From contig CM022675.1 of assembly GCA_012295275.1 (NCBI GenBank), positions 16,327,189 to 16,391,188 on the forward strand: 64,000 nucleotides of DNA, written 5' to 3'. Below the pieces are notes generated by a model. The model was not told the DNA's origin and ran no database searches. It saw only the letters and a list, made by a program, of their open reading frames with translations. Positions 1-64,000 of this stretch are shown here, in pieces. Within the stretch, counting starts at the first letter, position 1, and the number at the start of each line of letters is the position of its first letter. The translations under genes and the position numbers were made by a program. This stretch comes from Chrysomallon squamiferum. Its lineage: Eukaryota; Mollusca; Gastropoda; Neomphalida; Peltospiridae.

Positions 1-750
1 CTTTCTTAATGCTTATACCTTTCTTCATATTCCAGTATTTGTGTCACAGGTATTCATCTGTTGGCTTATTACAATTCTACATTCTCATCACTAGCTGCAC
101 TTGGTACAATACACACACACATCCATGCAGACACATACATAGTGATATACACAGAGACATTCAGTAACAGAAACACACACCAAGATAAAGATAGAAACTT
201 ACATGTGATCAGTCTCACATACACTCACACTTACCTAGAAAGATGAATAATTTGATAAATAATCTAAAACAAAATAACAAATAACTGAACACGAAATTAT
301 TAATTTCATTTTTATTACAAATGTTTTATGAAATTATTTATCAAATATAAAGTTTTAGATATTCTTCAAATGTAATGAAAATGATGAAAACACAGACAGA
401 CATATTTCATTTCTCACTAACATCTATGTCTTTGTTAGCACCTGAAATAATGAACATTGATTTCTGCTACACAGATTACTGAAAAAGTAAAACTACAAAT
501 TCAAGTTACAAACCAGCTAATATATTACTTGTACAAATGCTACGAATGATAAATTCTCTAATATTACAAGTAGTATTATTGTAAAATGGTTACTAACAGT
601 ACTGATTAGTTATATAAAATTATTTGTAATATTCAGAAGCAATATCATGTGATGTGACCAAAATATTATATGTGTAACATGTATTCCATTCTAGTTTTGC
701 TACTAGTAAATTTAACTATCAAAAAATAAAAATAAAAAATAAATTTTAAA
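1..750. other. Gene-poor flank
   Basis: No exon is supported here. A CA-rich stretch lies at about 108-240, and the short frame through it is low-complexity translation. A TTTATT at 311-316 reads AATAAA on the minus strand and could be the polyadenylation signal of the minus-strand gene ending at 791, if its 3' UTR continues through the donor at 760. Confidence 0.5.
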
Positions 751-790
751 AGATTTTACCTTCAGAGCTTAAGAATTAGGTAAGAATGAC

Positions 791-2748
791 TTATTCTGCA
801 GCTGGACTCTGAAAAAATCATAAAGTCAGCTGAAAGGAAAATCTCAATTCAATATGAAGCATAGAAAATTTTAACATTTTGTTTTTTCAAATTATGCATA
901 TGTCTAGTGAGAAGTAAATATTACTTACAGTTACATGATAGAGCTCCAGATCCATGGACTGTGTCTGATAGTAGCGCAATCTTACTGAAAGAATAAATCA
1001 TTTGGTATTTGTAACACTTGTTGTTGTAATCACAGATTCACTGATAAAACAGAAAGAATCAAACATTTTTTTTAAAATGATTTCAATTAAACAAAGTGTA
1101 TTTGTAAACATATTAATTGCAAGTTTAAAGTTTTTTAGGGTAGACCTATAAATTTCCTAAATATACTTTGTGTACTCTGTGATCATGGACCAGTTTTTAC
1201 TAATCATAAAATATAATAAAATAACAAACTTATAAAGATTATATATTTTATTGGGTTATAATTTCCTATAGGAAAATGTGAAGAAAAAAAAGTTTGACAG
1301 ACCTTGTAATCAAAGGCAGATAAAGGAATATTTGTCTTTTCTAGAAAATGACATCATAACAGAATGAGAAATATTAGTTTTATTCTATTATGTAACCAAT
1401 ATTACTACTGGACTGTCACAAAATGAAAAAAAAACTGTATTTGAGCTACTTGTATTATCACTGATACCTTTTAACTAGACCCCCAAAAAATCATTTGAAA
1501 GAATTTGAGACATATTTAGAGTATTTGCTGAGATAATTAAATGTTTTAACGAACCTTCCAGAATTGCATTTCTTTCTTCCATTGCCATCAGCCTCTGTCT
1601 CAGTTCAGTTGTCTCCTTTCTTTTTTTCTCCATTTCCTCCTGGCACCTGTACAGAGTCTTTTCCAAGTCATCATAGGACTTTTTCATTGGCATTACAAGT
1701 CTTAGTAGAAGTTCTTTGCTCTGATCAAGCTGTGTGGAGAGCAGCTGACAGTCTTGTTTATAGTCTAGAGACGTCTCCACCTTCTTGTTGATGTCCTCAT
1801 GCTGGGTAGTGATCGACTTCAGTCTTCCATTCAAGTCTTCCATATTATTAGCAATTAAACTCACATCACTTGCTAGTTTATCAATGTTAGTGATCATCTT
1901 GGATAATCCATCTGAATGTATTAAAAACCAAAGAAAGAAATTAAAATTGTTTGTGCCTTTAGACATTGCTACAGTAATCAGAGTTTTGACTTTCCATTTA
2001 CATTTAGTGACTGAAATATAACAGAATATTTAGTGTGTCGTATTAATTTTCCTCCAGTTAAGTACAGTGCCTGGATACTTGGTATTTCTATGACAGTTCA
2101 GATTTAACAAATGTGACTGTGTTGCCGTATATGTAGTGAAAAGTTCCTTGACAATTATTTTAAATTTAAGTTTAGATTTAAAAAAACAAGGAATAAAAAA
2201 AGTGATATTTTTATCTAATATAAAATGTTTATAATGTTAAAAACAGTTCCTTTTAAATACATACCAGTAAGAATTGATAATTGTTTGTCACATGTAGAAT
2301 CCTCACAAACACTGTCTGTAAGAACACAAAATAATAACAACAATTGTGAAGTAAAACTGTGAAGGAAAGATCATAAATACTACTATTGCCACTAACATAG
2401 TAATAATAACAGTAACACAGCAATTACAAACATGCTCACAAAACTTTTTAAAACTGTGATCAGTAAGCAAGTTTGGATACTTACTATGTTCTGGATAGAG
2501 TAGACTGTGATAACTAACAAAATATGAATGATAATAATAACAATGTCAATAATGATGATGATAATAATAAAATAATAATAATAATAATAATAAAGAATGA
2601 ATATATTATAACATTTATTATCGTTTTAAACCATTAATAAAATATAAATTATACATGTAGAATATCCATTTTATATTAATGTTAATTTTAATATACCTGT
2701 ATCTGTGTTCTTCTGTTTCTTATAAAAACTGCGGAATTTTCGAAACAT
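791..2748 (-). CDS. Small coiled-coil protein, five coding exons, 177 aa
   Basis: The coding exons on the minus strand are 2748-2697, 2315-2265, 1911-1555, 984-929 and 808-791. All junctions are AG/GT and the phases agree (1, 1, 1, 0). The total is 534 nt including the TAA at 793-791. The protein starts MFRKFRSFYKKQ, a basic stretch with no signal peptide. It has two Cys in a short acidic segment, then about 120 residues rich in Leu, Lys, Glu and Gln with no Pro in the second half, typical of an alpha-helical coiled coil, and ends SPAAE. I do not recognise the family, so cytoplasmic scaffold is only a guess. Exon 2761-2697 begins at an acceptor, so a non-coding 5' exon is expected. A donor at 760/759, 31 nt after the stop, suggests a spliced 3' UTR. 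The gene is antisense to the lectin gene and may lie inside its upstream intron. Confidence 0.8.
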
Positions 2749-2864
2749 TTTGTTTTTACTCCTGTAAGTGAGAAATACAATAATCTTTTTCTTTAAATAT
2801 CTCAATTTTTGAAATTTAATTGATTCCTAAAGTTGATAATAATAAAGATATAATAATTTTCGAT

Positions 2865-2868
<4 letters not shown>

Positions 2869-2932
<64 letters not shown>
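2869..2932. repeat. (GA)n microsatellite
   Basis: An uninterrupted run of about 32 GA dinucleotides lies within the first intron of the minus-strand gene. On that strand it is a TC polypyrimidine tract. Confidence 0.95.
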
Positions 2933-2936
<4 letters not shown>

Positions 2937-2937
2937 C

Positions 2938-3205
2938 CAATGACGCATTCAACACGTTTTACGGTGTTGGATGACGAAAAAGATTAAAGTATTGTCGTAA
3001 CACGTGTTACATGATGGCGAGAGTAAGTGTAATGTTGGATTCATATTTTAGGAACAAAAAATATATCATTCACAATTAATGTAATAGAATTAAATTAAGT
3101 TGAAAAATCACAATAATTTGTTGATACATACAAAAATTTTTGATGCAATTAATATGTTTTTCTTTTTCTTTTACTTTTACACATCTTGAAATTAATATTT
3201 TTTAA
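2938..3205 (-). other. Candidate non-coding first exon of the coiled-coil gene
   Basis: On the minus strand a donor (CATTG/gtaaat) ends at 2938 and would splice to the acceptor at 2763-2762. The 176-nt intron between them holds the GA/TC repeat, which on this strand is a polypyrimidine tract. The 5' limit is set only by the TATA-like site at 3238-3232. This is inference from splice signals, with no transcript evidence. Confidence 0.35.
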
Positions 3206-3231
3206 ACTTAGCAAGTGTAACGTAAATTTCG

Positions 3232-3291
3232 CTTTATAACAAACTAATTAATTGGACAAATTATATCATGTGACTTCTGCCCCCGGCCAAT
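3232..3291 (-). promoter_or_regulatory. Candidate TATA/CCAAT promoter for the minus-strand gene
   Basis: Read on the minus strand, TATAAAG lies at 3238-3232, and an inverted CCAAT (ATTGG) lies about 50 bp upstream at 3291-3287. The CCAAT sits in a local GC-rich patch (about 3278-3300) that is unusual for this AT-rich DNA and is itself partly palindromic around the CCAAT. Spacing fits a classical metazoan core promoter. Confidence 0.4.
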
Positions 3292-3614
3292 CACCGGGAC
3301 GTTTCTGCATATGCAGACAAACCAGGTATCGTTCCTGATAAATGGGTCAAATTACAGAAAATAAGAACAGTAATGTATTCAACAAATAAATTGTAATTAA
3401 AGACGTAAAACTGTGAAGGAAAGAACATTATAGCAGTGATAACAGTTATCGGTACTAATAGCAAAGTGACATGCAGTTTATTAATTTTAATTTTTTATGT
3501 ATTTCTAATTAAGATTCCATAAGTCAGTTCTTATCTTGGGACATTTATATTTGTATGTATATATGTAGGCCTACGAATTGATCATCATGTTATTTTTTTC
3601 TTTTCATTTGCTAG

Positions 3615-4750
3615 ATCATCTCACCAAGCTTTCATTAATGAATATTTAGATCAGCAGGCTGAGATTGGTTTTGACAGGCTGTGGATTGGTATATCTGGTA
3701 AGATTTTTATTGATAGTTATTTATTTCTAAACTGATTTTATATTTAAAACAAATGTATACCAGTTTTGCATTTTTTCATTTTCTAAGTAACACTATCTGT
3801 TATTGACTGAATCAGTTAAACATTTCGTTTAATGAAAAATATGACAGCTGTTTTTATTTACAGATAATGGAGATGATTCTGGAACATTTACCTGGACGAA
3901 CCAGTCAGCTTTAGGTTCCTATTTAAACTGGGCAAAAGGATATCCAGTTAATAAAGCTGGATCACAAGATTGTGCTTTCATTGATACACGTAAGTTAAAT
4001 TTATTTTTGTGATAAGCTAATTATTGTCTTAACAAGGGTTCCTAGAGAGTTTGCAAACATTTCTACAAATTATCATTATTAATAAATCCACAAAACTGTG
4101 GTTGTTAATCTAGAGACCTGAGTTCTTCCAGAATTTACAGATTGATCTAGAAGTTATACAAACAAGAAATGAAACAAAAAATAATAATAATAAAAAAAAA
4201 AATTAAATAAAAATTAGTTTCAGTCTACAAATATGCAGCCAGTAACATAAGCTTTCCTTAACAGTAACATTTTATACTCTGGGAAACCCCAGAAATAACT
4301 TGAAATTTGTTTAAGAAACATTGTTTTTTCAGTTTTATTTATGATAATCAATTACAGCACAGTTTGGAATATGTATGTATATGTTATTTAGACCTTTTTA
4401 TGAAGTTCTTTATTATGAACACAAATGAAACAAGCTTTAGCAAATACTTTTTTTGCTTCCTTAATTTTATTTCTAAAACTATTTCATTACTGTTGTTATT
4501 ATTACTGTTTATTATGTGTCGTTTTTTTTATGTTATTTTATTATTATTATTGTTGTTACCATTATTATTACTTTTATTATTATTACGTTATCATCATCAC
4601 TATAACAGTTAGTTAATTTGTCTTGTTTATTTATTTTCACAGGAGATGCAGGTGGAAAATGGCAAACAACCAGTGACTGTAGTCAAGTGAACTCTTTTAT
4701 TTGTTCAATATCAGTTAATTCTCCTGTGAAACCAGTTGTCAAACCACATC
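3615..4750 (+). CDS. CTLD1 (N-terminal half missing), exons 1-3
   Basis: Exons are 3615-3697, 3864-3989 and 4643-4750. The first begins SSHQAFINEYL, equivalent to helix 2 of a CTLD, then LWIGIS (the WIGL core motif). Exon 2 carries LNWAKGYPVN in place of the usual EPN loop, then QDCAFI. Exon 3 has GKWQTTSDC in place of WND, then SFICS and a Pro/Val/Lys linker. With neither EPN nor WND, this CTLD is unlikely to bind sugar through calcium. The Trp/Cys-Tyr strand and first helix should lie on an upstream exon ending in phase 2. I could not find it in the first 3.6 kb. Confidence 0.88.
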
Positions 4751-7700
4751 GTGAGTTGAGTCTGTTTACAACTAATCTTCTCTTGTTTATATCTTTTTGT
4801 TCCTTCTGACAGAGTTTCTTGTTTTGTTTTGTTTTTCCTTCATTTCTTTGTTAGTTATGTTTTTGGCAGGGGGTTGTTTTGTATTTTTTGTTCTTTTTTT
4901 AAATGCTCCCATGAATTAAATGTTAACTGTCTGATACATTAAAATAAAATATTAATATATGTTAACTGACAGGTTAATTTGCAAATACCGGATGTTTATT
5001 AAATCAAATGAATTGACAAAGTATGTGGGTTAAAAAGATAATTTATTAATTTCATGTCTTAAAAATTATTATTTATGATCTTTTTATTTTTATTTTTTCT
5101 TTATTATTATAATTTTTATTTTTTCAGCTCATTTTAATTGTGATGCTGGTTGGGAGGTTTACAATGGAACGTGTTACCTCTTCAACGACTCTGATCTTAG
5201 CTGGGTGGACGCCCGGTCAGCCTGTCAGCAGAGTGGGGGAGATTTAGCAGAGATTCACACTCCACAGACACAGGCTTTCCTTAACGGTCAGATACTTTAC
5301 ACAAATACACAATAGTAACACAGACACAGGCTTTCCTTAACGGTCAGATACTTTACACAAATACACAATAGTAACACAGACACAGGCTTTCCTTAACGGT
5401 CAGATACTTTACACAAATACACAATAGTAACACAGACACAGGCTTTCCTTAACGGTCAGATACTTTACACAAATACACAATAGTAACACAGACACAGGCT
5501 TTCCTTAACGGTCAGATACTTTACACAAATACACAATAGTAACACAGACACAGGCTTTCCTTAACGGTCAGATACTTTACACAAATACTCAATAGTAACA
5601 CAAACACAGGCTTTCCTTAACGGTCAGATACTTTACACAAATACACAATAGTAACACAGACACAGGCTTTCCTTAACGGTCAGATACTTTACACAAATAC
5701 ACAATAGTAACACAGACACAGGCTTTCCTTAACGGTCAGATACTTTACACAAATACACAATAGTAACACAGACACAGGCTTTCCTTAACGGTCAGATACT
5801 TTACACAAATATACAACCAGTAACATAAACAAAGGCTTTCCTTTACAGACACATATTTTACACAAATACACAAGAGTAACACAAACCCAAGCCTAAAACA
5901 AGTGAAAATGTTTTAGAACACAGCATTCAACAAGTGAAGACTTAATATTTGATGATACTAACATTTTAACATGGGTATGTATTTCTGCTTAAATGTAGTG
6001 ACAGAAAATTGTGTTTTCAGGCAGAATTCAGGGTGGAGACTACTGGATTGGGTTAAATGACAGAGTTCAGGAAGGAAACTTTCGATGGCTTGATTCAAAC
6101 GAATCGGTAAACATATTATTACTTCAAATAAAATTTGATAAAAGTTAGATAATAAAATGTTATTTTTTTCTTTAATTTTTTTTCTGTTTATATGTTTGTT
6201 TTAAATTCGTATGTTCAGAACTTTGTGTTTGTATGTGTGTATAATTACGTATTTGTGGGGAGCTGTATGTATGTATAGCTGTATATATCTATATATGTGT
6301 CACCTTGTCTGTCTTTATTCTCAGTGTATTTATGTTTCTATAATTATATTAATGTATGTATTTATCCACATGTATGTATGTAATGTTTATCTGCTTGAAT
6401 ATGTATTCAAGCAGATAAACATTACATACATATAAATATAAATTTTTACATATTATTTGTTTCATACTAATAAATTATTTTATATAAACATATAACTTAA
6501 GTACTGAAAACAGTTCAGAAGTTTTAATCAGCTTAATTACAGAATATTTAATTATTTTCTTAAAGATATGTTTTAAATTCTGTGACTATTATACTTAACA
6601 GATTAGTAAATGTTATAATACTTGAGACTGAGTAGTAAAATGAAGAAAATATATTTTTATATGTTAGCAGTTTAAACAGTTTAACAATATTGTATTTATT
6701 TATTTTCTCTATGCAAGTTACATTAACTTAACTGATAAATATATTTTTATATTTAAGCCTGATTTTTTAAATAGCTGAATGATATTTTTTATGTTTTTTT
6801 GTGTGGAGAGTTATATTAACATAAAATATGCTTTTATATTTTGGTCTAAATATTTAAACATTAATTATTACTTTTGTTTTTGTGTGAGAGTTATAATAAC
6901 ATAAGAGATAATATATTTTAATGTTTCAGATAACGTATTTAAACTGGAACAAACGCGAGCCCAATAACATTAACAGTGAGAACTGTGTGGCGATTCTGGG
7001 GAAGTGGGGGCCCACTCAGAACGGCAAGTGGAATGATTACGCATGCGATCGAACATTTCGTTACATCTGCCAGAAAAATGCAAGTAAGTTCTCTTTGTTT
7101 GTTATTGTAAATGATTCACATAGATAATTAAACACAAAAACACTGTACTGAGTATATTTCTAAGTGATTATTTTGTCACACTGCCAAATTTTACAACTAA
7201 TAAAGTATAACTGTAAAATTAAAGAACTCATGAGAAATAAGGCAGAAATTCTTGAAAAACTAAGGATAAATCAAATACAAAAAGTTAAAACTTGATTTTA
7301 ATGTTTCTTGAAGCACTTCTTTGAAAATCTTAAAATTGTAAATTATTAAAATAAAATCTTAAAATGAAGATAAACTAACAAAATTATAAGAAGCAAAGTG
7401 CAGACATTATACTGAGCATTAAATGCATTTACTTTTTATATTTTTACTTTCTTCTAGGTAATGTTGGTGAGTTTGTGCATGTAGAAATGATTTAATTCAC
7501 AATCTGGGGTCATCCAGCACATTACATTTTAATTTTTAAAACCAAAGATTTCATTGACTGTTTCAGTACTTCTTTTTTTTTTTATTTGTTTCTTTCTTTG
7601 TTTCTTTAATTATTTTGCATGTTAAAGCTGCCTCCTATCATTTGTAGCAGTATGTCTAGAATAGTTTACTAAAAAATACATTACATTTTTTGAGAATGTT

Positions 7701-10700
7701 TCAGTATGTCTAATTAGAGAATATTTCTCATTATTTTCATTCTGTCTAAACTGTAAATCTGGCATGTGACTTATTTGTAATATTTCTGAAAATGTATATG
7801 ACTATATTAAATTATTTAAAACCGTTAATTTCAACAACAAAATTTGTATTTAATTAATATGTTGCAATAACCGATTATAGAATAAATATCTGTCTAGTCC
7901 TGAACAAGGGTTCAAAAAACTTTTAGTTGAACATCTACGGATGCTGGTTAGAGAAAATTCGTTATACATTGTTTATTTCACAGACATTTGTCATTTTATC
8001 CACTATATTTCATAACTTGAATTGTTGTATAGTTCAGTGGTTTCTGTATTTGATGTTGATTAGAATACATTTTTAGTATCTAGTGGGAGACATGTAGTGC
8101 ATGTTACAAAGAGTCCTTGATATAAAAATTAAAACATATTTACTTGACTACTAAAACAATTTTTTTATTTTATTTTATTTTATTATTATTGCCTGATAAT
8201 ATGATAAATGTATCTGACACTTCCATTATAGTTTAACTTAAAAGTAGTCATCAGTTTCAAAAGTAAGAAAATAACAGTTTAAAAGTTAAATTTAGCAGTA
8301 GCAGTTTTGTTGATGATATTGGCAATTTGTATTTCACACAGAAGTTAATGTTCAGTGCACTTTAACCAATGATGTGAAGACTCAGAAATGCAGGACCCAT
8401 ATGACAAGTTAATTTTGCTACCAGACTGATAAAATCCTGACACTGTATTAATGATAATTCTGTGTGTTTAATATGTGATGTATTTCACATTTCAGAAAAC
8501 AGTGGAGTGACACCTCAGACGACTACACCTACTCCACGTAAGTAGCTGACTTTGATTTCTAAAATAAACCATTACCCTTCTATACCATATAAACAACTGT
8601 TTTCAAAATCTTTTCAAAATGCCAGTCTCTGCTCAGTATTGGTACTTATTATAATAAATTAAATTCTCAGACGTTATAATTTGTGGGGAAATGTTTTATT
8701 TTTTTAAAGAATTAATAAATGATTGTGAAAAAAAAAAAAAAAATGAGTTTCCAAAAAAAAAAAAAAAAGCTTAGTGCACAATACAAAATAATTTATTTAT
8801 TTTAGAATAAAAATAATATAGATGTAGTGTTAACATGCTGATAAAGATATTTTTAAAAAGTAATTGAAAAAATTGTATTATGTTTGTCTTTTTGTATATG
8901 TGTGTTATTTGTATGTATGTATGTATGAGTCCATGTATGTATGTATGTAGGTAGGTATATATGAGTGTATGCAGGTATATATATGTGTGTGTGTTTGTGT
9001 GTGTGGTTATTGTAAACTGTTTAAAATGTTGGTGAATTATATTTTATTTTCACAGCCACATGGAGTGCAAAATGTGGTGCATTCTGGGAGGACAGTCCTC
9101 ATTCTGACTACTGTTACCAGTTTAATTCTAAACTTCTGACGTACATGGATGCTAAAGATGTGTGTCGACATCATGGTGGTTCACTGGCCAGCATCACGTC
9201 TCTACAAGAACAGTATTATATATCAGGTTCTTATATATTACCATATCACTTGTGTAATACACAGTGTGTTTGTCACATCTCTACAAGAACAGTATTATAT
9301 ATCAGGTTTTTATATATTAGTCATTTGTGTAATACACAGTGTGTTTGTCACTCTCTACAATAATACACAGGTTTGTGTTTGACATACACAGTGTGTTTGA
9401 CACGTCTCTACAAGAACAGTATTATATATCAGGTTTTATATATTATATCACTTGTGTAATATACAGTGTGTTTTGTCTCATAACAGTATTATATATCAGG
9501 TTTGTATAAGAACAGTATTATATATCAGGTTTGTATATATTACATATCACTTGTGTAATACACAGTGTGTTTGTCACGTCTCTACAATAACAGTATTATA
9601 TATCAGGTTTTTATATATTACATATCACTTGTATAATACACAATATTAACAGTAATTTAGTAATCTATATTACATATCAGGTTTTTATATATTTAATCCT
9701 TTCATATCAGTCAGCTGTGAAAATATATATATTTGTCACAGTTATCATTTATTATAGAAAATTACAATACAGATTTAGTCATCTATATTATATATCATGT
9801 TTTTACAAATAATCATTTCACATCATTCACTTGCATATTACATAGAAGTATTCTTTATACAGAAAATATTAAGAGAGGTTTTGAAATAATCTAGTTTACT
9901 TACTAAGTTTTTATAGTGGTTGTTAATCACTTTATGTGTAATATATACATTTATTACTAGTATCTTTAATATGGAAAATATCAGGAAGGTTTTGACACTC
10001 TATATTATATGCTAGGTAATTATTTTATGTCAGTCACTTTGTATAATAAACAGATTTATCACCAGTATTTTTAATATGCAAAATATTAAGAGGGTTTTGA
10101 TTGTGTTTTGAGGTCGACTGAAAGATGAAACTGTTACTGCTATGTGGATAGGAGCCAATGATAGGAGTCAGGAGGCAGGATGGAAGTGGGAAGATGGATC
10201 TCCTTTCTCTTTCTTTAACTGGGATGCTGGTTTGTATTATTGTTTTATAAATTTGAAATCAGTATGTTTTGGATTGCAAAATTATAAAATTCTGTCACAT
10301 TTAAATTTCTCAAGCCTGATTTTAATAATTTAGCTACTTCTTTCTGATTTCTCTTTTTTTTTTTTTTTTTTTTTTTTCATTATTTGAATAATAATAATTT
10401 CAGTAACATTCTATCACATTAAAACTATTCACAAGCTAGATAAAAAAAATGTAGTTCTCAAAGGTATGATTATTTGCCATTTTCTGTTATTATATACATT
10501 TTTTATTTTTTATTTTTATTTTTTTATTTATTTATTATATTTTTTCTAATAAAAATGTCAGTACCATGTTATCTGCTTCCAGGCCAAATCTAAGTAATCT
10601 AGTTTATTCATATGTATTTTTATCATAGATTTCATGATAATAATAAAATATGTTTATTTGCGAGAAGTGGAATATTTTTACATGTAAAAGATCTCTTACT

Positions 10701-13700
10701 GTTAATTGTACTACACCATGCAGTGACACAGCAGATTTCCTCTCTCAAATGACAAAAAACTTACATTTGATATCTAATAACCCAAAAGAAATGAGAAATG
10801 ACTGATCTTTGCAAATAAAATATCTTTGGTGTATTCAGTAAAAGAAAAATAGCCTGCAGTTGGCCTGTAGCTGGTTTCTTCTTTCAGATCATCATTAGGC
10901 AAAAGCTATAAAACAACTGTTAATAATAATGTGTTGATAAAAACTGGTTTATTTAGGAGAGCCGAATGACTTTGGACATGAAGAGGACTGTGCCAGTATT
11001 CTGGTGACCACTGCCTACTGGAATGATTACAACTGTGAGAGGAGAAATGGCTTCATCTGCAAAAAACTTGGTAGAGTTGCATTAAAATTACTTGTAGTAC
11101 ATTGCAATAAATTCTTTATTTTAATAAAATACTTACAGTTTTACAATCTACCATAGTGATGAACTTATTATCATCGTACTAGAATAATTACAGTACATGC
11201 AATAAACAAATTTTCAATCAACTAAAGCATTTTAATTAAAATACTGTTTCAGATTTCCTATCTGTCACGTAACTTCCATTAGCTAAACATTTTTTCAATG
11301 AATATAGGATTTTAATGTTGTCTGTGATACCAAAGTTTATTTTTCATAATGTGTACAATTTGAACATGATACTGTAAACTGTTATAAATAGTTAACTTTT
11401 AAAAATTGATTATTATAAATATCAAGTTATACATTCATTAATGATTTAAACCAACTTAGTTGATCCTAAATTAATTTATTTATCTAAATATTCAGTTATA
11501 TATTTCAATGATTTCTTTAAAAAAAATTACTGCAGTATATTAATCAGTTTGAACATTTACAAAATTAATTTATTAATAAAAATACCCAGCTTTTCTTCTC
11601 TTTTTTTTTCCAGTCAATATAGTTAATTTGCATGTTTTCCAAAAATGTATTTACTAAACCAGACAGCTTGTTATATATTTCAACTGTCTTTAAAAAGGTG
11701 AATAATAGGTTAAGCAGTCTATATATTTTCCTAAACTAGTTTATTGAACTAAAAAAATCTATTTGTAATATTCATCACTAAAGAAAAAAAAGGTGTAATG
11801 TATTAATCAATTTGTCTACACAGTTACAGAGCTTTTTTATTACATTTACTCAGTATGCAGCTATTGTGATAAGCAGCTGTTGAAAAACTGATTTCTCTAT
11901 TAATACAATAAAAATCTGTATTGCATGTGTTAATATTTTCAATATTTTATTTTACTCGTGTGCAGGTGAAACTACACAGACCACATCGACAGTGACATCA
12001 TCACCAATGACAGTGCCTGGTAAATAAAGTGAATGTAGTCATGTAGTGTAGATAATAGTGAATACTAATATTATAACATAGTGAGTAGTGAATTTGTGAT
12101 CTAGTGAAATAAAGTGAGCAGTAATTTAAAGATGTAGTGAAATGAATAATGGAATTGTGAAGTAGTGAATAAAGGAACAATAAGTAATGAGTTAAGGAAT
12201 AATAAAGTAACAAAAGAATAGTTAAGTAGCAAGTAAAAGAATGACGATGTGAGTAAAGAAATGATAAAGTAAAGATCAGAGGAATGATGAAGTACTGAGT
12301 AAAAAAATGATGAATAGTGAGTAGAGGAATAATGAAGTAGTGAGTTAAGGAATAATAAGTAGAGGAATGATAAAGTTGTGAGTAAATGAATAATAAATAG
12401 AGAGTTAAGGAATAATAAAGTAGTAAAAGAATGATGAAGTAGTGAGTAAAGAAATGATAAGGATCAGAGGAATGATGAAGTAGTGAGTAAAAGAATGATG
12501 AATGATGAGTAGAGGAATGATAATGCATAGTGAGGAGAGGAATAATAAAGTAGTCAGTTAAGGAATAATAAGCAGTGGAGAAATGATAAAATTGTGAGTT
12601 AAGGAATAATAAGTAGTGAGTAAAAGAATAGTAAGTAGTGAGTTAAGGAATAATAAAGTAGTGAGTTAAGGAATAATATGTAGTGAGTAGAGGAAAGATA
12701 AAGTAATATATAAAAGAATAAATGAGTAGAGGAATGATGAATTATTGTGTAAATGTATAATGAAGTAGTGAGTAGAGAATATGAAGTAGTGTGCAAAATA
12801 ACAATGAAGTACAGACTAACACAGACTTGTTGATCAACAGCTAAACATCATCTTTGTTCTTCAGTTTACAGTGTTACTTTTATTTCTCTTTTAACTTAAA
12901 CTTTTGAATGTTTTTTTCCATGGCCTTGCCATAAAATTATACTTTATACAACAGTCACAGTAATAATTATAGTAACAAATTAATAAATAAAATAAATAAA
13001 TGGTGATGAATGTATGAGGTGGATTGTAGGTGTTGTGTTGTTTTCAGCTGGATGGTCGTATGGTTGTGACTCTGGCTGGAGAGGATATCTCAATTCCTGT
13101 TTCCTCTTTGTTCGGAAGCCAGTCACTTGGCTCGCAGCTCGGTCAGCGTGTCGGGTGGAGGGGGGGGACCTTGCCAGCATCTACAGCAAAGAAGAAAACA
13201 ACTTTATTTTGAGTCAGCTACCAAAAAGTAAGAAACTACACATTTGTTTCATCTGCTCAAAACAGATACTGTATCATGCAGGTTTTTTTTTAACTTGATT
13301 TATTACTGTATACACACAGCAACCTCCTCATAGAATGTACTGTACAGAGATCTTGATTTCTTTTAGTAGAATTTTATTTAATCAGTAAAATTTCATTAAA
13401 TGTTTTAAATCAGAGAAAGAAATTCTAACAGAACTTTATTATCATCATAGAGGTTTTTTTTGCAAAAAACAAACACCAAAACCCTGACACAGATATTCAA
13501 AATAGTGAGTGTTCTCATACTTTCAGAACTGGGTCTATGTTAATATAGATTTTTAATGACTGTGGTCATAGATTTTATTCAGTTAACTAAATTTAATTAA
13601 ATATTTTAAAGAATTTTGTATATTTTCATCTTTTCGGTTCTTAGAGAATTTTACTATAATTATAAAATTTAAGTAAAATAAAATAAAAATAATCCCACCC

Positions 13701-16700
13701 AAAATACAGACAGATGAAAATGGTGATTTCTGTGTGTGTAATTTCAGAATCAAAACCTATCATATTAATAAAGATTACATTTTCTTCACATTGTGATACT
13801 GATATAGCCCATATATTGTGATCAATTTATAGACTCAGTCTTTAATGAATTTTTGTGACATTGGCCCACAGAGTCATGTAAGAATCTACATGGCAGCAGT
13901 GCGCAGTGTAAGAGTTGGGCTGACTCAGGTGAGTGTGAGAAAAACCCCGTCTGGATGAGTGTCAACTGTCGTCTGTCATGTCAGCTGTGTCATGTGGTGT
14001 GTCAGGACAAACACACCAGCAATGAGTGTGTTCTGTGGGCCAGTTTGGGCGAGTGTGACAAGAATCCAGTGTGGATGCACAAAAACTGTGCCAGGTCCTG
14101 CCAAGTGTGCGATGCTGGTGAGGAAAACATGTCTGTCAGCATGCATTCACACTGTGCATGCTCTGTGATTTTGTTGAGACGGTTGTGTTACGTTGTGTAG
14201 TCTCACACTTGGTTAGCAGCATGGTAACTTTGCATGGAGGTTTCATAGTTGATCTTCCCAAACATTAGCATTACTGTCTGTATGGAAAATGACAGCTGTG
14301 TGATGAGTTTATTTATTAGTGAATATTCTTGTATAGAATACAAATATTTGTGTTTTAATCACTGATGTAGTTCTGCCTGAAAACATGCCACATAAAGATG
14401 AATACCTACCTTTTAAAGTGTATATTTGATTCTAAAAAAATAGTACATTTCTTGTATATTTGTAAAATGTAAATAAAAATCCTTGATATATATGAAAATA
14501 CCAAAAAAGAGGTAATGTCACCCTGCAAACCCTTGTTATTTTATTGTCATACTTTATTATCAGCAAAGGCTTGTTGCATATAAAACTACAACAAAAAATA
14601 ACTTGGAGATATTCAAATTATGTCAATACAACCACAGACATACTTAATGTGAATTTTGAAAAAGATATAGAAATAACTTACCTGAAAGAACCACAAACAA
14701 CCTGCATGATTTGTTCACCATGTTCATACAACACATACATTTATTAACAGACATAATTATGTTAAATTTTTCTTAATTAATTACTTGGCACCTAACTGTA
14801 TTTGTTAATTCAGTATTAATAGTCAGAAATATTTAAATATATTAATCAGTATTAAAATATTCAAATTAGTTTGTGTTGTTAAAGTTAATATGACAGGAGA
14901 TGTTTATAAAGTAGTCTAATTTTGCTGTTTATAGCAATACTAAAGTATTCATGTTAACTCCAATACCTGATCTTTAGTCAGATTGTATTCACATTTAACT
15001 TCTGTTGGTTTTCCAGCTCTGAATTTGAGAATTATTTCAAATTATTGGTTTACTTAAAAAATAAAAATAATAGTTCATGTATGTTCATGAGTATTTTATA
15101 CTTATTTATTTATTGTAAGTATACACAATATACTTGGCCCATTTGTATCACAAAGGTACACTTAATAATAATAATAACTATAATAGTAATGATAACAACA
15201 ATGACAACAAAAATAACAACAATGACAGCAATAATAATAATAACAACATCAATAATATAATAATAATAACAGCAACAACAACAACAATAATATATTTTCA
15301 GGTAGCAATGATGCAGTGTGGCTTGGATTAAATGACAGAGAAATTTCAGATGAACTTTAGATGGACTGATGGGAGCAAAGTAGTCTATACAAACTGGGCT
15401 TTATCAGAACCCAACAACTATGGAGGCAAACATGAAGACTGTGTTTTGATGTTTTCATTTGTAAGTTACAACGTTTCCCATTCCAGCCAGTATCTGTTGC
15501 TTTTATGTCTGTGGTAAGGTTCATATAAAAGATTATTAACTGCTAAATGAAAAATATGTAGCACAAATAGGTATCCTGTTTAATTATCAATGTGATCTTT
15601 AACCATATGTATAATGCCACAAAATTAGATTTAAAATGTATAAATTAAATAAAACATTGCTTTCTTCAGTTTTTTTTTATAAATAGTGTAATGACAGTTA
15701 CAGTCTTTTTGTGCATCCAGTTATATTCCAGATTATTTATATTTATAGTTACTTCTGTAAATCTTTCAGAAATTGTGTTATGTAATGTCAAAATCATTCA
15801 TATACCGCATGTAAATAATTGGGACATTATCTGTAAATCTTTCAAAAATGTTCAGTATGTTAGTTCATAGATATTTACCTATAAGCTACTAGATAATGTA
15901 TTTAGTAAATAAGTTAACAGACATTTGTAAGTTATGAAGTATTGTCTATATATTATCTAAAATATTTTCTAAATTATGCTCTCTGAAAGATATTATATAT
16001 TAGTTAGACATCATACATAATTGGAAATTGTCTATAAGATATTGTCTGTCATATCAGATATTATCTATGTTATAAAGTATTATCACACATTGTCTGTACA
16101 ATATCAGACATTGTAAGTTACAAATGTTTTCTATAAGTTATCAAATTCTATTCAAAAGATGTCAAAAACTGTCTGAAATTTATCAAACATGGTTTTCTTG
16201 TTACTACATTTTGAAAATATTTAAAGAGAGTTGAGTAAAGAGACAGTTTTATCTCATTTCAGACAGGAACGTGGAATGACCACGTTTGTGACTTCCAGGC
16301 TCAGGGCTACGTGTGTAGACGACACAAACACATGTTGTCAACTACAGCACCGCCTGCATTTAGTGTTGGCTGTCCAAAGGTAATCAAAACTATTTACATA
16401 CAGTTTAACTTGTATTTGCTGTATACAGGTAATTTTCACTGCTCTTAATAAAGGCTAAAAGCAATTGTAGGCTGACAGAAATAATAGTAATAAATGAAAT
16501 ACAGATTTTTCTTTTTAATTTAATTTAATCCTTAAGTGTTGACAAGGAACCACTCTGGGAATTAGCATTATAAAAAGCATGAATTAAAAAGAAGACATGG
16601 ATATTGTGATGAGGCTGTGTACAAAAGGCTGAAATGTTTCAAACATGTGGCGTAATAATATACAGTATGTTGAAACATTTTAAATATAACTGTATACAGT

Positions 16701-18983
16701 ATGTTGAAACATTTTAAATATAACTGTATGCAGTATGTTGAGATATTTTAAATATAACTGTATGCAGTATGTTGAGATACTTTAAACATGGTGAAGCTGT
16801 ATTCTGTGTGATGAAATGTTGTGTAGCTATATACAACATATTGAAATATTTCAAACCTGTGGTGTAAGTGTATACAATATGTTGAGATGTTTGAAATAGA
16901 TGGTGTAACTTTATAATATGTTGAAATATTTCAAAGGTGGTACAGCTGTATAAAATATGTGAAATGTTTTAAATGTGGTCCAGCTGTATAAAATATGTAA
17001 AATGTTTTAAATGTGTACCACAGCTGTATACAATATGTGAAATGTTTTAAATGTGTAGTGCAGCTGTATAAAATATGTGAAATGTTTTAAATGTGTAGTG
17101 CAGCTGTATAAAATATGTGAAATGTTTTAAATGTGTAGTGCAGCTGTATAAAATATGTGAAATGTTTTAAATGTGTAGTGCAGCTGTATAAAATATGTGA
17201 AATGTTTTAAATGTGTAATGCAGCTGTATAAAATATGTGAAATGTTTTAAATGTGTAGTGCAGCTGTATAAAATATGTGAAATGTTTTAAATGTGTAGTG
17301 CAGCTGTATAAAATATGTGAAATGTTTTAAATGTGTAGTGCAGCTGTATAAAATATGTGAAATGTTTTAAATGTGTAGTGCAGCTGTATAAAATGTGTTG
17401 AAATATTTCAAACCTGTGGTGTATCTGTATACAGTGTGGTGAAATGATTTAAACAAACATGATGCATGAAACTAAGATGTATAAACTTTTATTTCAGAAT
17501 TCATTTGGCTACCAGTCCTGGTGTTACACGTTTAATACATCTCCACTTACCTGGACCACAGCTGAGTTGTTCTGTAAAACCAGACATGGCCACCTTGCCA
17601 CTGTTAATGACAGGTGTTTGATTACTGTGATTAACAATAAACCAAAATGTTACTTGTAATAAGTTACAGTTCAGAGAACGAGATGAATTTATTATTAAAT
17701 TTTGGATCAATATTTTTATACTGAGAATGTTTCATCAAATAAAATTTTAACTTTTAAGTACTCTTTTTTGTTTCTTTCCCCAAAGAGAAAAGTAAACCAA
17801 TTGGCCATTTTATACATATATTATTATAACTGTACTCTTTTAACTTTTAATTTAATCATCAGTTAAGACTGGATGTCACAAAACCCAAATCAAATATAAT
17901 TTTGAAACACTCAGCACAGATACATTTCATACATTTAATACATGATATGATATATATATATCATAATATAATGTAGAGAATAGTATACAGAAACTGTCTG
18001 ATTGTATGTAGTTTAGAATATAATATACACTGATATAGAAATATTCTGACTGTACACAGTTTAGAATAAAGTGTACAATGAAATATTCTGATTACAGATA
18101 CGTACAAGCATTCCTTGCTGCTGAATTGGTCAACAGAGATGATGTCTACTGGATTGGACTGACCGACAAGGCCACGCCTGGTCAGTACTGCTGGTCAAGC
18201 AATGCCAGTGTCACATACACACCATGGGGAAGATCTCACAATGGTGAGGTATATTTTTATATACCTGTCACTAGTCAGATACTGTTTTTATTAATCAACA
18301 AAATTGTAATCTTTCATTTAGTAAATGTTTTATATCAACAAAATTGTATTATCATTTAGTAAATGTTTTACATAAGATAAATTGTAATATGTTAAAATCA
18401 GTTCATTTAATGTAGATTACACAAATCTGTAGAAGCTGCTGTGTAAAAACTGAATAGCACCCACACACACAAACTCACAGGCAGACAGACAGACAGACAT
18501 AACAGTTATATCAAATTCTTATTTATCAGTTGATTGTGAATTGTAAGTCACTAAAAGAGACAAAAGAAATAAAGAAAAGAGATAATCTGGTGATCAGTTG
18601 AGAAATACATGAATTTTCACTGACAGGAAGTGAGAGAAATACCTGTGTTGCTATGGCAACTCTCCGCCCTGTTGGCCTGTGGCAGAATGTTGACTGCATG
18701 GCTCGAAAGCCTTTCATCTGTGAGAGACTGAGAGAGGGGTTCACAGCTCCCCCACTCACAACCCCCGCCCCCACCACAGCGTACGTCAGTTGTCCTGCAA
18801 ACTGGCATGCTTTCAATGACTACTGCTACAGGGTAAATTGTGCTGTTTATTTAATACTTTTGTGTCATTATGTTGCAGTTATTCTTTCACGTTTCTAAAA
18901 CTCAAATTTTAAACTTAAAATCTAAACTCTTGCAAAAGTAATTTAATAATAAATACTTGATACAATAATGTAATAAACAAATC

Positions 18984-19023
<40 letters not shown>

Positions 19024-19520
19024 TCTCAGCCTTGTGTCTCTTTGTGTCTCTTTGTTTCTTTGCCTCTTTCTTTTTCTCTCTATCTCACACAGACAAAGCA
19101 ATCTTACCAATATTACATTCTCCATATCATTTTAAAAAATACAACACATACATTTTCTTTTCACAACTACGCTGTTAACTGATGATGATGATGTTGATGA
19201 TCGTGTTTCAGCGAGAACAGAGGACTGTAACCACATCGCTGTCGTGGATTGAGGCACGTAGCTACTGTCGAGGATTTGGAGGTGATCTAGCTAGCATTCA
19301 TAATGAGGCAACCAACACATTCCTAATAAATACTGTGTTAGGGTGAGCAAACTTTGACCTGTCTCAGAACTGTTTTAATATTTAAATTATATAACAATGG
19401 CAAAACTGAATACTGTTTTGTGATATTTACATTACATGAAAATGTAACTTACATGAACATGGATATAAATATTTAATAGTTAAATTAATTGGAATAACAA
19501 AACAATTTTCATAACTGTTT

Positions 19521-19559
<39 letters not shown>

Positions 19560-21543
19560 GTATAATGAATAAAAGCAGGACTCCTGATTTTACTCAATGA
19601 CTAATTAATGCTGGGTACTGAAAAAAAAAAATTCAATTTGTGTTATGGCTGGTTTAATTTAATATTGAATAAAATAATTATATCAGGTTGTTAAATTTTT
19701 ATTTTAAAAATATTTAACTGTTGTTTGTATAACATATATAACAAACCATTGTTAACATCTTGAAATATATTTTCCTTATTTGTTTCTATATGTGTGTGTG
19801 TTTTTGTGTGTTTTTGTGTGTGTGTGTGTGTGTGTGGAGAGTGTGTACATGTGTTTTTCATTCTAAAAACAATAAATTGTTCTGCAGGTTTTCCCATCAT
19901 GGCAGTTTTTGGATAGGACTGAATGACCTGGACAGAGAAACCAGTAAGATTTCATTTAAAATTACAATCAGTGTTTTGTGATTGTCCATTTATAAATATC
20001 ACAGTATATTCACACTGTAATAACTACAATTTACAGATGTTTCATCATTTCATGATTGCAGGATTATTTTAAAATAGAAAATAACTGAAATCTTTTGTTT
20101 TCAAATATATATTTCAGGAAGAACTATCCATATTTTTTTTATCTTTCTTTATCTGTTTGTGTGTCTGCTGGTCTACTAGAGTTCTGTCCAGTTCAAATTT
20201 CAGGAATAAGTTTTTATCTTTCTGTGTCTCCTTTCTCTTGAATGATGACAACTAGGTGGACATATCTGTCTTTTTGTCAGTGTATGTGTCTGTCAGTGTA
20301 TAAATATCGATGTGTTTATTATCTATATTAAATCATTTGAAGAAATCCTCTGTGTTGAAGATTATCCATGGTTTGAATGAAAATATTTGTTTATAAAATT
20401 CTACAATTAAAAACCCACTCAACTACAAATGTTCATGCAATGTCTATATACATATGATATAACTGAGAATGAGATGAATAGTCAATTTCTGTACAGATGT
20501 TCCTGTATTAAAAGTGTGCTGTGTTGTAGGTTACAAACATTCCTGTATTAAAAGTGTCCTGTGTTGTAGGTTACAAACATTCCTGTATTAAAAGTGTGCT
20601 GTGTTGTAGGTTACAAACATTCCTGTATTAAAAGTGTGCTGTGTTGTAGGTTACAAACGTTCCTGTATTAAAAGTGTGCTGTGTTCTAGGTTACAAACAT
20701 TCCTGTATTAAACATGTGCTGTGTTGTAGGATACAAACATTCCTGTATTAAAAGTGTGCTGTGTTGTAGGATACAAACATTCCTGTATTAAACATGTGCT
20801 GTGTTGTAGGTTACAAATGTTCCTGTATTAAAAGTGTGCTGTGTTGTAGGTTACAAACATTCCTGTATTAAAAGTGTGCTGTGTTGTAGGTTACAAACAT
20901 TCCTGTATTAAAAGTGTGCTGTGTTGTAGGATACAAACATTCCTGTATTAAACATGTGCTGTGTTGTAGGTTACAAATGTTCCTGTATTAAAAGTGTCCT
21001 GTGTTGTAGGTTACAAACATTCCTGTATTAAAAGTGTGCTGTGTTGTAGGTTACAAACATTCCTGTATTAAAAGTGTGCTGTGTTGTAGGTTACAAACAT
21101 TCCTGTATTAAAAGTGTGCTGTGTTGTAGGTTACAAACATTCCTGTATTAAAAGTGTGCTGTGTTGTAGGTTACAAACATTCCTGTATTAAAAGTGTGCT
21201 GTGTTGTAAATTACAGATGTTCCTGTATTAAAAGTGTGCTGTGTTGTAGGTTACTCACATTCCTGTATTAAAAGTGTGCTGTGTTGTAGGTTACAAACAT
21301 TCCTGTATTAAAAGTGTGCTGTGTTGTAGGTTACAGATGGTCTGATGGAACACCATTTATGTATGCTAAATGGTACAATGGAGAGCCAAACGACTTCAAC
21401 AACAACGAGGACTGCGTTGTGATAAACAAAATGACAGGAAGGTGGAATGATGAGAACTGTTTTGTTGCCAAAAGTTTTGTTTGTCAAATACGCAGAGGTT
21501 GTTCTTTTATTACAGTTTACTTTTACTTAACTAACCCATTGGT

Positions 21544-21614
<71 letters not shown>

Positions 21615-24600
21615 TTTTATGTCTCTGTGTATGTATTTATAGGAAACAAAGGAAAAGAATGAATCCTTTAAAAAATAATTTAATTACTGCTAAAAGAATC
21701 TATTAAATTTGTATCTAAGAATCACACTATTATTGTTACTGTTGAATGTATGTTAACACTGTAGCATGTACAAACTCTGTTATGTTCTGACAAGTTGTTT
21801 TAATTATACAAGACTTTTTATTGACAGGGATGGCAATTCCATCAGTAACACCAAAACCAACAGTACCATACAGTAAGTTTTTACTAATCGGTTTTGCTAA
21901 CACTTCATTGTAACATCTGTGTATAAAATACATCCACTAAGTTTCAAATCTGTTTAAACAAAATGTACCTATTAATTATTAATCTATTTAAATTAAATAT
22001 ATCCATAAATTTACTAATCTATTAATTATTATAATGTAAAAACAGATCCAGTACATTTCTGATTTATTTAAATAAATACAAATCACATTATCAAATGACA
22101 TTTATTTAACATTTAACATATATACTATAAAACTGTCATATACTATCACAATATCATAATATGTGAATGCTTTCAAGTACTATTCTAGTCTGTCTACATT
22201 GATCTAGTGTTTATGTTTTAGTGTGTCCACATTGATCTAGTGTGTATGTTTTAATGTGTCTGCATTGATCTAGTGTGTATGTTTTAGTGTGTCTGCATTG
22301 ATCTAGTGTGTGTTTTAGTGTGTCAGCATTGATCTAGTGTGTATGTTTTAATGTGTCTGCATTGATCTAGTGTGTATGTTTTAGTGTGTCCACATTGATC
22401 TAGTGTGTATGTTTTAATGTGTCTGCATTGATCTAGTGTGTATGTTTTAGTCTGTCCACATTGATCTAGTGTGTATGTTTTAATGTGTCTGCATTGATCT
22501 AGTGTGTATGTTTTAATGTGTCTGCATTGATCTAGTCTGTATGTTTTAATGTGTCTGCATTGATCTAGTGTGTATGTTTTAATGTGTCTGCACTGATCTA
22601 GTGTGTATGTTTTAATGTGTCTGCACTGATCTAGTGTGTATGTTTTAATGTGTCTGCACTGATCTAGTGTGTGTGTTTTAATGTGTCTGCACTGATCTAG
22701 TGTGTATGTTTTAATGTGTCTGCACTGATCTAGTGTGTGTGTAAGTGTCTATGTTTTAGAGTGTCCACATTGATCTAGTGTGTGATGATGTTTTAGTGTG
22801 TATGTTACAGTGTGTGATGATGTTTTAGTGTGTATGTTATAGTGTGTGATGATGTTTTAGTGTGTATGTTACAGTGTGTGATGATGTTTTAGTGTGTATG
22901 TTACAGTGTGTGATGATGTTTTAGTGTGTATGTTACAGTGTGTGATGATGTTTTAGTGTGTATGTTACAGTGTGTGATGATGTTTTAGTGTGTATGTTAT
23001 AGTGTGTGATGATGTTTTAGTGTGTATGTTATAGTGTGTGATGATGTTTTAGTGTGTATGTTACAGTGTGTGATGATGTTTTAGTGTGTATGTTACAGTG
23101 TGTGATGATGTTTTAGTGTGTATGTTACAGTGTGTGATGATGTTGATGTTCAGTGTTCTGATAAGGACTGGGTGTACTATGGAGGTTACTGTTACAAAGT
23201 GTGTATGTGTATGTTTTAGTGTGTATGTTATAGTGTGTGATGATGTTTTAGTGTGTATGTTACAGTGTGTGATGATGTTTTAGTGTGTATGTTACAGTGT
23301 GTGATGATGTTTTAGTGTGTATGTTACAGTGTGTGATGATGTTTCAGTTCAGTGTTCTGATAAGGACTGGGTGTACTATGGAGGTTACTGTTACAAAGTG
23401 TCAGCAAGTCGTATGTGTATGTTTTAGTGTGTATGTTATAGTGTGTGATGATGTTTTAGTGTGTATGTTACAGTGTGTGATGATGTTTTAGTGTGTATGT
23501 TATAGTGTGTGATGATGTTTTTAGTGTGTATGTTATAGTGTGTGATGATGTTTTAGTGTGTATGTTATAGTGTGTGATGATGTTTTAGTGTGTATGTTAT
23601 AGTGTGTGATGATGTTTTAGTGTGTATGTTATAGTGTGTGATGATGTTTTAGTGTGTATGTCTTAGTGTGATGATGTTTCAGTTCAGTGTTCTGATAAGG
23701 ACTGGGTGTACTATGGAGGTTACTGTTACAAAGTGTCAGCAAGTCGTATGTGTATGTTTTAGTGTGTATGTTATAGTGTGTGATGATGTTTTAGTGTGTA
23801 TGTTACAGTGTGTGATGATGTTTTAGTGTGTATGTTATAGTGTGTGATGATGTTTTAGTGTGTATGTTATAGTGTGTGATGATGTTTTAGTGTGTATGTT
23901 ATAGTGTGTGATGATGTTTTAGTGTGTATGTTATAGAGTGTGATGATGTTTTAGTGTGTATGTTATAGTGTGTGATGATGTTTTAGTGTGTATGTTACAG
24001 TGTGTGATGATGTTTTAGTGTGTATGTCTTAGTGTGATGATGTTTCAGTTCAGTGTTCTGATAAGGACTGGGTGTACTATGGAGGTTACTGTTACTATGT
24101 CAGCAAGTCGTATGTTTTAGTGTGTATGTTATAGTGTGTGATGATGTTTCAGTTCAGTGTTCTGACAAGGACTGGGTGTACTATGGAGGTTACTGTTACT
24201 ATGTCAGCAAGTCGTATGTGTATGTTTTAGTGTGTATGTTATAGTGTGTGATGATGTTTTAGTGTGTATGTTATAGTGTGTGATGATGTTTCAGTTCAGT
24301 GTTCTGACAAGGACTGGGTGTACTATGGAGGTTACTGTTACTATGTCAGCAAGTCGTATGGTTCTGGGGTGAAGAGAACCTGGTTCAGTGCCAGACAATT
24401 CTGTATGGCAGCAGGTGGAGACCTCCTCAGCATCCACACCAGAAATGAGCACAACTACATCATTGGTCTGGTAATTTATATACCTGCTTTGTTGCTGTGC
24501 ATTTACATTACTCATCTAATGTACCATACAGTAACTTATACTACTACATCGCTGTTTTATTATCAATAGTATACATCTGTCTGAATAGCTGTGCTAGGTG

Positions 24601-24807
24601 GTGTATGAATATGTGCATCACTGGACTGGTACTGGTAACTGTAAAATGTACAACTGTGTCATTCTTATGGTAGCAGTAACTACACACAACTGTGTTGTCA
24701 CTTGTAGTAACCTTTAAAAACATATCACAGGAATAAATAAACATAAGAACCTAAAATTGTAAATTAATTTCTCCAATCTTTAATCAGTGTTTAAAAAGGA
24801 ATTTTAC

Positions 24808-24844
<37 letters not shown>

Positions 24845-27800
24845 TTTTTTATTAAATAGTTTTCACCTAGCTAGTTAATGTTTTCTATGTTTAGTGCTGG
24901 CTATGTATGGTTGCTAATAGCAACACTGTATGTTTTCACAGATCACCAAGTCACCCACCACCATGTTCTGGATTGGTCTGAATGAGCTCAGTATGAACAG
25001 TTACAGGTAAATCAAGTATTATGTTACACATTAGTCAGGTGTTACAATTACAGGTAAATCAAGTATATGTTATACATTAGTCATGTGTTACAATTACAGG
25101 TAAATCAAGTATTATGTTATACATTAGTCATGTGTTACAATTACAGGTAAATCAAGTATTATGTTGCACATTACTCAGGTGTTACAGTTACATGTAAATC
25201 AAGTATTATGTTACACATTAGTCAGGTGTTACAGGTAAATTATGTATTATGTTACACATTAGCCAGATGTTACAATTACAGGTAAATCAAGTTTTATGTT
25301 ACACATTAGTCATATGTTACAGGTAAATTAAGTGTAAGTTACAAATTAGTCAGGTGTTACAATTACAAGTTACTCATGTTATTGTTATAGGTTAATCAAG
25401 AGTACCTCTATCGATATATAATATAAATTTGTTCAGGTGGTCTGATGTAACAAGTTTTTCACTACATAATGTAAATATATCTTACTTTACTATACAGTAC
25501 TGATATATACTATAAATATATCTTACTTTACAATACAATACTGATATATACTGTAAATATATCTTACTTTACAATACAATACTGATATATACATAAATAT
25601 ATCTTACTTTACTATACAGTACTGAAATATACATAAATATATCTTACTTTACTATACAGTACTGAAATATACATAAATATATCTTACTTTACTATACAGT
25701 ACTGAAATATACATAAATATATCTTACTTTACTATACAATACTGATATACAATAAATATATCTTACTTTACTATACAATGCTGATATAGACTGTAAATAT
25801 ATCTTACTATACTATGCAATACTGATATATACTGTAAATATATCTTACTTTACTAGACAATACTAATATACAATAAATATATCTTACTTTACTATACAAT
25901 ACTGATATAGACTAACTATATCTTATTTTACTATACAATACTGATATATACTATAAATATTTGTTACTTTACTATACAATACTGATATATACTGTAAATA
26001 CATCTTACTTTACTATACAATACTGATATAGACTGTAACTATATCTTATTTTACTATACAATACTGATATATACTATAAATATTTGTTACTTTACTATAC
26101 AATACTGATATATACTGTAAATACATCTTACTTTACTATACAATACTGATATAGACTGTAAATATATCTAACTTTACTATACAATACTGATATATTGTAA
26201 ATATATCTTAATTTACTATACAATACTGATATATACATAAATATATCTTACTTTACTATACAATACTATATATATATACTATAAACATATCTTACTTTAC
26301 TTTACTGATATAACTTTGTTGTTGAGGTGGTCTGATGGAAGTCCTGACAATTACTATGCCTGGAACAAGAACGAGCCAAACGATGCGTACGGTGGTCAGA
26401 AATGTGTGAATATGTATCACGACAGTGGTGAGATGTGTTTTATTATTTCACGTCTCTCACTTAATAAATAAACTAGATTTATTAGTTAAGAAAATGTTTT
26501 TATATTTTTAATAATTTTCTTTATTTTCTATATTTATATATTTTGTTAATATATTAAGGAAGATATTACTTTGAAATCCAAACGTTTATATATATGTGTG
26601 ACTGTGTGTGTGTGTCTCTGTATGATAAAAAAATATTATTTCAGACATTATTTTTAACATACTAACAAGACGAAAGAGTACAGGAAATGAATTTTATTTT
26701 GTTCAAAGCATTTTTACAAACTTACTTTACGTCTTCAGGATGATATCCTCAAATGTGAAAATAATATAAGAAAATTAAATTATGCCTTTCTCTTTTCTTT
26801 TCTTTTTTTCTTCTTAATTTTATTTTTTTTAATTTTTTTTTTTTTTAAAACAGGTCTGTGGAATGATGACAACTGCATGGACATAAATGGTTTTATCTGT
26901 AAGAAAACAAACGTAACATCAACTCCAAAGATTCCTGTTCCAACACCAATAACAAATGGAGGCTGTTCTTTTGGTTCTGGAGTTCCTCAGAGTAGGTTGA
27001 CATCTGACCAAATAAATTTAAATTTAGACATATATAAAAAGTTTTACATAAACAGATTAATGAAAGCAAAAACCAACAGAAATCTTTACTAACTGAACAT
27101 GATTTTAGCTATTACATTTACTGATTATTGATAATCTTTTTCATAAACTGATAATTTAATGTTCCAAATATGCATAGTTATGAAACAGAGTAGATAAACC
27201 TTTGGTTGTGTTATACAAATTGTAGTATGTGAGTTTAATATATGTGAAAATTTCTGTAAGAATTTGAAGTTTTGTGAATTTATCTCACATGTGAGTTATA
27301 ACCTTAATTAAATATAATTAAATATGATGGAAAAATGCTTGCTTTAATTTGAAAACAAAACTTGCAAAAAGAAAAAAGGAAACATAAATTCAAGTAGATA
27401 ATTAACTTTTACAACTTGCTTAGCTAAAGTTGTTAATTACATGTATTCACAATGTTATTCAGTAGTAACTTGTAACATAAAGTCTTACTTAATTAAATAT
27501 GAATAACAGTCAAACTGAAGAGAATCATTTGGGTACTATGCATCCTGGATGTTACCCACACATAGTAGGAAAATTGTTTTCGAACTCATTTCAGGGAGAT
27601 TAAATGTTTATTCATTACCATTGTCTCAGTAGTAGGTAGATTGTTTTCTGTGTATTTCAGGTAATAAATGTTTATTCATTGTTGGACTCAATGAAAGTAG
27701 CTGGAGATCTTGGGAAGCTACCAGGAACAGGGTGAGATAACTATGACAAACAGTCAGACATTGCCTCCATTAGCAGCTACCAGGAACAGGGTGAGATAAC

Positions 27801-29777
27801 ATATGACAAACATACAATACGTTGTTAGTGTACCAGGAACAGAGTGAGATAAAATATGACAAACATACAATATATTGTTAGTTTACCAGGAACAGAGTGA
27901 GATAAAATATGACAAACATACAATACATTGTTAGTTTACCAGGAACAGGGTGACACCATATATTACAAACATACAATGTGTTGTTAATTTACCAGGAACA
28001 GGGTGACATGACATATTACAAACATACAATGTGTTGTTAATTTACCAGGAACAAGGTGACATGATATATTTCAAACATACAATGTGTTGTTAATTTACCA
28101 GGAACAAGGTGAGATAATTTGTTAAAACATTAAAATATTGTAAATTTAGAAGGAAGAAGGTGAGATGATTTGTTAAAACATTAAAATATTGTAAATTTAG
28201 AAGGAACAAGGTGAAATCATTTAATAAAAAAGAAATAATAGTAAATAAACAGATGTAATTTAACTTGTGTATATTTGTACTGGAGAGAAGTGGTATTAGT
28301 TTACCATATTATATCAGTGTTAATTTACTAAATGATCAGTGATGTGACTGATGCGGCTGTGTTTGTTATTTCAGCTTTTCTAACAAGTTTAAGCAGGGAC
28401 GTTGGAACACCACTGTGGATTGGTCTAAATGCACTGAACACTGGATATGGCCATCGCTACTTTGTGTGGCAGGACAATTCTGAAGTTTCATTCACTAACT
28501 GGGACAAAGGGGAACCCAACAACTTATTCGGCTATGAAGCAGTAATTATTTTATAATACAGTCTGAGGATCCTTTATCTGAAATTATAAAAACTTCAAAT
28601 CTGGAACATGTTTCAAGCAGCTAAAATAGTTATATTTATCAGATGGCTTAGCCTTCACAAATTTTATTTCATGCATAAAATTTTGAAAATACAAAAAAAA
28701 TGACCTCCAGACTATCTGTATTAGCTGTATATGAAATCAGTGGATATTGTGTTACTTCAATTCTTTCTACAGACTGTCATATCCTTATATTTAATAATCC
28801 AAAACAGTGACATTTCATCCATCAAACAGACACACATATACCTTCATACATACAAAACATTTATTTTTGACTTGTTTCACATATATATACCAATAAATAA
28901 AATATTTTTTCATTTTTTTTTTAATATTTTTGTATATTTATTTATGATTATGTCTCTTTTAAAATTTGAAAAATAGTAACAGGATAGATTTTTTTGTAAA
29001 AAGATTCTGAATGAATAAATAAATTTTATATGACAAATTCTTAACTTGCTCAGTAAACGAAATCTGGACACTTTCTTATTTTTATTTATTTTCTCAGGTA
29101 TTTAGTATTTATTTTTGACTTGTTTCAGACGTGTAAATATTTGTGTATTTCACTGAAAGAAATTCTGATCTCTGTTTGGTGATTTCAGTCCCAGTGTGTG
29201 GAGATGTACACCAGACAAGACAGAGCAGGTCTGGAACATTCAGAACTAAACATACCTAAATATGTGGGTCAGACATTCAGAGGGAACATATGTGTGTCAG
29301 ACTTTCAGAGGTAAACATACCTAAATGTGTGTCAGACTTTCAGAGGTAAACATACCTAAAATGTGTGTCAGACTTTCAGAGGTAAACATACCTAAAATGT
29401 GTGTCAGACATTCAGAGGTAAACATACCTAAATATGTGTGTCAGACTTTCAGAGGTAAACATACCTAAATGTGTGTCAGACTTTCAGAGGTAAACATACC
29501 TAAATATATGTGTGTCAGAGTAAACATACCTAAATGTGTGTGTCAGACTTTCAGAGGTAAACATACCTAAACATATGTGTGTCAGAGTAAACATATCTAA
29601 ATATGTGTGTCAGACATTCAGAGGTAAACATATTTAATTCAGATATTTGCACCCTTTTCCACTTCAGCCAGTATCCTGGAGCTAATTACAAAAGGTTGTG
29701 ATTAATTTTGCTGTCTTTTAGTGATTATAGGTAAAACATTCCTAGTACATATATAGCTCTTGAAGCAGAGAGAATAT

Positions 29778-29820
<43 letters not shown>

Positions 29821-32800
29821 CTGACATACAATACAATGTATTAAGATATCATTAAACATTAATTTATTCATTCAGTCATACAACTAGAAAACAAGACAGT
29901 GTGATAGATCATGTGCAAAAATTATTAAGAAATTTATAAATTTTTATTCTCTGTCTTTCAACTGACACTTTGTTTATAATTCTCATGTTTTGTTTACTTT
30001 TTTAGAAATATTATTTTATTTATTTAACAAAATACAGCTACTGTTACATATTCTTAAAATAATATCTAGTATATTATACATGTTGATTTATGTCTCTTTG
30101 TTTCAGTTGTGAACTGTTGTACATGTATATAAAACACATAGTAGAAACATGGTCTGTAAATCTAACAATTTCTTCTTTTTTTTTAACTTAAATAAAAGGA
30201 CCAAATTTATTTCTTTAGAATGGTGTTTGATGTTTATTGTTGTGTTGTTGTTGTTGTTGTTTTTATTATTTCCTTTTCTTTTGTAAAGTTTCAAATAGGG
30301 GATGAAAAGAACAGCATTCTATATAAAATTTAACTTGTTTAGAATACCATTATGATGTTTAAATCAAATGTAATTCACCTACTAGAATAATCTTTTTTGT
30401 TCTTTTTTTTTTTTTTTTTTTTTTCAGGTACCAGTTATAATGTTTATTTATATCTTGTAAATTATTTACTCATGAAAATTCAGTTTTTGTTTTTTCCAAT
30501 ATATACTGTGTGTGATATGTAGAAAATTGGTAATTTGTTTCCTGACATAAATGTTGTGACTGGCTTTTTCAGACACCTCAATTCCAACACCAACTCCTGT
30601 ATCAACCAGTTGTAAGTCTGGTTACCACCAATACGGCTCCAGCTGCTATAGACTTTTTGTGGAGAGAAAGACGTGGCTTGATGCAGAGAAAGCATGTGAG
30701 AATGATTCTGGACATCTTGTGTCAGTAAACAGTGTGTATGAACAGTCACACATCGACATCATGCTCTACACCGTCAAAATCAACAACTCTCCTGTCTGGA
30801 TTGGACTGTCAGATTCAAAGGTAAGTGTCTGAATATACTTACATCTGTTGTCACTATTGGACTGTCAGATTCAAAGGTAAGTGTCTGAATATACTTACAT
30901 CTGCTGTCACTATTGGACTGTCAGATTCAAAGGTAAGTGTCCGAATATACTTACATCTGCTGTCACTATTGGACTGTCAGATTCAAAGGTAAGTGTCTGG
31001 ATATACTTACATCTGCTGTCACTATTGGACTGTCAGATTCATTCCAGTGGCAGTGTCTGAATATACTTACATTTAATGTCACTACTGGACTGTTGAACTG
31101 TACCTTTTGTAATATTTAAAAAATAATCTAATAACAACTACAAAGTATGTTCTGAATTTACTTTAAGGGGTTATTTTTTAAAACCAAATTACAGTTATCT
31201 TTAGGATAATATTTTAAAATTTCATCTTTCCAATTTAGATTTCCAGTTTTATTTATTTAAAGAAAAATATGTTAATATTTGGTATAAAATTCATAAACTG
31301 TCCACCCCCATTTTTTTTCTCTTCATTTTCACATTTGTTATTTTATTTAATTTCTGTTTGTGTGTGAGATATCAGTGTAATTATTTGTGTTTTGACAGGT
31401 GAAAGGAATGTATGCTTGGTCAGACAGCTGGCCAGTATGGTTCACTAGATGGGGTCAGGATGAACCTACCCGAGGGGAAGGAGATGGGTGTGTCACTGAA
31501 CAGGCACACAAGTGGAATGACACATCATGTTCCTCACAGTATCCATTCATTTGTGAGATTAACTCAGGTGAACAACTTTTCACAACTGCCATATCAGTTA
31601 AACTTTATTATAAATGTATAAACTATAGTTGAAGTTTGTTAATTTTATTATAAACTTCATTGTTACAGATCCTTTCAGTAGTACTTTCTTACAAATAATG
31701 TATATATGTTAACCTTTACTATAAAGGATGTTTGAGTATTACATATCAAGTAAGATTCAATTATTGGATTTGAAATGAACATTTTAAACTGTGTTATAAT
31801 GACTTTAGCCATTTATTTCTGTTAGTTAAATCTATGGTAAAGATTTTAGATTTCATATTACACCATATTTTCTGGTCAAACTTAACTTTGCAGAGTTCAC
31901 TTCTTACCAGTACTAATGATTTAGTTACATTTAAACTGTTATAGAAAACTGAAGTAAGTTATCATCAAAGTTAGGTTTGTTTGTTTCTGAATTGTTACTC
32001 AAATGTTGTTTGTCAATCAGAAAATCCTCCGAAGACGACACCTGCACCTGCAGGCTACTGTCAGAACAACGAGTGGCAGGTGTTTGGAGATTTCTGTTAC
32101 CAGGCGTTCCCAGACGACAGCAGGTCCTGGCCTGAGGCTCGTTACCTGTGTAGACATATCGGCATGGACCTCGTCAGCATCCACAGCCAGAAAGAACTGG
32201 ACTTTGTGTTCAACCTTGTTGAACAAGCAACTGCAACATCCAGATATGGATTCATTTTTCAAAAACGTAACATCTGGCTTGGACTGACAAACACATTAAG
32301 AGGTATCTGAAAGAGTTGTGTATATTTTTGTTTTAGAAAATATTTCTTAAATTATAAACCAGGCTGGTTCAAACTGATTGACTTGATAGATCACTTGATC
32401 AATTCTTCTTAGTGCATTCATTGGACATTTTCCCATTCAAGCTTGTGTCTCACAGTTGTCTTATCAAAGGCTGTGACGTGTGCTTTCTTGTCTGTGGAAT
32501 ACACATCTATTATTACAATATTTATTTAACAGTTTATATTAATCTGACAGTTGTTGTTGACTGTCACAATAAATAAATAAAAAATAAATAAAAAATAAAT
32601 GAATAAATGAATATCTTCCATATAAATTTTTTGAGAGACTGTTTAAGAAATGTTTTTATTTTTTGTTCTCTCTGTGTAGCTGGGTTTGAGTGGAGTGATG
32701 GTTCACCAACCAATTTCCTTCGCTGGTCAAGAGGAGAACCTTCAGATGTCAGCCACACAAACAATGAAGAGTGTGTGGAGATGTACCGGTCAAGTGGTCA

Positions 32801-33864
32801 GTGGAATGATGTTGACTGCATGCAGAACCGAGCATACGTGTGTAAAACAATGAAAGGTATCAATACTTACAGCTCACTGACTTTTTATGTGTTTTTATTT
32901 TAAAAAAGGAATAAAAATAAATAAATAAGTAAACAACTGAAAATAGTAAAAGTTACTGTTACTGCATAAATTTTAAACTTTCAGTTTTATTTTTATTTCT
33001 GACATCTTTCATCTTCACTGACTTTCATGTCTTCTTCAGTTTTTCCTACAACATCAACAATGACAGCATCAACAACAAAACAAACAACTTCAGTAACAAC
33101 TGAGAAGAAAATGTCAACATCAGGTAAAAGAGAAACGAGTGAAGCTGGAGGGTTAACACTGAGACCACCACCCTGGAATCAGCCTCACACCCCAGGCAGT
33201 CAGCCTCAGTCACAGTCCTCAGGTATTCTTCATTTAATTATACATAGTTAATTTTTAAAAGTATTTTTAAATCATATGAAAATGTATAATTAAATTTTTG
33301 ATGTTGAGAAAAATAGAAGAAGAAGAAAAAACAGACATGTTTACTCAATTATAAAATTCAATATGCAGATCTCAGATTTAATTATGTTTATTTTAAGATG
33401 TAAAACAGATTTCATAGTTTGGTGAAGCATATTACACCTAAGTTAATTTATCTGAGTGCTTTAAAACGCTAGATTGATGAGTTTTATAAAACTAAAACAG
33501 TTAAGACATTAAGTTATACAATTTATTTAAGACACAGTGTGAGAGACAGGTTTTGTTTTATGCTACTTGTTTGTTGTAAAATGTTACAAGTTTTATTGAT
33601 GTTTCAGATACCACTAAGATGTCAGGAGGTGAGGTTGCTGGGATTGTTATGGGCGCGTTTTCTTTCCTTGTCACTGTTAGTTTTGTCCTGTTTCTCTTCA
33701 AGAGAAGAAGACAGTCACTGACTCTCTCGCCACCTGGTGGCTTTGATAATGCCCTGTTTTCTAAAGATGAGGACAATGTCACTGTGTCAAATGGAGACAA
33801 TAACACACATGTTTATATGGCTGATCATGTCGATGACAACGATGATGGGAAAGCAGAATGCTAA
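3615..33864 (+). CDS. Mannose-receptor/DEC-205-like transmembrane lectin, 10 CTLDs (5' end missing)
   Basis: Thirty-five exons with GT-AG borders give about 4.9 kb of coding sequence (roughly 1,640 codons). Exon phases agree throughout except at two lesions (15.35 kb and 27.73 kb). The order is a half CTLD, nine further CTLDs separated by Thr/Pro-rich linkers, a mucin-like stalk, one transmembrane helix and a tail of about 50 residues. This matches the mannose receptor family (MRC1, MRC2, PLA2R, LY75): type I endocytic receptors binding glycans or glycoproteins. Ten CTLDs resemble LY75, but EPN/WND calcium motifs in CTLDs 2, 3, 4, 6 and 7 are more like MRC1 CTLD4. No fibronectin type II or ricin-B domain is seen; these would be upstream. 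The first visible exon enters in phase 2 and lacks the N-terminal half of its CTLD. Details of each segment are in separate entries. Confidence 0.93.
5128..7083 (+). CDS. CTLD2, calcium-type (EPN + WND), exons 4-6
   Basis: Exons are 5128-5286, 6021-6106 and 6930-7083 (phases 1, 1, 0, 1). The domain runs from CDAGWEVYNGTCY through ARSACQQSGGDLAEI and YWIGLNDR to NWNKREPNN, ENCVAI, GKWNDYAC and YICQK. All four core Cys are present. EPN at the long loop and WND in strand 4 are the residues that ligate Ca2+ and select mannose-type sugars in known CTLDs. Exon 4 ends exactly where a 56-bp tandem array begins, and the array repeats the last bases of the exon. Confidence 0.93.
5263..5885 (+). repeat. 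56-bp minisatellite containing exon-4 end and donor
   Basis: Ten near-identical 56-bp units (5263 to about 5820) plus a degenerate tail. Each unit contains the last ~24 bp of exon 4, including GGCTTTCCTTAACG, followed by the donor gtcagata and about 30 bp of intron. The true exon end is the first unit. Reading through any extra unit meets TAG within the first intronic segment. Confidence 0.95.
6373..6432. repeat. Perfect 29-bp inverted repeat with 2-nt spacer
   Basis: Left arm 6373-6401 and right arm 6404-6432 are exact reverse complements, separated by TG. It lies in the intron between exons 5 and 6. The loop is too short for an ordinary RNA hairpin, so a snap-back replication origin is more likely than a microRNA precursor. 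Confidence 0.9.
8496..8537 (+). CDS. Exon 7: Thr/Pro linker between CTLD2 and CTLD3
   Basis: A 42-nt exon, phase 1 on both sides, coding a TPQTTTPTP-type linker probably O-glycosylated. Acceptor tttcag and donor gtaagt are strong. Being symmetric, it can be skipped without a frame change. Confidence 0.85.
9056..11070 (+). CDS. CTLD3, calcium-type (EPN + WND), exons 8-10
   Basis: Exons are 9056-9226, 10113-10229 and 10957-11070, all phase 1. The domain runs CGAFWEDS, DYCYQF, AKDVCRHHGGSLASI, MWIGANDRSQ, GWKWEDGSPF, NWDAGEPND, EDCASI, YWNDYNC and GFICKK. EPN and WND are both present, so Ca2+-dependent sugar binding is plausible. The donor after exon 8 (gttctt) is weak. The following intron begins with a tandem array that copies this exon end. 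The acceptor of exon 9 (tttgag) is also poor in context. Confidence 0.92.
9200..9720 (+). repeat. ~78-bp minisatellite containing exon-8 end and donor
   Basis: Five to six imperfect units follow exon 8, each with a copy of TCTCTACAAGAACAGTATTA (the exon end), the ATATCAGg-tt junction and a stretch ending in a CACAGTGTGTTTG motif. Units differ by internal deletions, so period and copy number are approximate. Confidence 0.88.
11966..12019 (+). CDS. Exon 11: Thr/Ser-rich linker between CTLD3 and CTLD4
   Basis: A 54-nt exon, phase 1-1, coding a stretch of Thr, Ser, Pro and Val (TTQTTSTVTSSP). Acceptor gtgcag, donor gtaaat. It is probably an O-glycosylated spacer. Confidence 0.85.
12030..12830 (+). 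repeat. Degenerate C-poor purine-rich tandem tract
   Basis: About 800 bp of irregular repeats built on GTAGTGAGTAAAGGAATAAT-like units, beginning just after the exon-11 donor. The plus strand has very few C bases over this span. The long minus-strand frame here (rich in Ser, Tyr, His and Leu) is a translation of the repeat and not a gene. Confidence 0.85.
13048..16346 (+). CDS. CTLD4, calcium-type, split by ShKT exon and carrying a frameshift, exons 12, 14, 15
   Basis: Exon 12 (13048-13227) gives CDSGWRGYLNSCFLF, ARSACRVEGGDLASIYS. Exon 14 (15302-15460) gives VWLGLNDRE, then FRWTDGS, NWALSEPNNY and HEDCVLM. Exon 15 (16263-16379) gives TGTWNDHVC and GYVCRR, then a Thr/Pro linker and the start of CTLD5. 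EPN and WND are intact. Within exon 14 the frame used by WLGLNDRE meets TAG at 15358-15360, while FRWTDGS and everything after it lie in the next frame. A 1-nt loss (or 2-nt gain) near 15350-15356 would explain this. Between exons 12 and 14 lies the ShKT exon 13. Confidence 0.85.
13872..14117 (+). CDS. Exon 13: two tandem ShKT domains inserted in CTLD4
   Basis: A 246-nt exon, phase 1-1, 82 residues, flanked by cccacag and gtgagg. It contains two six-cysteine modules with the ShKT spacing. The first runs from CKN to SCQLC, the second from CQD to SCQVC. Both share a GEC(E/D)KNPVWM core. ShKT modules fold as small disulfide knots and are common as appended domains in nematode, cnidarian and mollusc secreted proteins; the name comes from a sea-anemone channel blocker, but nothing here indicates a toxin. 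The position is odd: the exon lies between the halves of a CTLD, just before its WLGL strand. It is either a domain inserted in a surface loop or a skippable cassette. I cannot tell which without transcripts. Confidence 0.9.
15155..15296 (+). repeat. AAT/AAC-rich trinucleotide tract upstream of exon 14
   Basis: Irregular AAT, AAC and GAC triplets run to the acceptor of exon 14. The Asn-rich frame through it is not coding. The tract replaces a normal polypyrimidine stretch, leaving only tatattttcag at the acceptor. Confidence 0.8.
16355..18726 (+). CDS. CTLD5, non-calcium type, exons 15 (end) to 18 (start)
   Basis: It begins at VGCPK at the end of exon 15, continues in exon 16 (17498-17613: SWCYTF, TTAELFCKTRHGHLATV) and exon 17 (18098-18243: AFLAAELVNRDDVYWIGLTD, CWSSN, YTPWGRSHNG), and ends in exon 18 (from 18627: NTCVAM, LWQNVDC, PFICER). 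Core Cys and WIGL are present, but the EPN position reads RSHNG and WND reads WQNVDC, so calcium-dependent sugar binding is unlikely. Junction phases 0, 2, 1 agree across all exons. Confidence 0.9.
16665..17450 (+). repeat. 40-bp minisatellite in the intron after exon 15
   Basis: Around 18-20 units of 40 bp with core GTGAAATGTTTTAAATGTGT followed by agtgcagctgtataaaatat. The central units (about 17040-17390) are nearly identical, and those at both ends are diverged. Unlike several other arrays in this gene, it does not include an exon edge. Confidence 0.93.
18727..21497 (+). CDS. CTLD6, calcium-type (EPN + WND), exons 18 (end) to 21
   Basis: The end of exon 18 (18627-18832) carries a linker of Thr, Pro and Ala, then SCPANWHAFNDYCYR. 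Exon 19 (19212-19342) gives SWIEARSYCRGFGGDLASI. Exon 20 (19888-19943) gives SFWIGLNDLDRET. Exon 21 (21330-21497) gives YRWSDGTPF, WYNGEPNDF, EDCVVI, GRWNDENC and SFVCQ. All core Cys, EPN and WND are present. Phases 0, 2, 1, 1 agree. The acceptor of exon 21 is the last copy in a 40-bp tandem array in which every unit carries the same acceptor-like sequence. Confidence 0.93.
20503..21340 (+). repeat. 40-bp minisatellite repeating the exon-21 acceptor
   Basis: About 21 units of 40 bp with the core GTGTGCTGTGTTGTAGGTTA, each ending in the tgttgtag/GTTAC sequence that is the acceptor and first bases of exon 21. Variant units (AACATGTGCT, AGGATAC, ACAAATGT) recur together about 160 bp apart (near 20.75-20.82 and 20.93-20.98 kb), a hint of higher-order, four-unit duplication. 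Confidence 0.95.
21546..21611. repeat. (CT)n microsatellite
   Basis: A near-perfect CT run just after the donor of exon 21. Similar dinucleotide runs in this gene's introns lie at 18988-19020 (CT), 19523-19556 (AC), 19790-19836 (GT) and 29777-29818 (AC). Confidence 0.95.
21828..21872 (+). CDS. Exon 22: Pro/Thr linker between CTLD6 and CTLD7
   Basis: A 45-nt exon, phase 1-1, coding MAIPSVTPKPTVPY. Acceptor ttgacag, donor gtaagt. Confidence 0.8.
22190..22780 (+). repeat. 33-bp minisatellite, first half of the exon-23 intron array
   Basis: About 17 units built on GTGTCTGCATTGATCTAGTG plus tgtatgttttaat. It grades directly into the 32-bp array that follows, and the shared GTGTATGTTTTA suggests a common origin. 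Confidence 0.93.
22780..24294 (+). repeat. 32-bp minisatellite with five partial copies of exon 23
   Basis: Units of about 32 bp (GTGTGTGATGATGTTTTAGT plus gtatgttaca) are interrupted by five partial copies of the start of exon 23 at about 23149-23200, 23348-23410, 23683-23745, 24049-24109 and 24153-24213. All but the first are preceded by gatgtttcag and followed by gtatgt. The true exon 23 begins at 24295 with the same acceptor. Confidence 0.95.
24295..26912 (+). CDS. CTLD7, calcium-type (EPN + WND), exons 23-26
   Basis: Exons are 24295-24470, 24942-25006, 26327-26427 and the first part of 26854-26991. Motifs in order are CSDKDWVYYGGYCYY, SARQFCMAAGGDLLSI, MFWIGLNELS, YRWSDGSPD, WNKNEPNDAY, QKCVNM, GLWNDDNC and GFICKK. 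EPN, WND and all core Cys are present. Phases 1, 0, 2, 1 agree. The acceptor of exon 25 (gttgttgag) lacks a pyrimidine tract because an AT-rich array abuts it. The intron before exon 23 holds partial exon duplicates, and the one after exon 24 holds copies of its donor. Confidence 0.93.
25000..25400 (+). repeat. ~46-bp minisatellite repeating the exon-24 end and donor
   Basis: About eight imperfect units with GTTACAATTACAGGTAAATC, which copies the end of exon 24 (AGTTACAG/gtaaatc), followed by aagtattatgttacacatta. Some units have short deletions. The next block starts at about 25.43 kb. Confidence 0.9.
25430..26320 (+). repeat. ~41-bp AT-rich minisatellite led by a decoy exon-25 start
   Basis: At 25430-25450 the sequence ttgttcag/GTGGTCTGATG copies the start of exon 25 (GTGGTCTGATGGAAG at 26327), then diverges. 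About 20 units follow with core CTGATATATACTGTAAATAT and cttactttactatacaata, reaching the true exon-25 acceptor. Confidence 0.92.
26913..29228 (+). CDS. CTLD8, damaged (repeat insertion, terminal exon missing), exons 26 (end) to 29
   Basis: The end of exon 26 has a Pro/Thr linker and GGCSFGSG. Exon 27 (27661-27790) gives NKCLFIVGLNESSWRSWEATRN in one frame (split here as two overlapping motifs, NKCLFIVGL and SWRSWEATRN), then SDIASISSYQEQ in another. Exon 28 (28375-28541) gives AFLTSL, LWIGLNAL, NWDKGEPNN. Exon 29 (29189-29228) gives SQCVEMY. Exon 27 is 130 nt, one base off the length needed, with TAA in its first frame and no conserved first-helix Cys. Its middle (27714-27752) duplicates the intronic repeat unit. 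The expected next exon with WND and FICE is absent between 29.23 and 30.57 kb. Exon 29 still joins exon 30 in frame. Confidence 0.82.
27714..28215 (+). repeat. ~60-bp minisatellite repeating the exon-27 end and donor, first unit inside the exon
   Basis: About eight units share GCTACCAGGAACAGGGTGAG, which spans the exon-27 end (TACCAGGAACAGG) and its donor, followed by ataacatatgacaaacatac. The first unit lies before the functional exon end and reads in the wrong frame. Later units diverge (AGGAAGAAGGTGAG). Confidence 0.9.
29229..29635 (+). repeat. ~43-bp minisatellite directly after exon 29
   Basis: About nine units with TTTCAGAGGTAAACATACCT and aaatgtgtgtcagac. Each contains a tttcag acceptor-like site followed at once by a gtaaac donor-like site. 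The array begins at the exon-29 donor, where the missing WND exon of CTLD8 would be expected downstream. Confidence 0.92.
30573..31567 (+). CDS. CTLD9 (EPT + WND), exons 30-31
   Basis: Exon 30 (30573-30820) holds a PTPTPVSTS linker, then CKSGYHQYGSSCYR, TWLDAEKACENDSGHLVSV and VWIGLSDSK. Exon 31 (31399-31567) holds MYAWSDSWPV, WGQDEPTRGE, DGCVTE, HKWNDTSC and PFICEI. WND is kept but EPN is EPT, so calcium binding may be weakened. The CTLD is coded by two exons, not three or four as in the upstream domains. Phases are 1, 0, 1. Copies of the exon-30 end follow it in tandem. Confidence 0.93.
30800..31090 (+). repeat. 56-bp minisatellite repeating exon-30 end and donor
   Basis: The exon end TTGGACTGTCAGATTCAAAG with donor gtaagtgtct is followed by three more copies with the same intact donor and a fourth, divergent copy, spaced about 56 bp. 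Each downstream donor is as good a match to consensus as the first. Reading past the first donor meets TGA after three codons. Confidence 0.95.
32021..32856 (+). CDS. CTLD10 (EPS + WND), exons 32-33
   Basis: Exon 32 (32021-32302) has a PPKTTPAPAG linker, CQNNEWQVFGDFCYQ, EARYLCRHIGMDLVSI and IWLGLTN. Exon 33 (32680-32856) has FEWSDGSPTNF, WSRGEPSDV, EECVEMY, GQWNDVDC and AYVCK. EPN reads EPS, so sugar specificity is uncertain. The loop before IWLGL is longer than in the other CTLDs (a QATATSRYGFIFQKRN stretch). Both exons are phase 1, and splice sites are strong. Confidence 0.94.
33040..33222 (+). CDS. Exon 34: mucin-like juxtamembrane stalk with two in-frame donors
   Basis: A Thr/Ser-rich stalk (TTSTMTASTTKQTTSVTT) followed by a Pro/Gln segment. 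Two donors are usable, after 33123 (TCAG/gtaaaag) and after 33222 (TCAG/gtattc). Both leave phase 1, so the stalk can be 28 or 61 residues long. The 33-residue optional part is rich in Pro, Gln and Ser. Confidence 0.88.
33608..33864 (+). CDS. Exon 35: transmembrane helix and cytoplasmic tail
   Basis: After DTTKMSGGE comes a hydrophobic segment of about 22 residues starting VAGIVMGAF, then the basic stop-transfer KRRRQ and a tail of about 50 residues ending KAEC, TAA at 33862-33864. The tail has GGFDNALF, which resembles the FxNxxY endocytosis motif of mannose-receptor tails with Phe in the last position, then an acidic stretch and HVYMADH with the only tail tyrosine. The topology is type I. 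Confidence 0.93.
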
Positions 33865-34280
33865 TTTAAATCTCAACATTTTCAACTACAACGGTGTCTG
33901 AACTGTTGATGATACAGCTGTTGTTAAAAATCAAAATAATTAGACATTTCCAACTCTAACTGTCCTTTGTTTGTTTTAAATTAAGTTTTTCTGGTTTTAA
34001 ATGTTGTTTTGTATTAAATGTATTTTATGTTAAATGTCCTTTGTTTTCTTGTTTAAAATATCCTTTCTTCAGTTTTTTCTTTAAATATCCTTTGATTTCT
34101 TTTCTTTTTAAATTGTTATGTTTAAAATATCATTTGTTTAGATTTGTTTTAAATATTCTTTCTTTTGTTTTGTTTTCAGTCTATTTATTTAGATTTTACA
34201 ATTTGTTGTTTCTATAAACTGCCCCTTCACTGAACTGTGTTAAAGGGATATAATAAATAAAAAAATTCATTATCAATCAC
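33865..34280 (+). terminator. 3' UTR and polyadenylation signal of the lectin gene
   Basis: AATAAA at 34252-34257, about 390 nt after the stop, in a T-rich 3' UTR with repeated TTAAATGTCCTTTG/TTAAATATCCTTTC motifs. No nearer canonical signal was seen. Confidence 0.7.
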
Positions 34281-34389
34281 TTCATTTCAGTAACAAAATT
34301 ATTAACCAAAATGTTAATTAGGTTTCTTAACAGAAGTAAAATGAATAAAATTTAATATAATCATACAAGAAATATAAAGTTTTATGTTT

Positions 34390-34390
<1 letters not shown>

Positions 34391-34432
<42 letters not shown>
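34391..34432. repeat. (TTA)n microsatellite
   Basis: About 14 TTA units. Similar triplet runs lie at 24810-24844, 36469-36487, 38694-38716, 55518-55550 and 56519-56550. Confidence 0.95.
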
Positions 34433-34433
<1 letters not shown>

Positions 34434-35191
34434 TACAGTACACTGAATTCTTGAATTATATGATAGTTAAAAATACAGGTCTGTTAACACTGAAATCAAA
34501 TTTGTCCAGTTCTAGACAGTGTAAAATGAACAGTAGTATGTGCACCAACTGTAACAAATGCAGAAGTAGATAATAATGTAAAAAATTAATTTGATTATCA
34601 ATTGTTTCATGATTACAGTTGAAAACAAACCCTAAGTTTGGAAAATCACTATCAAGTATGCAGATATTTGAAGCAAAATTTTAATTCACACAATCTTATA
34701 TTTTTCTTTTTATTTTCTTTTACTTTTTTCTTTTCATTTTTGGTGAAGTCAAATATACATCTTGATCAGTGGCTTTTAACCGTTGTTTGTATTTTTTTGT
34801 TCTTGTTTCAGAACCCCTTTTCAAATATTTTGTTTGATTATATATATCATTATAAACACTGTATGACAAAGGAGGCTTTCCATAGAAACATTTCAAAATA
34901 CATGTAATATATATATATATAAATATATGTACATACACACACACTTAGTCATAAAAAGTGATATTTTTATTTTTAGTCATATTTCAATGAATTGTTGGCC
35001 TTTCTTTTTTTTTAAGTATGACCATTTGATAAGTTATATAACAAAATCGTTTAATTATTAACATTTTTATATATATTTTCAATAAAAAACTATTTTCTGT
35101 TTTAAACAATTGTTTTTGTCATCAGTTAAACAAATTACACTTTCAGTTTGCCAGGTGTAGAGTGACATGACTCGAGTTGTGAAGAAGTAAA

Positions 35192-35244
35192 ATGGCAGCC
35201 TTCAGATATTTTGTAACAATATTATTTTACTGTCATGCTTCATT
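35192..35244 (+). CDS. Orphan signal-peptide-like start exon
   Basis: ATG at 35192 opens MAAFRYFVTILFYCHAS, a short basic-hydrophobic sequence like a signal peptide, and ends after 53 nt (phase 2) at a strong donor, TT/gtgagt. Upstream is a plausible 5' UTR. No phase-2 partner exon with a recognisable domain was found downstream in the window. It may be the first exon of another secreted or membrane gene that lost its body, or one whose next exons I failed to see. Confidence 0.4.
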
Positions 35245-35820
35245 GTGAGTGATTCCAAAACCATAAATATTAATTTGGAATTATTAAAATTTAATTAGGC
35301 ATTTATTGATACCAACACTGGCATGCTATATGTGTGCTCAGTGTTATCTAGAATTAACATTTCAGACATAGCGTGTAGACAACTGAATCTAACATTGTAA
35401 CTTTCACAGTCCAGTGCATTTTGCAATGGAGGCAGATTTGGTTTCTGTTTGATTCTTCAGTTTTTTTCAGTGGTGTTCTACAGTGATTTGTTTGACACAA
35501 AATGACTTCCAAGGTGGTGCATTCTTGTTTTAAGACATATGTGTCTCAATTTAACCGAAGACAATTTACACCCATAGATTTCTGTTGACGTTACCTGGAG
35601 TAGTTTGGTTCTATTTTTTATTTTGTTATTTTTTTACCAACTTTTTATTTTTTTTATTTTTTTATTTTTTTACCAACTTTTTATTTTTTTTATTTTTAAG
35701 GAAATTTTATTTTTTATTTATTAGGGTTTTTTGTTTTTTTAAATATTTTTTATGGTCAGTTCTTCTTCTTTTGTCCAAAGCCATCATATAACAAATAATA
35801 TATGAAAAAAATTTAGTAAA

Positions 35821-35858
<38 letters not shown>

Positions 35859-38380
35859 ACATAGACATATATAAATTAATTATTACAAATAAAAAGAAAA
35901 CTTAAAGCAATAGCCTGAATTAACTTTATATTTGTAGAATACATCTACTATGTAAGCATCTTGTTACCATTTAAATTTATATAGTCCAACTCAGATCTTA
36001 ACAAAATTTGTTTCTGGTGTATAAGCAGCCCTTAGATGTAATTCAAAAAAAATACATTAACACTTCTCTTACTATTTATTAACATAAAGCCTTGAATAAT
36101 GAAATAATACTGTCAAATGCAAAACATAAAATTTCCATATCACTAACGTAACCAATTAATAATAAACAGAAAAGTGTAAAAGCTACATGTAATCGTTACA
36201 AGCAGGATTCAAACCTATGCCTGGAAATCCCAATGGATTATATACTAATTTCTTTTTATCTTTTTATTTATAATTGTACAATTATAAACAGTTAAAATTA
36301 TTTTGAAAAGCTAAACACAAAAATCAAGCAGTCTTGTTTACACATAAATAAATACTCAAAATACACGTTACTTGCTAATGAGGATCTGACAGAAATTGAT
36401 TCATCTTATCAGTTACCAAGAGTGCAACTCTCTTATCTTTTTAATCCAAAAATTACACGTATATTTATTATTATTATTATTATTATTACTTTTTTAACTT
36501 TCTTAACATTTATCAACAAAAACTGAAATTTAATCATGATACATATACTGACTAAAACTGTTTCAGATAATATTTGAAGTCTGAACAAATTTATATTCTC
36601 TTACTTCTATCATTCTCTTGAATACTGATAAAATAATTCAGAAGAAACATCTATTGTACAGTTTTAACATTTATAACAAGAGCCAAGCATTTGTAAGTTT
36701 TCTAGTTGTTAAATAGAAGATGCAGTTTTTTCAAAAATTTACACACCTTTCATTTAGAAGTCAAATAATTTAATATAATTCATAATGATGTAAGAATAAA
36801 AAATACCTTCATTTTGATAAACTCAAAACAGACTGGATAAAATAATGCCATATTTAACCAACTTATAGTTTGTGAGAATAACATTATATGCTATTTTATG
36901 TATATTCTGTTAATTTCGCATCTGGGTTATATCCTTGTTCAATTCGAGTTTTATTTTGTTTTTTTAAATATTGATTGAAATATGAAACACAGATATGACA
37001 AGCATTGGAGGACATTCTCTAACTATTCTGGATGGACATGCTAAAACATAGTGCAAGTCAGAGAATGCAGAGTGTTTTTTTTTTCCCATATGGTGTTCAA
37101 ATGAGGTATTACAATTGTACAGTGTATAACTTATAAAAAATGTATGTAAAAATATGTGTACAGATCTACACAGAATATTCAGCTGACTCTAGACATTAAA
37201 CTAATTACCTACTAAATTACATTAATGAGGCAAATAGAATTATTCAGGTTGGTAAATGTTATATACATTTCTGTAAACATGGAATTACTAAAACTGATAA
37301 TAGAATAAATGCATCATACAAAGTTATTAATAGGACTAGTCTAAATGAAGCTATAATTAGTTGTTTACAAAATGTTTACAATAGTCTTAGTTTTATCAAG
37401 ATCAAGTATCTAGTGTTCATGTGAGAGCTGGACACACCTTCTTCTAAGAACGTGAACACAGATTATAAGCAGTTTCTGTTTCATTTCGTCTCCTGTCTCA
37501 ATTTTTCTTCACAAAAACAGAAGATCGTAGAATGTAGCATCATCGATCACAACAAAAGTAACAAAAAGACGTCAGACAACAAAGTCCTTCAAAAAGTCAT
37601 CCACAGAACATTGTCTCAAAAAGTCATAAAATATAAGAACGTTTATCTGTCAGCTAAAAGACATACATGATACGGATTATACATTTCTTCCTTATTTAGT
37701 AATAAATAAAAAATATTTTGAGGTTTTGTACGACTACTTGTATATCAGTTTATCAATTGATAACTTCAGTGTTTTTGATATCGGATTTTTAACATAAGCA
37801 AACAACAAGAAATGTCTATGACTGTAATGTCAAAATATTTAGTATGAAGCTAACTAATGTGTTCCTGATATTTTGTTATTACAATAATTATAGAAAACAA
37901 AATCCAACACGATATGTGTCTTCTAGAAAGTAATAATAATGGTAACAGCAACAATAATAATAGGAATAACAATAATAATGAATATATTTTTTTCATATAA
38001 AGATACTCAAAAGTTATTACAATATACATCTAGATAGATAAAAATCTAAAAAGACAAAACAATAAAATTAAGTGAAACTATCCGGAAAATACTGAATAAC
38101 TTGTAATATTTTTAAAAATTGATGGAACTTTATGAACTGCTATGTCACATAAATTATTTACTCTAAAAATATATATCTTGGTTTTTTATTGTTTTTGTTT
38201 TTTGGTTTGTTTGTTGGTTTGTTCTTTTTAATGTGCTTCTGAATATTTGTGTGTTCCGCGTGATTTGCCAATATGCACTCCAAGATGTGAAACTTAGCAG
38301 TTACTTAAAAGCAAAAACCATTACCACACTGAATTATATTTATATTTGAAATTAGAAATTCTTAAAAACAGGGGAGAATA
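35245..38380. other. Non-coding stretch
   Basis: No exon is supported. It contains T-rich tracts (35.6-35.75 kb), a GT run (35825-35858), a tRNA-Ser-like fragment (about 36.2 kb) and AT-rich unique sequence. Short frames such as the Lys/Ser-rich one at 37452-37670 have no splice signals or family features. Confidence 0.5.
36190..36240 (-). pseudogene. tRNA-Ser-like 3' half (B box kept)
   Basis: On the minus strand the sequence runs TAATCCATTGGGATTTCCAG, then a T arm with the B-box GGTTTGAATCC and a descending acceptor strand. This matches the anticodon-stem 3' strand, long variable arm and T arm of a tRNA-Ser. The 5' half (A box, D arm) is absent. It is probably a tRNA relic or a tRNA-derived SINE fragment. 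Confidence 0.55.
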
Positions 38381-38459
38381 TGCAGCGCAATCGTTTTGCA
38401 CATTTTTATAATTAAAAAACTAGTTTACAATTCGGAGTGTACCGGTCTGTTTCTGTGTT

Positions 38460-38485
38460 CACGCGATAGATGACGTCACCAGCAT
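38460..38485. promoter_or_regulatory. Perfect CRE palindrome in a candidate promoter
   Basis: TGACGTCA occurs near 38471 in GATGACGTCACC, close to a CGCG and ACCGG-containing patch unusual for this AT-rich region. It lies about 0.9 kb upstream of the candidate start exon at 39368 on the plus strand. The link is inference. Confidence 0.35.
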
Positions 38486-39367
38486 GTTCTTGGTCTGAAG
38501 AAAGTTTTGTAGGCAGACATGTTGAATAACACAAGATTAGTTTGAATTTAATCAACTTCAATAATCAGTCTTTGGATTTTTCTGTATATGAAGCATACTC
38601 TAGGGTTGATGAGACCGATCTGAAAAATTGTAGCAGGGACTTTTTCATAATCTAAGTATGTGAGCATTTATTTTTGTTTCTCATTTTTGGATAATAATAA
38701 TAATAATAATAATAAAAGTGATTTCTATGACGTGGGAAATGTAAACTGTATATATATATATATTTTTTGCTAAAAAACCACAATGATAGGTATGTGACCA
38801 GAACGTAAATAAAATGAAATAAAATAACATTTCCCCGTTTTCGGAACCTTTATTGAACAAATACTGTGATTTAAGTTCATTCAATTCTAATTTCTCCCTT
38901 AAAGACCAAAATAACTTTGAAATTCGAAGACTTTCAAGTATAAAAAGAAAGAGAAAGAATACGCATGAAGAACAAATTTATTGACATGATAAATTAACAA
39001 TATGGAGGACCAGGAATAAAAATGTTTAAAATATAATAATTATCAAACTTTCTGAATCGCGAAAAGTACGATTTCTTCACATACCTACCAGAATTCCAGT
39101 GAAATGCGCTTTTTGTAGAGTTTGAGTGTACATATATTGCAGATAATTATTCCAAAGCTAAATTATGACCTGAGTACTAATGGAAACGTCATTAAATTTA
39201 ATAGTAACTCTGTCTATTAGTATGAAATCACAACAGGAATAAATATCTCAAACTGTAAAAAAACAAAAACAAAACACAGATTTGAATACTGAATTGAAAT
39301 TTTAATTAAATTTACTTTTTCCTTGTAGTGTTTGCAGATAGAAGACTAAATAAATACTAAGCTGAAA

Positions 39368-39417
39368 ATGTTGAAACAACGTTATGGACCACTAGCTGAC
39401 AATCAACAACTGATAGG
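39368..39417 (+). CDS. Orphan start exon MLKQRYGPLADN
   Basis: ATG at 39368 opens a 16-codon frame (MLKQRYGPLADNQQLI) ending in phase 2 at a good donor, ATAGG/gtaaga. An acceptor (ccttgtag or tttgcag) precedes it, so a 5' UTR exon near 38.5 kb is possible. Joining to the acceptor at 41357 would end after a few codons in that phase. I do not recognise the protein. Confidence 0.35.
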
Positions 39418-39482
39418 GTAAGATTTATTTTGTTACAAATTATTTTTTATCATCAGTTAAGTCTGATATTTTTACATTTAAA

Positions 39483-40501
39483 CTAGGGGAAGGGACTAAT
39501 GAGCCACCCAGAGGATCCTATAGGCCATGGTCTCAAAAAATGAAACTAGGTAGAAATAAATCTTTTTTTTAAATTCCCATCATAAATTTCATCTCAGATG
39601 CACATACAGTAATAAACAAAGGGGTGAATTACTTTTTCAACACACTGACCTCAGTCAAGGGCATATTGTTCTATTGACTCAGCATCCATGGTTTCAATGT
39701 AGTTTCAAGAGTCCAAAATTGCCATTGAATTGTATGATTCCCTTCTGCCTTTTGGTAGTTTGCCCAACAGGTTTAGCAAGGACACACAAAATCAAATCTG
39801 CCTCAACTGAGCTTATTTCTTCCTGGACAGGTTCAGTAAATGCACATGACATAGTGTGCCTGAGAGATTTTCTGAGACATTGGACTTCACAGTCCTCATT
39901 GTCATCTTTTGGTTGTGTGATTACATCAGTGTAGTGAACAGTGCTCTTCATTAGCTCTGCTGAGAAGAGACCTCTGTTTTCCTTTCTTTTTATACCAGAT
40001 ACAGCACTCTAGTCTGTCCAGAATAAAAGTAATACCTGTATTTAATTATCTATGAAAAAACATTGATTTTATGGATATATAATACTCTGAAATGCAGTGG
40101 AATCCAGTGAGCAACCTAGCCATGGGACCCCATAGAAGATGGCTCATTGGTCCCCAACACCACTTTGATTATGTTAGCCCAGTGTACCAGATAACCACAT
40201 GGTTCATCAACTAAAACTGTATTTAGAAGTCAAAAGAAGTTACTAACAAAATACACAAACCTTTACAGGTTATATGTATTGTCAGCTTTCTATATTAAAT
40301 TGTAACCAAAACACACACAAAATTTCTCAAGGTAGTCAACAACTTACTTTTTAATGTGTGATGGACTGCCCCAAAGCTTTCCAAACAATATGGATGAAGA
40401 TAACATGTAGTAGTTGCATTGGTGTCACTACCATTTTGCTGTCAGATATTTATGGATGGCTCAAAGTTCCAGATGGTTCCATTGGTCCCCAGTTACCCCA
40501 G
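39483..40501 (-). mobile_element. Decayed DNA transposon candidate with imperfect terminal inverted repeats
   Basis: The left end (CTAGGGGAAGGGACTAATGA) and the reverse complement of the right end (CTGGGGTAACTGGGGACCAA) match imperfectly, and a further internal copy of the motif lies near 40140-40160. A minus-strand frame at 39951-39694 has EVQCLRKS, EEISSVEADLILCVLAKPVG and TKRQKG, which recalls the C-terminal region I associate with cellular DDE-type transposase copies. The rest of the enzyme is not visible. No target-site duplication was recognised. Confidence 0.4.
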
Positions 40502-40557
40502 TACAGTAATTGGTATATCTAACCTGTATCTGATATCATCCTACTTCATAAGTGTAT

Positions 40558-40900
40558 TACTTCTTGACAATAACAGACAATAACAGAAAACTGAGACATG
40601 GAGTTTATTACTTCTTGACAATAACAGAAAACTGAGACATGGAGTTCATTACTTCTTGACAATAACAGAAAACTGAGACATGGAATTTATTACTTCTTGA
40701 CAATAACAGAAAACTGAGACATGGAGTTTATTACTTCTTGACAATAAGAAAACTGAGACATGGAGTTTATTACTTCTTGACAATAACAGAAAACTGAGAA
40801 ATGGAGTTTATTACTTCTTGACAATAACAGAAAACTGAGACATGGAGTTTATTACTTGTCTATAACAGAAAAAAAACTGAGACTTGAAGTTTATTAGTAC
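40558..40900 (+). repeat. 41-bp minisatellite
   Basis: About eight units with ATTACTTCTTGACAATAACA and gaaaactgagacatggagttt, directly beyond the transposon candidate. The last units are degenerate. Confidence 0.93.
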
Positions 40901-40984
40901 TTGACAGAAACAGAAATTGTTTAATATAAACTTCATTAAAATAAATATCTGGAATGAAGTTTTAACTTTATCCACTTGGTTATT

Positions 40985-41215
40985 TTACTTTATTACTATA
41001 AATAATGTTAAATATTTGTAAACTCACTGTTACTTCAGTATAGGACAGATTGATTTTTTACTTTATTACTATAAATAATGTTAAATATTTGTAAAATCAC
41101 TGTTTTATTTCAATATAGGACAGACTGTTTTTTACTGTATTGCTATGAATAAGGTTAAGTATTTGTAAACTCACTGTTTGTTCAGTATGGGACACACTGA
41201 TTTGATAAATCTGTC
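40985..41215 (+). repeat. ~77-bp repeat, three diverged copies
   Basis: Three copies of ACTTTATTACTATAAATAAT followed by gttaaatatttgtaaactcac and a tataggacaga tail. Confidence 0.88.
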
Positions 41216-41357
41216 AAAACGAGTAAATCTTACTAAAGTGTTTTAACTATTTTGTATTGATACTGGGTTTTTTTTTTTTTTTTACAGTAAAATAAAAATA
41301 TAATGTGTGTCTAATGTTGAGAGTTTTCTGTTTACATTATATTATTTTGTTTTTTAG

Positions 41358-41462
41358 AAACAAGAACGTGACATGAGAGAATTGAACCCTGACAGAACAT
41401 TTACAAACAGATCAACATACAAAGATAATGTGAAGAATCATGACAAGTCACAAATATTTTAA
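41358..41462 (+). CDS. Weak candidate terminal exon
   Basis: After a tttttttag acceptor at 41357, a 34-codon frame (KQERDMRELNPDRTF start) runs to TAA at 41460-41462 if entered in phase 0. AATAAA follows near 41725. The two start exons upstream both leave in phase 2, which would give an early TGA here, so the pairing is doubtful. Confidence 0.2.
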   Translation, partial: KQERDMRELNPDRTFTNRSTYKDNVKNHDKSQIF

Positions 41463-41699
41463 ATTTATAATTCTCTTTATTTTTGTTTTTGTCAACAACA
41501 AAAAATAATAATAATACTGGCTAATATATAGTATAAAACTGAAATTAGTGCTATCTTAAATACATGTCACACTTACTGATCTTAATTTATTACATTTATT
41601 TTCAGCATTTCATTTTAGTGTAATTTTTGGAAATATTATTTACTGTGTTCAATCACAGACTTTTTCACTTGTTTATTTCTCTCTATTTAGTCAAATATT

Positions 41700-42140
41700 T
41701 TGTAAAATTCTACAGACTGTACAAATAAAAATTTAATAACATTTCAAGACTAACCAGTCATTTGATAATGACTTCCTAATTCAAATATTTTATTCTACAA
41801 TAGTGAAATATTTCATAACCACCATATGGTAAACCCTATCTACATTAATAAATCTTTAACATATCTAATTGTTAAACATTTGATAAGCTGTGTCAACATT
41901 ATTATGCATTTGATAAGCAGTATCTACATTTTAAATGTTTGGTAAACCCTATCTCAATAATAAATATTTCAAAAGGACTAATGACATCATTAAACATTTC
42001 ATAAGACATATTTACAGTATTTAACGTGTGATAAGCCATATCTTCCTTATTAAACATTTGGTCAGCCCCATCTACATTAACATGGACTATTTACATTATT
42101 AAGCATTAGATAAGCCCTATGAGCACTAACAAAATATTTA
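41700..42140 (+). repeat. Diverged ~40-bp tandem repeat
   Basis: Repeated variants of ATTAAACATTTGATAAGC and CCCTATCTACATTA, too diverged for a confident unit count. Confidence 0.6.
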
Positions 42141-43675
42141 TTAACTTTATACAAACCATCTATTAACCGGTTCTTTCAGATTATTTAATACTGATCTACA
42201 ATCAGTGATAGAAAACCTGTTTCTAATTCATCATTCATATCAGACTGAGTCACAGTTCTAACATTACTTTTAATTTTTACATTTCGATTTTTTCCTTTTT
42301 TTATAATTATAAATTTAATAATGTTTTTAATACTGTTCAATCATTCATAATAAATAAAATTATGTAATCTAGTGTTTATACAATTTATTCATTTCTTTGC
42401 ATAGTTCTGTACAAACTTTATTCCTAGAAATATTAATATTCTTAGTATATTTAAGCATCTTGTTCATTTACCTTGGAATGCTCCAAAATGGAGGGTTACA
42501 CAAATACAGTGCCATTTAAAACTGCCTTTATAACCAGTGTTCCTATTTCTGATTTCTTTAAATTCTGTTTAACCATTCTATAAAGAGGTTTGAGTCAATT
42601 CTGTTTACTAAAAAATTGTTTTTTAAAAATAGAATAGACTTTCCACAAACAACAGTAATTCACAGAGATTGTAAATAAATAATCCTTTTTCCTTGTTTTA
42701 TTTGTTATCCATTACACTTTAGTAATATGTGTAAGCTGTCCCATAAAATGGATGTAAAGATAACAGACTTTACGGTTATGGTGTAAGGGTAGAGAAATGC
42801 TTCTTCCACTTTGAGTCATCTGTCAAGCCCAGACAGACAAAAATGTCAATTAAAACATTAATCTTTTTATTTTTATTTTTATAGTTTTAAGTTATATAAA
42901 AATTCAGAATAAAAAAAATAATAAAATGTACTTTGATTAGTGTGTCTTGTTTCTCATTTGATTTATTCCCCTCTGTATGAAATTCAATTATGTGAACAAT
43001 TTGCTTGAATGATTTAATTCACACTCTCTTGTTATATGATTCAGTATAATTTGGTCAAAATTAGGTGGCTGCTAAGGTGGACATTATGTCATTAACATGT
43101 ATTTCATTAGTGTTTCAAATATTTGTTTGATTTACAGTAACACTGGAAAATATTGTTTATCTGATTGTTTTATTTATAATATTTTGTGAGGTAACAGATA
43201 CTAAAATATTATTTTATATATATTTAATCAAATCAACTTTTATTTAATACTTCAATTCTTTTATCTTCACTTGAACATTTATTGATGTTTTCCTTGCAAC
43301 GTTTTTTTATTTCTACATACAAGATATTTTATTTTCTCTGACAGTTTCATGTATTCTAAGTAGTGACACACTGATGAATTATTATTTGCTGTATATAATT
43401 TTATTTCAGTTACATTTCATGTTTTATAGAACTACTGTAATTTCTCAAATCTTCACAACATTTCTGTCAGTTGTCTTCCTCCTCCATTCAAACAAAAATG
43501 AGTTGACACATTCCATCTAGACATATCAGTGACTGTTGTGAATGTCTGAAAAAAAAAGGAATAATAATTTATCATAATCATCATACAGTTGTAAAATACA
43601 ATTATAATTAATTGGTTCTTTTTTTTTAAAAGATGGTATCTTCTTTCCTATCATAGTTCCTGGAATACAGATATA

Positions 43676-44029
43676 TACATGTAATATGTATGAAAGTAAA
43701 ACTTTATTATTCATTACAAAGTAGAAACACATCAAATGAAGGGAATTAGTTAGCCTTTCACTAAAGTTTTCAGTGTTGTTTATGATCTGTCTTCTGTAAT
43801 AATAATATATGAAAGAAATGGTGACTTAATATCAAATAGAAAATACTACTACAAAATTCTGTTTATAATGGCTCTACATTTAAAGTTATTTTAGAGTGTG
43901 TGTGTGTGTGTGAACAAATGTCTATTTCATATACAGACATAAACATGTAATATGTATGAGTCTAAACTGTTGTCTGTGTTATCAGTCACAAGGTAAAAAC
44001 ACATCAAATGAAGGGGATTAGTTACCTCT
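43676..44029 (+). repeat. Direct duplication, ~80 bp (43676-43752 and 43944-44029)
   Basis: Both copies contain ACATGTAATATGTATGA, an aaacacatcaaatgaaggg core and attagtta. They are about 270 bp apart, diverged by substitutions and short indels. Confidence 0.8.
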
Positions 44030-44094
44030 AATGATCTGTAATAAATATTGTAGATATTAGTTCCAAAATTTAAATTCGCATTAAAAAATGAGAA

Positions 44095-44425
44095 ACTGAA
44101 GATTATAAGATATACTGTAAACTGCTTAAGATAATAAGTGATAATTTTTCCATAATTAATGATATTTGATTTTGAATTGTTAAGAAAAAAAAAACCACCT
44201 CCTAACCATTAAAAAGAAAATTTGACAGTACTACAGTTTGAGTAGTATACAGTTGGTTATGGTGAACACAGACACATGGTCATTTTTGTAAAGTTTGTCT
44301 CAACAGAACATTCAAAAAAACAGGTGAGTGAAGACTGAGCTATACTGTAACTTGTGTTAATCAGTTTACATAAACTGCTTGATACAATAAGTGATAATTT
44401 TTTTAATTAATGATGTTTGTTGATT
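44095..44425 (+). repeat. Direct duplication, ~70-95 bp (44095-44165 and 44330-44425)
   Basis: Both copies hold TATACTGTAA, AAACTGCTT, then ATAATAAGTGATAATTTTT and attaatgat. The second copy has an extra insert. Together with the 43.7/43.9 kb pair this indicates a larger, eroded segmental duplication. Confidence 0.7.
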
Positions 44426-44429
44426 TGGT

Positions 44430-47400
44430 GTAGGTCATTAAATACTGCATGTAGTGCTTGATATTATTAAAAAATATATTTTTCAATTTTTTAATTTTTT
44501 TATTTTAAATTATCAGTGTTTATGTAGTTATGTAACCACAGAGAAAAATAGACAACTTTCTTTCATTTTTAATTTTATTAATAAATGTAGCACACACAAT
44601 TTATTTCTGTGTACTCCTTTGTTTACAAATCTTAGTAAAAAGACAGAGTGGGTATCCAAGTCAATTTCATTACATCTCAACATTTAGTTGTCTTTTCCAC
44701 ACCTGTACTTTCATAACCTTTCTTCTTGTTACTATTTGTAGAAATAAGAAATTAAAATATCCATTTAACTGCACTTCTTAAATTATTGACCAAATATCTG
44801 CTTTCCTCAATAAGTTTAGGATTGTTTCACATCATCTGCCTACCAGTCTATTCTTAATTTATTTTTAAAATTGAATTCTGTACCAAAGAAATTCTGAATT
44901 AATTATTTTATTAAAGTGTTTTGTGTAGCATTAAATAAATCATAACACTAAAAACACTGATATTCACAAAACTCAAACTATGTTTCAGTTACTTTGAAGT
45001 CTATGGAAGTTCACCAGTGACAAAAGATGAAAAATATTTTATTTTCTACACTTATTTGTAAGTGGTAGATAATACAATATTTGATTCCCATTGGAAATCA
45101 AACAGGCTTCTTTTCTTTTTTCTTTTTTCAAGTAGTTGTTTTCTAATCTGTGACAAACACACTTTAACATTAACTGATCTGGGTTCATAAAAATGGTTTT
45201 CTAATGTTGTAAAAAGGAGACTCAGTCTGAAGAGTATATTAATTTCTAGAAATAAAATGAGTAACAGGATGGTAATTTTAAAATTAATGGATATTTCACA
45301 TGTCTCATTTTATTTTACAGCAGATATTAGAGGATATTTTTTTCCTTTCTAATTCTTGATGAAGTTTTAGTAGCATAAACCAAAATTTTAAATTGATATT
45401 CCGTTTTCAGTTTAACTGATATTTTTAAAATTATAATGTTTTATTTTCTAAAAAATATTATTAATAAAAATGCATTGTGTAAGGTTTGTGCATTAATGTT
45501 CTTAGTTATTACAGTACATGTATTACAAGCACACTTAGGTTGCTGAAACTGATCTTGTTTTTTAAATAATAATATATTACAATATATACATGTCCTATTT
45601 GTGTGAACAAGTGAATAAAAAGTTAAAAATTTAAATTATGATTGTTCATTAACTACAGATATCATCATTGCTTTAATCAATGGTGTGTTTAAAGGTTGCA
45701 GTTCCTTCAGAATAACAGCTCAATCAGACAAATTTGCTTTCACTACAAATTATATTTTACAAATCAGAAATATATCCAAATGTTAAGAATGTTTGCAAAG
45801 AAACAAATAACTACTAAAAGTGCAGTTGTAGTTTATATGGATTTCAAGATACAAGAGCAATTCCTGTCAAGCTATTTCAGAATTTTTGATCTTTTAAAGT
45901 TTTCAGATCTTTAATAGTATTTCAGTCATTCATTTTGGTGAAATATTCTAAAATTCTAAAAGATCATTTTACTTTTTATTAACGGTATTTGCTGCATAAT
46001 CTTTTATTATCAGTAAGTTATTTTTATGTACATGTTCCCATACAGATACTGCGTTTTCCATGTCCTTTGATAAACCAGTACTGAGACTTTGCTAAACATT
46101 TTTTATCATTGTGAATTAACATAACAATCACATTGGGTTAAATGGTTTGATAAATGAAAAAACAAAAACAAAGTAGGAACAGATACTAGTATTTACATTT
46201 CATTATCATAATTATTTTTTATTTTATTTTATTATGTTTTTGTTTTCACCAAAAGTAAAGTTTAAATGCAAGAATAAAATGTTATGTGTACATTTAGTCA
46301 TGTACTTGTTTCTCAGTTTTCTGTTAAAGGTCTGTAAAACAAATGAATTGGTATTTAAGCCCATCTCCATGATCATTAAGTTGTTAGGTGAAACACATTT
46401 GTATAAAATAATTATACGATAGTAAATATACTTTTTATATAGTAATTGTATCAGAGTAAATATACTGTTTTTATATAATAATGTTCTAGTAATAAACAGC
46501 TTCCTCCCTTAGTCATACTTCTAGTTACATGTTTCAATAAATGCTCAATCAAACCAAGCTTTAAACAACAAATTTCTAGAAATGATTAGATCATAACACG
46601 CTATATATTGGGTATAAATAGTATTCTTAAAACACTTTTTTCTTTATAAAAAGAAGTTTTAAAATACATAAGAGAAAAATATATAAAAAGGTAAATTCAA
46701 AGGATAACAACTATAAATTTTCTATTAGTTTAGTTATCTGGGGAATCTGTATGCATCGCATAATAAATTTCAGTAAAGGGACATAACTACATGTTACATG
46801 TTAGTGTGTTCTGTCAATCATTTAACAGACAGCAGGTGTGTGTTTGTGCATGCCTTTTTCTTGTATTTATTTTATTTCACTACACCTAAAATGTTTTCTT
46901 CTTTTTTTTTCATCTTATATTACCTGAATACATATTTTTCATTTTTTTCTTTTTAATTATTATTTAATTTCATTTTTCTTTCTTTCTTTCTTTTTTCTTT
47001 ATTTATTTATATAAATTATGAAATTTTATGGGCTTTTCTTTCCAAATTCATAAATATAAATGATGTTATTTTAGTAAACACTAAAAAGCAATACAAACCT
47101 TTGTTGAAAGAATTAAAAATGTGAATTAAAAAGGCAAAGAGATGTGACTTAATGTAAAACTATACCTTAGTACTCTTAAAAGACAAATGACAATTTGCTA
47201 CTTTAGTAAAATTAGTTGTTTTCAACTGTAAATTTGTTTCAAAACCAGTCTTTATCAAATGAATATACAAATAAAGTGCTTTCCTTGTTCTTTCTATATT
47301 ATATGAAAGGTGTTTTTGTGGCTTCTTTTGAAAGACAGTCATCAAAGAGAAAAAACAAAATCATATCTGACCATTTAATTAGAGAGTGTCCCAAATCAGT

Positions 47401-48970
47401 GGTGGTTTATTTTATAAATATCAAAAAGGACAGTTTGTAAAAAGTATTGAAAGCTGTCAGTAAAAAAACAACAAAGCATGTATTTGTCTGATTTCACCAA
47501 TTTAAATTAATTTGATCTTTAACTTGGCATTGTTTTAAATTTACATTTTACAGAAATTGAAGAGACAGTTTCAGTGTTTTAGGATTGTGTGTGTCTGTGT
47601 GTGCCAGTGTCTGTGTGTGAAGGTGCAGATGCATGTTAGATGGTCAACAGTATCACATGCACATATTACACATATTATACATATTACCAGACAAAAATTT
47701 ACAAAATCAATAAATAACAGACCAACAAATTTGTCAGCTTACATATATCACCTAAACAGAATTAACTGGAATCGCCCATCAAACTGCAGCCACTGCATCA
47801 GAACAGCTGAAACTGCTGAGCTGTCCCAGCCTAACAGCACCAGTTTCATCAAGAAGAGATTTATGGAAACTTGAAAGGAAACATCTTTTTCTGTGAATGA
47901 TAGTTTCCTGCACTTAAAGCAATCAGGACTAAAAGTAAAACTCAAAGGTTTGTTTTTGTTTTACATTTCTATTGCAAAATTCATCAGTTCAAAGTCAATT
48001 TAACTGTTAAAAGCTAAATGTGCAAAGAACTTGTCAAACAGAGCTAAAATTGGGAGGGAGTATTTAGGATAGAAGGTCAACATTTTTCAAGAACTCAGTT
48101 TTCTTCATGATGGAATTTAATGGAAAATGACAAACTCATTATAACAATGTTGTTATACTTATATAAAATAATAAAAATATTTGTCATGTTTTCATACAAC
48201 ACTGTTGTTAATTAAAGAATGTATTCAGATTTTTTCAGTTATTCTTATTCCTTCATCAGCATGTTTGACAGTATCAAAAGTGACTGCAAAATATCATGTG
48301 GAATTTGTATTTTTATGTTTACCACTTGCTAAGAAATTACTGATAAATATTTATATTTATACAACTATTTTACTACAACAACTACAGCTATCATTATTAC
48401 TACTGCTGCTGTTACTACTACCACTATCATCATTATTACTGGAAATGATGTTGAAAGTTGTAGTATGTAAACAATAAAAAATGAACAGATTTTCTATTCA
48501 CAACTAATAAAATTTATTTGTTTTTAGCATATTCAGACAGAAAAAATTCAACACTGTATAATTTTACTATTTTATTTATCATAGATGTAAACTAAATTAA
48601 TGTGGGGTTTTTGTGGGGTTTTGTAGTTTTTGGTTGTTGTTTTTTGTAGGAATCAGAAATCCAGATAATAACTCCAGTATAGAACATCATTGCTGTCACA
48701 TTTCACAGAAAATGAATAATTACAAAATATTCCATGTCTCCCTTTCATTTTCCCTACTCTCTAAAATTTTACCAGATAAAATTCAGAAAAAAAAAAAAAA
48801 AAAAAAAAAATGCAAGCATCTCCATCAAAACAAAAACAAATACTTGGAATAAAACACACACAAAAACCCACACCAAACAACAACAAAAGAACCAAAAACT
48901 AAAAAAGAGCAAACCAAACAAGCAACAAAATCTACAAATTTTATATTAAAACAAGTTATGGGTGGATGAA
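44430..48970. other. Non-coding AT-rich stretch
   Basis: No exon or RNA gene is supported. Short frames, including those at 45696-45914 and 47557-47874, lack splice or family support. A less AT-rich patch at 47760-47860 could be an old exon or repeat remnant but has no clear borders. Confidence 0.45.
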
Positions 48971-48974
48971 ATCA

Positions 48975-50775
48975 TGAAGTTGCTACAAGGATGGTGAAAG
49001 GTAATGGAACAAAATGGCATATATATATAGTTGAATAATTCTCTGTAAAAATATCAAAATATCATTTATGGATTTCACTGAAAAAAATATAAAAATTTCT
49101 GTATTTATAATTCAGAAAATTGTCAATAAATTCAGTAAAGTAATTTGGTCAGTGTAAAGCACATAGCTGTTTTCAACCTCCTGAGGAGTCAGAGACAGCT
49201 TGACAGTTAATGTGGTACTCACTGTTTTCTGACTTTTATCAGGAAAGTAAGGCAACGTTTTTCTCACTGATCAACACACTGTCCTATTTAAAAAAAAATA
49301 TTGGGTGGTCATCACTAAAAAAAAAATAATTACTGTGAATCTGTATAATCAGTTATTATGGATAATCCTGACAGTTTAAAGTTATAGATAGATGTTCCAG
49401 GACATTCTACACACAACAATACACATACATTCACAGAACCATACATAAATATACACACACACACATACATGCCCACAGATATAAAGACATACATACATTA
49501 ATATTATACACACAATGTCATAGAGATGTAAATATAAGAAAAAAATTATAAATTTATTTACATTGTAAACTAAAACACTGTATGTATTGATATTAAGAAA
49601 TGTTTATCAGTCACAGTAACCTATGATCAATGAGGTGATCAATAGTTTATAAATCCTTGATTATTTAGAACCAACTTTATTTTAATGTACAAATTTAAAA
49701 CAAAAATTATAAAACTATTAGTTGTATATGAAATAGAGATGTTTTTCTGTTTAAATTTACATGATATTCTCCATTCATTGAAGCCAGTCAACATAATTTG
49801 GTTTGTCTTGAATTTAACCTTTTTTCTACTGAGCTGCTATAATATATCAAGAATGTTTTCATAAATCTAGTAATAAAATATTGTGAATGCAAAAAATAAG
49901 AAAAATCATGTGATGGCCTGACATTTGTCAGCTTCAAGGTTACTAGTTTAACCACGTGAAACAATTAATTTTCTCAAGTATCAAACTGTTTTTATCATCA
50001 AAGTAAAATACGGTTTCTCATTGGTGAGATTCAAAAATTTATTTTAATACTGGTGTAACAGGTGCAAGAAGAAACATGATTGCTTACTCTGTATTGATTT
50101 TTCTTTTTCTAGTTTAAGATTTATATTCTATGTGGGTACATGTGGATGATACCAGAAACAAAAAATAAGGCAACACAGGTTGAAAATCAGACCCTTGAAT
50201 GATGAAAATATTGGTAACCTAAGAATATTTTAACTGAATTCAATAATATTCTCCACATTTAACATTTAAGATGTGTGTTTTCTGATCATGGGAGTTTTAG
50301 AATCTTATATATATATAACTGCATATCCATATACTGTCAAGTCTCCATTTAATATTGTGCTGAAACCAAAGTTTGTAGTGTTAATACCAGTTCCTCACCA
50401 AGAAGATGGCAAGTTCTGGGAGGAAGATGGTGAAAAGGAATGGAACAAGATGGCACTTACAAGACCAAATAATTCTGTGTACAAATATAAATATTAGCTT
50501 TATTTAAAAACTGCTACGAACTTTCTTCAAAATATTATTTGTAATTCAGAAAGCTGTCCGTAGGTAAAGTAATATGGTGATTGTAAAGCTGTCAGAACCC
50601 ACAAGGTTATTGTACAACCTCCTGAGGAGTCTAACAGGTGCCAGCTTGACATTTAATTCTGAAATCACTGTTATCTCACTTTTATCAGGAAAGTGAAAGA
50701 AAGATTTCTTATTGATCAATAATATGATTCAATTTAAAAATTTATTGTGTGGTCATCACAAAAAGTTAATACAGA
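48975..50775 (+). repeat. Interspersed repeat, two direct copies (48975-49325 and 50400-50775)
   Basis: Copies share GATGGTGAAAGGTAATGGAA-like starts, CAACCTCCTGAGGAGTC, CAGCTTGACA, TTTTATCAGGAAAGTGA and a GGTGGTCATCAC end in the same order. I judge the identity to be roughly 70%. There is no coding capacity or clear terminal repeat. They are either two insertions of a short non-autonomous element or an old tandem duplication. Confidence 0.75.
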
Positions 50776-50779
50776 ACAA

Positions 50780-52140
50780 ATAAATAAAGCTTTTTGTTAC
50801 TAGTTTACACTAATGACCAGAGATGTCTACAACAAACGATAAACCTGAATTAAAACCGATTTCTAATTTGCTCTGTATTAACTGTTTGTTTTCTATAATA
50901 TACTCTTAGATTTATGTTTAATGTGTGTATACCTGCACTGTTATAGAAACTGTTATAAAGGATATCTTTGTGACATTTTGCAAACAATATATTTGGTTAA
51001 ATTGATTTATATTTCTAGATTTGGTCAGTGGTGAGAGTCCCTCTTAAAAAAACTGGCTCAAAACAGCAGCATACATAATTTCAGGTATAATCCCGAAATA
51101 AAAGTTTTAGTTTTTCCCCTCCCCCCAGCCTTCTCAAAGATGAAATAAAAGAGGGATTTGGCATCATTTAGATAATAAAATTTTAATATCAGTACAAAGA
51201 CAATCTTGCCTTGTTTTAATGTTTAAACTCTGTTTCAGTAAATATATTTCTTTTCTGTATCTACTATAAATAAACTTATTAAAGTAATAATTTTTATATG
51301 TATACAATCTTAAGATTTCTATATATGAAGTAGGGAAAATATAAAACAACAATAAGTATTTAAAATATATATACATATATGCATATATGTATGTATGTAT
51401 GTATGCATACATGTATACATATATATATGTATATATGTAATAGATAGATAGATATTAACAATTATAATAAGTAAATAAGCTGCTTTTAAATGCCAGTATA
51501 AGTAAATAAATTTCTGCCTAAATTCTAGGGGCATGAATCTAAAGTTGATGTATAATTATATTTTTAAATAATTAAATAACATAATTAAATAGGAATTGAG
51601 AAAAACAATTGGTGACAGTAATTTATTATTTTTATATCCTTTTATGGTGCAAAGTTCATTTAACAACCCAAGTCTGATTTAATTGAATTAGTAGATAGTC
51701 ATAACATTTCAACTGGCCAGGCAACCAAGCTTTAACAAATCAGAAATATCTTAATTGTGGACTCTGTTAATGAGGAAAATTTAGAGGAAATTTCAAATTC
51801 AATTATGATAGAACCAATAGTATGGAATATACTTCCATGGAAACTGGATATACAAAGTGAGACAGTGGTAGATTTGACAAACTTTTAAACAAAATCCAAG
51901 ATGGCTGCCATCACTGATGGAAGATACAGAATATGGCATATCCCTGGAACTACTTGACCAACTTCAGTTATGTTAATTCTATAGTAGGGTTTTCAAGCAA
52001 TCCTGATAATCTGAAAAACGTATCAATGATAAAGATGACAAATAGTGCATGACACAAGAAATACGTCACATCATTTCAATACTGGTAACATCTGCCGCAC
52101 GTGAACAAGGTGAAAAAAATGACATTCAATAAAAATTAAT
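50780..52140. other. Non-coding stretch with ATGT/ATAC microsatellite
   Basis: AT-rich sequence with a TATG/TACA run at about 51370-51445. No exon is supported. Confidence 0.5.
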
Positions 52141-52181
52141 TAAATTACAGAACATCTTCTGACTATAAAGGAAACACTTCA

Positions 52182-55100
52182 ATGGAGATAATAGAGGACT
52201 GTGAAAACGTGAATGCTGCAAAAATGACTTTATTCCAAGTTTTTGTTATTTGCTTGGTGCTGCAGGTGTCACTTTGAAAGAGTAAGTATTCTACATATTT
52301 ACATTTAAAACACATTGTTTATTACTTTTCATTGTTGGTACATGTACTTACATATTTTAGTTTTGTATTCACTGTGGAGCACTGTCTAGCTGTCAAGGCC
52401 TTTTTCCTTGGTTCCTTCCTTCATTCCATTTTTTTAGAATTTCTTTTTAGTACATGTATATGTAACAATAACCTGTATAAGAGAATAACCATTTCTGATT
52501 GACATTAGGCACCAGATTTGTTAACACTAATTTATCATTAATGAATTATACATCAGAAAATGCTTCCATTTTTCTTTTTTTAACATGAATATTCAAACCT
52601 ACTTCTATTATGCTTTTTTTGCCAGTACAAGTTACTGGCTCAGAGCTTCATAAGAAAATGTGACAAATGCAAATATTTGAAAAATAGAATCGCTGAAACT
52701 AAAATATTGACAATGGGTAGCCAAGTGTTGTTCTGTTTCCACATTTTGGTAAAGCACAAGATAAAAGAGCTGTTGGCACTGAGAAACATGGTTTTTTTTT
52801 TCAAAATGTGGAAACACCAATCCATATTTTGTAGTTTTACTCAAAAGATAGTCAGTGGACACATTGGATTTTGTTAGGAAATTACCTGACATATCACCAA
52901 GTTTTACTAAATATTCACATTCCTCTTATTTATTTATTTGTTTATTATCAATTTACTTTTTATTTTAAACAAATTTCTTTACAAAATGTGTGTATGTATA
53001 TATATGCATATATATCTATGTATGTATGTAATATTTACATCTGCCTCTATAGTACTAATTTCAACCAACTGCATAAATTTAGGCACATTTTATTCAATCA
53101 AAACAAATGAATTAATATTATATTTTATTACATTACATTATATTGTATTGTATTGTATTGTATTGTACTGTATTGTATTGCATTGTATTGTGTAGTGTTG
53201 CAAATTATTGTAATGCATCATATCATATTATGCATTATATATTTATATTATATTAGGCACTACAAAGTGATTTTCTGTTTGGGACATACAAGGTTGATTC
53301 CTATCTGTATTTGTAGATATTTTCATCCTGATTTCAGTGAAAATAAATCTGAAATTGTCCTGAATTTATGATTTCTTTAAAATTAAATTTTTGATGCCAT
53401 TTCTGCACAGTTACCATTTTCAACAAACCTTGATTATAAGGTGTGTTCTTAAGCAAGGTGTGTATGACAAAGATTATTTCTAAAGATGTCATACTGAATG
53501 TTGCAAACATACATTCTAAATTCTTAATATTCTCTGCAAGGACATTTCCACTCATGTAAAATCAATGTTGTGCTACTGTTAACATGGTTTCTCAATCAAA
53601 TTAACTGGAGTGAAAAGATCCAGACGATGAAATACATTTAGAAGAGATAAATTAGAGGATTAATTTTTATGGAGTTCAAGTTTTCTTCAGCATCAAGGTA
53701 CAGTCTTGGTTCTAGTAAAGTCTATTTAAATAATAACAGTTAAATGTCATTTCCTCTTGATAGTGAGACTCAAAGCAGTTTATAGTGACACTATATCAAG
53801 AACATATGGACAGAAATTGAATGGATAATGAATTATACTGTAATAATACATACAATGATTGATGATGTAATTGTAAATGGAGCACAAGCTGACTTTCACT
53901 TGGATATTGTTTAAGAAGTGACTTTGAGCATGTGTTTTTAGAAGCCTGTTTGAAGCCTTATGAAACAAATATCAAACCAAACACAAGCCTGAATTAAGGA
54001 AATCTGTCCTGAGTAACCTACTAAATCATTATTTATTATGTATGTAATATGGTTTGAAACAAACAATAAAAATAACAAACTTAATTTTTTCCCACTGACA
54101 CTATTTAGCCACACTTGTTCCATTATCAGTTCCAATGTTTATTTCCAAGGCTTTGCTGCATTACAGAAGAAAAAAAAGAAAAAAAGGTAAATATTATTAC
54201 ATAAACAATCATGAATAAGAAGGCTATTTTTAGATCACAACAACAGTTGAGAAACTAAAGTCATGCAACAATAGATGTTTCACTTCTTTGGGCATCAGAA
54301 ATAAATAAACTACCCAACATTTCACACATTTTGAGCAGGACTCCTCAACACAGACTGTAACTAACGTGATGTGATGTCCTAAACAACTCTGATGATTTAT
54401 TAACCAAGGAGGAGGCAGACAGTGTATATGTAACCAGCTCCAATATCATTAAACCCAGATCATTTAAATCAGTCCTGGGCAAACTGCAGCCCGTGGCTTT
54501 CTGAGTGGCCTGCCTAATTTCACAAGGAAAATAGCGATAATTCAAATTTCATAAAATGAGTCTATTTAATTTCACTGTCTTTTAAGAGATGAAATATTTT
54601 TCTTTACTATGAGATTTTTTTAAAAGGGTCTGTTACTCAAAATATTCAAGAGAATTTTTACATCAGTTTTCTACCACATTAGGGAAGTTAATACATTTAT
54701 ATTGGATATACAAATGAAGCTAAGATATCTTTCCTTTTGAGTTTGTATGGAAAACGTTTGTAGAGTTAACCCTATGAGTGTAATAAGTAGTGTATGAATG
54801 ATGTCTGTGATACACAATCATAGATCCATAACATTACCCATAGCAAATGAGTTTGTAAAACACTTTACATATGAGGTAACATTCATGCTATAAACATGTA
54901 GATTTTATTCAGATAGGTCTTGAAACAGGGAATAAATCAAGCCTTCAAAAGTCAGAAAAAATACTTCAGGACGATTTGGTTGGCCATAAATACATGGGCT
55001 TTGGAGTACCTAATAATACTAAATTTGAGACAGCCATTGTAATAGATTGAAAATTGATGTTCTTGATTAACGGGATGTCATCTCTCTTCACAGTCTGTTA

Positions 55101-55517
55101 CTGTGATCACAGCATCATGAAAATATACGTGTGCATATATGCTCGTAACATTACATATATACATATATATGTACAAACACGCATACAAAAAAAAAGATGA
55201 TGTTTATTTAATTTTTATTTTTATTTTTTATTCAAACAGGGTGTTTGAACGGTGGAACTAAAGTAGGAAGGAAATGTGAATGCACTGACGAGTTTTATGG
55301 AGGAATCTGTAAGAAAAGTAAGTAAATTTTGTAATTAGAGTGATGATGTTTTTTGTAAACACTGTTAACTGTATGTGGACTATTGAAAGAATAAAATATT
55401 CTAACAGATAACATTTCACAGACTGAGAATAAATCATTTCCCTGATTTCAAATGTACATTACACAAACGGTGCAGGCAATAAATGGAATATCTGTAGAAA
55501 TCCACAAAAATAAAGCA

Positions 55518-55550
<33 letters not shown>

Positions 55551-56517
55551 TGTGTTAAGATAAAATATGCAAAACCATGTTTTTGTAGCTACCATAATTT
55601 CTATGTAATAAATGTTTTGAATCAGGGAAAGACATTATGACATTGTGTATTATATTATACTATGCTGTGCTATGTTACTCATATTAAGTTACATTATACC
55701 TCATAAAATGTTACATTATATCTAATAAAATGTTACATTATACCTCATAAAATGTTACATTATTTTCTATTATATTACTAATGCTTGACACTTAAAGGGA
55801 AGTCGTTTTGTTAGCTTAATTGGGCAACTAGTCAGTACTGGTATAATTCTATGTTTCTGAATGTGAATGTTCTGACTTAACCATTCCCTCAGAGCATGCT
55901 GTGTTTTATATACCATGTTTGATCTATGGCTAAAGTGTCCATAAAAATTCAGTATAATAATTAAAATAGAAGTAATGAGAAAATAAAATAAAATAAAAAA
56001 TGGAAATGGAAAAACTTCAAATTTTACACCAAATCAACAACAGGCTGATCTAATCTGTTTCCAAGTGAAGTGCATTCTTTTTTCTTCTTTCATCAACAGG
56101 TTGTGCCGATGGAGCTAAGGCTGAGGCTAAACAAGCATTTAAAAAGTTCTGTGCAATTCCAATTATATCCAAAAGCTGTCAAAAATCATGTGATATGTGT
56201 CCATGTAAGTCTACTGTCTGCTGTCTTAGAAATTATGTTCATTCTGACAGAGAACAATCAGAATAATTAGAAATGAAAATAACAAAAGAAAGTATTAATG
56301 AATATTTAATAGTTTATGTTCTTTTCGGTTAGCAATGTATTAATAATGTATTTATTATCACAGTTGTCAGTATTAACATATTAATAAAAATCAACATAAT
56401 TAATAGAAAATAATAATATAACATGATGATGAAATTGCTATTTTTTATATTCCTGTTAACATGAGAATTACAACTAATGTATATCATAATAATAATCGTA
56501 ACAATAACATAAAAATT

Positions 56518-56549
<32 letters not shown>

Positions 56550-57599
56550 TTCTTTGCAGCATCTGGGGAATGCTCTGATAGATTCAGATGGTTCTGTGAT
56601 TTAGTGGCCCAGTTAACTGAGCCAGCTGGAACTGCTAAGTTTTGTGCAGACCATCCTATGAAATGCCAGTCGATTTGTCCATGTAATATGACTTTATCAT
56701 TTGTTCACTATTAATGTTACTTTCAATGTAAGAATACTGTTTTAAGAAAACCAGTCTGAGACTAACTATAAAAATGAGAGTTCTGTTGACTAAGCACTAT
56801 TTTTCAGTGATCTACAGAGAACTTTATTCAAAGAAAATACAATATGAATGATATTTGCACTGTATATTTATAGGGCATTTCATGATTTGAGCCAGGATGT
56901 GACATTTCGTTCATTAATACCCAATCACTAAAACTCTGATTTCATAGCAACTGATTTTTGACCTTGTATAGAGACAATGAACATGGTGATGTATGAATGA
57001 TGTCTGTGATACACAATCATAGATCCATAACATTACCCATAGCCAATGAGTTTGTTAAACACTTTACATATGAGGTAACATTCATGCTATAAACATGAAT
57101 GCCATATTGGTTTTTGACTGATGTAATAATTTACCAGAAATTCAAAAGTAAAATTTGTCAGGACATGACAAAATTTGTACAGATTTTTAAATTATGTTGT
57201 TAATACCATAAATTCCAAAACTCTGCCCTGCTAGAAAATAAGGTGCTTTTTAAAAAATATTCATGGTAGTTTATCCAATCTGTTTCAAAATACCACCTAG
57301 CCATTTATCAAGAAATTACCATTTATGATGCTAATGTTAGTTTTTATAAATTAACTAAAGATGTGACAATTTGTCCTGTGTAAAAGCTGTTCATTAATTA
57401 ACTGTTTAATAACAAAATAAGTAGAATGATTTATTGTCATCATTAGTGAACATGCATGTTACAAGGGAATTTAAAACTGTTATTTTATCAACCATTATTT
57501 TTTTCCTATTCACTCACAGGCCATGTTGAAACAGCTGTGATGACCATTTGTGGGAATTTCTCACTTGCTTTTAATCAACCCAAGCTGTATTTTCTGTAA
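52182..57599 (+). CDS. Small secreted EGF/ShKT-like Cys-rich protein gene with nonsense codon in signal exon
   Basis: Proposed exons are 52182-52281, 55240-55317, 56100-56204, 56560-56682 and 57520-57599. Exon 1 codes a signal peptide (MTLFQVFVICLVLQVSL from the second in-frame ATG at 52224) and leaves in phase 1 at AAAGA/gtaagt, but codon 18 after that ATG is TGA (52275-52277). Exon 2 is an EGF-like core (CLNGGTKVGRKCECTDEFYG, GIC). Exons 3 and 4 each hold five Cys in an ShKT-like spacing. Exon 5 supplies a further Cys-rich tail and TAA. All later exons are phase 1 and agree. The mature product would be an extracellular protein of about 140 residues. The link between exon 1 and the rest rests on phase only. 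Confidence 0.6.
53130..53210 (+). repeat. (TATTG)n pentanucleotide repeat
   Basis: About 12 units of TATTG with single-base variants (TACTG, CATTG) in the first intron of the secreted gene. Confidence 0.93.
54470..54540 (+). mobile_element. hAT-like transposon terminal fragment
   Basis: CAGTCCTGGGCAAACTGCAG, followed by cccgtggctttctgagtggcctgcc, resembles the widely found CAGxGGTGGGCAAACT...GGCCCG ends of hAT-family elements. No transposase or second end was identified nearby. Confidence 0.5.
55240..55317 (+). CDS. EGF-like module exon
   Basis: A 78-nt exon, phase 1-1, with strong acceptor (caaacag) and donor (gtaagt). It codes CLNGGTK, CECTDEFYGG and IC, the NGGT and C-x-C-x7-GG-x-C pattern of the C-terminal half of an EGF domain. 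The first EGF Cys would need to come from the previous exon. Confidence 0.8.
55690..55765 (+). repeat. ~26-bp repeat, about three units
   Basis: TACCTCATAAAATGTTACAT is repeated with tatctaat variants. Confidence 0.9.
56100..56204 (+). CDS. ShKT-like module A (five Cys)
   Basis: A 105-nt exon, phase 1-1. It starts SCADGAK and has FKKFC, then KSCQKSCDMCP. The C-x-D start and SC-x2-C end are ShKT hallmarks, but the second Cys of the six is missing. Acceptor caacag, donor gtaagt. Confidence 0.75.
56560..56682 (+). CDS. ShKT-like module B (five Cys plus one from the next exon)
   Basis: A 123-nt exon, phase 1-1. Cys occur in GECSDRF, WFCDL, KFCAD, MKC and SICP. The sixth would be supplied by the split codon T/GC made with the exon at 57520, giving CPC. 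Acceptor tttgcag, donor gtaata. Confidence 0.75.
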
Positions 57600-57790
57600 C
57601 AGAAAAACTAACACTGTTTCCTTACAATATTTTGCATGAAGAAATGTTACTATAAATTAAAATCCATCTTTGGAGACTATTTTCCCATGAAAAACATTTT
57701 TATATTCTTGGTTGCATTTTCTACCAAGACAAAGCTTGACCACATGCATTCTTCCTGTTTCTTTCTGTAATTTAATAAAGTGGATATATT
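57520..57790 (+). CDS. Terminal exon of the secreted gene and polyadenylation signal
   Basis: After acceptor cactcacag the frame gives (C)HVETAVMTICGNF and ends at TAA 57597-57599. AATAAA lies at 57774-57779. A second acceptor at about 58108 (atatttcag/AAACTG) would give an immediate TAA at the split codon, a possible shorter form. Confidence 0.6.
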
Positions 57791-58020
57791 ATTAATGAAA
57801 TATTACAATTAAAAAGATGTCACATCCTGGCTTACAAATATACATTTTCAAAATACAAATGTCATTAAAAGCCATAATACAGGAGTAAATAACTAATAAC
57901 TATATATTTTTATATTCTTAAATATGTTAACTTTCATTATCAGTAGATACTTAGTTTAGTAGATCATTTTAAAGTTTGCATAACTGTGGACCACAAACCA
58001 TGGTTTTACCCATAACTGAG

Positions 58021-58027
<7 letters not shown>

Positions 58028-58053
<26 letters not shown>
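58028..58053. repeat. (TA)n microsatellite
   Basis: About 13 TA units before the alternative acceptor at 58108. Confidence 0.9.
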
Positions 58054-59131
58054 CCAAATTTTTCAGGGATTCGTGTTCATATACAATAAATTTTGTTTTA
58101 TATTTCAGAAACTGAAACTCTAAAGAAGAAACCAGCAGTTTAGAATATCACTGCTCATTTCAAGAAAATAAATAATTTTAAAAGCTGTAATTTAGTTAGT
58201 TATTTTTACACACACACACTGGCAACTCACAAACACACTTATTGATTTTTGAGCTATTTATGCTATCACATGGATCTGTTTTTAGCACTTTTTGTACCAT
58301 TTCTGAATTACTGAAGCTACTACTGTTGTCAATATTAGGTCTCCAGTTACTGTATTTACTAATAACAATAATATATACATTTTTTCTGTTTTTCTTGTGT
58401 TACAACTGTTTCTTTATATACCTTTTTAATCGTATTGCTACTGAGAACTCCTCTTCATAAAATTATCGTGTCTCTCTTAACATTATTATGTCCACAGAAT
58501 GTTTCATCTAAATCTGAACTGAAATCTGTGAGAGAAAAAATGTGTAATTCTGTAGCTGTTCAGTTCATCACTTCGCACTGTTTTCCCAGGTAAGATTACA
58601 GTCTGCATAATCAAGAAAGTCTGTTTACTAATAGCGTTGCTTTTGATCCGGCACCATCCTAAATATTTTTCTTTTTAATGCCATGCCACTTATTTCGCTT
58701 ATCTCTTTCATTCTGGCATGGAAGCTGAAGGTAATAAATAGTTTCATGGTAATGATTTTGATGAGAGAGGTATGTTAAAAGGTAACAGACTGTTTGATGG
58801 TAACAGTCGATTTAATGGTGAAGTTTTTTTGATGAAAGCAGACAGTCACATGGCAAAAATGTGTGTTTTGCTTTCACAGCCTTTCAGTTCAAACTGTTTC
58901 AGAGTAATACCATTCCTTTAAAATGTACTAAGGTCTTCCTAAGTGTTTGTATTAATGCAATAAATTACAAAGAACTTTTTAAAAACTTGAGCAGAATATA
59001 ATTTTAACTTCTGATCAGTTGAGTGATAAAATAAAAATCATAATAGGAAGGGTCATCAATAGTTAAAGGATTATTATCAACTACATTGTTTTACCATCAG
59101 TTCTATCCTCTTTTCAGCCATCTTCTGTTCC

Positions 59132-60090
59132 AGGGCCATTGTGTGTCAAATCACCCAATGGGTTAAACCCAACCATCTCAGATTTTTATGAAATTTGGTA
59201 TACTTGTTGATTGGGATCCCACACCACCAAATCTGAAATTTTACACCAATTAAAGTGGTGTGGGAGATATGGCCCCCAAATACTGAGATTTTGGGCCAAA
59301 AGGGGCTTGGCCACCAACATTTGAACCGTAATATTTCATATGACATGATAAAATGACTTAATACATTTTATGAAGAAAACATAACACTTACATATCAAAA
59401 TCTGACATTGAAAGTTTCAGATTGTCAAAGAAATGCAGAACAAGAAACATCTGTCTTAAATTTCAAATTGCTGTGTGCTCAATGTGCATTTCCCCAAGGG
59501 ATTTCAAGCCACACATCCTGTTAACCCTTTGGGTCTGATTGTGTAGAACATCTCATGGCGTCTTTTCACATCCTTCAGACATGTCAGGTGGGTTTTGACT
59601 CCAAAGATGAGTTTTTGGTCTCAGAGAAGTCTATACATGTAGAAAATGTACATTGTAATGCATTGTATCAATCATCCTTGCAGGTATGTATTTTTTATAT
59701 CTATATTGTGGCTAAATAAACAATATTACACCTCTGAAACTGTTATTTGTTTTAGTTACCATGTGGGAGATTAAATTTCAAGAACAGTCATTCTCTGATC
59801 TGAATAATGATGGCAGATTTGGATTCCTTGTCAAATTGCCTTTTCATCAATACCAATTTTATGAAGACTGTCCCAGTAGTTCCAGAGATATTAGGGTTCA
59901 AAGGTTCACAGCCAAACATCTCAAAATTCTTGGGGCCATATCTCCCACACCAGTAGTCCGATTGGCAATTTTTTTTTTAATTTGGTGCTGTGGGATTCCA
60001 ATCAACAAGTACACCAAGTTTCACAAAAATCTTAGACAGTCAGGATTTAACATATCTGGTTTTTGGGTGATTTGACACAAAATGACCCTC
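59132..60090. mobile_element. Foldback (long terminal inverted repeat) element, ~0.96 kb
   Basis: The left arm (59132 to about 59310) and right arm (about 59905-60090) are inverted copies: AGGGCCATTGTGTGTCAAAT at the left against AGGGTCATTTTGTGTCAAAT as the reverse complement of the right. Each arm, read outward, codes the same CGIPINKYTKFHKNLR peptide, an effect of the shared arm. The middle (59.3-59.9 kb) has no transposase. It is probably a non-autonomous DNA element. No clear target-site duplication. Confidence 0.8.
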
Positions 60091-60094
60091 CAGC

Positions 60095-61860
60095 CACTGG
60101 TTTATTAGCGTGACATGTGCCTTCCTGCAGTCGAAGTGTATATAAGTGACCTCTGGTTTCCTCTCTCATTATTTGCATGACCATTAATTAAACATTTTAA
60201 CTGCTCCTTCTAAATTGTATTATAGAGTTAACAAAAACTTTCAAATTTACTGGTGTTTTTGATGGTAACATCAAGTAAAGATCTTTCCAATAACTTTCTA
60301 ACATTAATATTAAGTATTTTGTGATTAATTAACAGTTGCTAATTATAGGAATTAATTTCTCGAATTTATATGTAGTTTGAAAGAAAAGCAAAACCTGAAA
60401 AAATGTGAGCAGGCTGTTACTTAGTAGTAATTATTTTCATTTCTTAGTTATAGCAGAAAGTATATTTGATATAATAAGCAACACAACAGATTAAAACAGC
60501 AATTTATTATCTAAAACTGTCCAAAATACAAGAACAAGCAATTAACATGTCAATGTTCAGACAGCTTAGGTGGCCAGTGCCAGATGTACTTTTCCCAGGA
60601 TGTACTGGTGGACTTCCCAGAACTACATCAGATTGAAATTAAAGGTGTATTTTATTCCGATTATGAAAAAAGTATTCTAATACCTTCAGGTGAAAATCTG
60701 ATGTTCTTTAGCAGAAATTCATGAAAATTTGTTTGAATAAAGTAAGTAAAACTAATCCTTTTCCATATAGGAATATTGTTTGCAAACTGCTCATAAATGA
60801 GTTTGAAGAGTTATTATTTGAGCTAAATAATACAGAAAGACAAGACAGTATTGCAATCACGATAAAATTTTACGGAAAGTGTTTCAATGGATGCAGCTGC
60901 TGCAACTTGCAGTTAACATTTTGATCTGTGAAAACTGTTATCAGTGTACCTGTTTATTATCTAACAGCACAGAAATATTGTGACAAGCAAATTATTAACG
61001 AGAGAAAAGTGTCTACAGTTTTTTTCAGTCAATTTAATTTGAAACCTGAAAATGTTAACAAGCAACAATCATGAAAAACATCTGACTTATTGCCTGACGT
61101 CCACAATCATATTTATAATGTACAGGAGGCCTGTAAATTTTGTGTCGATTTTTATTTACCTTCAGTGAACACTTTTTTATATTTTTACCTCTGTTGAATG
61201 TTCTTATACGTCTAAAAAAAATTAGGTAAAATTTTCACTTAACTTCATTTCTTTTAATTATATTATTTAACTGTTTCTAATATCTGATGTAAACAGGATG
61301 CTCAGAATGAATGTAGAAGTACTGGATAAAACACAGCCATGAAAAAAAGCAACATAATTTAATATCTTTCTTTCTTTCTATATAAGCCCCACCCAAAAAT
61401 CTCTCTTTAGATCAAAAGATAGAAACGGTGGAACATTCTGAATTCTCTCCTTACCTTAAAACATCCTTTATATAATCTGAGCTGTTGTATTACCAATCAC
61501 ACACAATAACATTCAACAAATGGACATTACTAGCACAAATATAATAAATACTTTACTGTGCAACATCTGTTTTTGTCTTCAATAAAAATGCCTTAAAGTA
61601 AAAAGACTACACAAGCTGGTTTTTATTTTATTTGGTATGTGAAAGAATGCAGGAGTTTCATATGACAACAAAAAAAAAAAGACATTTTAAGACTTTTTCT
61701 CTGATTACAGTTTGACATGATTTCTGAATACCTTATAGAATTTTCATAATTTTAGCTGTGAAAATAACAGATGGTGTTATGGACAATTTTAGATTTCTTT
61801 ACTGAATAACTATTATAAAAGATCAAGAAAATACTGAGTATCTTTTATTTAAAAATCGAA
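60095..61860. other. Non-coding stretch
   Basis: No supported exon. A short frame at 60721-60924 ends in a Cys-rich CFNGCSCCNLQ but lacks splice or start context. Confidence 0.5.
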
Positions 61861-61866
61861 GAAAAA

Positions 61867-61931
61867 TAACCTATGTGGGAAGATCCCATTGGATTTCAAG
61901 TCCAATGTCTTAACCTCTCGGCCATCGCAGC
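61867..61931 (-). pseudogene. tRNA-Ser(TGA) pseudogene truncated in the T arm
   Basis: On the minus strand: GCTGCGATGGCCGAGAGGTT (acceptor 5' strand, D arm with A box TGGCCGAGAGG), TTGGACTTGAAATCCAA (anticodon arm, anticodon TGA), and a long variable arm GGGATCTTCCC. The sequence then leaves the tRNA model within the T arm after CATAGGTT, with no CGAATCC or acceptor 3' strand. Non-functional as a tRNA, it may be a SINE head. Confidence 0.75.
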
Positions 61932-62479
61932 TGTTAAATAACGTACTAAGAAAAATCACATAATTATGCACCTGTTCGGTTCATCACCTCGATTGTTTTC
62001 CCATCTAAGATTATATGTCTCTGTGAAATCCAGAGTTTGTTTCCTAATCATGTGACTATAGCTACTGACCTGGCACCACCCTAAATAGTTTTCTTTTTAA
62101 TGCAATGCCCCATGTGAATTCCGGCACGGAAGTTGAATGTAATAAATAGTTTCATGGAAGAGATAAAAGATAACAGACCATTTGAAGTGCATTTAATTGT
62201 GAAGCTTTTTTGATGAAAGCAGAGTCTCATGGTAAATAGTGCATTCTCCTTTCACAGACTTCTAATTCAAACAGTTTTAAAGAATACCATTCCTTTAAAA
62301 TGTACTAAGGTTTTCGTAAGTGTTTGTATTAACCAGTTAATAAAAAATATTTTTTTTTAAACATGAGCAGAACTCTATTTTAATTTTTGTTCAGATGAGT
62401 AATAAAATAAAAATCATAATGTGAACAGTTATAAATAGTTAAAGGATTATTATTATCAACTACATTGTGTTACCATTAA

Positions 62480-64000
62480 GAATGAAACTGAATTAAAATC
62501 AGCTGAAACTACTTTATCTCAGATAGATTAAAAACTCTGAACCTATCTTTGTACTATCTAGGTAGACCTGGTCAGTGCGAGAAACAACATTACACAACTC
62601 TCTGTACAGGTAATCCAAAGGCAAACAAACTTTTTAAAGCAGGGACCAGATGGATCTTAGAGGAAAAGCATCATGGCCAGAATATTAAAAACAATTCAAA
62701 ACATGCAATCTATGTAAACAGTAAATTCATAGCAAAAACCAGGTTAGCAAGAAGTTCGCATGTGTAATTGAGACAGGATTCAAATAATTTGCATATTTTT
62801 AAGTGAGTGAAACAGGCAGCCATTCAAAATTCGAATGCGGACACTATTGATTCAACGAGCGCTAACGAGATGACTTAAATTTTAAACTTGCATGCGACTT
62901 GAATCAAAAAAATTGCTGTGACAACTGACTTTATTTCACTGACTTTTTTGTTTTGCAATGTAAATTGTAAACAGTTTGTCAGGCCAGACAATAAACCTTA
63001 GCGGGCCAGAATTTGTCTTCCCCTGAACTAATCTTTCACAAAATACTAACAAATAATGATACCCAAGATTCAAGAAAAGTAATGTGAGCAGCATACTGCA
63101 ACAGTGGGATGCTTCTGTAAACAAATTCATGTTTAAACAAACCTAAATTCATTTTTAACAGGCACCATAAATGATGATAATTATGATAATTCATCAGTAT
63201 AATAAATCAATTATTAATTAATTTTTTTTCTTTTTAAAGTTGCGCAACAAAATAAGATTAAATACAAAGACTGAGTCTCTGAGCCTCAGATACATTATCT
63301 TTTCCTACTGTTTTAATAGATTTTATCCTTTTTTTATTTGTTCTCCATTAATTTCATCAAAGAACAGACACACATACACACACACACCAGCCTGGATAAG
63401 AAAGCAGGATGAAGTTGTGATTGCTGGATCATAATATATAAATGTACTAAATGGAAGATGTGAACAGGACATGAAACAGAAGATTATGGCACACATTTGT
63501 AATCTGTAACAATGAGTCAGTTAATCAAAGGAAATGTAAAACCTTCATGTGGTTCCTCTTGCATGAAGGAGCCAGTGAAATATCAGTGAACCAGAGCAGA
63601 CTTTCCACTTTGTACATTTCCCAGAATTCCCTGAAAACAAAATACAATTTTATAATTACAAGTACCTGAATGTACTGACAAAAAAATAATAATACTCATA
63701 ATAATAAATACAAAAAAAGGCTTAAATAAATACAGAATATTATTCTTTTTATTTATTTCTTAATTTTTTTTTTTTTTAATTACTGGAAAAATATTACTAG
63801 AAATAAATATTTGTATCAGCAGAAAATCCATGATAGTTGAAATGACATAAAAATAGACACAGCAAATAATGTTCAACTGTAAATTCAAATTAACCAGCAG
63901 AAAATCCATATGTGCAAGATTTAATCTAACAAAGTGAAAAAGGCATATTTCTGATAAAACATTTATCACTTAATATACCTAGAAGTTTAATAGTAAACAT
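62480..64000. other. Repeat-like non-coding end of window
   Basis: The blocks at 62.56-62.78 and 62.95-63.13 kb are less AT-rich and read like transposon remnants (AAGCAGGGACCAGATGGATC; CAGGCCAGACAATAAACC), but no family was assigned. The frames at 62549-62767 and 63130-62936 are not convincing genes. Confidence 0.4.

Follow-up and report, generated by a model that had tools for sequence, protein, structure and literature searches.

Minisatellites that span exon/intron borders in a macrophage-mannose-receptor-1-like gene of Chrysomallon squamiferum

Why do so many tandem arrays in one lectin gene of Chrysomallon squamiferum lie across a splice site? The window (the whole stretch of 64,000 nucleotides that was analysed) holds a gene that a homologue search identified as a mollusc macrophage-mannose-receptor-1-like gene, and domain analysis detected C-type lectin and ShK domains in the encoded protein. 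All borders of the 35-exon model are AG/GT. In tblastn, a single protein each from Haliotis and Patella gave rows of at least 38% identity for 25 of the 35 exons; no such row was obtained with these queries for exons 1, 7, 11, 15, 20, 22, 24, 27, 29 and 34, which are mostly short. The reading frame is broken in exons 14, 27 and 29, in exon 14 by an apparent one-base shift adjoining an A run.

Among the 15 minisatellites of this gene (Table 1), eight contain the exon edge and the splice site inside the repeat unit: six at donors (exons 4, 8, 24, 27, 29, and 30) and two at acceptors (exons 21 and 23). Array periods given by TRF are 32-96 bp, and in anchored matching GT or AG was kept in most unit copies. 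The initial annotation had reported junction arrays in at least seven introns, and TRF and anchored matching recovered all seven at the same positions; anchored matching also confirmed the composition of the unit, exon edge plus splice site, at donors 4, 8, 24, 27, and 30 and acceptors 21 and 23. That list was slightly too short, as it missed the exon 29 donor array, and its periods stand corrected at exon 8, where the array is compound, and at exon 27. We also compared each of the 68 junctions with its own intron, the junctions of other introns serving as the control. Nine beat every control, namely those of the eight arrays and the exon 25 acceptor, whose copy matches at 18 of 24 positions where the best control reached 16. 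The exon part of the units agrees with conserved protein sequence of other molluscs, which indicates that the exon preceded the array.

Table 1. Position of the gene, its tandem arrays and the isolated border copy, numbered from the first letter of the window
Feature	Position	Strand	Basis
Macrophage-mannose-receptor-1-like gene, 35 exons in window, 5' end not seen	3615..33864	+	Exon model, domains, homologues, tblastn
56-bp array, 11 copies, spans exon 4 donor (5286/5287)	5263..5883	+	TRF, anchored matching, junction scan
Compound array, spans exon 8 donor (9226/9227), copy spacing 29-127 bp	9206..9615	+	TRF, anchored matching, junction scan
40-bp array, 21 copies, ends on exon 21 acceptor (21329/21330)	20500..21335	+	TRF, anchored matching, junction scan
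32-bp array with interspersed copies of exon 23 acceptor and exon start; real acceptor 24294/24295	22777..24365	+	TRF, anchored matching, junction scan	
47-bp array, spans exon 24 donor (25006/25007)	24997..25367	+	TRF, anchored matching, junction scan
53-bp array, exon 27 donor; first copy within coding part; homologous exon end 27790	27719..28229	+	TRF, anchored matching, junction scan, homologue comparison	
36-bp array, exon 29 donor; first copies at sites coding in homologues	29240..29632	+	TRF, anchored matching, junction scan, homologue comparison	
56-bp array, spans exon 30 donor (30820/30821)	30800..31093	+	TRF, anchored matching, junction scan
Single decayed copy of exon 25 acceptor region, upstream of 41-bp intronic array	25425..25448	+	Junction scan
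Non-spanning 41-bp intronic array, ends 21 bp before exon 25	25472..26305	+	TRF
Non-spanning 2-copy 87-bp repeat, intron 5, 25 bp before acceptor	6737..6904	+	TRF
Non-spanning degenerate ~23/45-bp array, intron 11, 140 bp from donor	12160..12811	+	TRF
Non-spanning 34-bp array, intron 15	16659..16786	+	TRF
Non-spanning 40-bp array, intron 15, 44 bp before acceptor	16817..17453	+	TRF
Non-spanning 2.4-copy 38-bp repeat, intron 17, 50 bp after donor	18294..18388	+	TRF
Non-spanning 33-bp array, intron 22	22191..22742	+	TRF

The other seven arrays of the gene touch no junction; four of them come to within 50 bp of one, as the null model also allows. The 30 kb of the gene hold 15 arrays and the other 34 kb of the window hold 4 (binomial p=0.009), and this higher density, together with the seven arrays off junctions, points to a gene that is repeat-prone in general. 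The junction test covered the 15 arrays of the gene; the four minisatellites outside it lack a usable gene model.

How far does the number of spanning arrays exceed chance? The introns are short, and several spanning arrays (1.8-3.7) are therefore expected by chance, so that the earlier argument that random slippage would not keep hitting exon borders was too strong. If seeds fall anywhere in introns, 2.32 of the 15 arrays are expected to span a junction (P=0.0007 for the eight seen); if each array stays in its own intron, the expectation is 3.67 (P=0.012). Monte Carlo runs gave 1.8-3.6 (P=0.00004-0.011). Clusters made mechanically from TRF output, at several cut-offs and with two alternative ends for exon 27, gave 6-8 spanning arrays of 13-29 (P=0.0009-0.063). 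Overall, eight are seen where 1.8-3.7 are expected, with P from 0.00004 to 0.022 depending on null and threshold, values that describe one locus chosen for its odd look and are uncorrected for that choice. Reduced counts of 6-7 spanning arrays bring P up to 0.094, the value reached when exons 23 and 29 are left out (6 of 13).

Two of the eight depend on curation. The exon 27 array spans the junction only with the homology-based exon end, which we shifted from 27731 to 27790, at the second unit copy, because homologues place it there, and the sole TRF row touching the exon 23 junction scores 141 and is lost at cut-offs of 150 or more. Counted from TRF alone, with exon 27 ending at 27731, spanning arrays number 7 of 29 (score 50), 7 of 14 (score 100), 6 of 14 (score 150) and 6 of 13 (score 200). 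The 15 arrays correspond to 14 TRF clusters at score 100, once the 33-bp array of intron 22 is separated from the 32-bp one, and two limits were fixed manually, where the exon 27 array starts and where the exon 23 array ends. Combining the edge-distance P-values by Fisher's method gave a non-significant result (p=0.41); the single values have low resolution, because no spanning array can fall under its own span probability. Taken together, the junction excess is real though moderate.

The initial annotation regarded the arrays as independent events. Their periods differ and their units are largely unrelated, which agrees with this, with the qualification that 1 of the 28 unit pairs is more similar than all 200 shuffles. 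At least 5 of the 28 have a shuffle fraction of 0.035 or less, and we put these low-fraction pairs down to the shared donor consensus. Introner-like elements were considered and rejected: in the comparison of the 28 pairs with 200 shuffles, no long sequence was common to units of different introns and no single family was shared between introns.

Divergence from the unit consensus grows with distance from the exon in all six donor arrays (rho 0.58-0.95, p<0.05 in two of the six), as measured on 3-10 copies per array with a consensus derived from those same copies. The exon 21 array, the sole acceptor array tested, has no gradient (rho 0.05). Before this test and the conservation test described below, we dropped the real-border copy, two members of the exon 8 array (the match at 9320 and the copy at 9499), the final copy at exon 24 (25390) and the initial two at exon 29; both tests covered the junction arrays other than that of exon 23.

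The excess at borders could be causal if arrays were started by mutation biased towards junctions, through transcription- or splicing-linked breaks, R-loops or RNA-templated repair. Such a bias would account for the eight spanning arrays, for the involvement of donor and acceptor sides alike, for donor arrays that are most homogeneous beside the exon and for the higher density of arrays in the gene, yet the excess is modest (P 0.02-0.09 in reduced or looser counts) and nearly half of the arrays (7 of 15) span no border. Strand composition might have favoured this explanation, since coding-strand G exceeds C in 7 of the 8 junction arrays (skew 0.03 to 0.76; the remaining one, -0.35). The same is true of three of the four non-spanning arrays measured (0.38 to 0.87; the fourth, -0.52), where it is equally strong; the skew is thus not peculiar to junctions and does not discriminate the R-loop idea. 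We regard junction-biased mutation as the main cause as possible but unlikely.

A second proposal of the initial annotation was selection for duplicated splice sites, which might be retained as decoys or as a source of isoform variety in an immune-type receptor. In 6 of 7 arrays mismatches are indeed scarcer in the splice window than elsewhere in the unit, and most copies keep their GT or AG, as this proposal would predict; the difference is significant in none of the seven, however, and the fraction of circular windows as good as or better than the splice window is 0.09-0.80. In a test limited to intact exons, which took in donors 4, 8, 24, and 30 and seven acceptor copies, use of the next copy always shifted the frame and/or introduced stops. 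As the splice windows are not significantly better conserved than the rest of the unit and the next copies disrupt reading, we consider this kind of selection highly improbable.

Exons 27 and 29 both belong to one broken lectin domain, the eighth, and carry unit copies where the three homologues that we read have coding sequence. For this domain, 27 homologues pass the score cut; the upstream cysteine motif is present in 19 and the downstream W.[DN]..C motif in 26. Because this count also takes in alignments to the other lectin domains that these proteins contain, we relied on the three homologues read. It appears that in this one lectin domain array units have taken the place of coding sequence. 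The damage at exons 14, 27, and 29, or the arrays themselves, could instead be errors of assembly, as the A run at the exon 14 shift and the breakage of two array-bearing exons might suggest. We find this quite improbable, given that the array copies carry ordered, distinct variants that are hard to produce by assembly alone and that the exons at 6 of the 8 junction arrays read intact.

The explanation that we favour, and hold to be fairly probable, is that the arrays are mirage-type minisatellites, of the kind described from amphioxus, which arose from border-straddling tandem duplications tolerated in repeat-prone short introns. Short introns would be prone to tandem duplication, and some duplications of 30-100 bp would straddle an exon/intron border. 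These could survive where the exon retains one intact splice site right at the border, the extra copies turning into intron, and slippage or unequal exchange would then lengthen and shorten the arrays. Donor arrays look newest beside the exon and more degenerate deeper in the intron. An occasional unit copy entering an exon would be purged in constrained domains but is seen in the broken eighth lectin domain. In this account we infer the duplication mechanism, splicing from the border copy only, and the near-neutral fate of the copies. Tolerance alone predicts about 2-4 spanning arrays against the eight seen, and the exon 21 acceptor array without a gradient also speaks against the explanation; reaching eight may require that arrays arise or persist somewhat more readily at junctions.

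Eight arrays in one mollusc gene suggest that the phenomenon is wider than amphioxus, and the gene brings together many instances within a single sequence, where the neighbouring non-spanning arrays serve as controls. Two questions thereby become open to test in any long-read genome: whether splice borders are favoured birthplaces of minisatellites, and how the spliceosome chooses among up to 21 near-identical consecutive splice sites. More speculatively, and in our opinion rather doubtfully, borders might be preferred minisatellite birthplaces across animals, with donor arrays that renew themselves outward from the exon edge, can push copies into the exon and thereby drive the erosion of exons and the loss of domains in repetitive receptor genes.

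Several known systems invite comparison. Introns can be gained by tandem duplication of segments containing AG/GT, according to the available parts of the reports (PMC4974935, PMC2891723; model discussed in PMC3087553), and the duplicated segments here likewise include splice signals. Unlike in intron gain, the enlarged introns recur at similar lectin-domain positions, as judged by eye, with no sign of a new intron. Intron 24 is the only one with copies of both its own borders, which come from different segments; old copies could have decayed. In human segmental duplications, minisatellites alter gene structure, some of them at exon-intron borders; as far as the accessible text goes, these are recent paralogues with transcript evidence (PMC2812944), whereas ours is a single locus known from DNA alone. 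The available part of a report on earthworm metallothionein describes intronic minisatellites and contains nothing on borders (PMC12783039).

The closest parallel is found in the mirages of amphioxus, and the phenomenon is therefore not new. As described in the available text, mirages are tandem repeats with an exon/intron border in the unit, known from Adh3, globin, troponin C and PGBD5; they involve 5' or 3' borders, have unit lengths of 10-160 bp and keep AG/GT in many copies, not all, and normal splicing and length instability are reported (PMC3087553, PMC3902484). Here, too, units include the exon edge and splice site, donor and acceptor borders are both affected, the periods fall within the reported range, and AG/GT is retained in many copies. 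Unlike the amphioxus cases, the host is a mollusc, eight arrays and one decayed border copy occur in a single gene, and unit copies lie within two exons of a broken domain. What this locus adds to the known mirages is thus a molluscan host, eight arrays in one gene, donor arrays whose copies differ more the farther they lie from the exon, and unit copies inside two exons of a broken lectin domain.

Tandem arrays whose unit holds an exon edge together with its splice site were confirmed in the lectin gene, in a set slightly larger than first reported. Anchored matching found such junction-spanning copies at the donors (3' borders) of exons 4, 8, 24, 27, 29, and 30 and at the acceptors (5' borders) of exons 21 and 23; all seven borders named in the initial annotation are among them, and donor 29, which it had left out, makes eight. 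Tandem Repeats Finder (TRF) returned 108 rows across the window, with 14 clusters scoring at least 100 inside the gene, which we count as 15 minisatellites by taking the two intron 22 arrays separately. When each of the 68 junctions was scanned against its own intron, with the junctions of other introns as control, nine were flagged, namely the eight spanning ones and the exon 25 acceptor. The scan also showed copies of both of its own borders in intron 24.

The gene, macrophage-mannose-receptor-1-like, was modeled as exons with AG/GT borders and one long reading frame in common, interrupted in exons 14, 27, and 29; its 5' end was not found by this model within the window. All three scanned pieces of the product matched C-type lectin and ShK domains. 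Compared with PDB sequences, the first 387 residues most resembled a yolk sac IgY receptor, lymphocyte antigen 75, a phospholipase A2 receptor, and mannose receptors. Among the 120 homologues listed, of 346 found, macrophage mannose receptor 1-like proteins from Haliotis and Patella ranked best, together with a protein from Lottia. When one protein each from Haliotis and Patella served as a tblastn query, 25 of the 35 exons were hit. These matches mark the source as a mollusc, probably a gastropod. GC content is 27–33% (4-kb steps). The ShK pair of exon 13 interrupts the fourth lectin domain midway, and the Patella homologue P0003 spans this exon. Either the frame of exon 14 is truly broken or its apparent shift comes from a sequencing error.

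Features of the lectin gene and of the remainder of the window
Feature	Position	Details
Lectin gene	3615-33864	plus strand; 35 exons
Exon 13	13872-14117	246 bases (multiple of three); two ShK domains
Exon 14	15302-15460	apparent one-base frame shift adjoining short A run
Exon 25 acceptor copy	25425-25448	one decayed copy; 18/24 matches, control maximum 16
Eighth lectin domain	26854-29310	exons 26-29; disrupted in exons 27 and 29
Unit match in exon 27	27716-27752	37 bases, one gap
Two further minisatellites	40576-41203	41 and 73 bp; outside lectin gene, region without usable gene model
Gene with ShK-like exons	~52170-57590	plus strand; read by eye
Direct repeat in that gene	54791-54898, 56990-57097	108 nt, 98% identical
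MITE-like element	59132-60089	terminal inverted arms, 27 nt at 93% and 68 nt at 84%

Could chance place so many arrays on junctions? Without repeats the 34 introns are short (17,456 bases) and units measure 32–96 bp, so a randomly dropped unit often crosses a border. The eight spanning arrays of 15 nevertheless exceed the expected number, which is 2.32 when placement is open to all introns (P = 0.0007) and 3.67 when each array is confined to its own intron (P = 0.012); these P-values, like those following, are uncorrected for the choice of a locus picked as odd-looking. Omitting subsets of arrays gave P from 0.001 to 0.094. Monte Carlo placement of arrays collapsed to one unit predicted 1.8–3.6 spanning (P 0.00004–0.011), and 7/14 spanned without the exon 29 array (P 0.002–0.023). 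When clusters were taken mechanically from the TRF output, under several score cut-offs and with either of two ends for exon 27, 6–8 of 13–29 spanned a junction (P 0.0009–0.063). Two of the eight enter by curation: exon 27, whose end was placed according to its homologues, and exon 23, where the TRF row touching the junction scores 141. Fisher's combination of array edge distances to junctions was not significant (p = 0.41). The initial doubt about chance thus survives as a moderate excess (P 0.00004–0.094 by null and subset), tempered by the ease with which random units cross borders; a preference of minisatellites for junctions is suggestive but unproven.

The units, first described as unrelated, mostly are so: one of 28 pairs (introns 29 and 30) scored above every one of 200 shuffles, and the shuffle fraction was 0.035 or less in at least five (the five lowest values listed), likenesses that we read as the common donor consensus. 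Because the exon part of the units matches protein sequence conserved in other molluscs, the exon is older and the arrays were seeded at its border. Distance from the exon correlates positively with copy divergence in all six donor arrays (rho 0.58 to 0.95, with individual p-values between 0.009 and 0.33), a gradient that is suggestive since the consensus was built from the same copies, which favors the majority. The exon 21 acceptor array had no such trend (rho 0.05), and three non-spanning arrays diverged at both ends, at neither end, and in the last copy, respectively.

Selection for duplicated splice sites had been proposed, and in its strong form the results speak against it. Using the next copy would shift the frame at donors 4, 8, 24, and 30 and add stops at 4, 24, and 30, and the copies tried at acceptors 21 (three) and 23 (four) bring stops in the needed frame; this test says little at exons 27 and 29, both already broken. 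In 6/7 arrays mismatches were less frequent in the splice window than elsewhere in the unit, but the window was significantly better conserved in none of the seven (fraction of circular windows as good or better, 0.09–0.80). As for the R-loop idea, G exceeds C on the coding strand in seven of the eight junction arrays (skew 0.03 to 0.76; exon 4 array −0.35), which does not decide the matter because three of four measured non-spanning arrays are skewed likewise (0.38 to 0.87; the fourth −0.52).

In the eighth lectin domain, the unit match of exon 27 stands in the position of a stretch that bears a cysteine in Haliotis, Patella, and Lottia, and in exon 29 array copies occupy the place of the WND..C segment of these three. 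This reflects either the spread of array units into a weakly constrained domain or errors of assembly. Judging from exon phases, the frame would survive skipping of exons 27–29.

No report of such repeats in molluscs was found among the matches listed in the open-licence literature. Human tandem repeats at exon borders (PMC2812944), a minisatellite of C. elegans that lies close to alternative exons (PMC4039745), and an abalone gene with a polymorphic intronic minisatellite (PMC6905558) are related but different. In amphioxus, tandem repeats over exon/intron borders, called mirages, have been described in the Adh3, globin, troponin C, and PGBD5 genes, with units of 10–160 bp, both border types, reportedly regular splicing, and known length and somatic instability (PMC3087553, PMC3902484). 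The arrays of the lectin gene are of this already known kind, here in another phylum.
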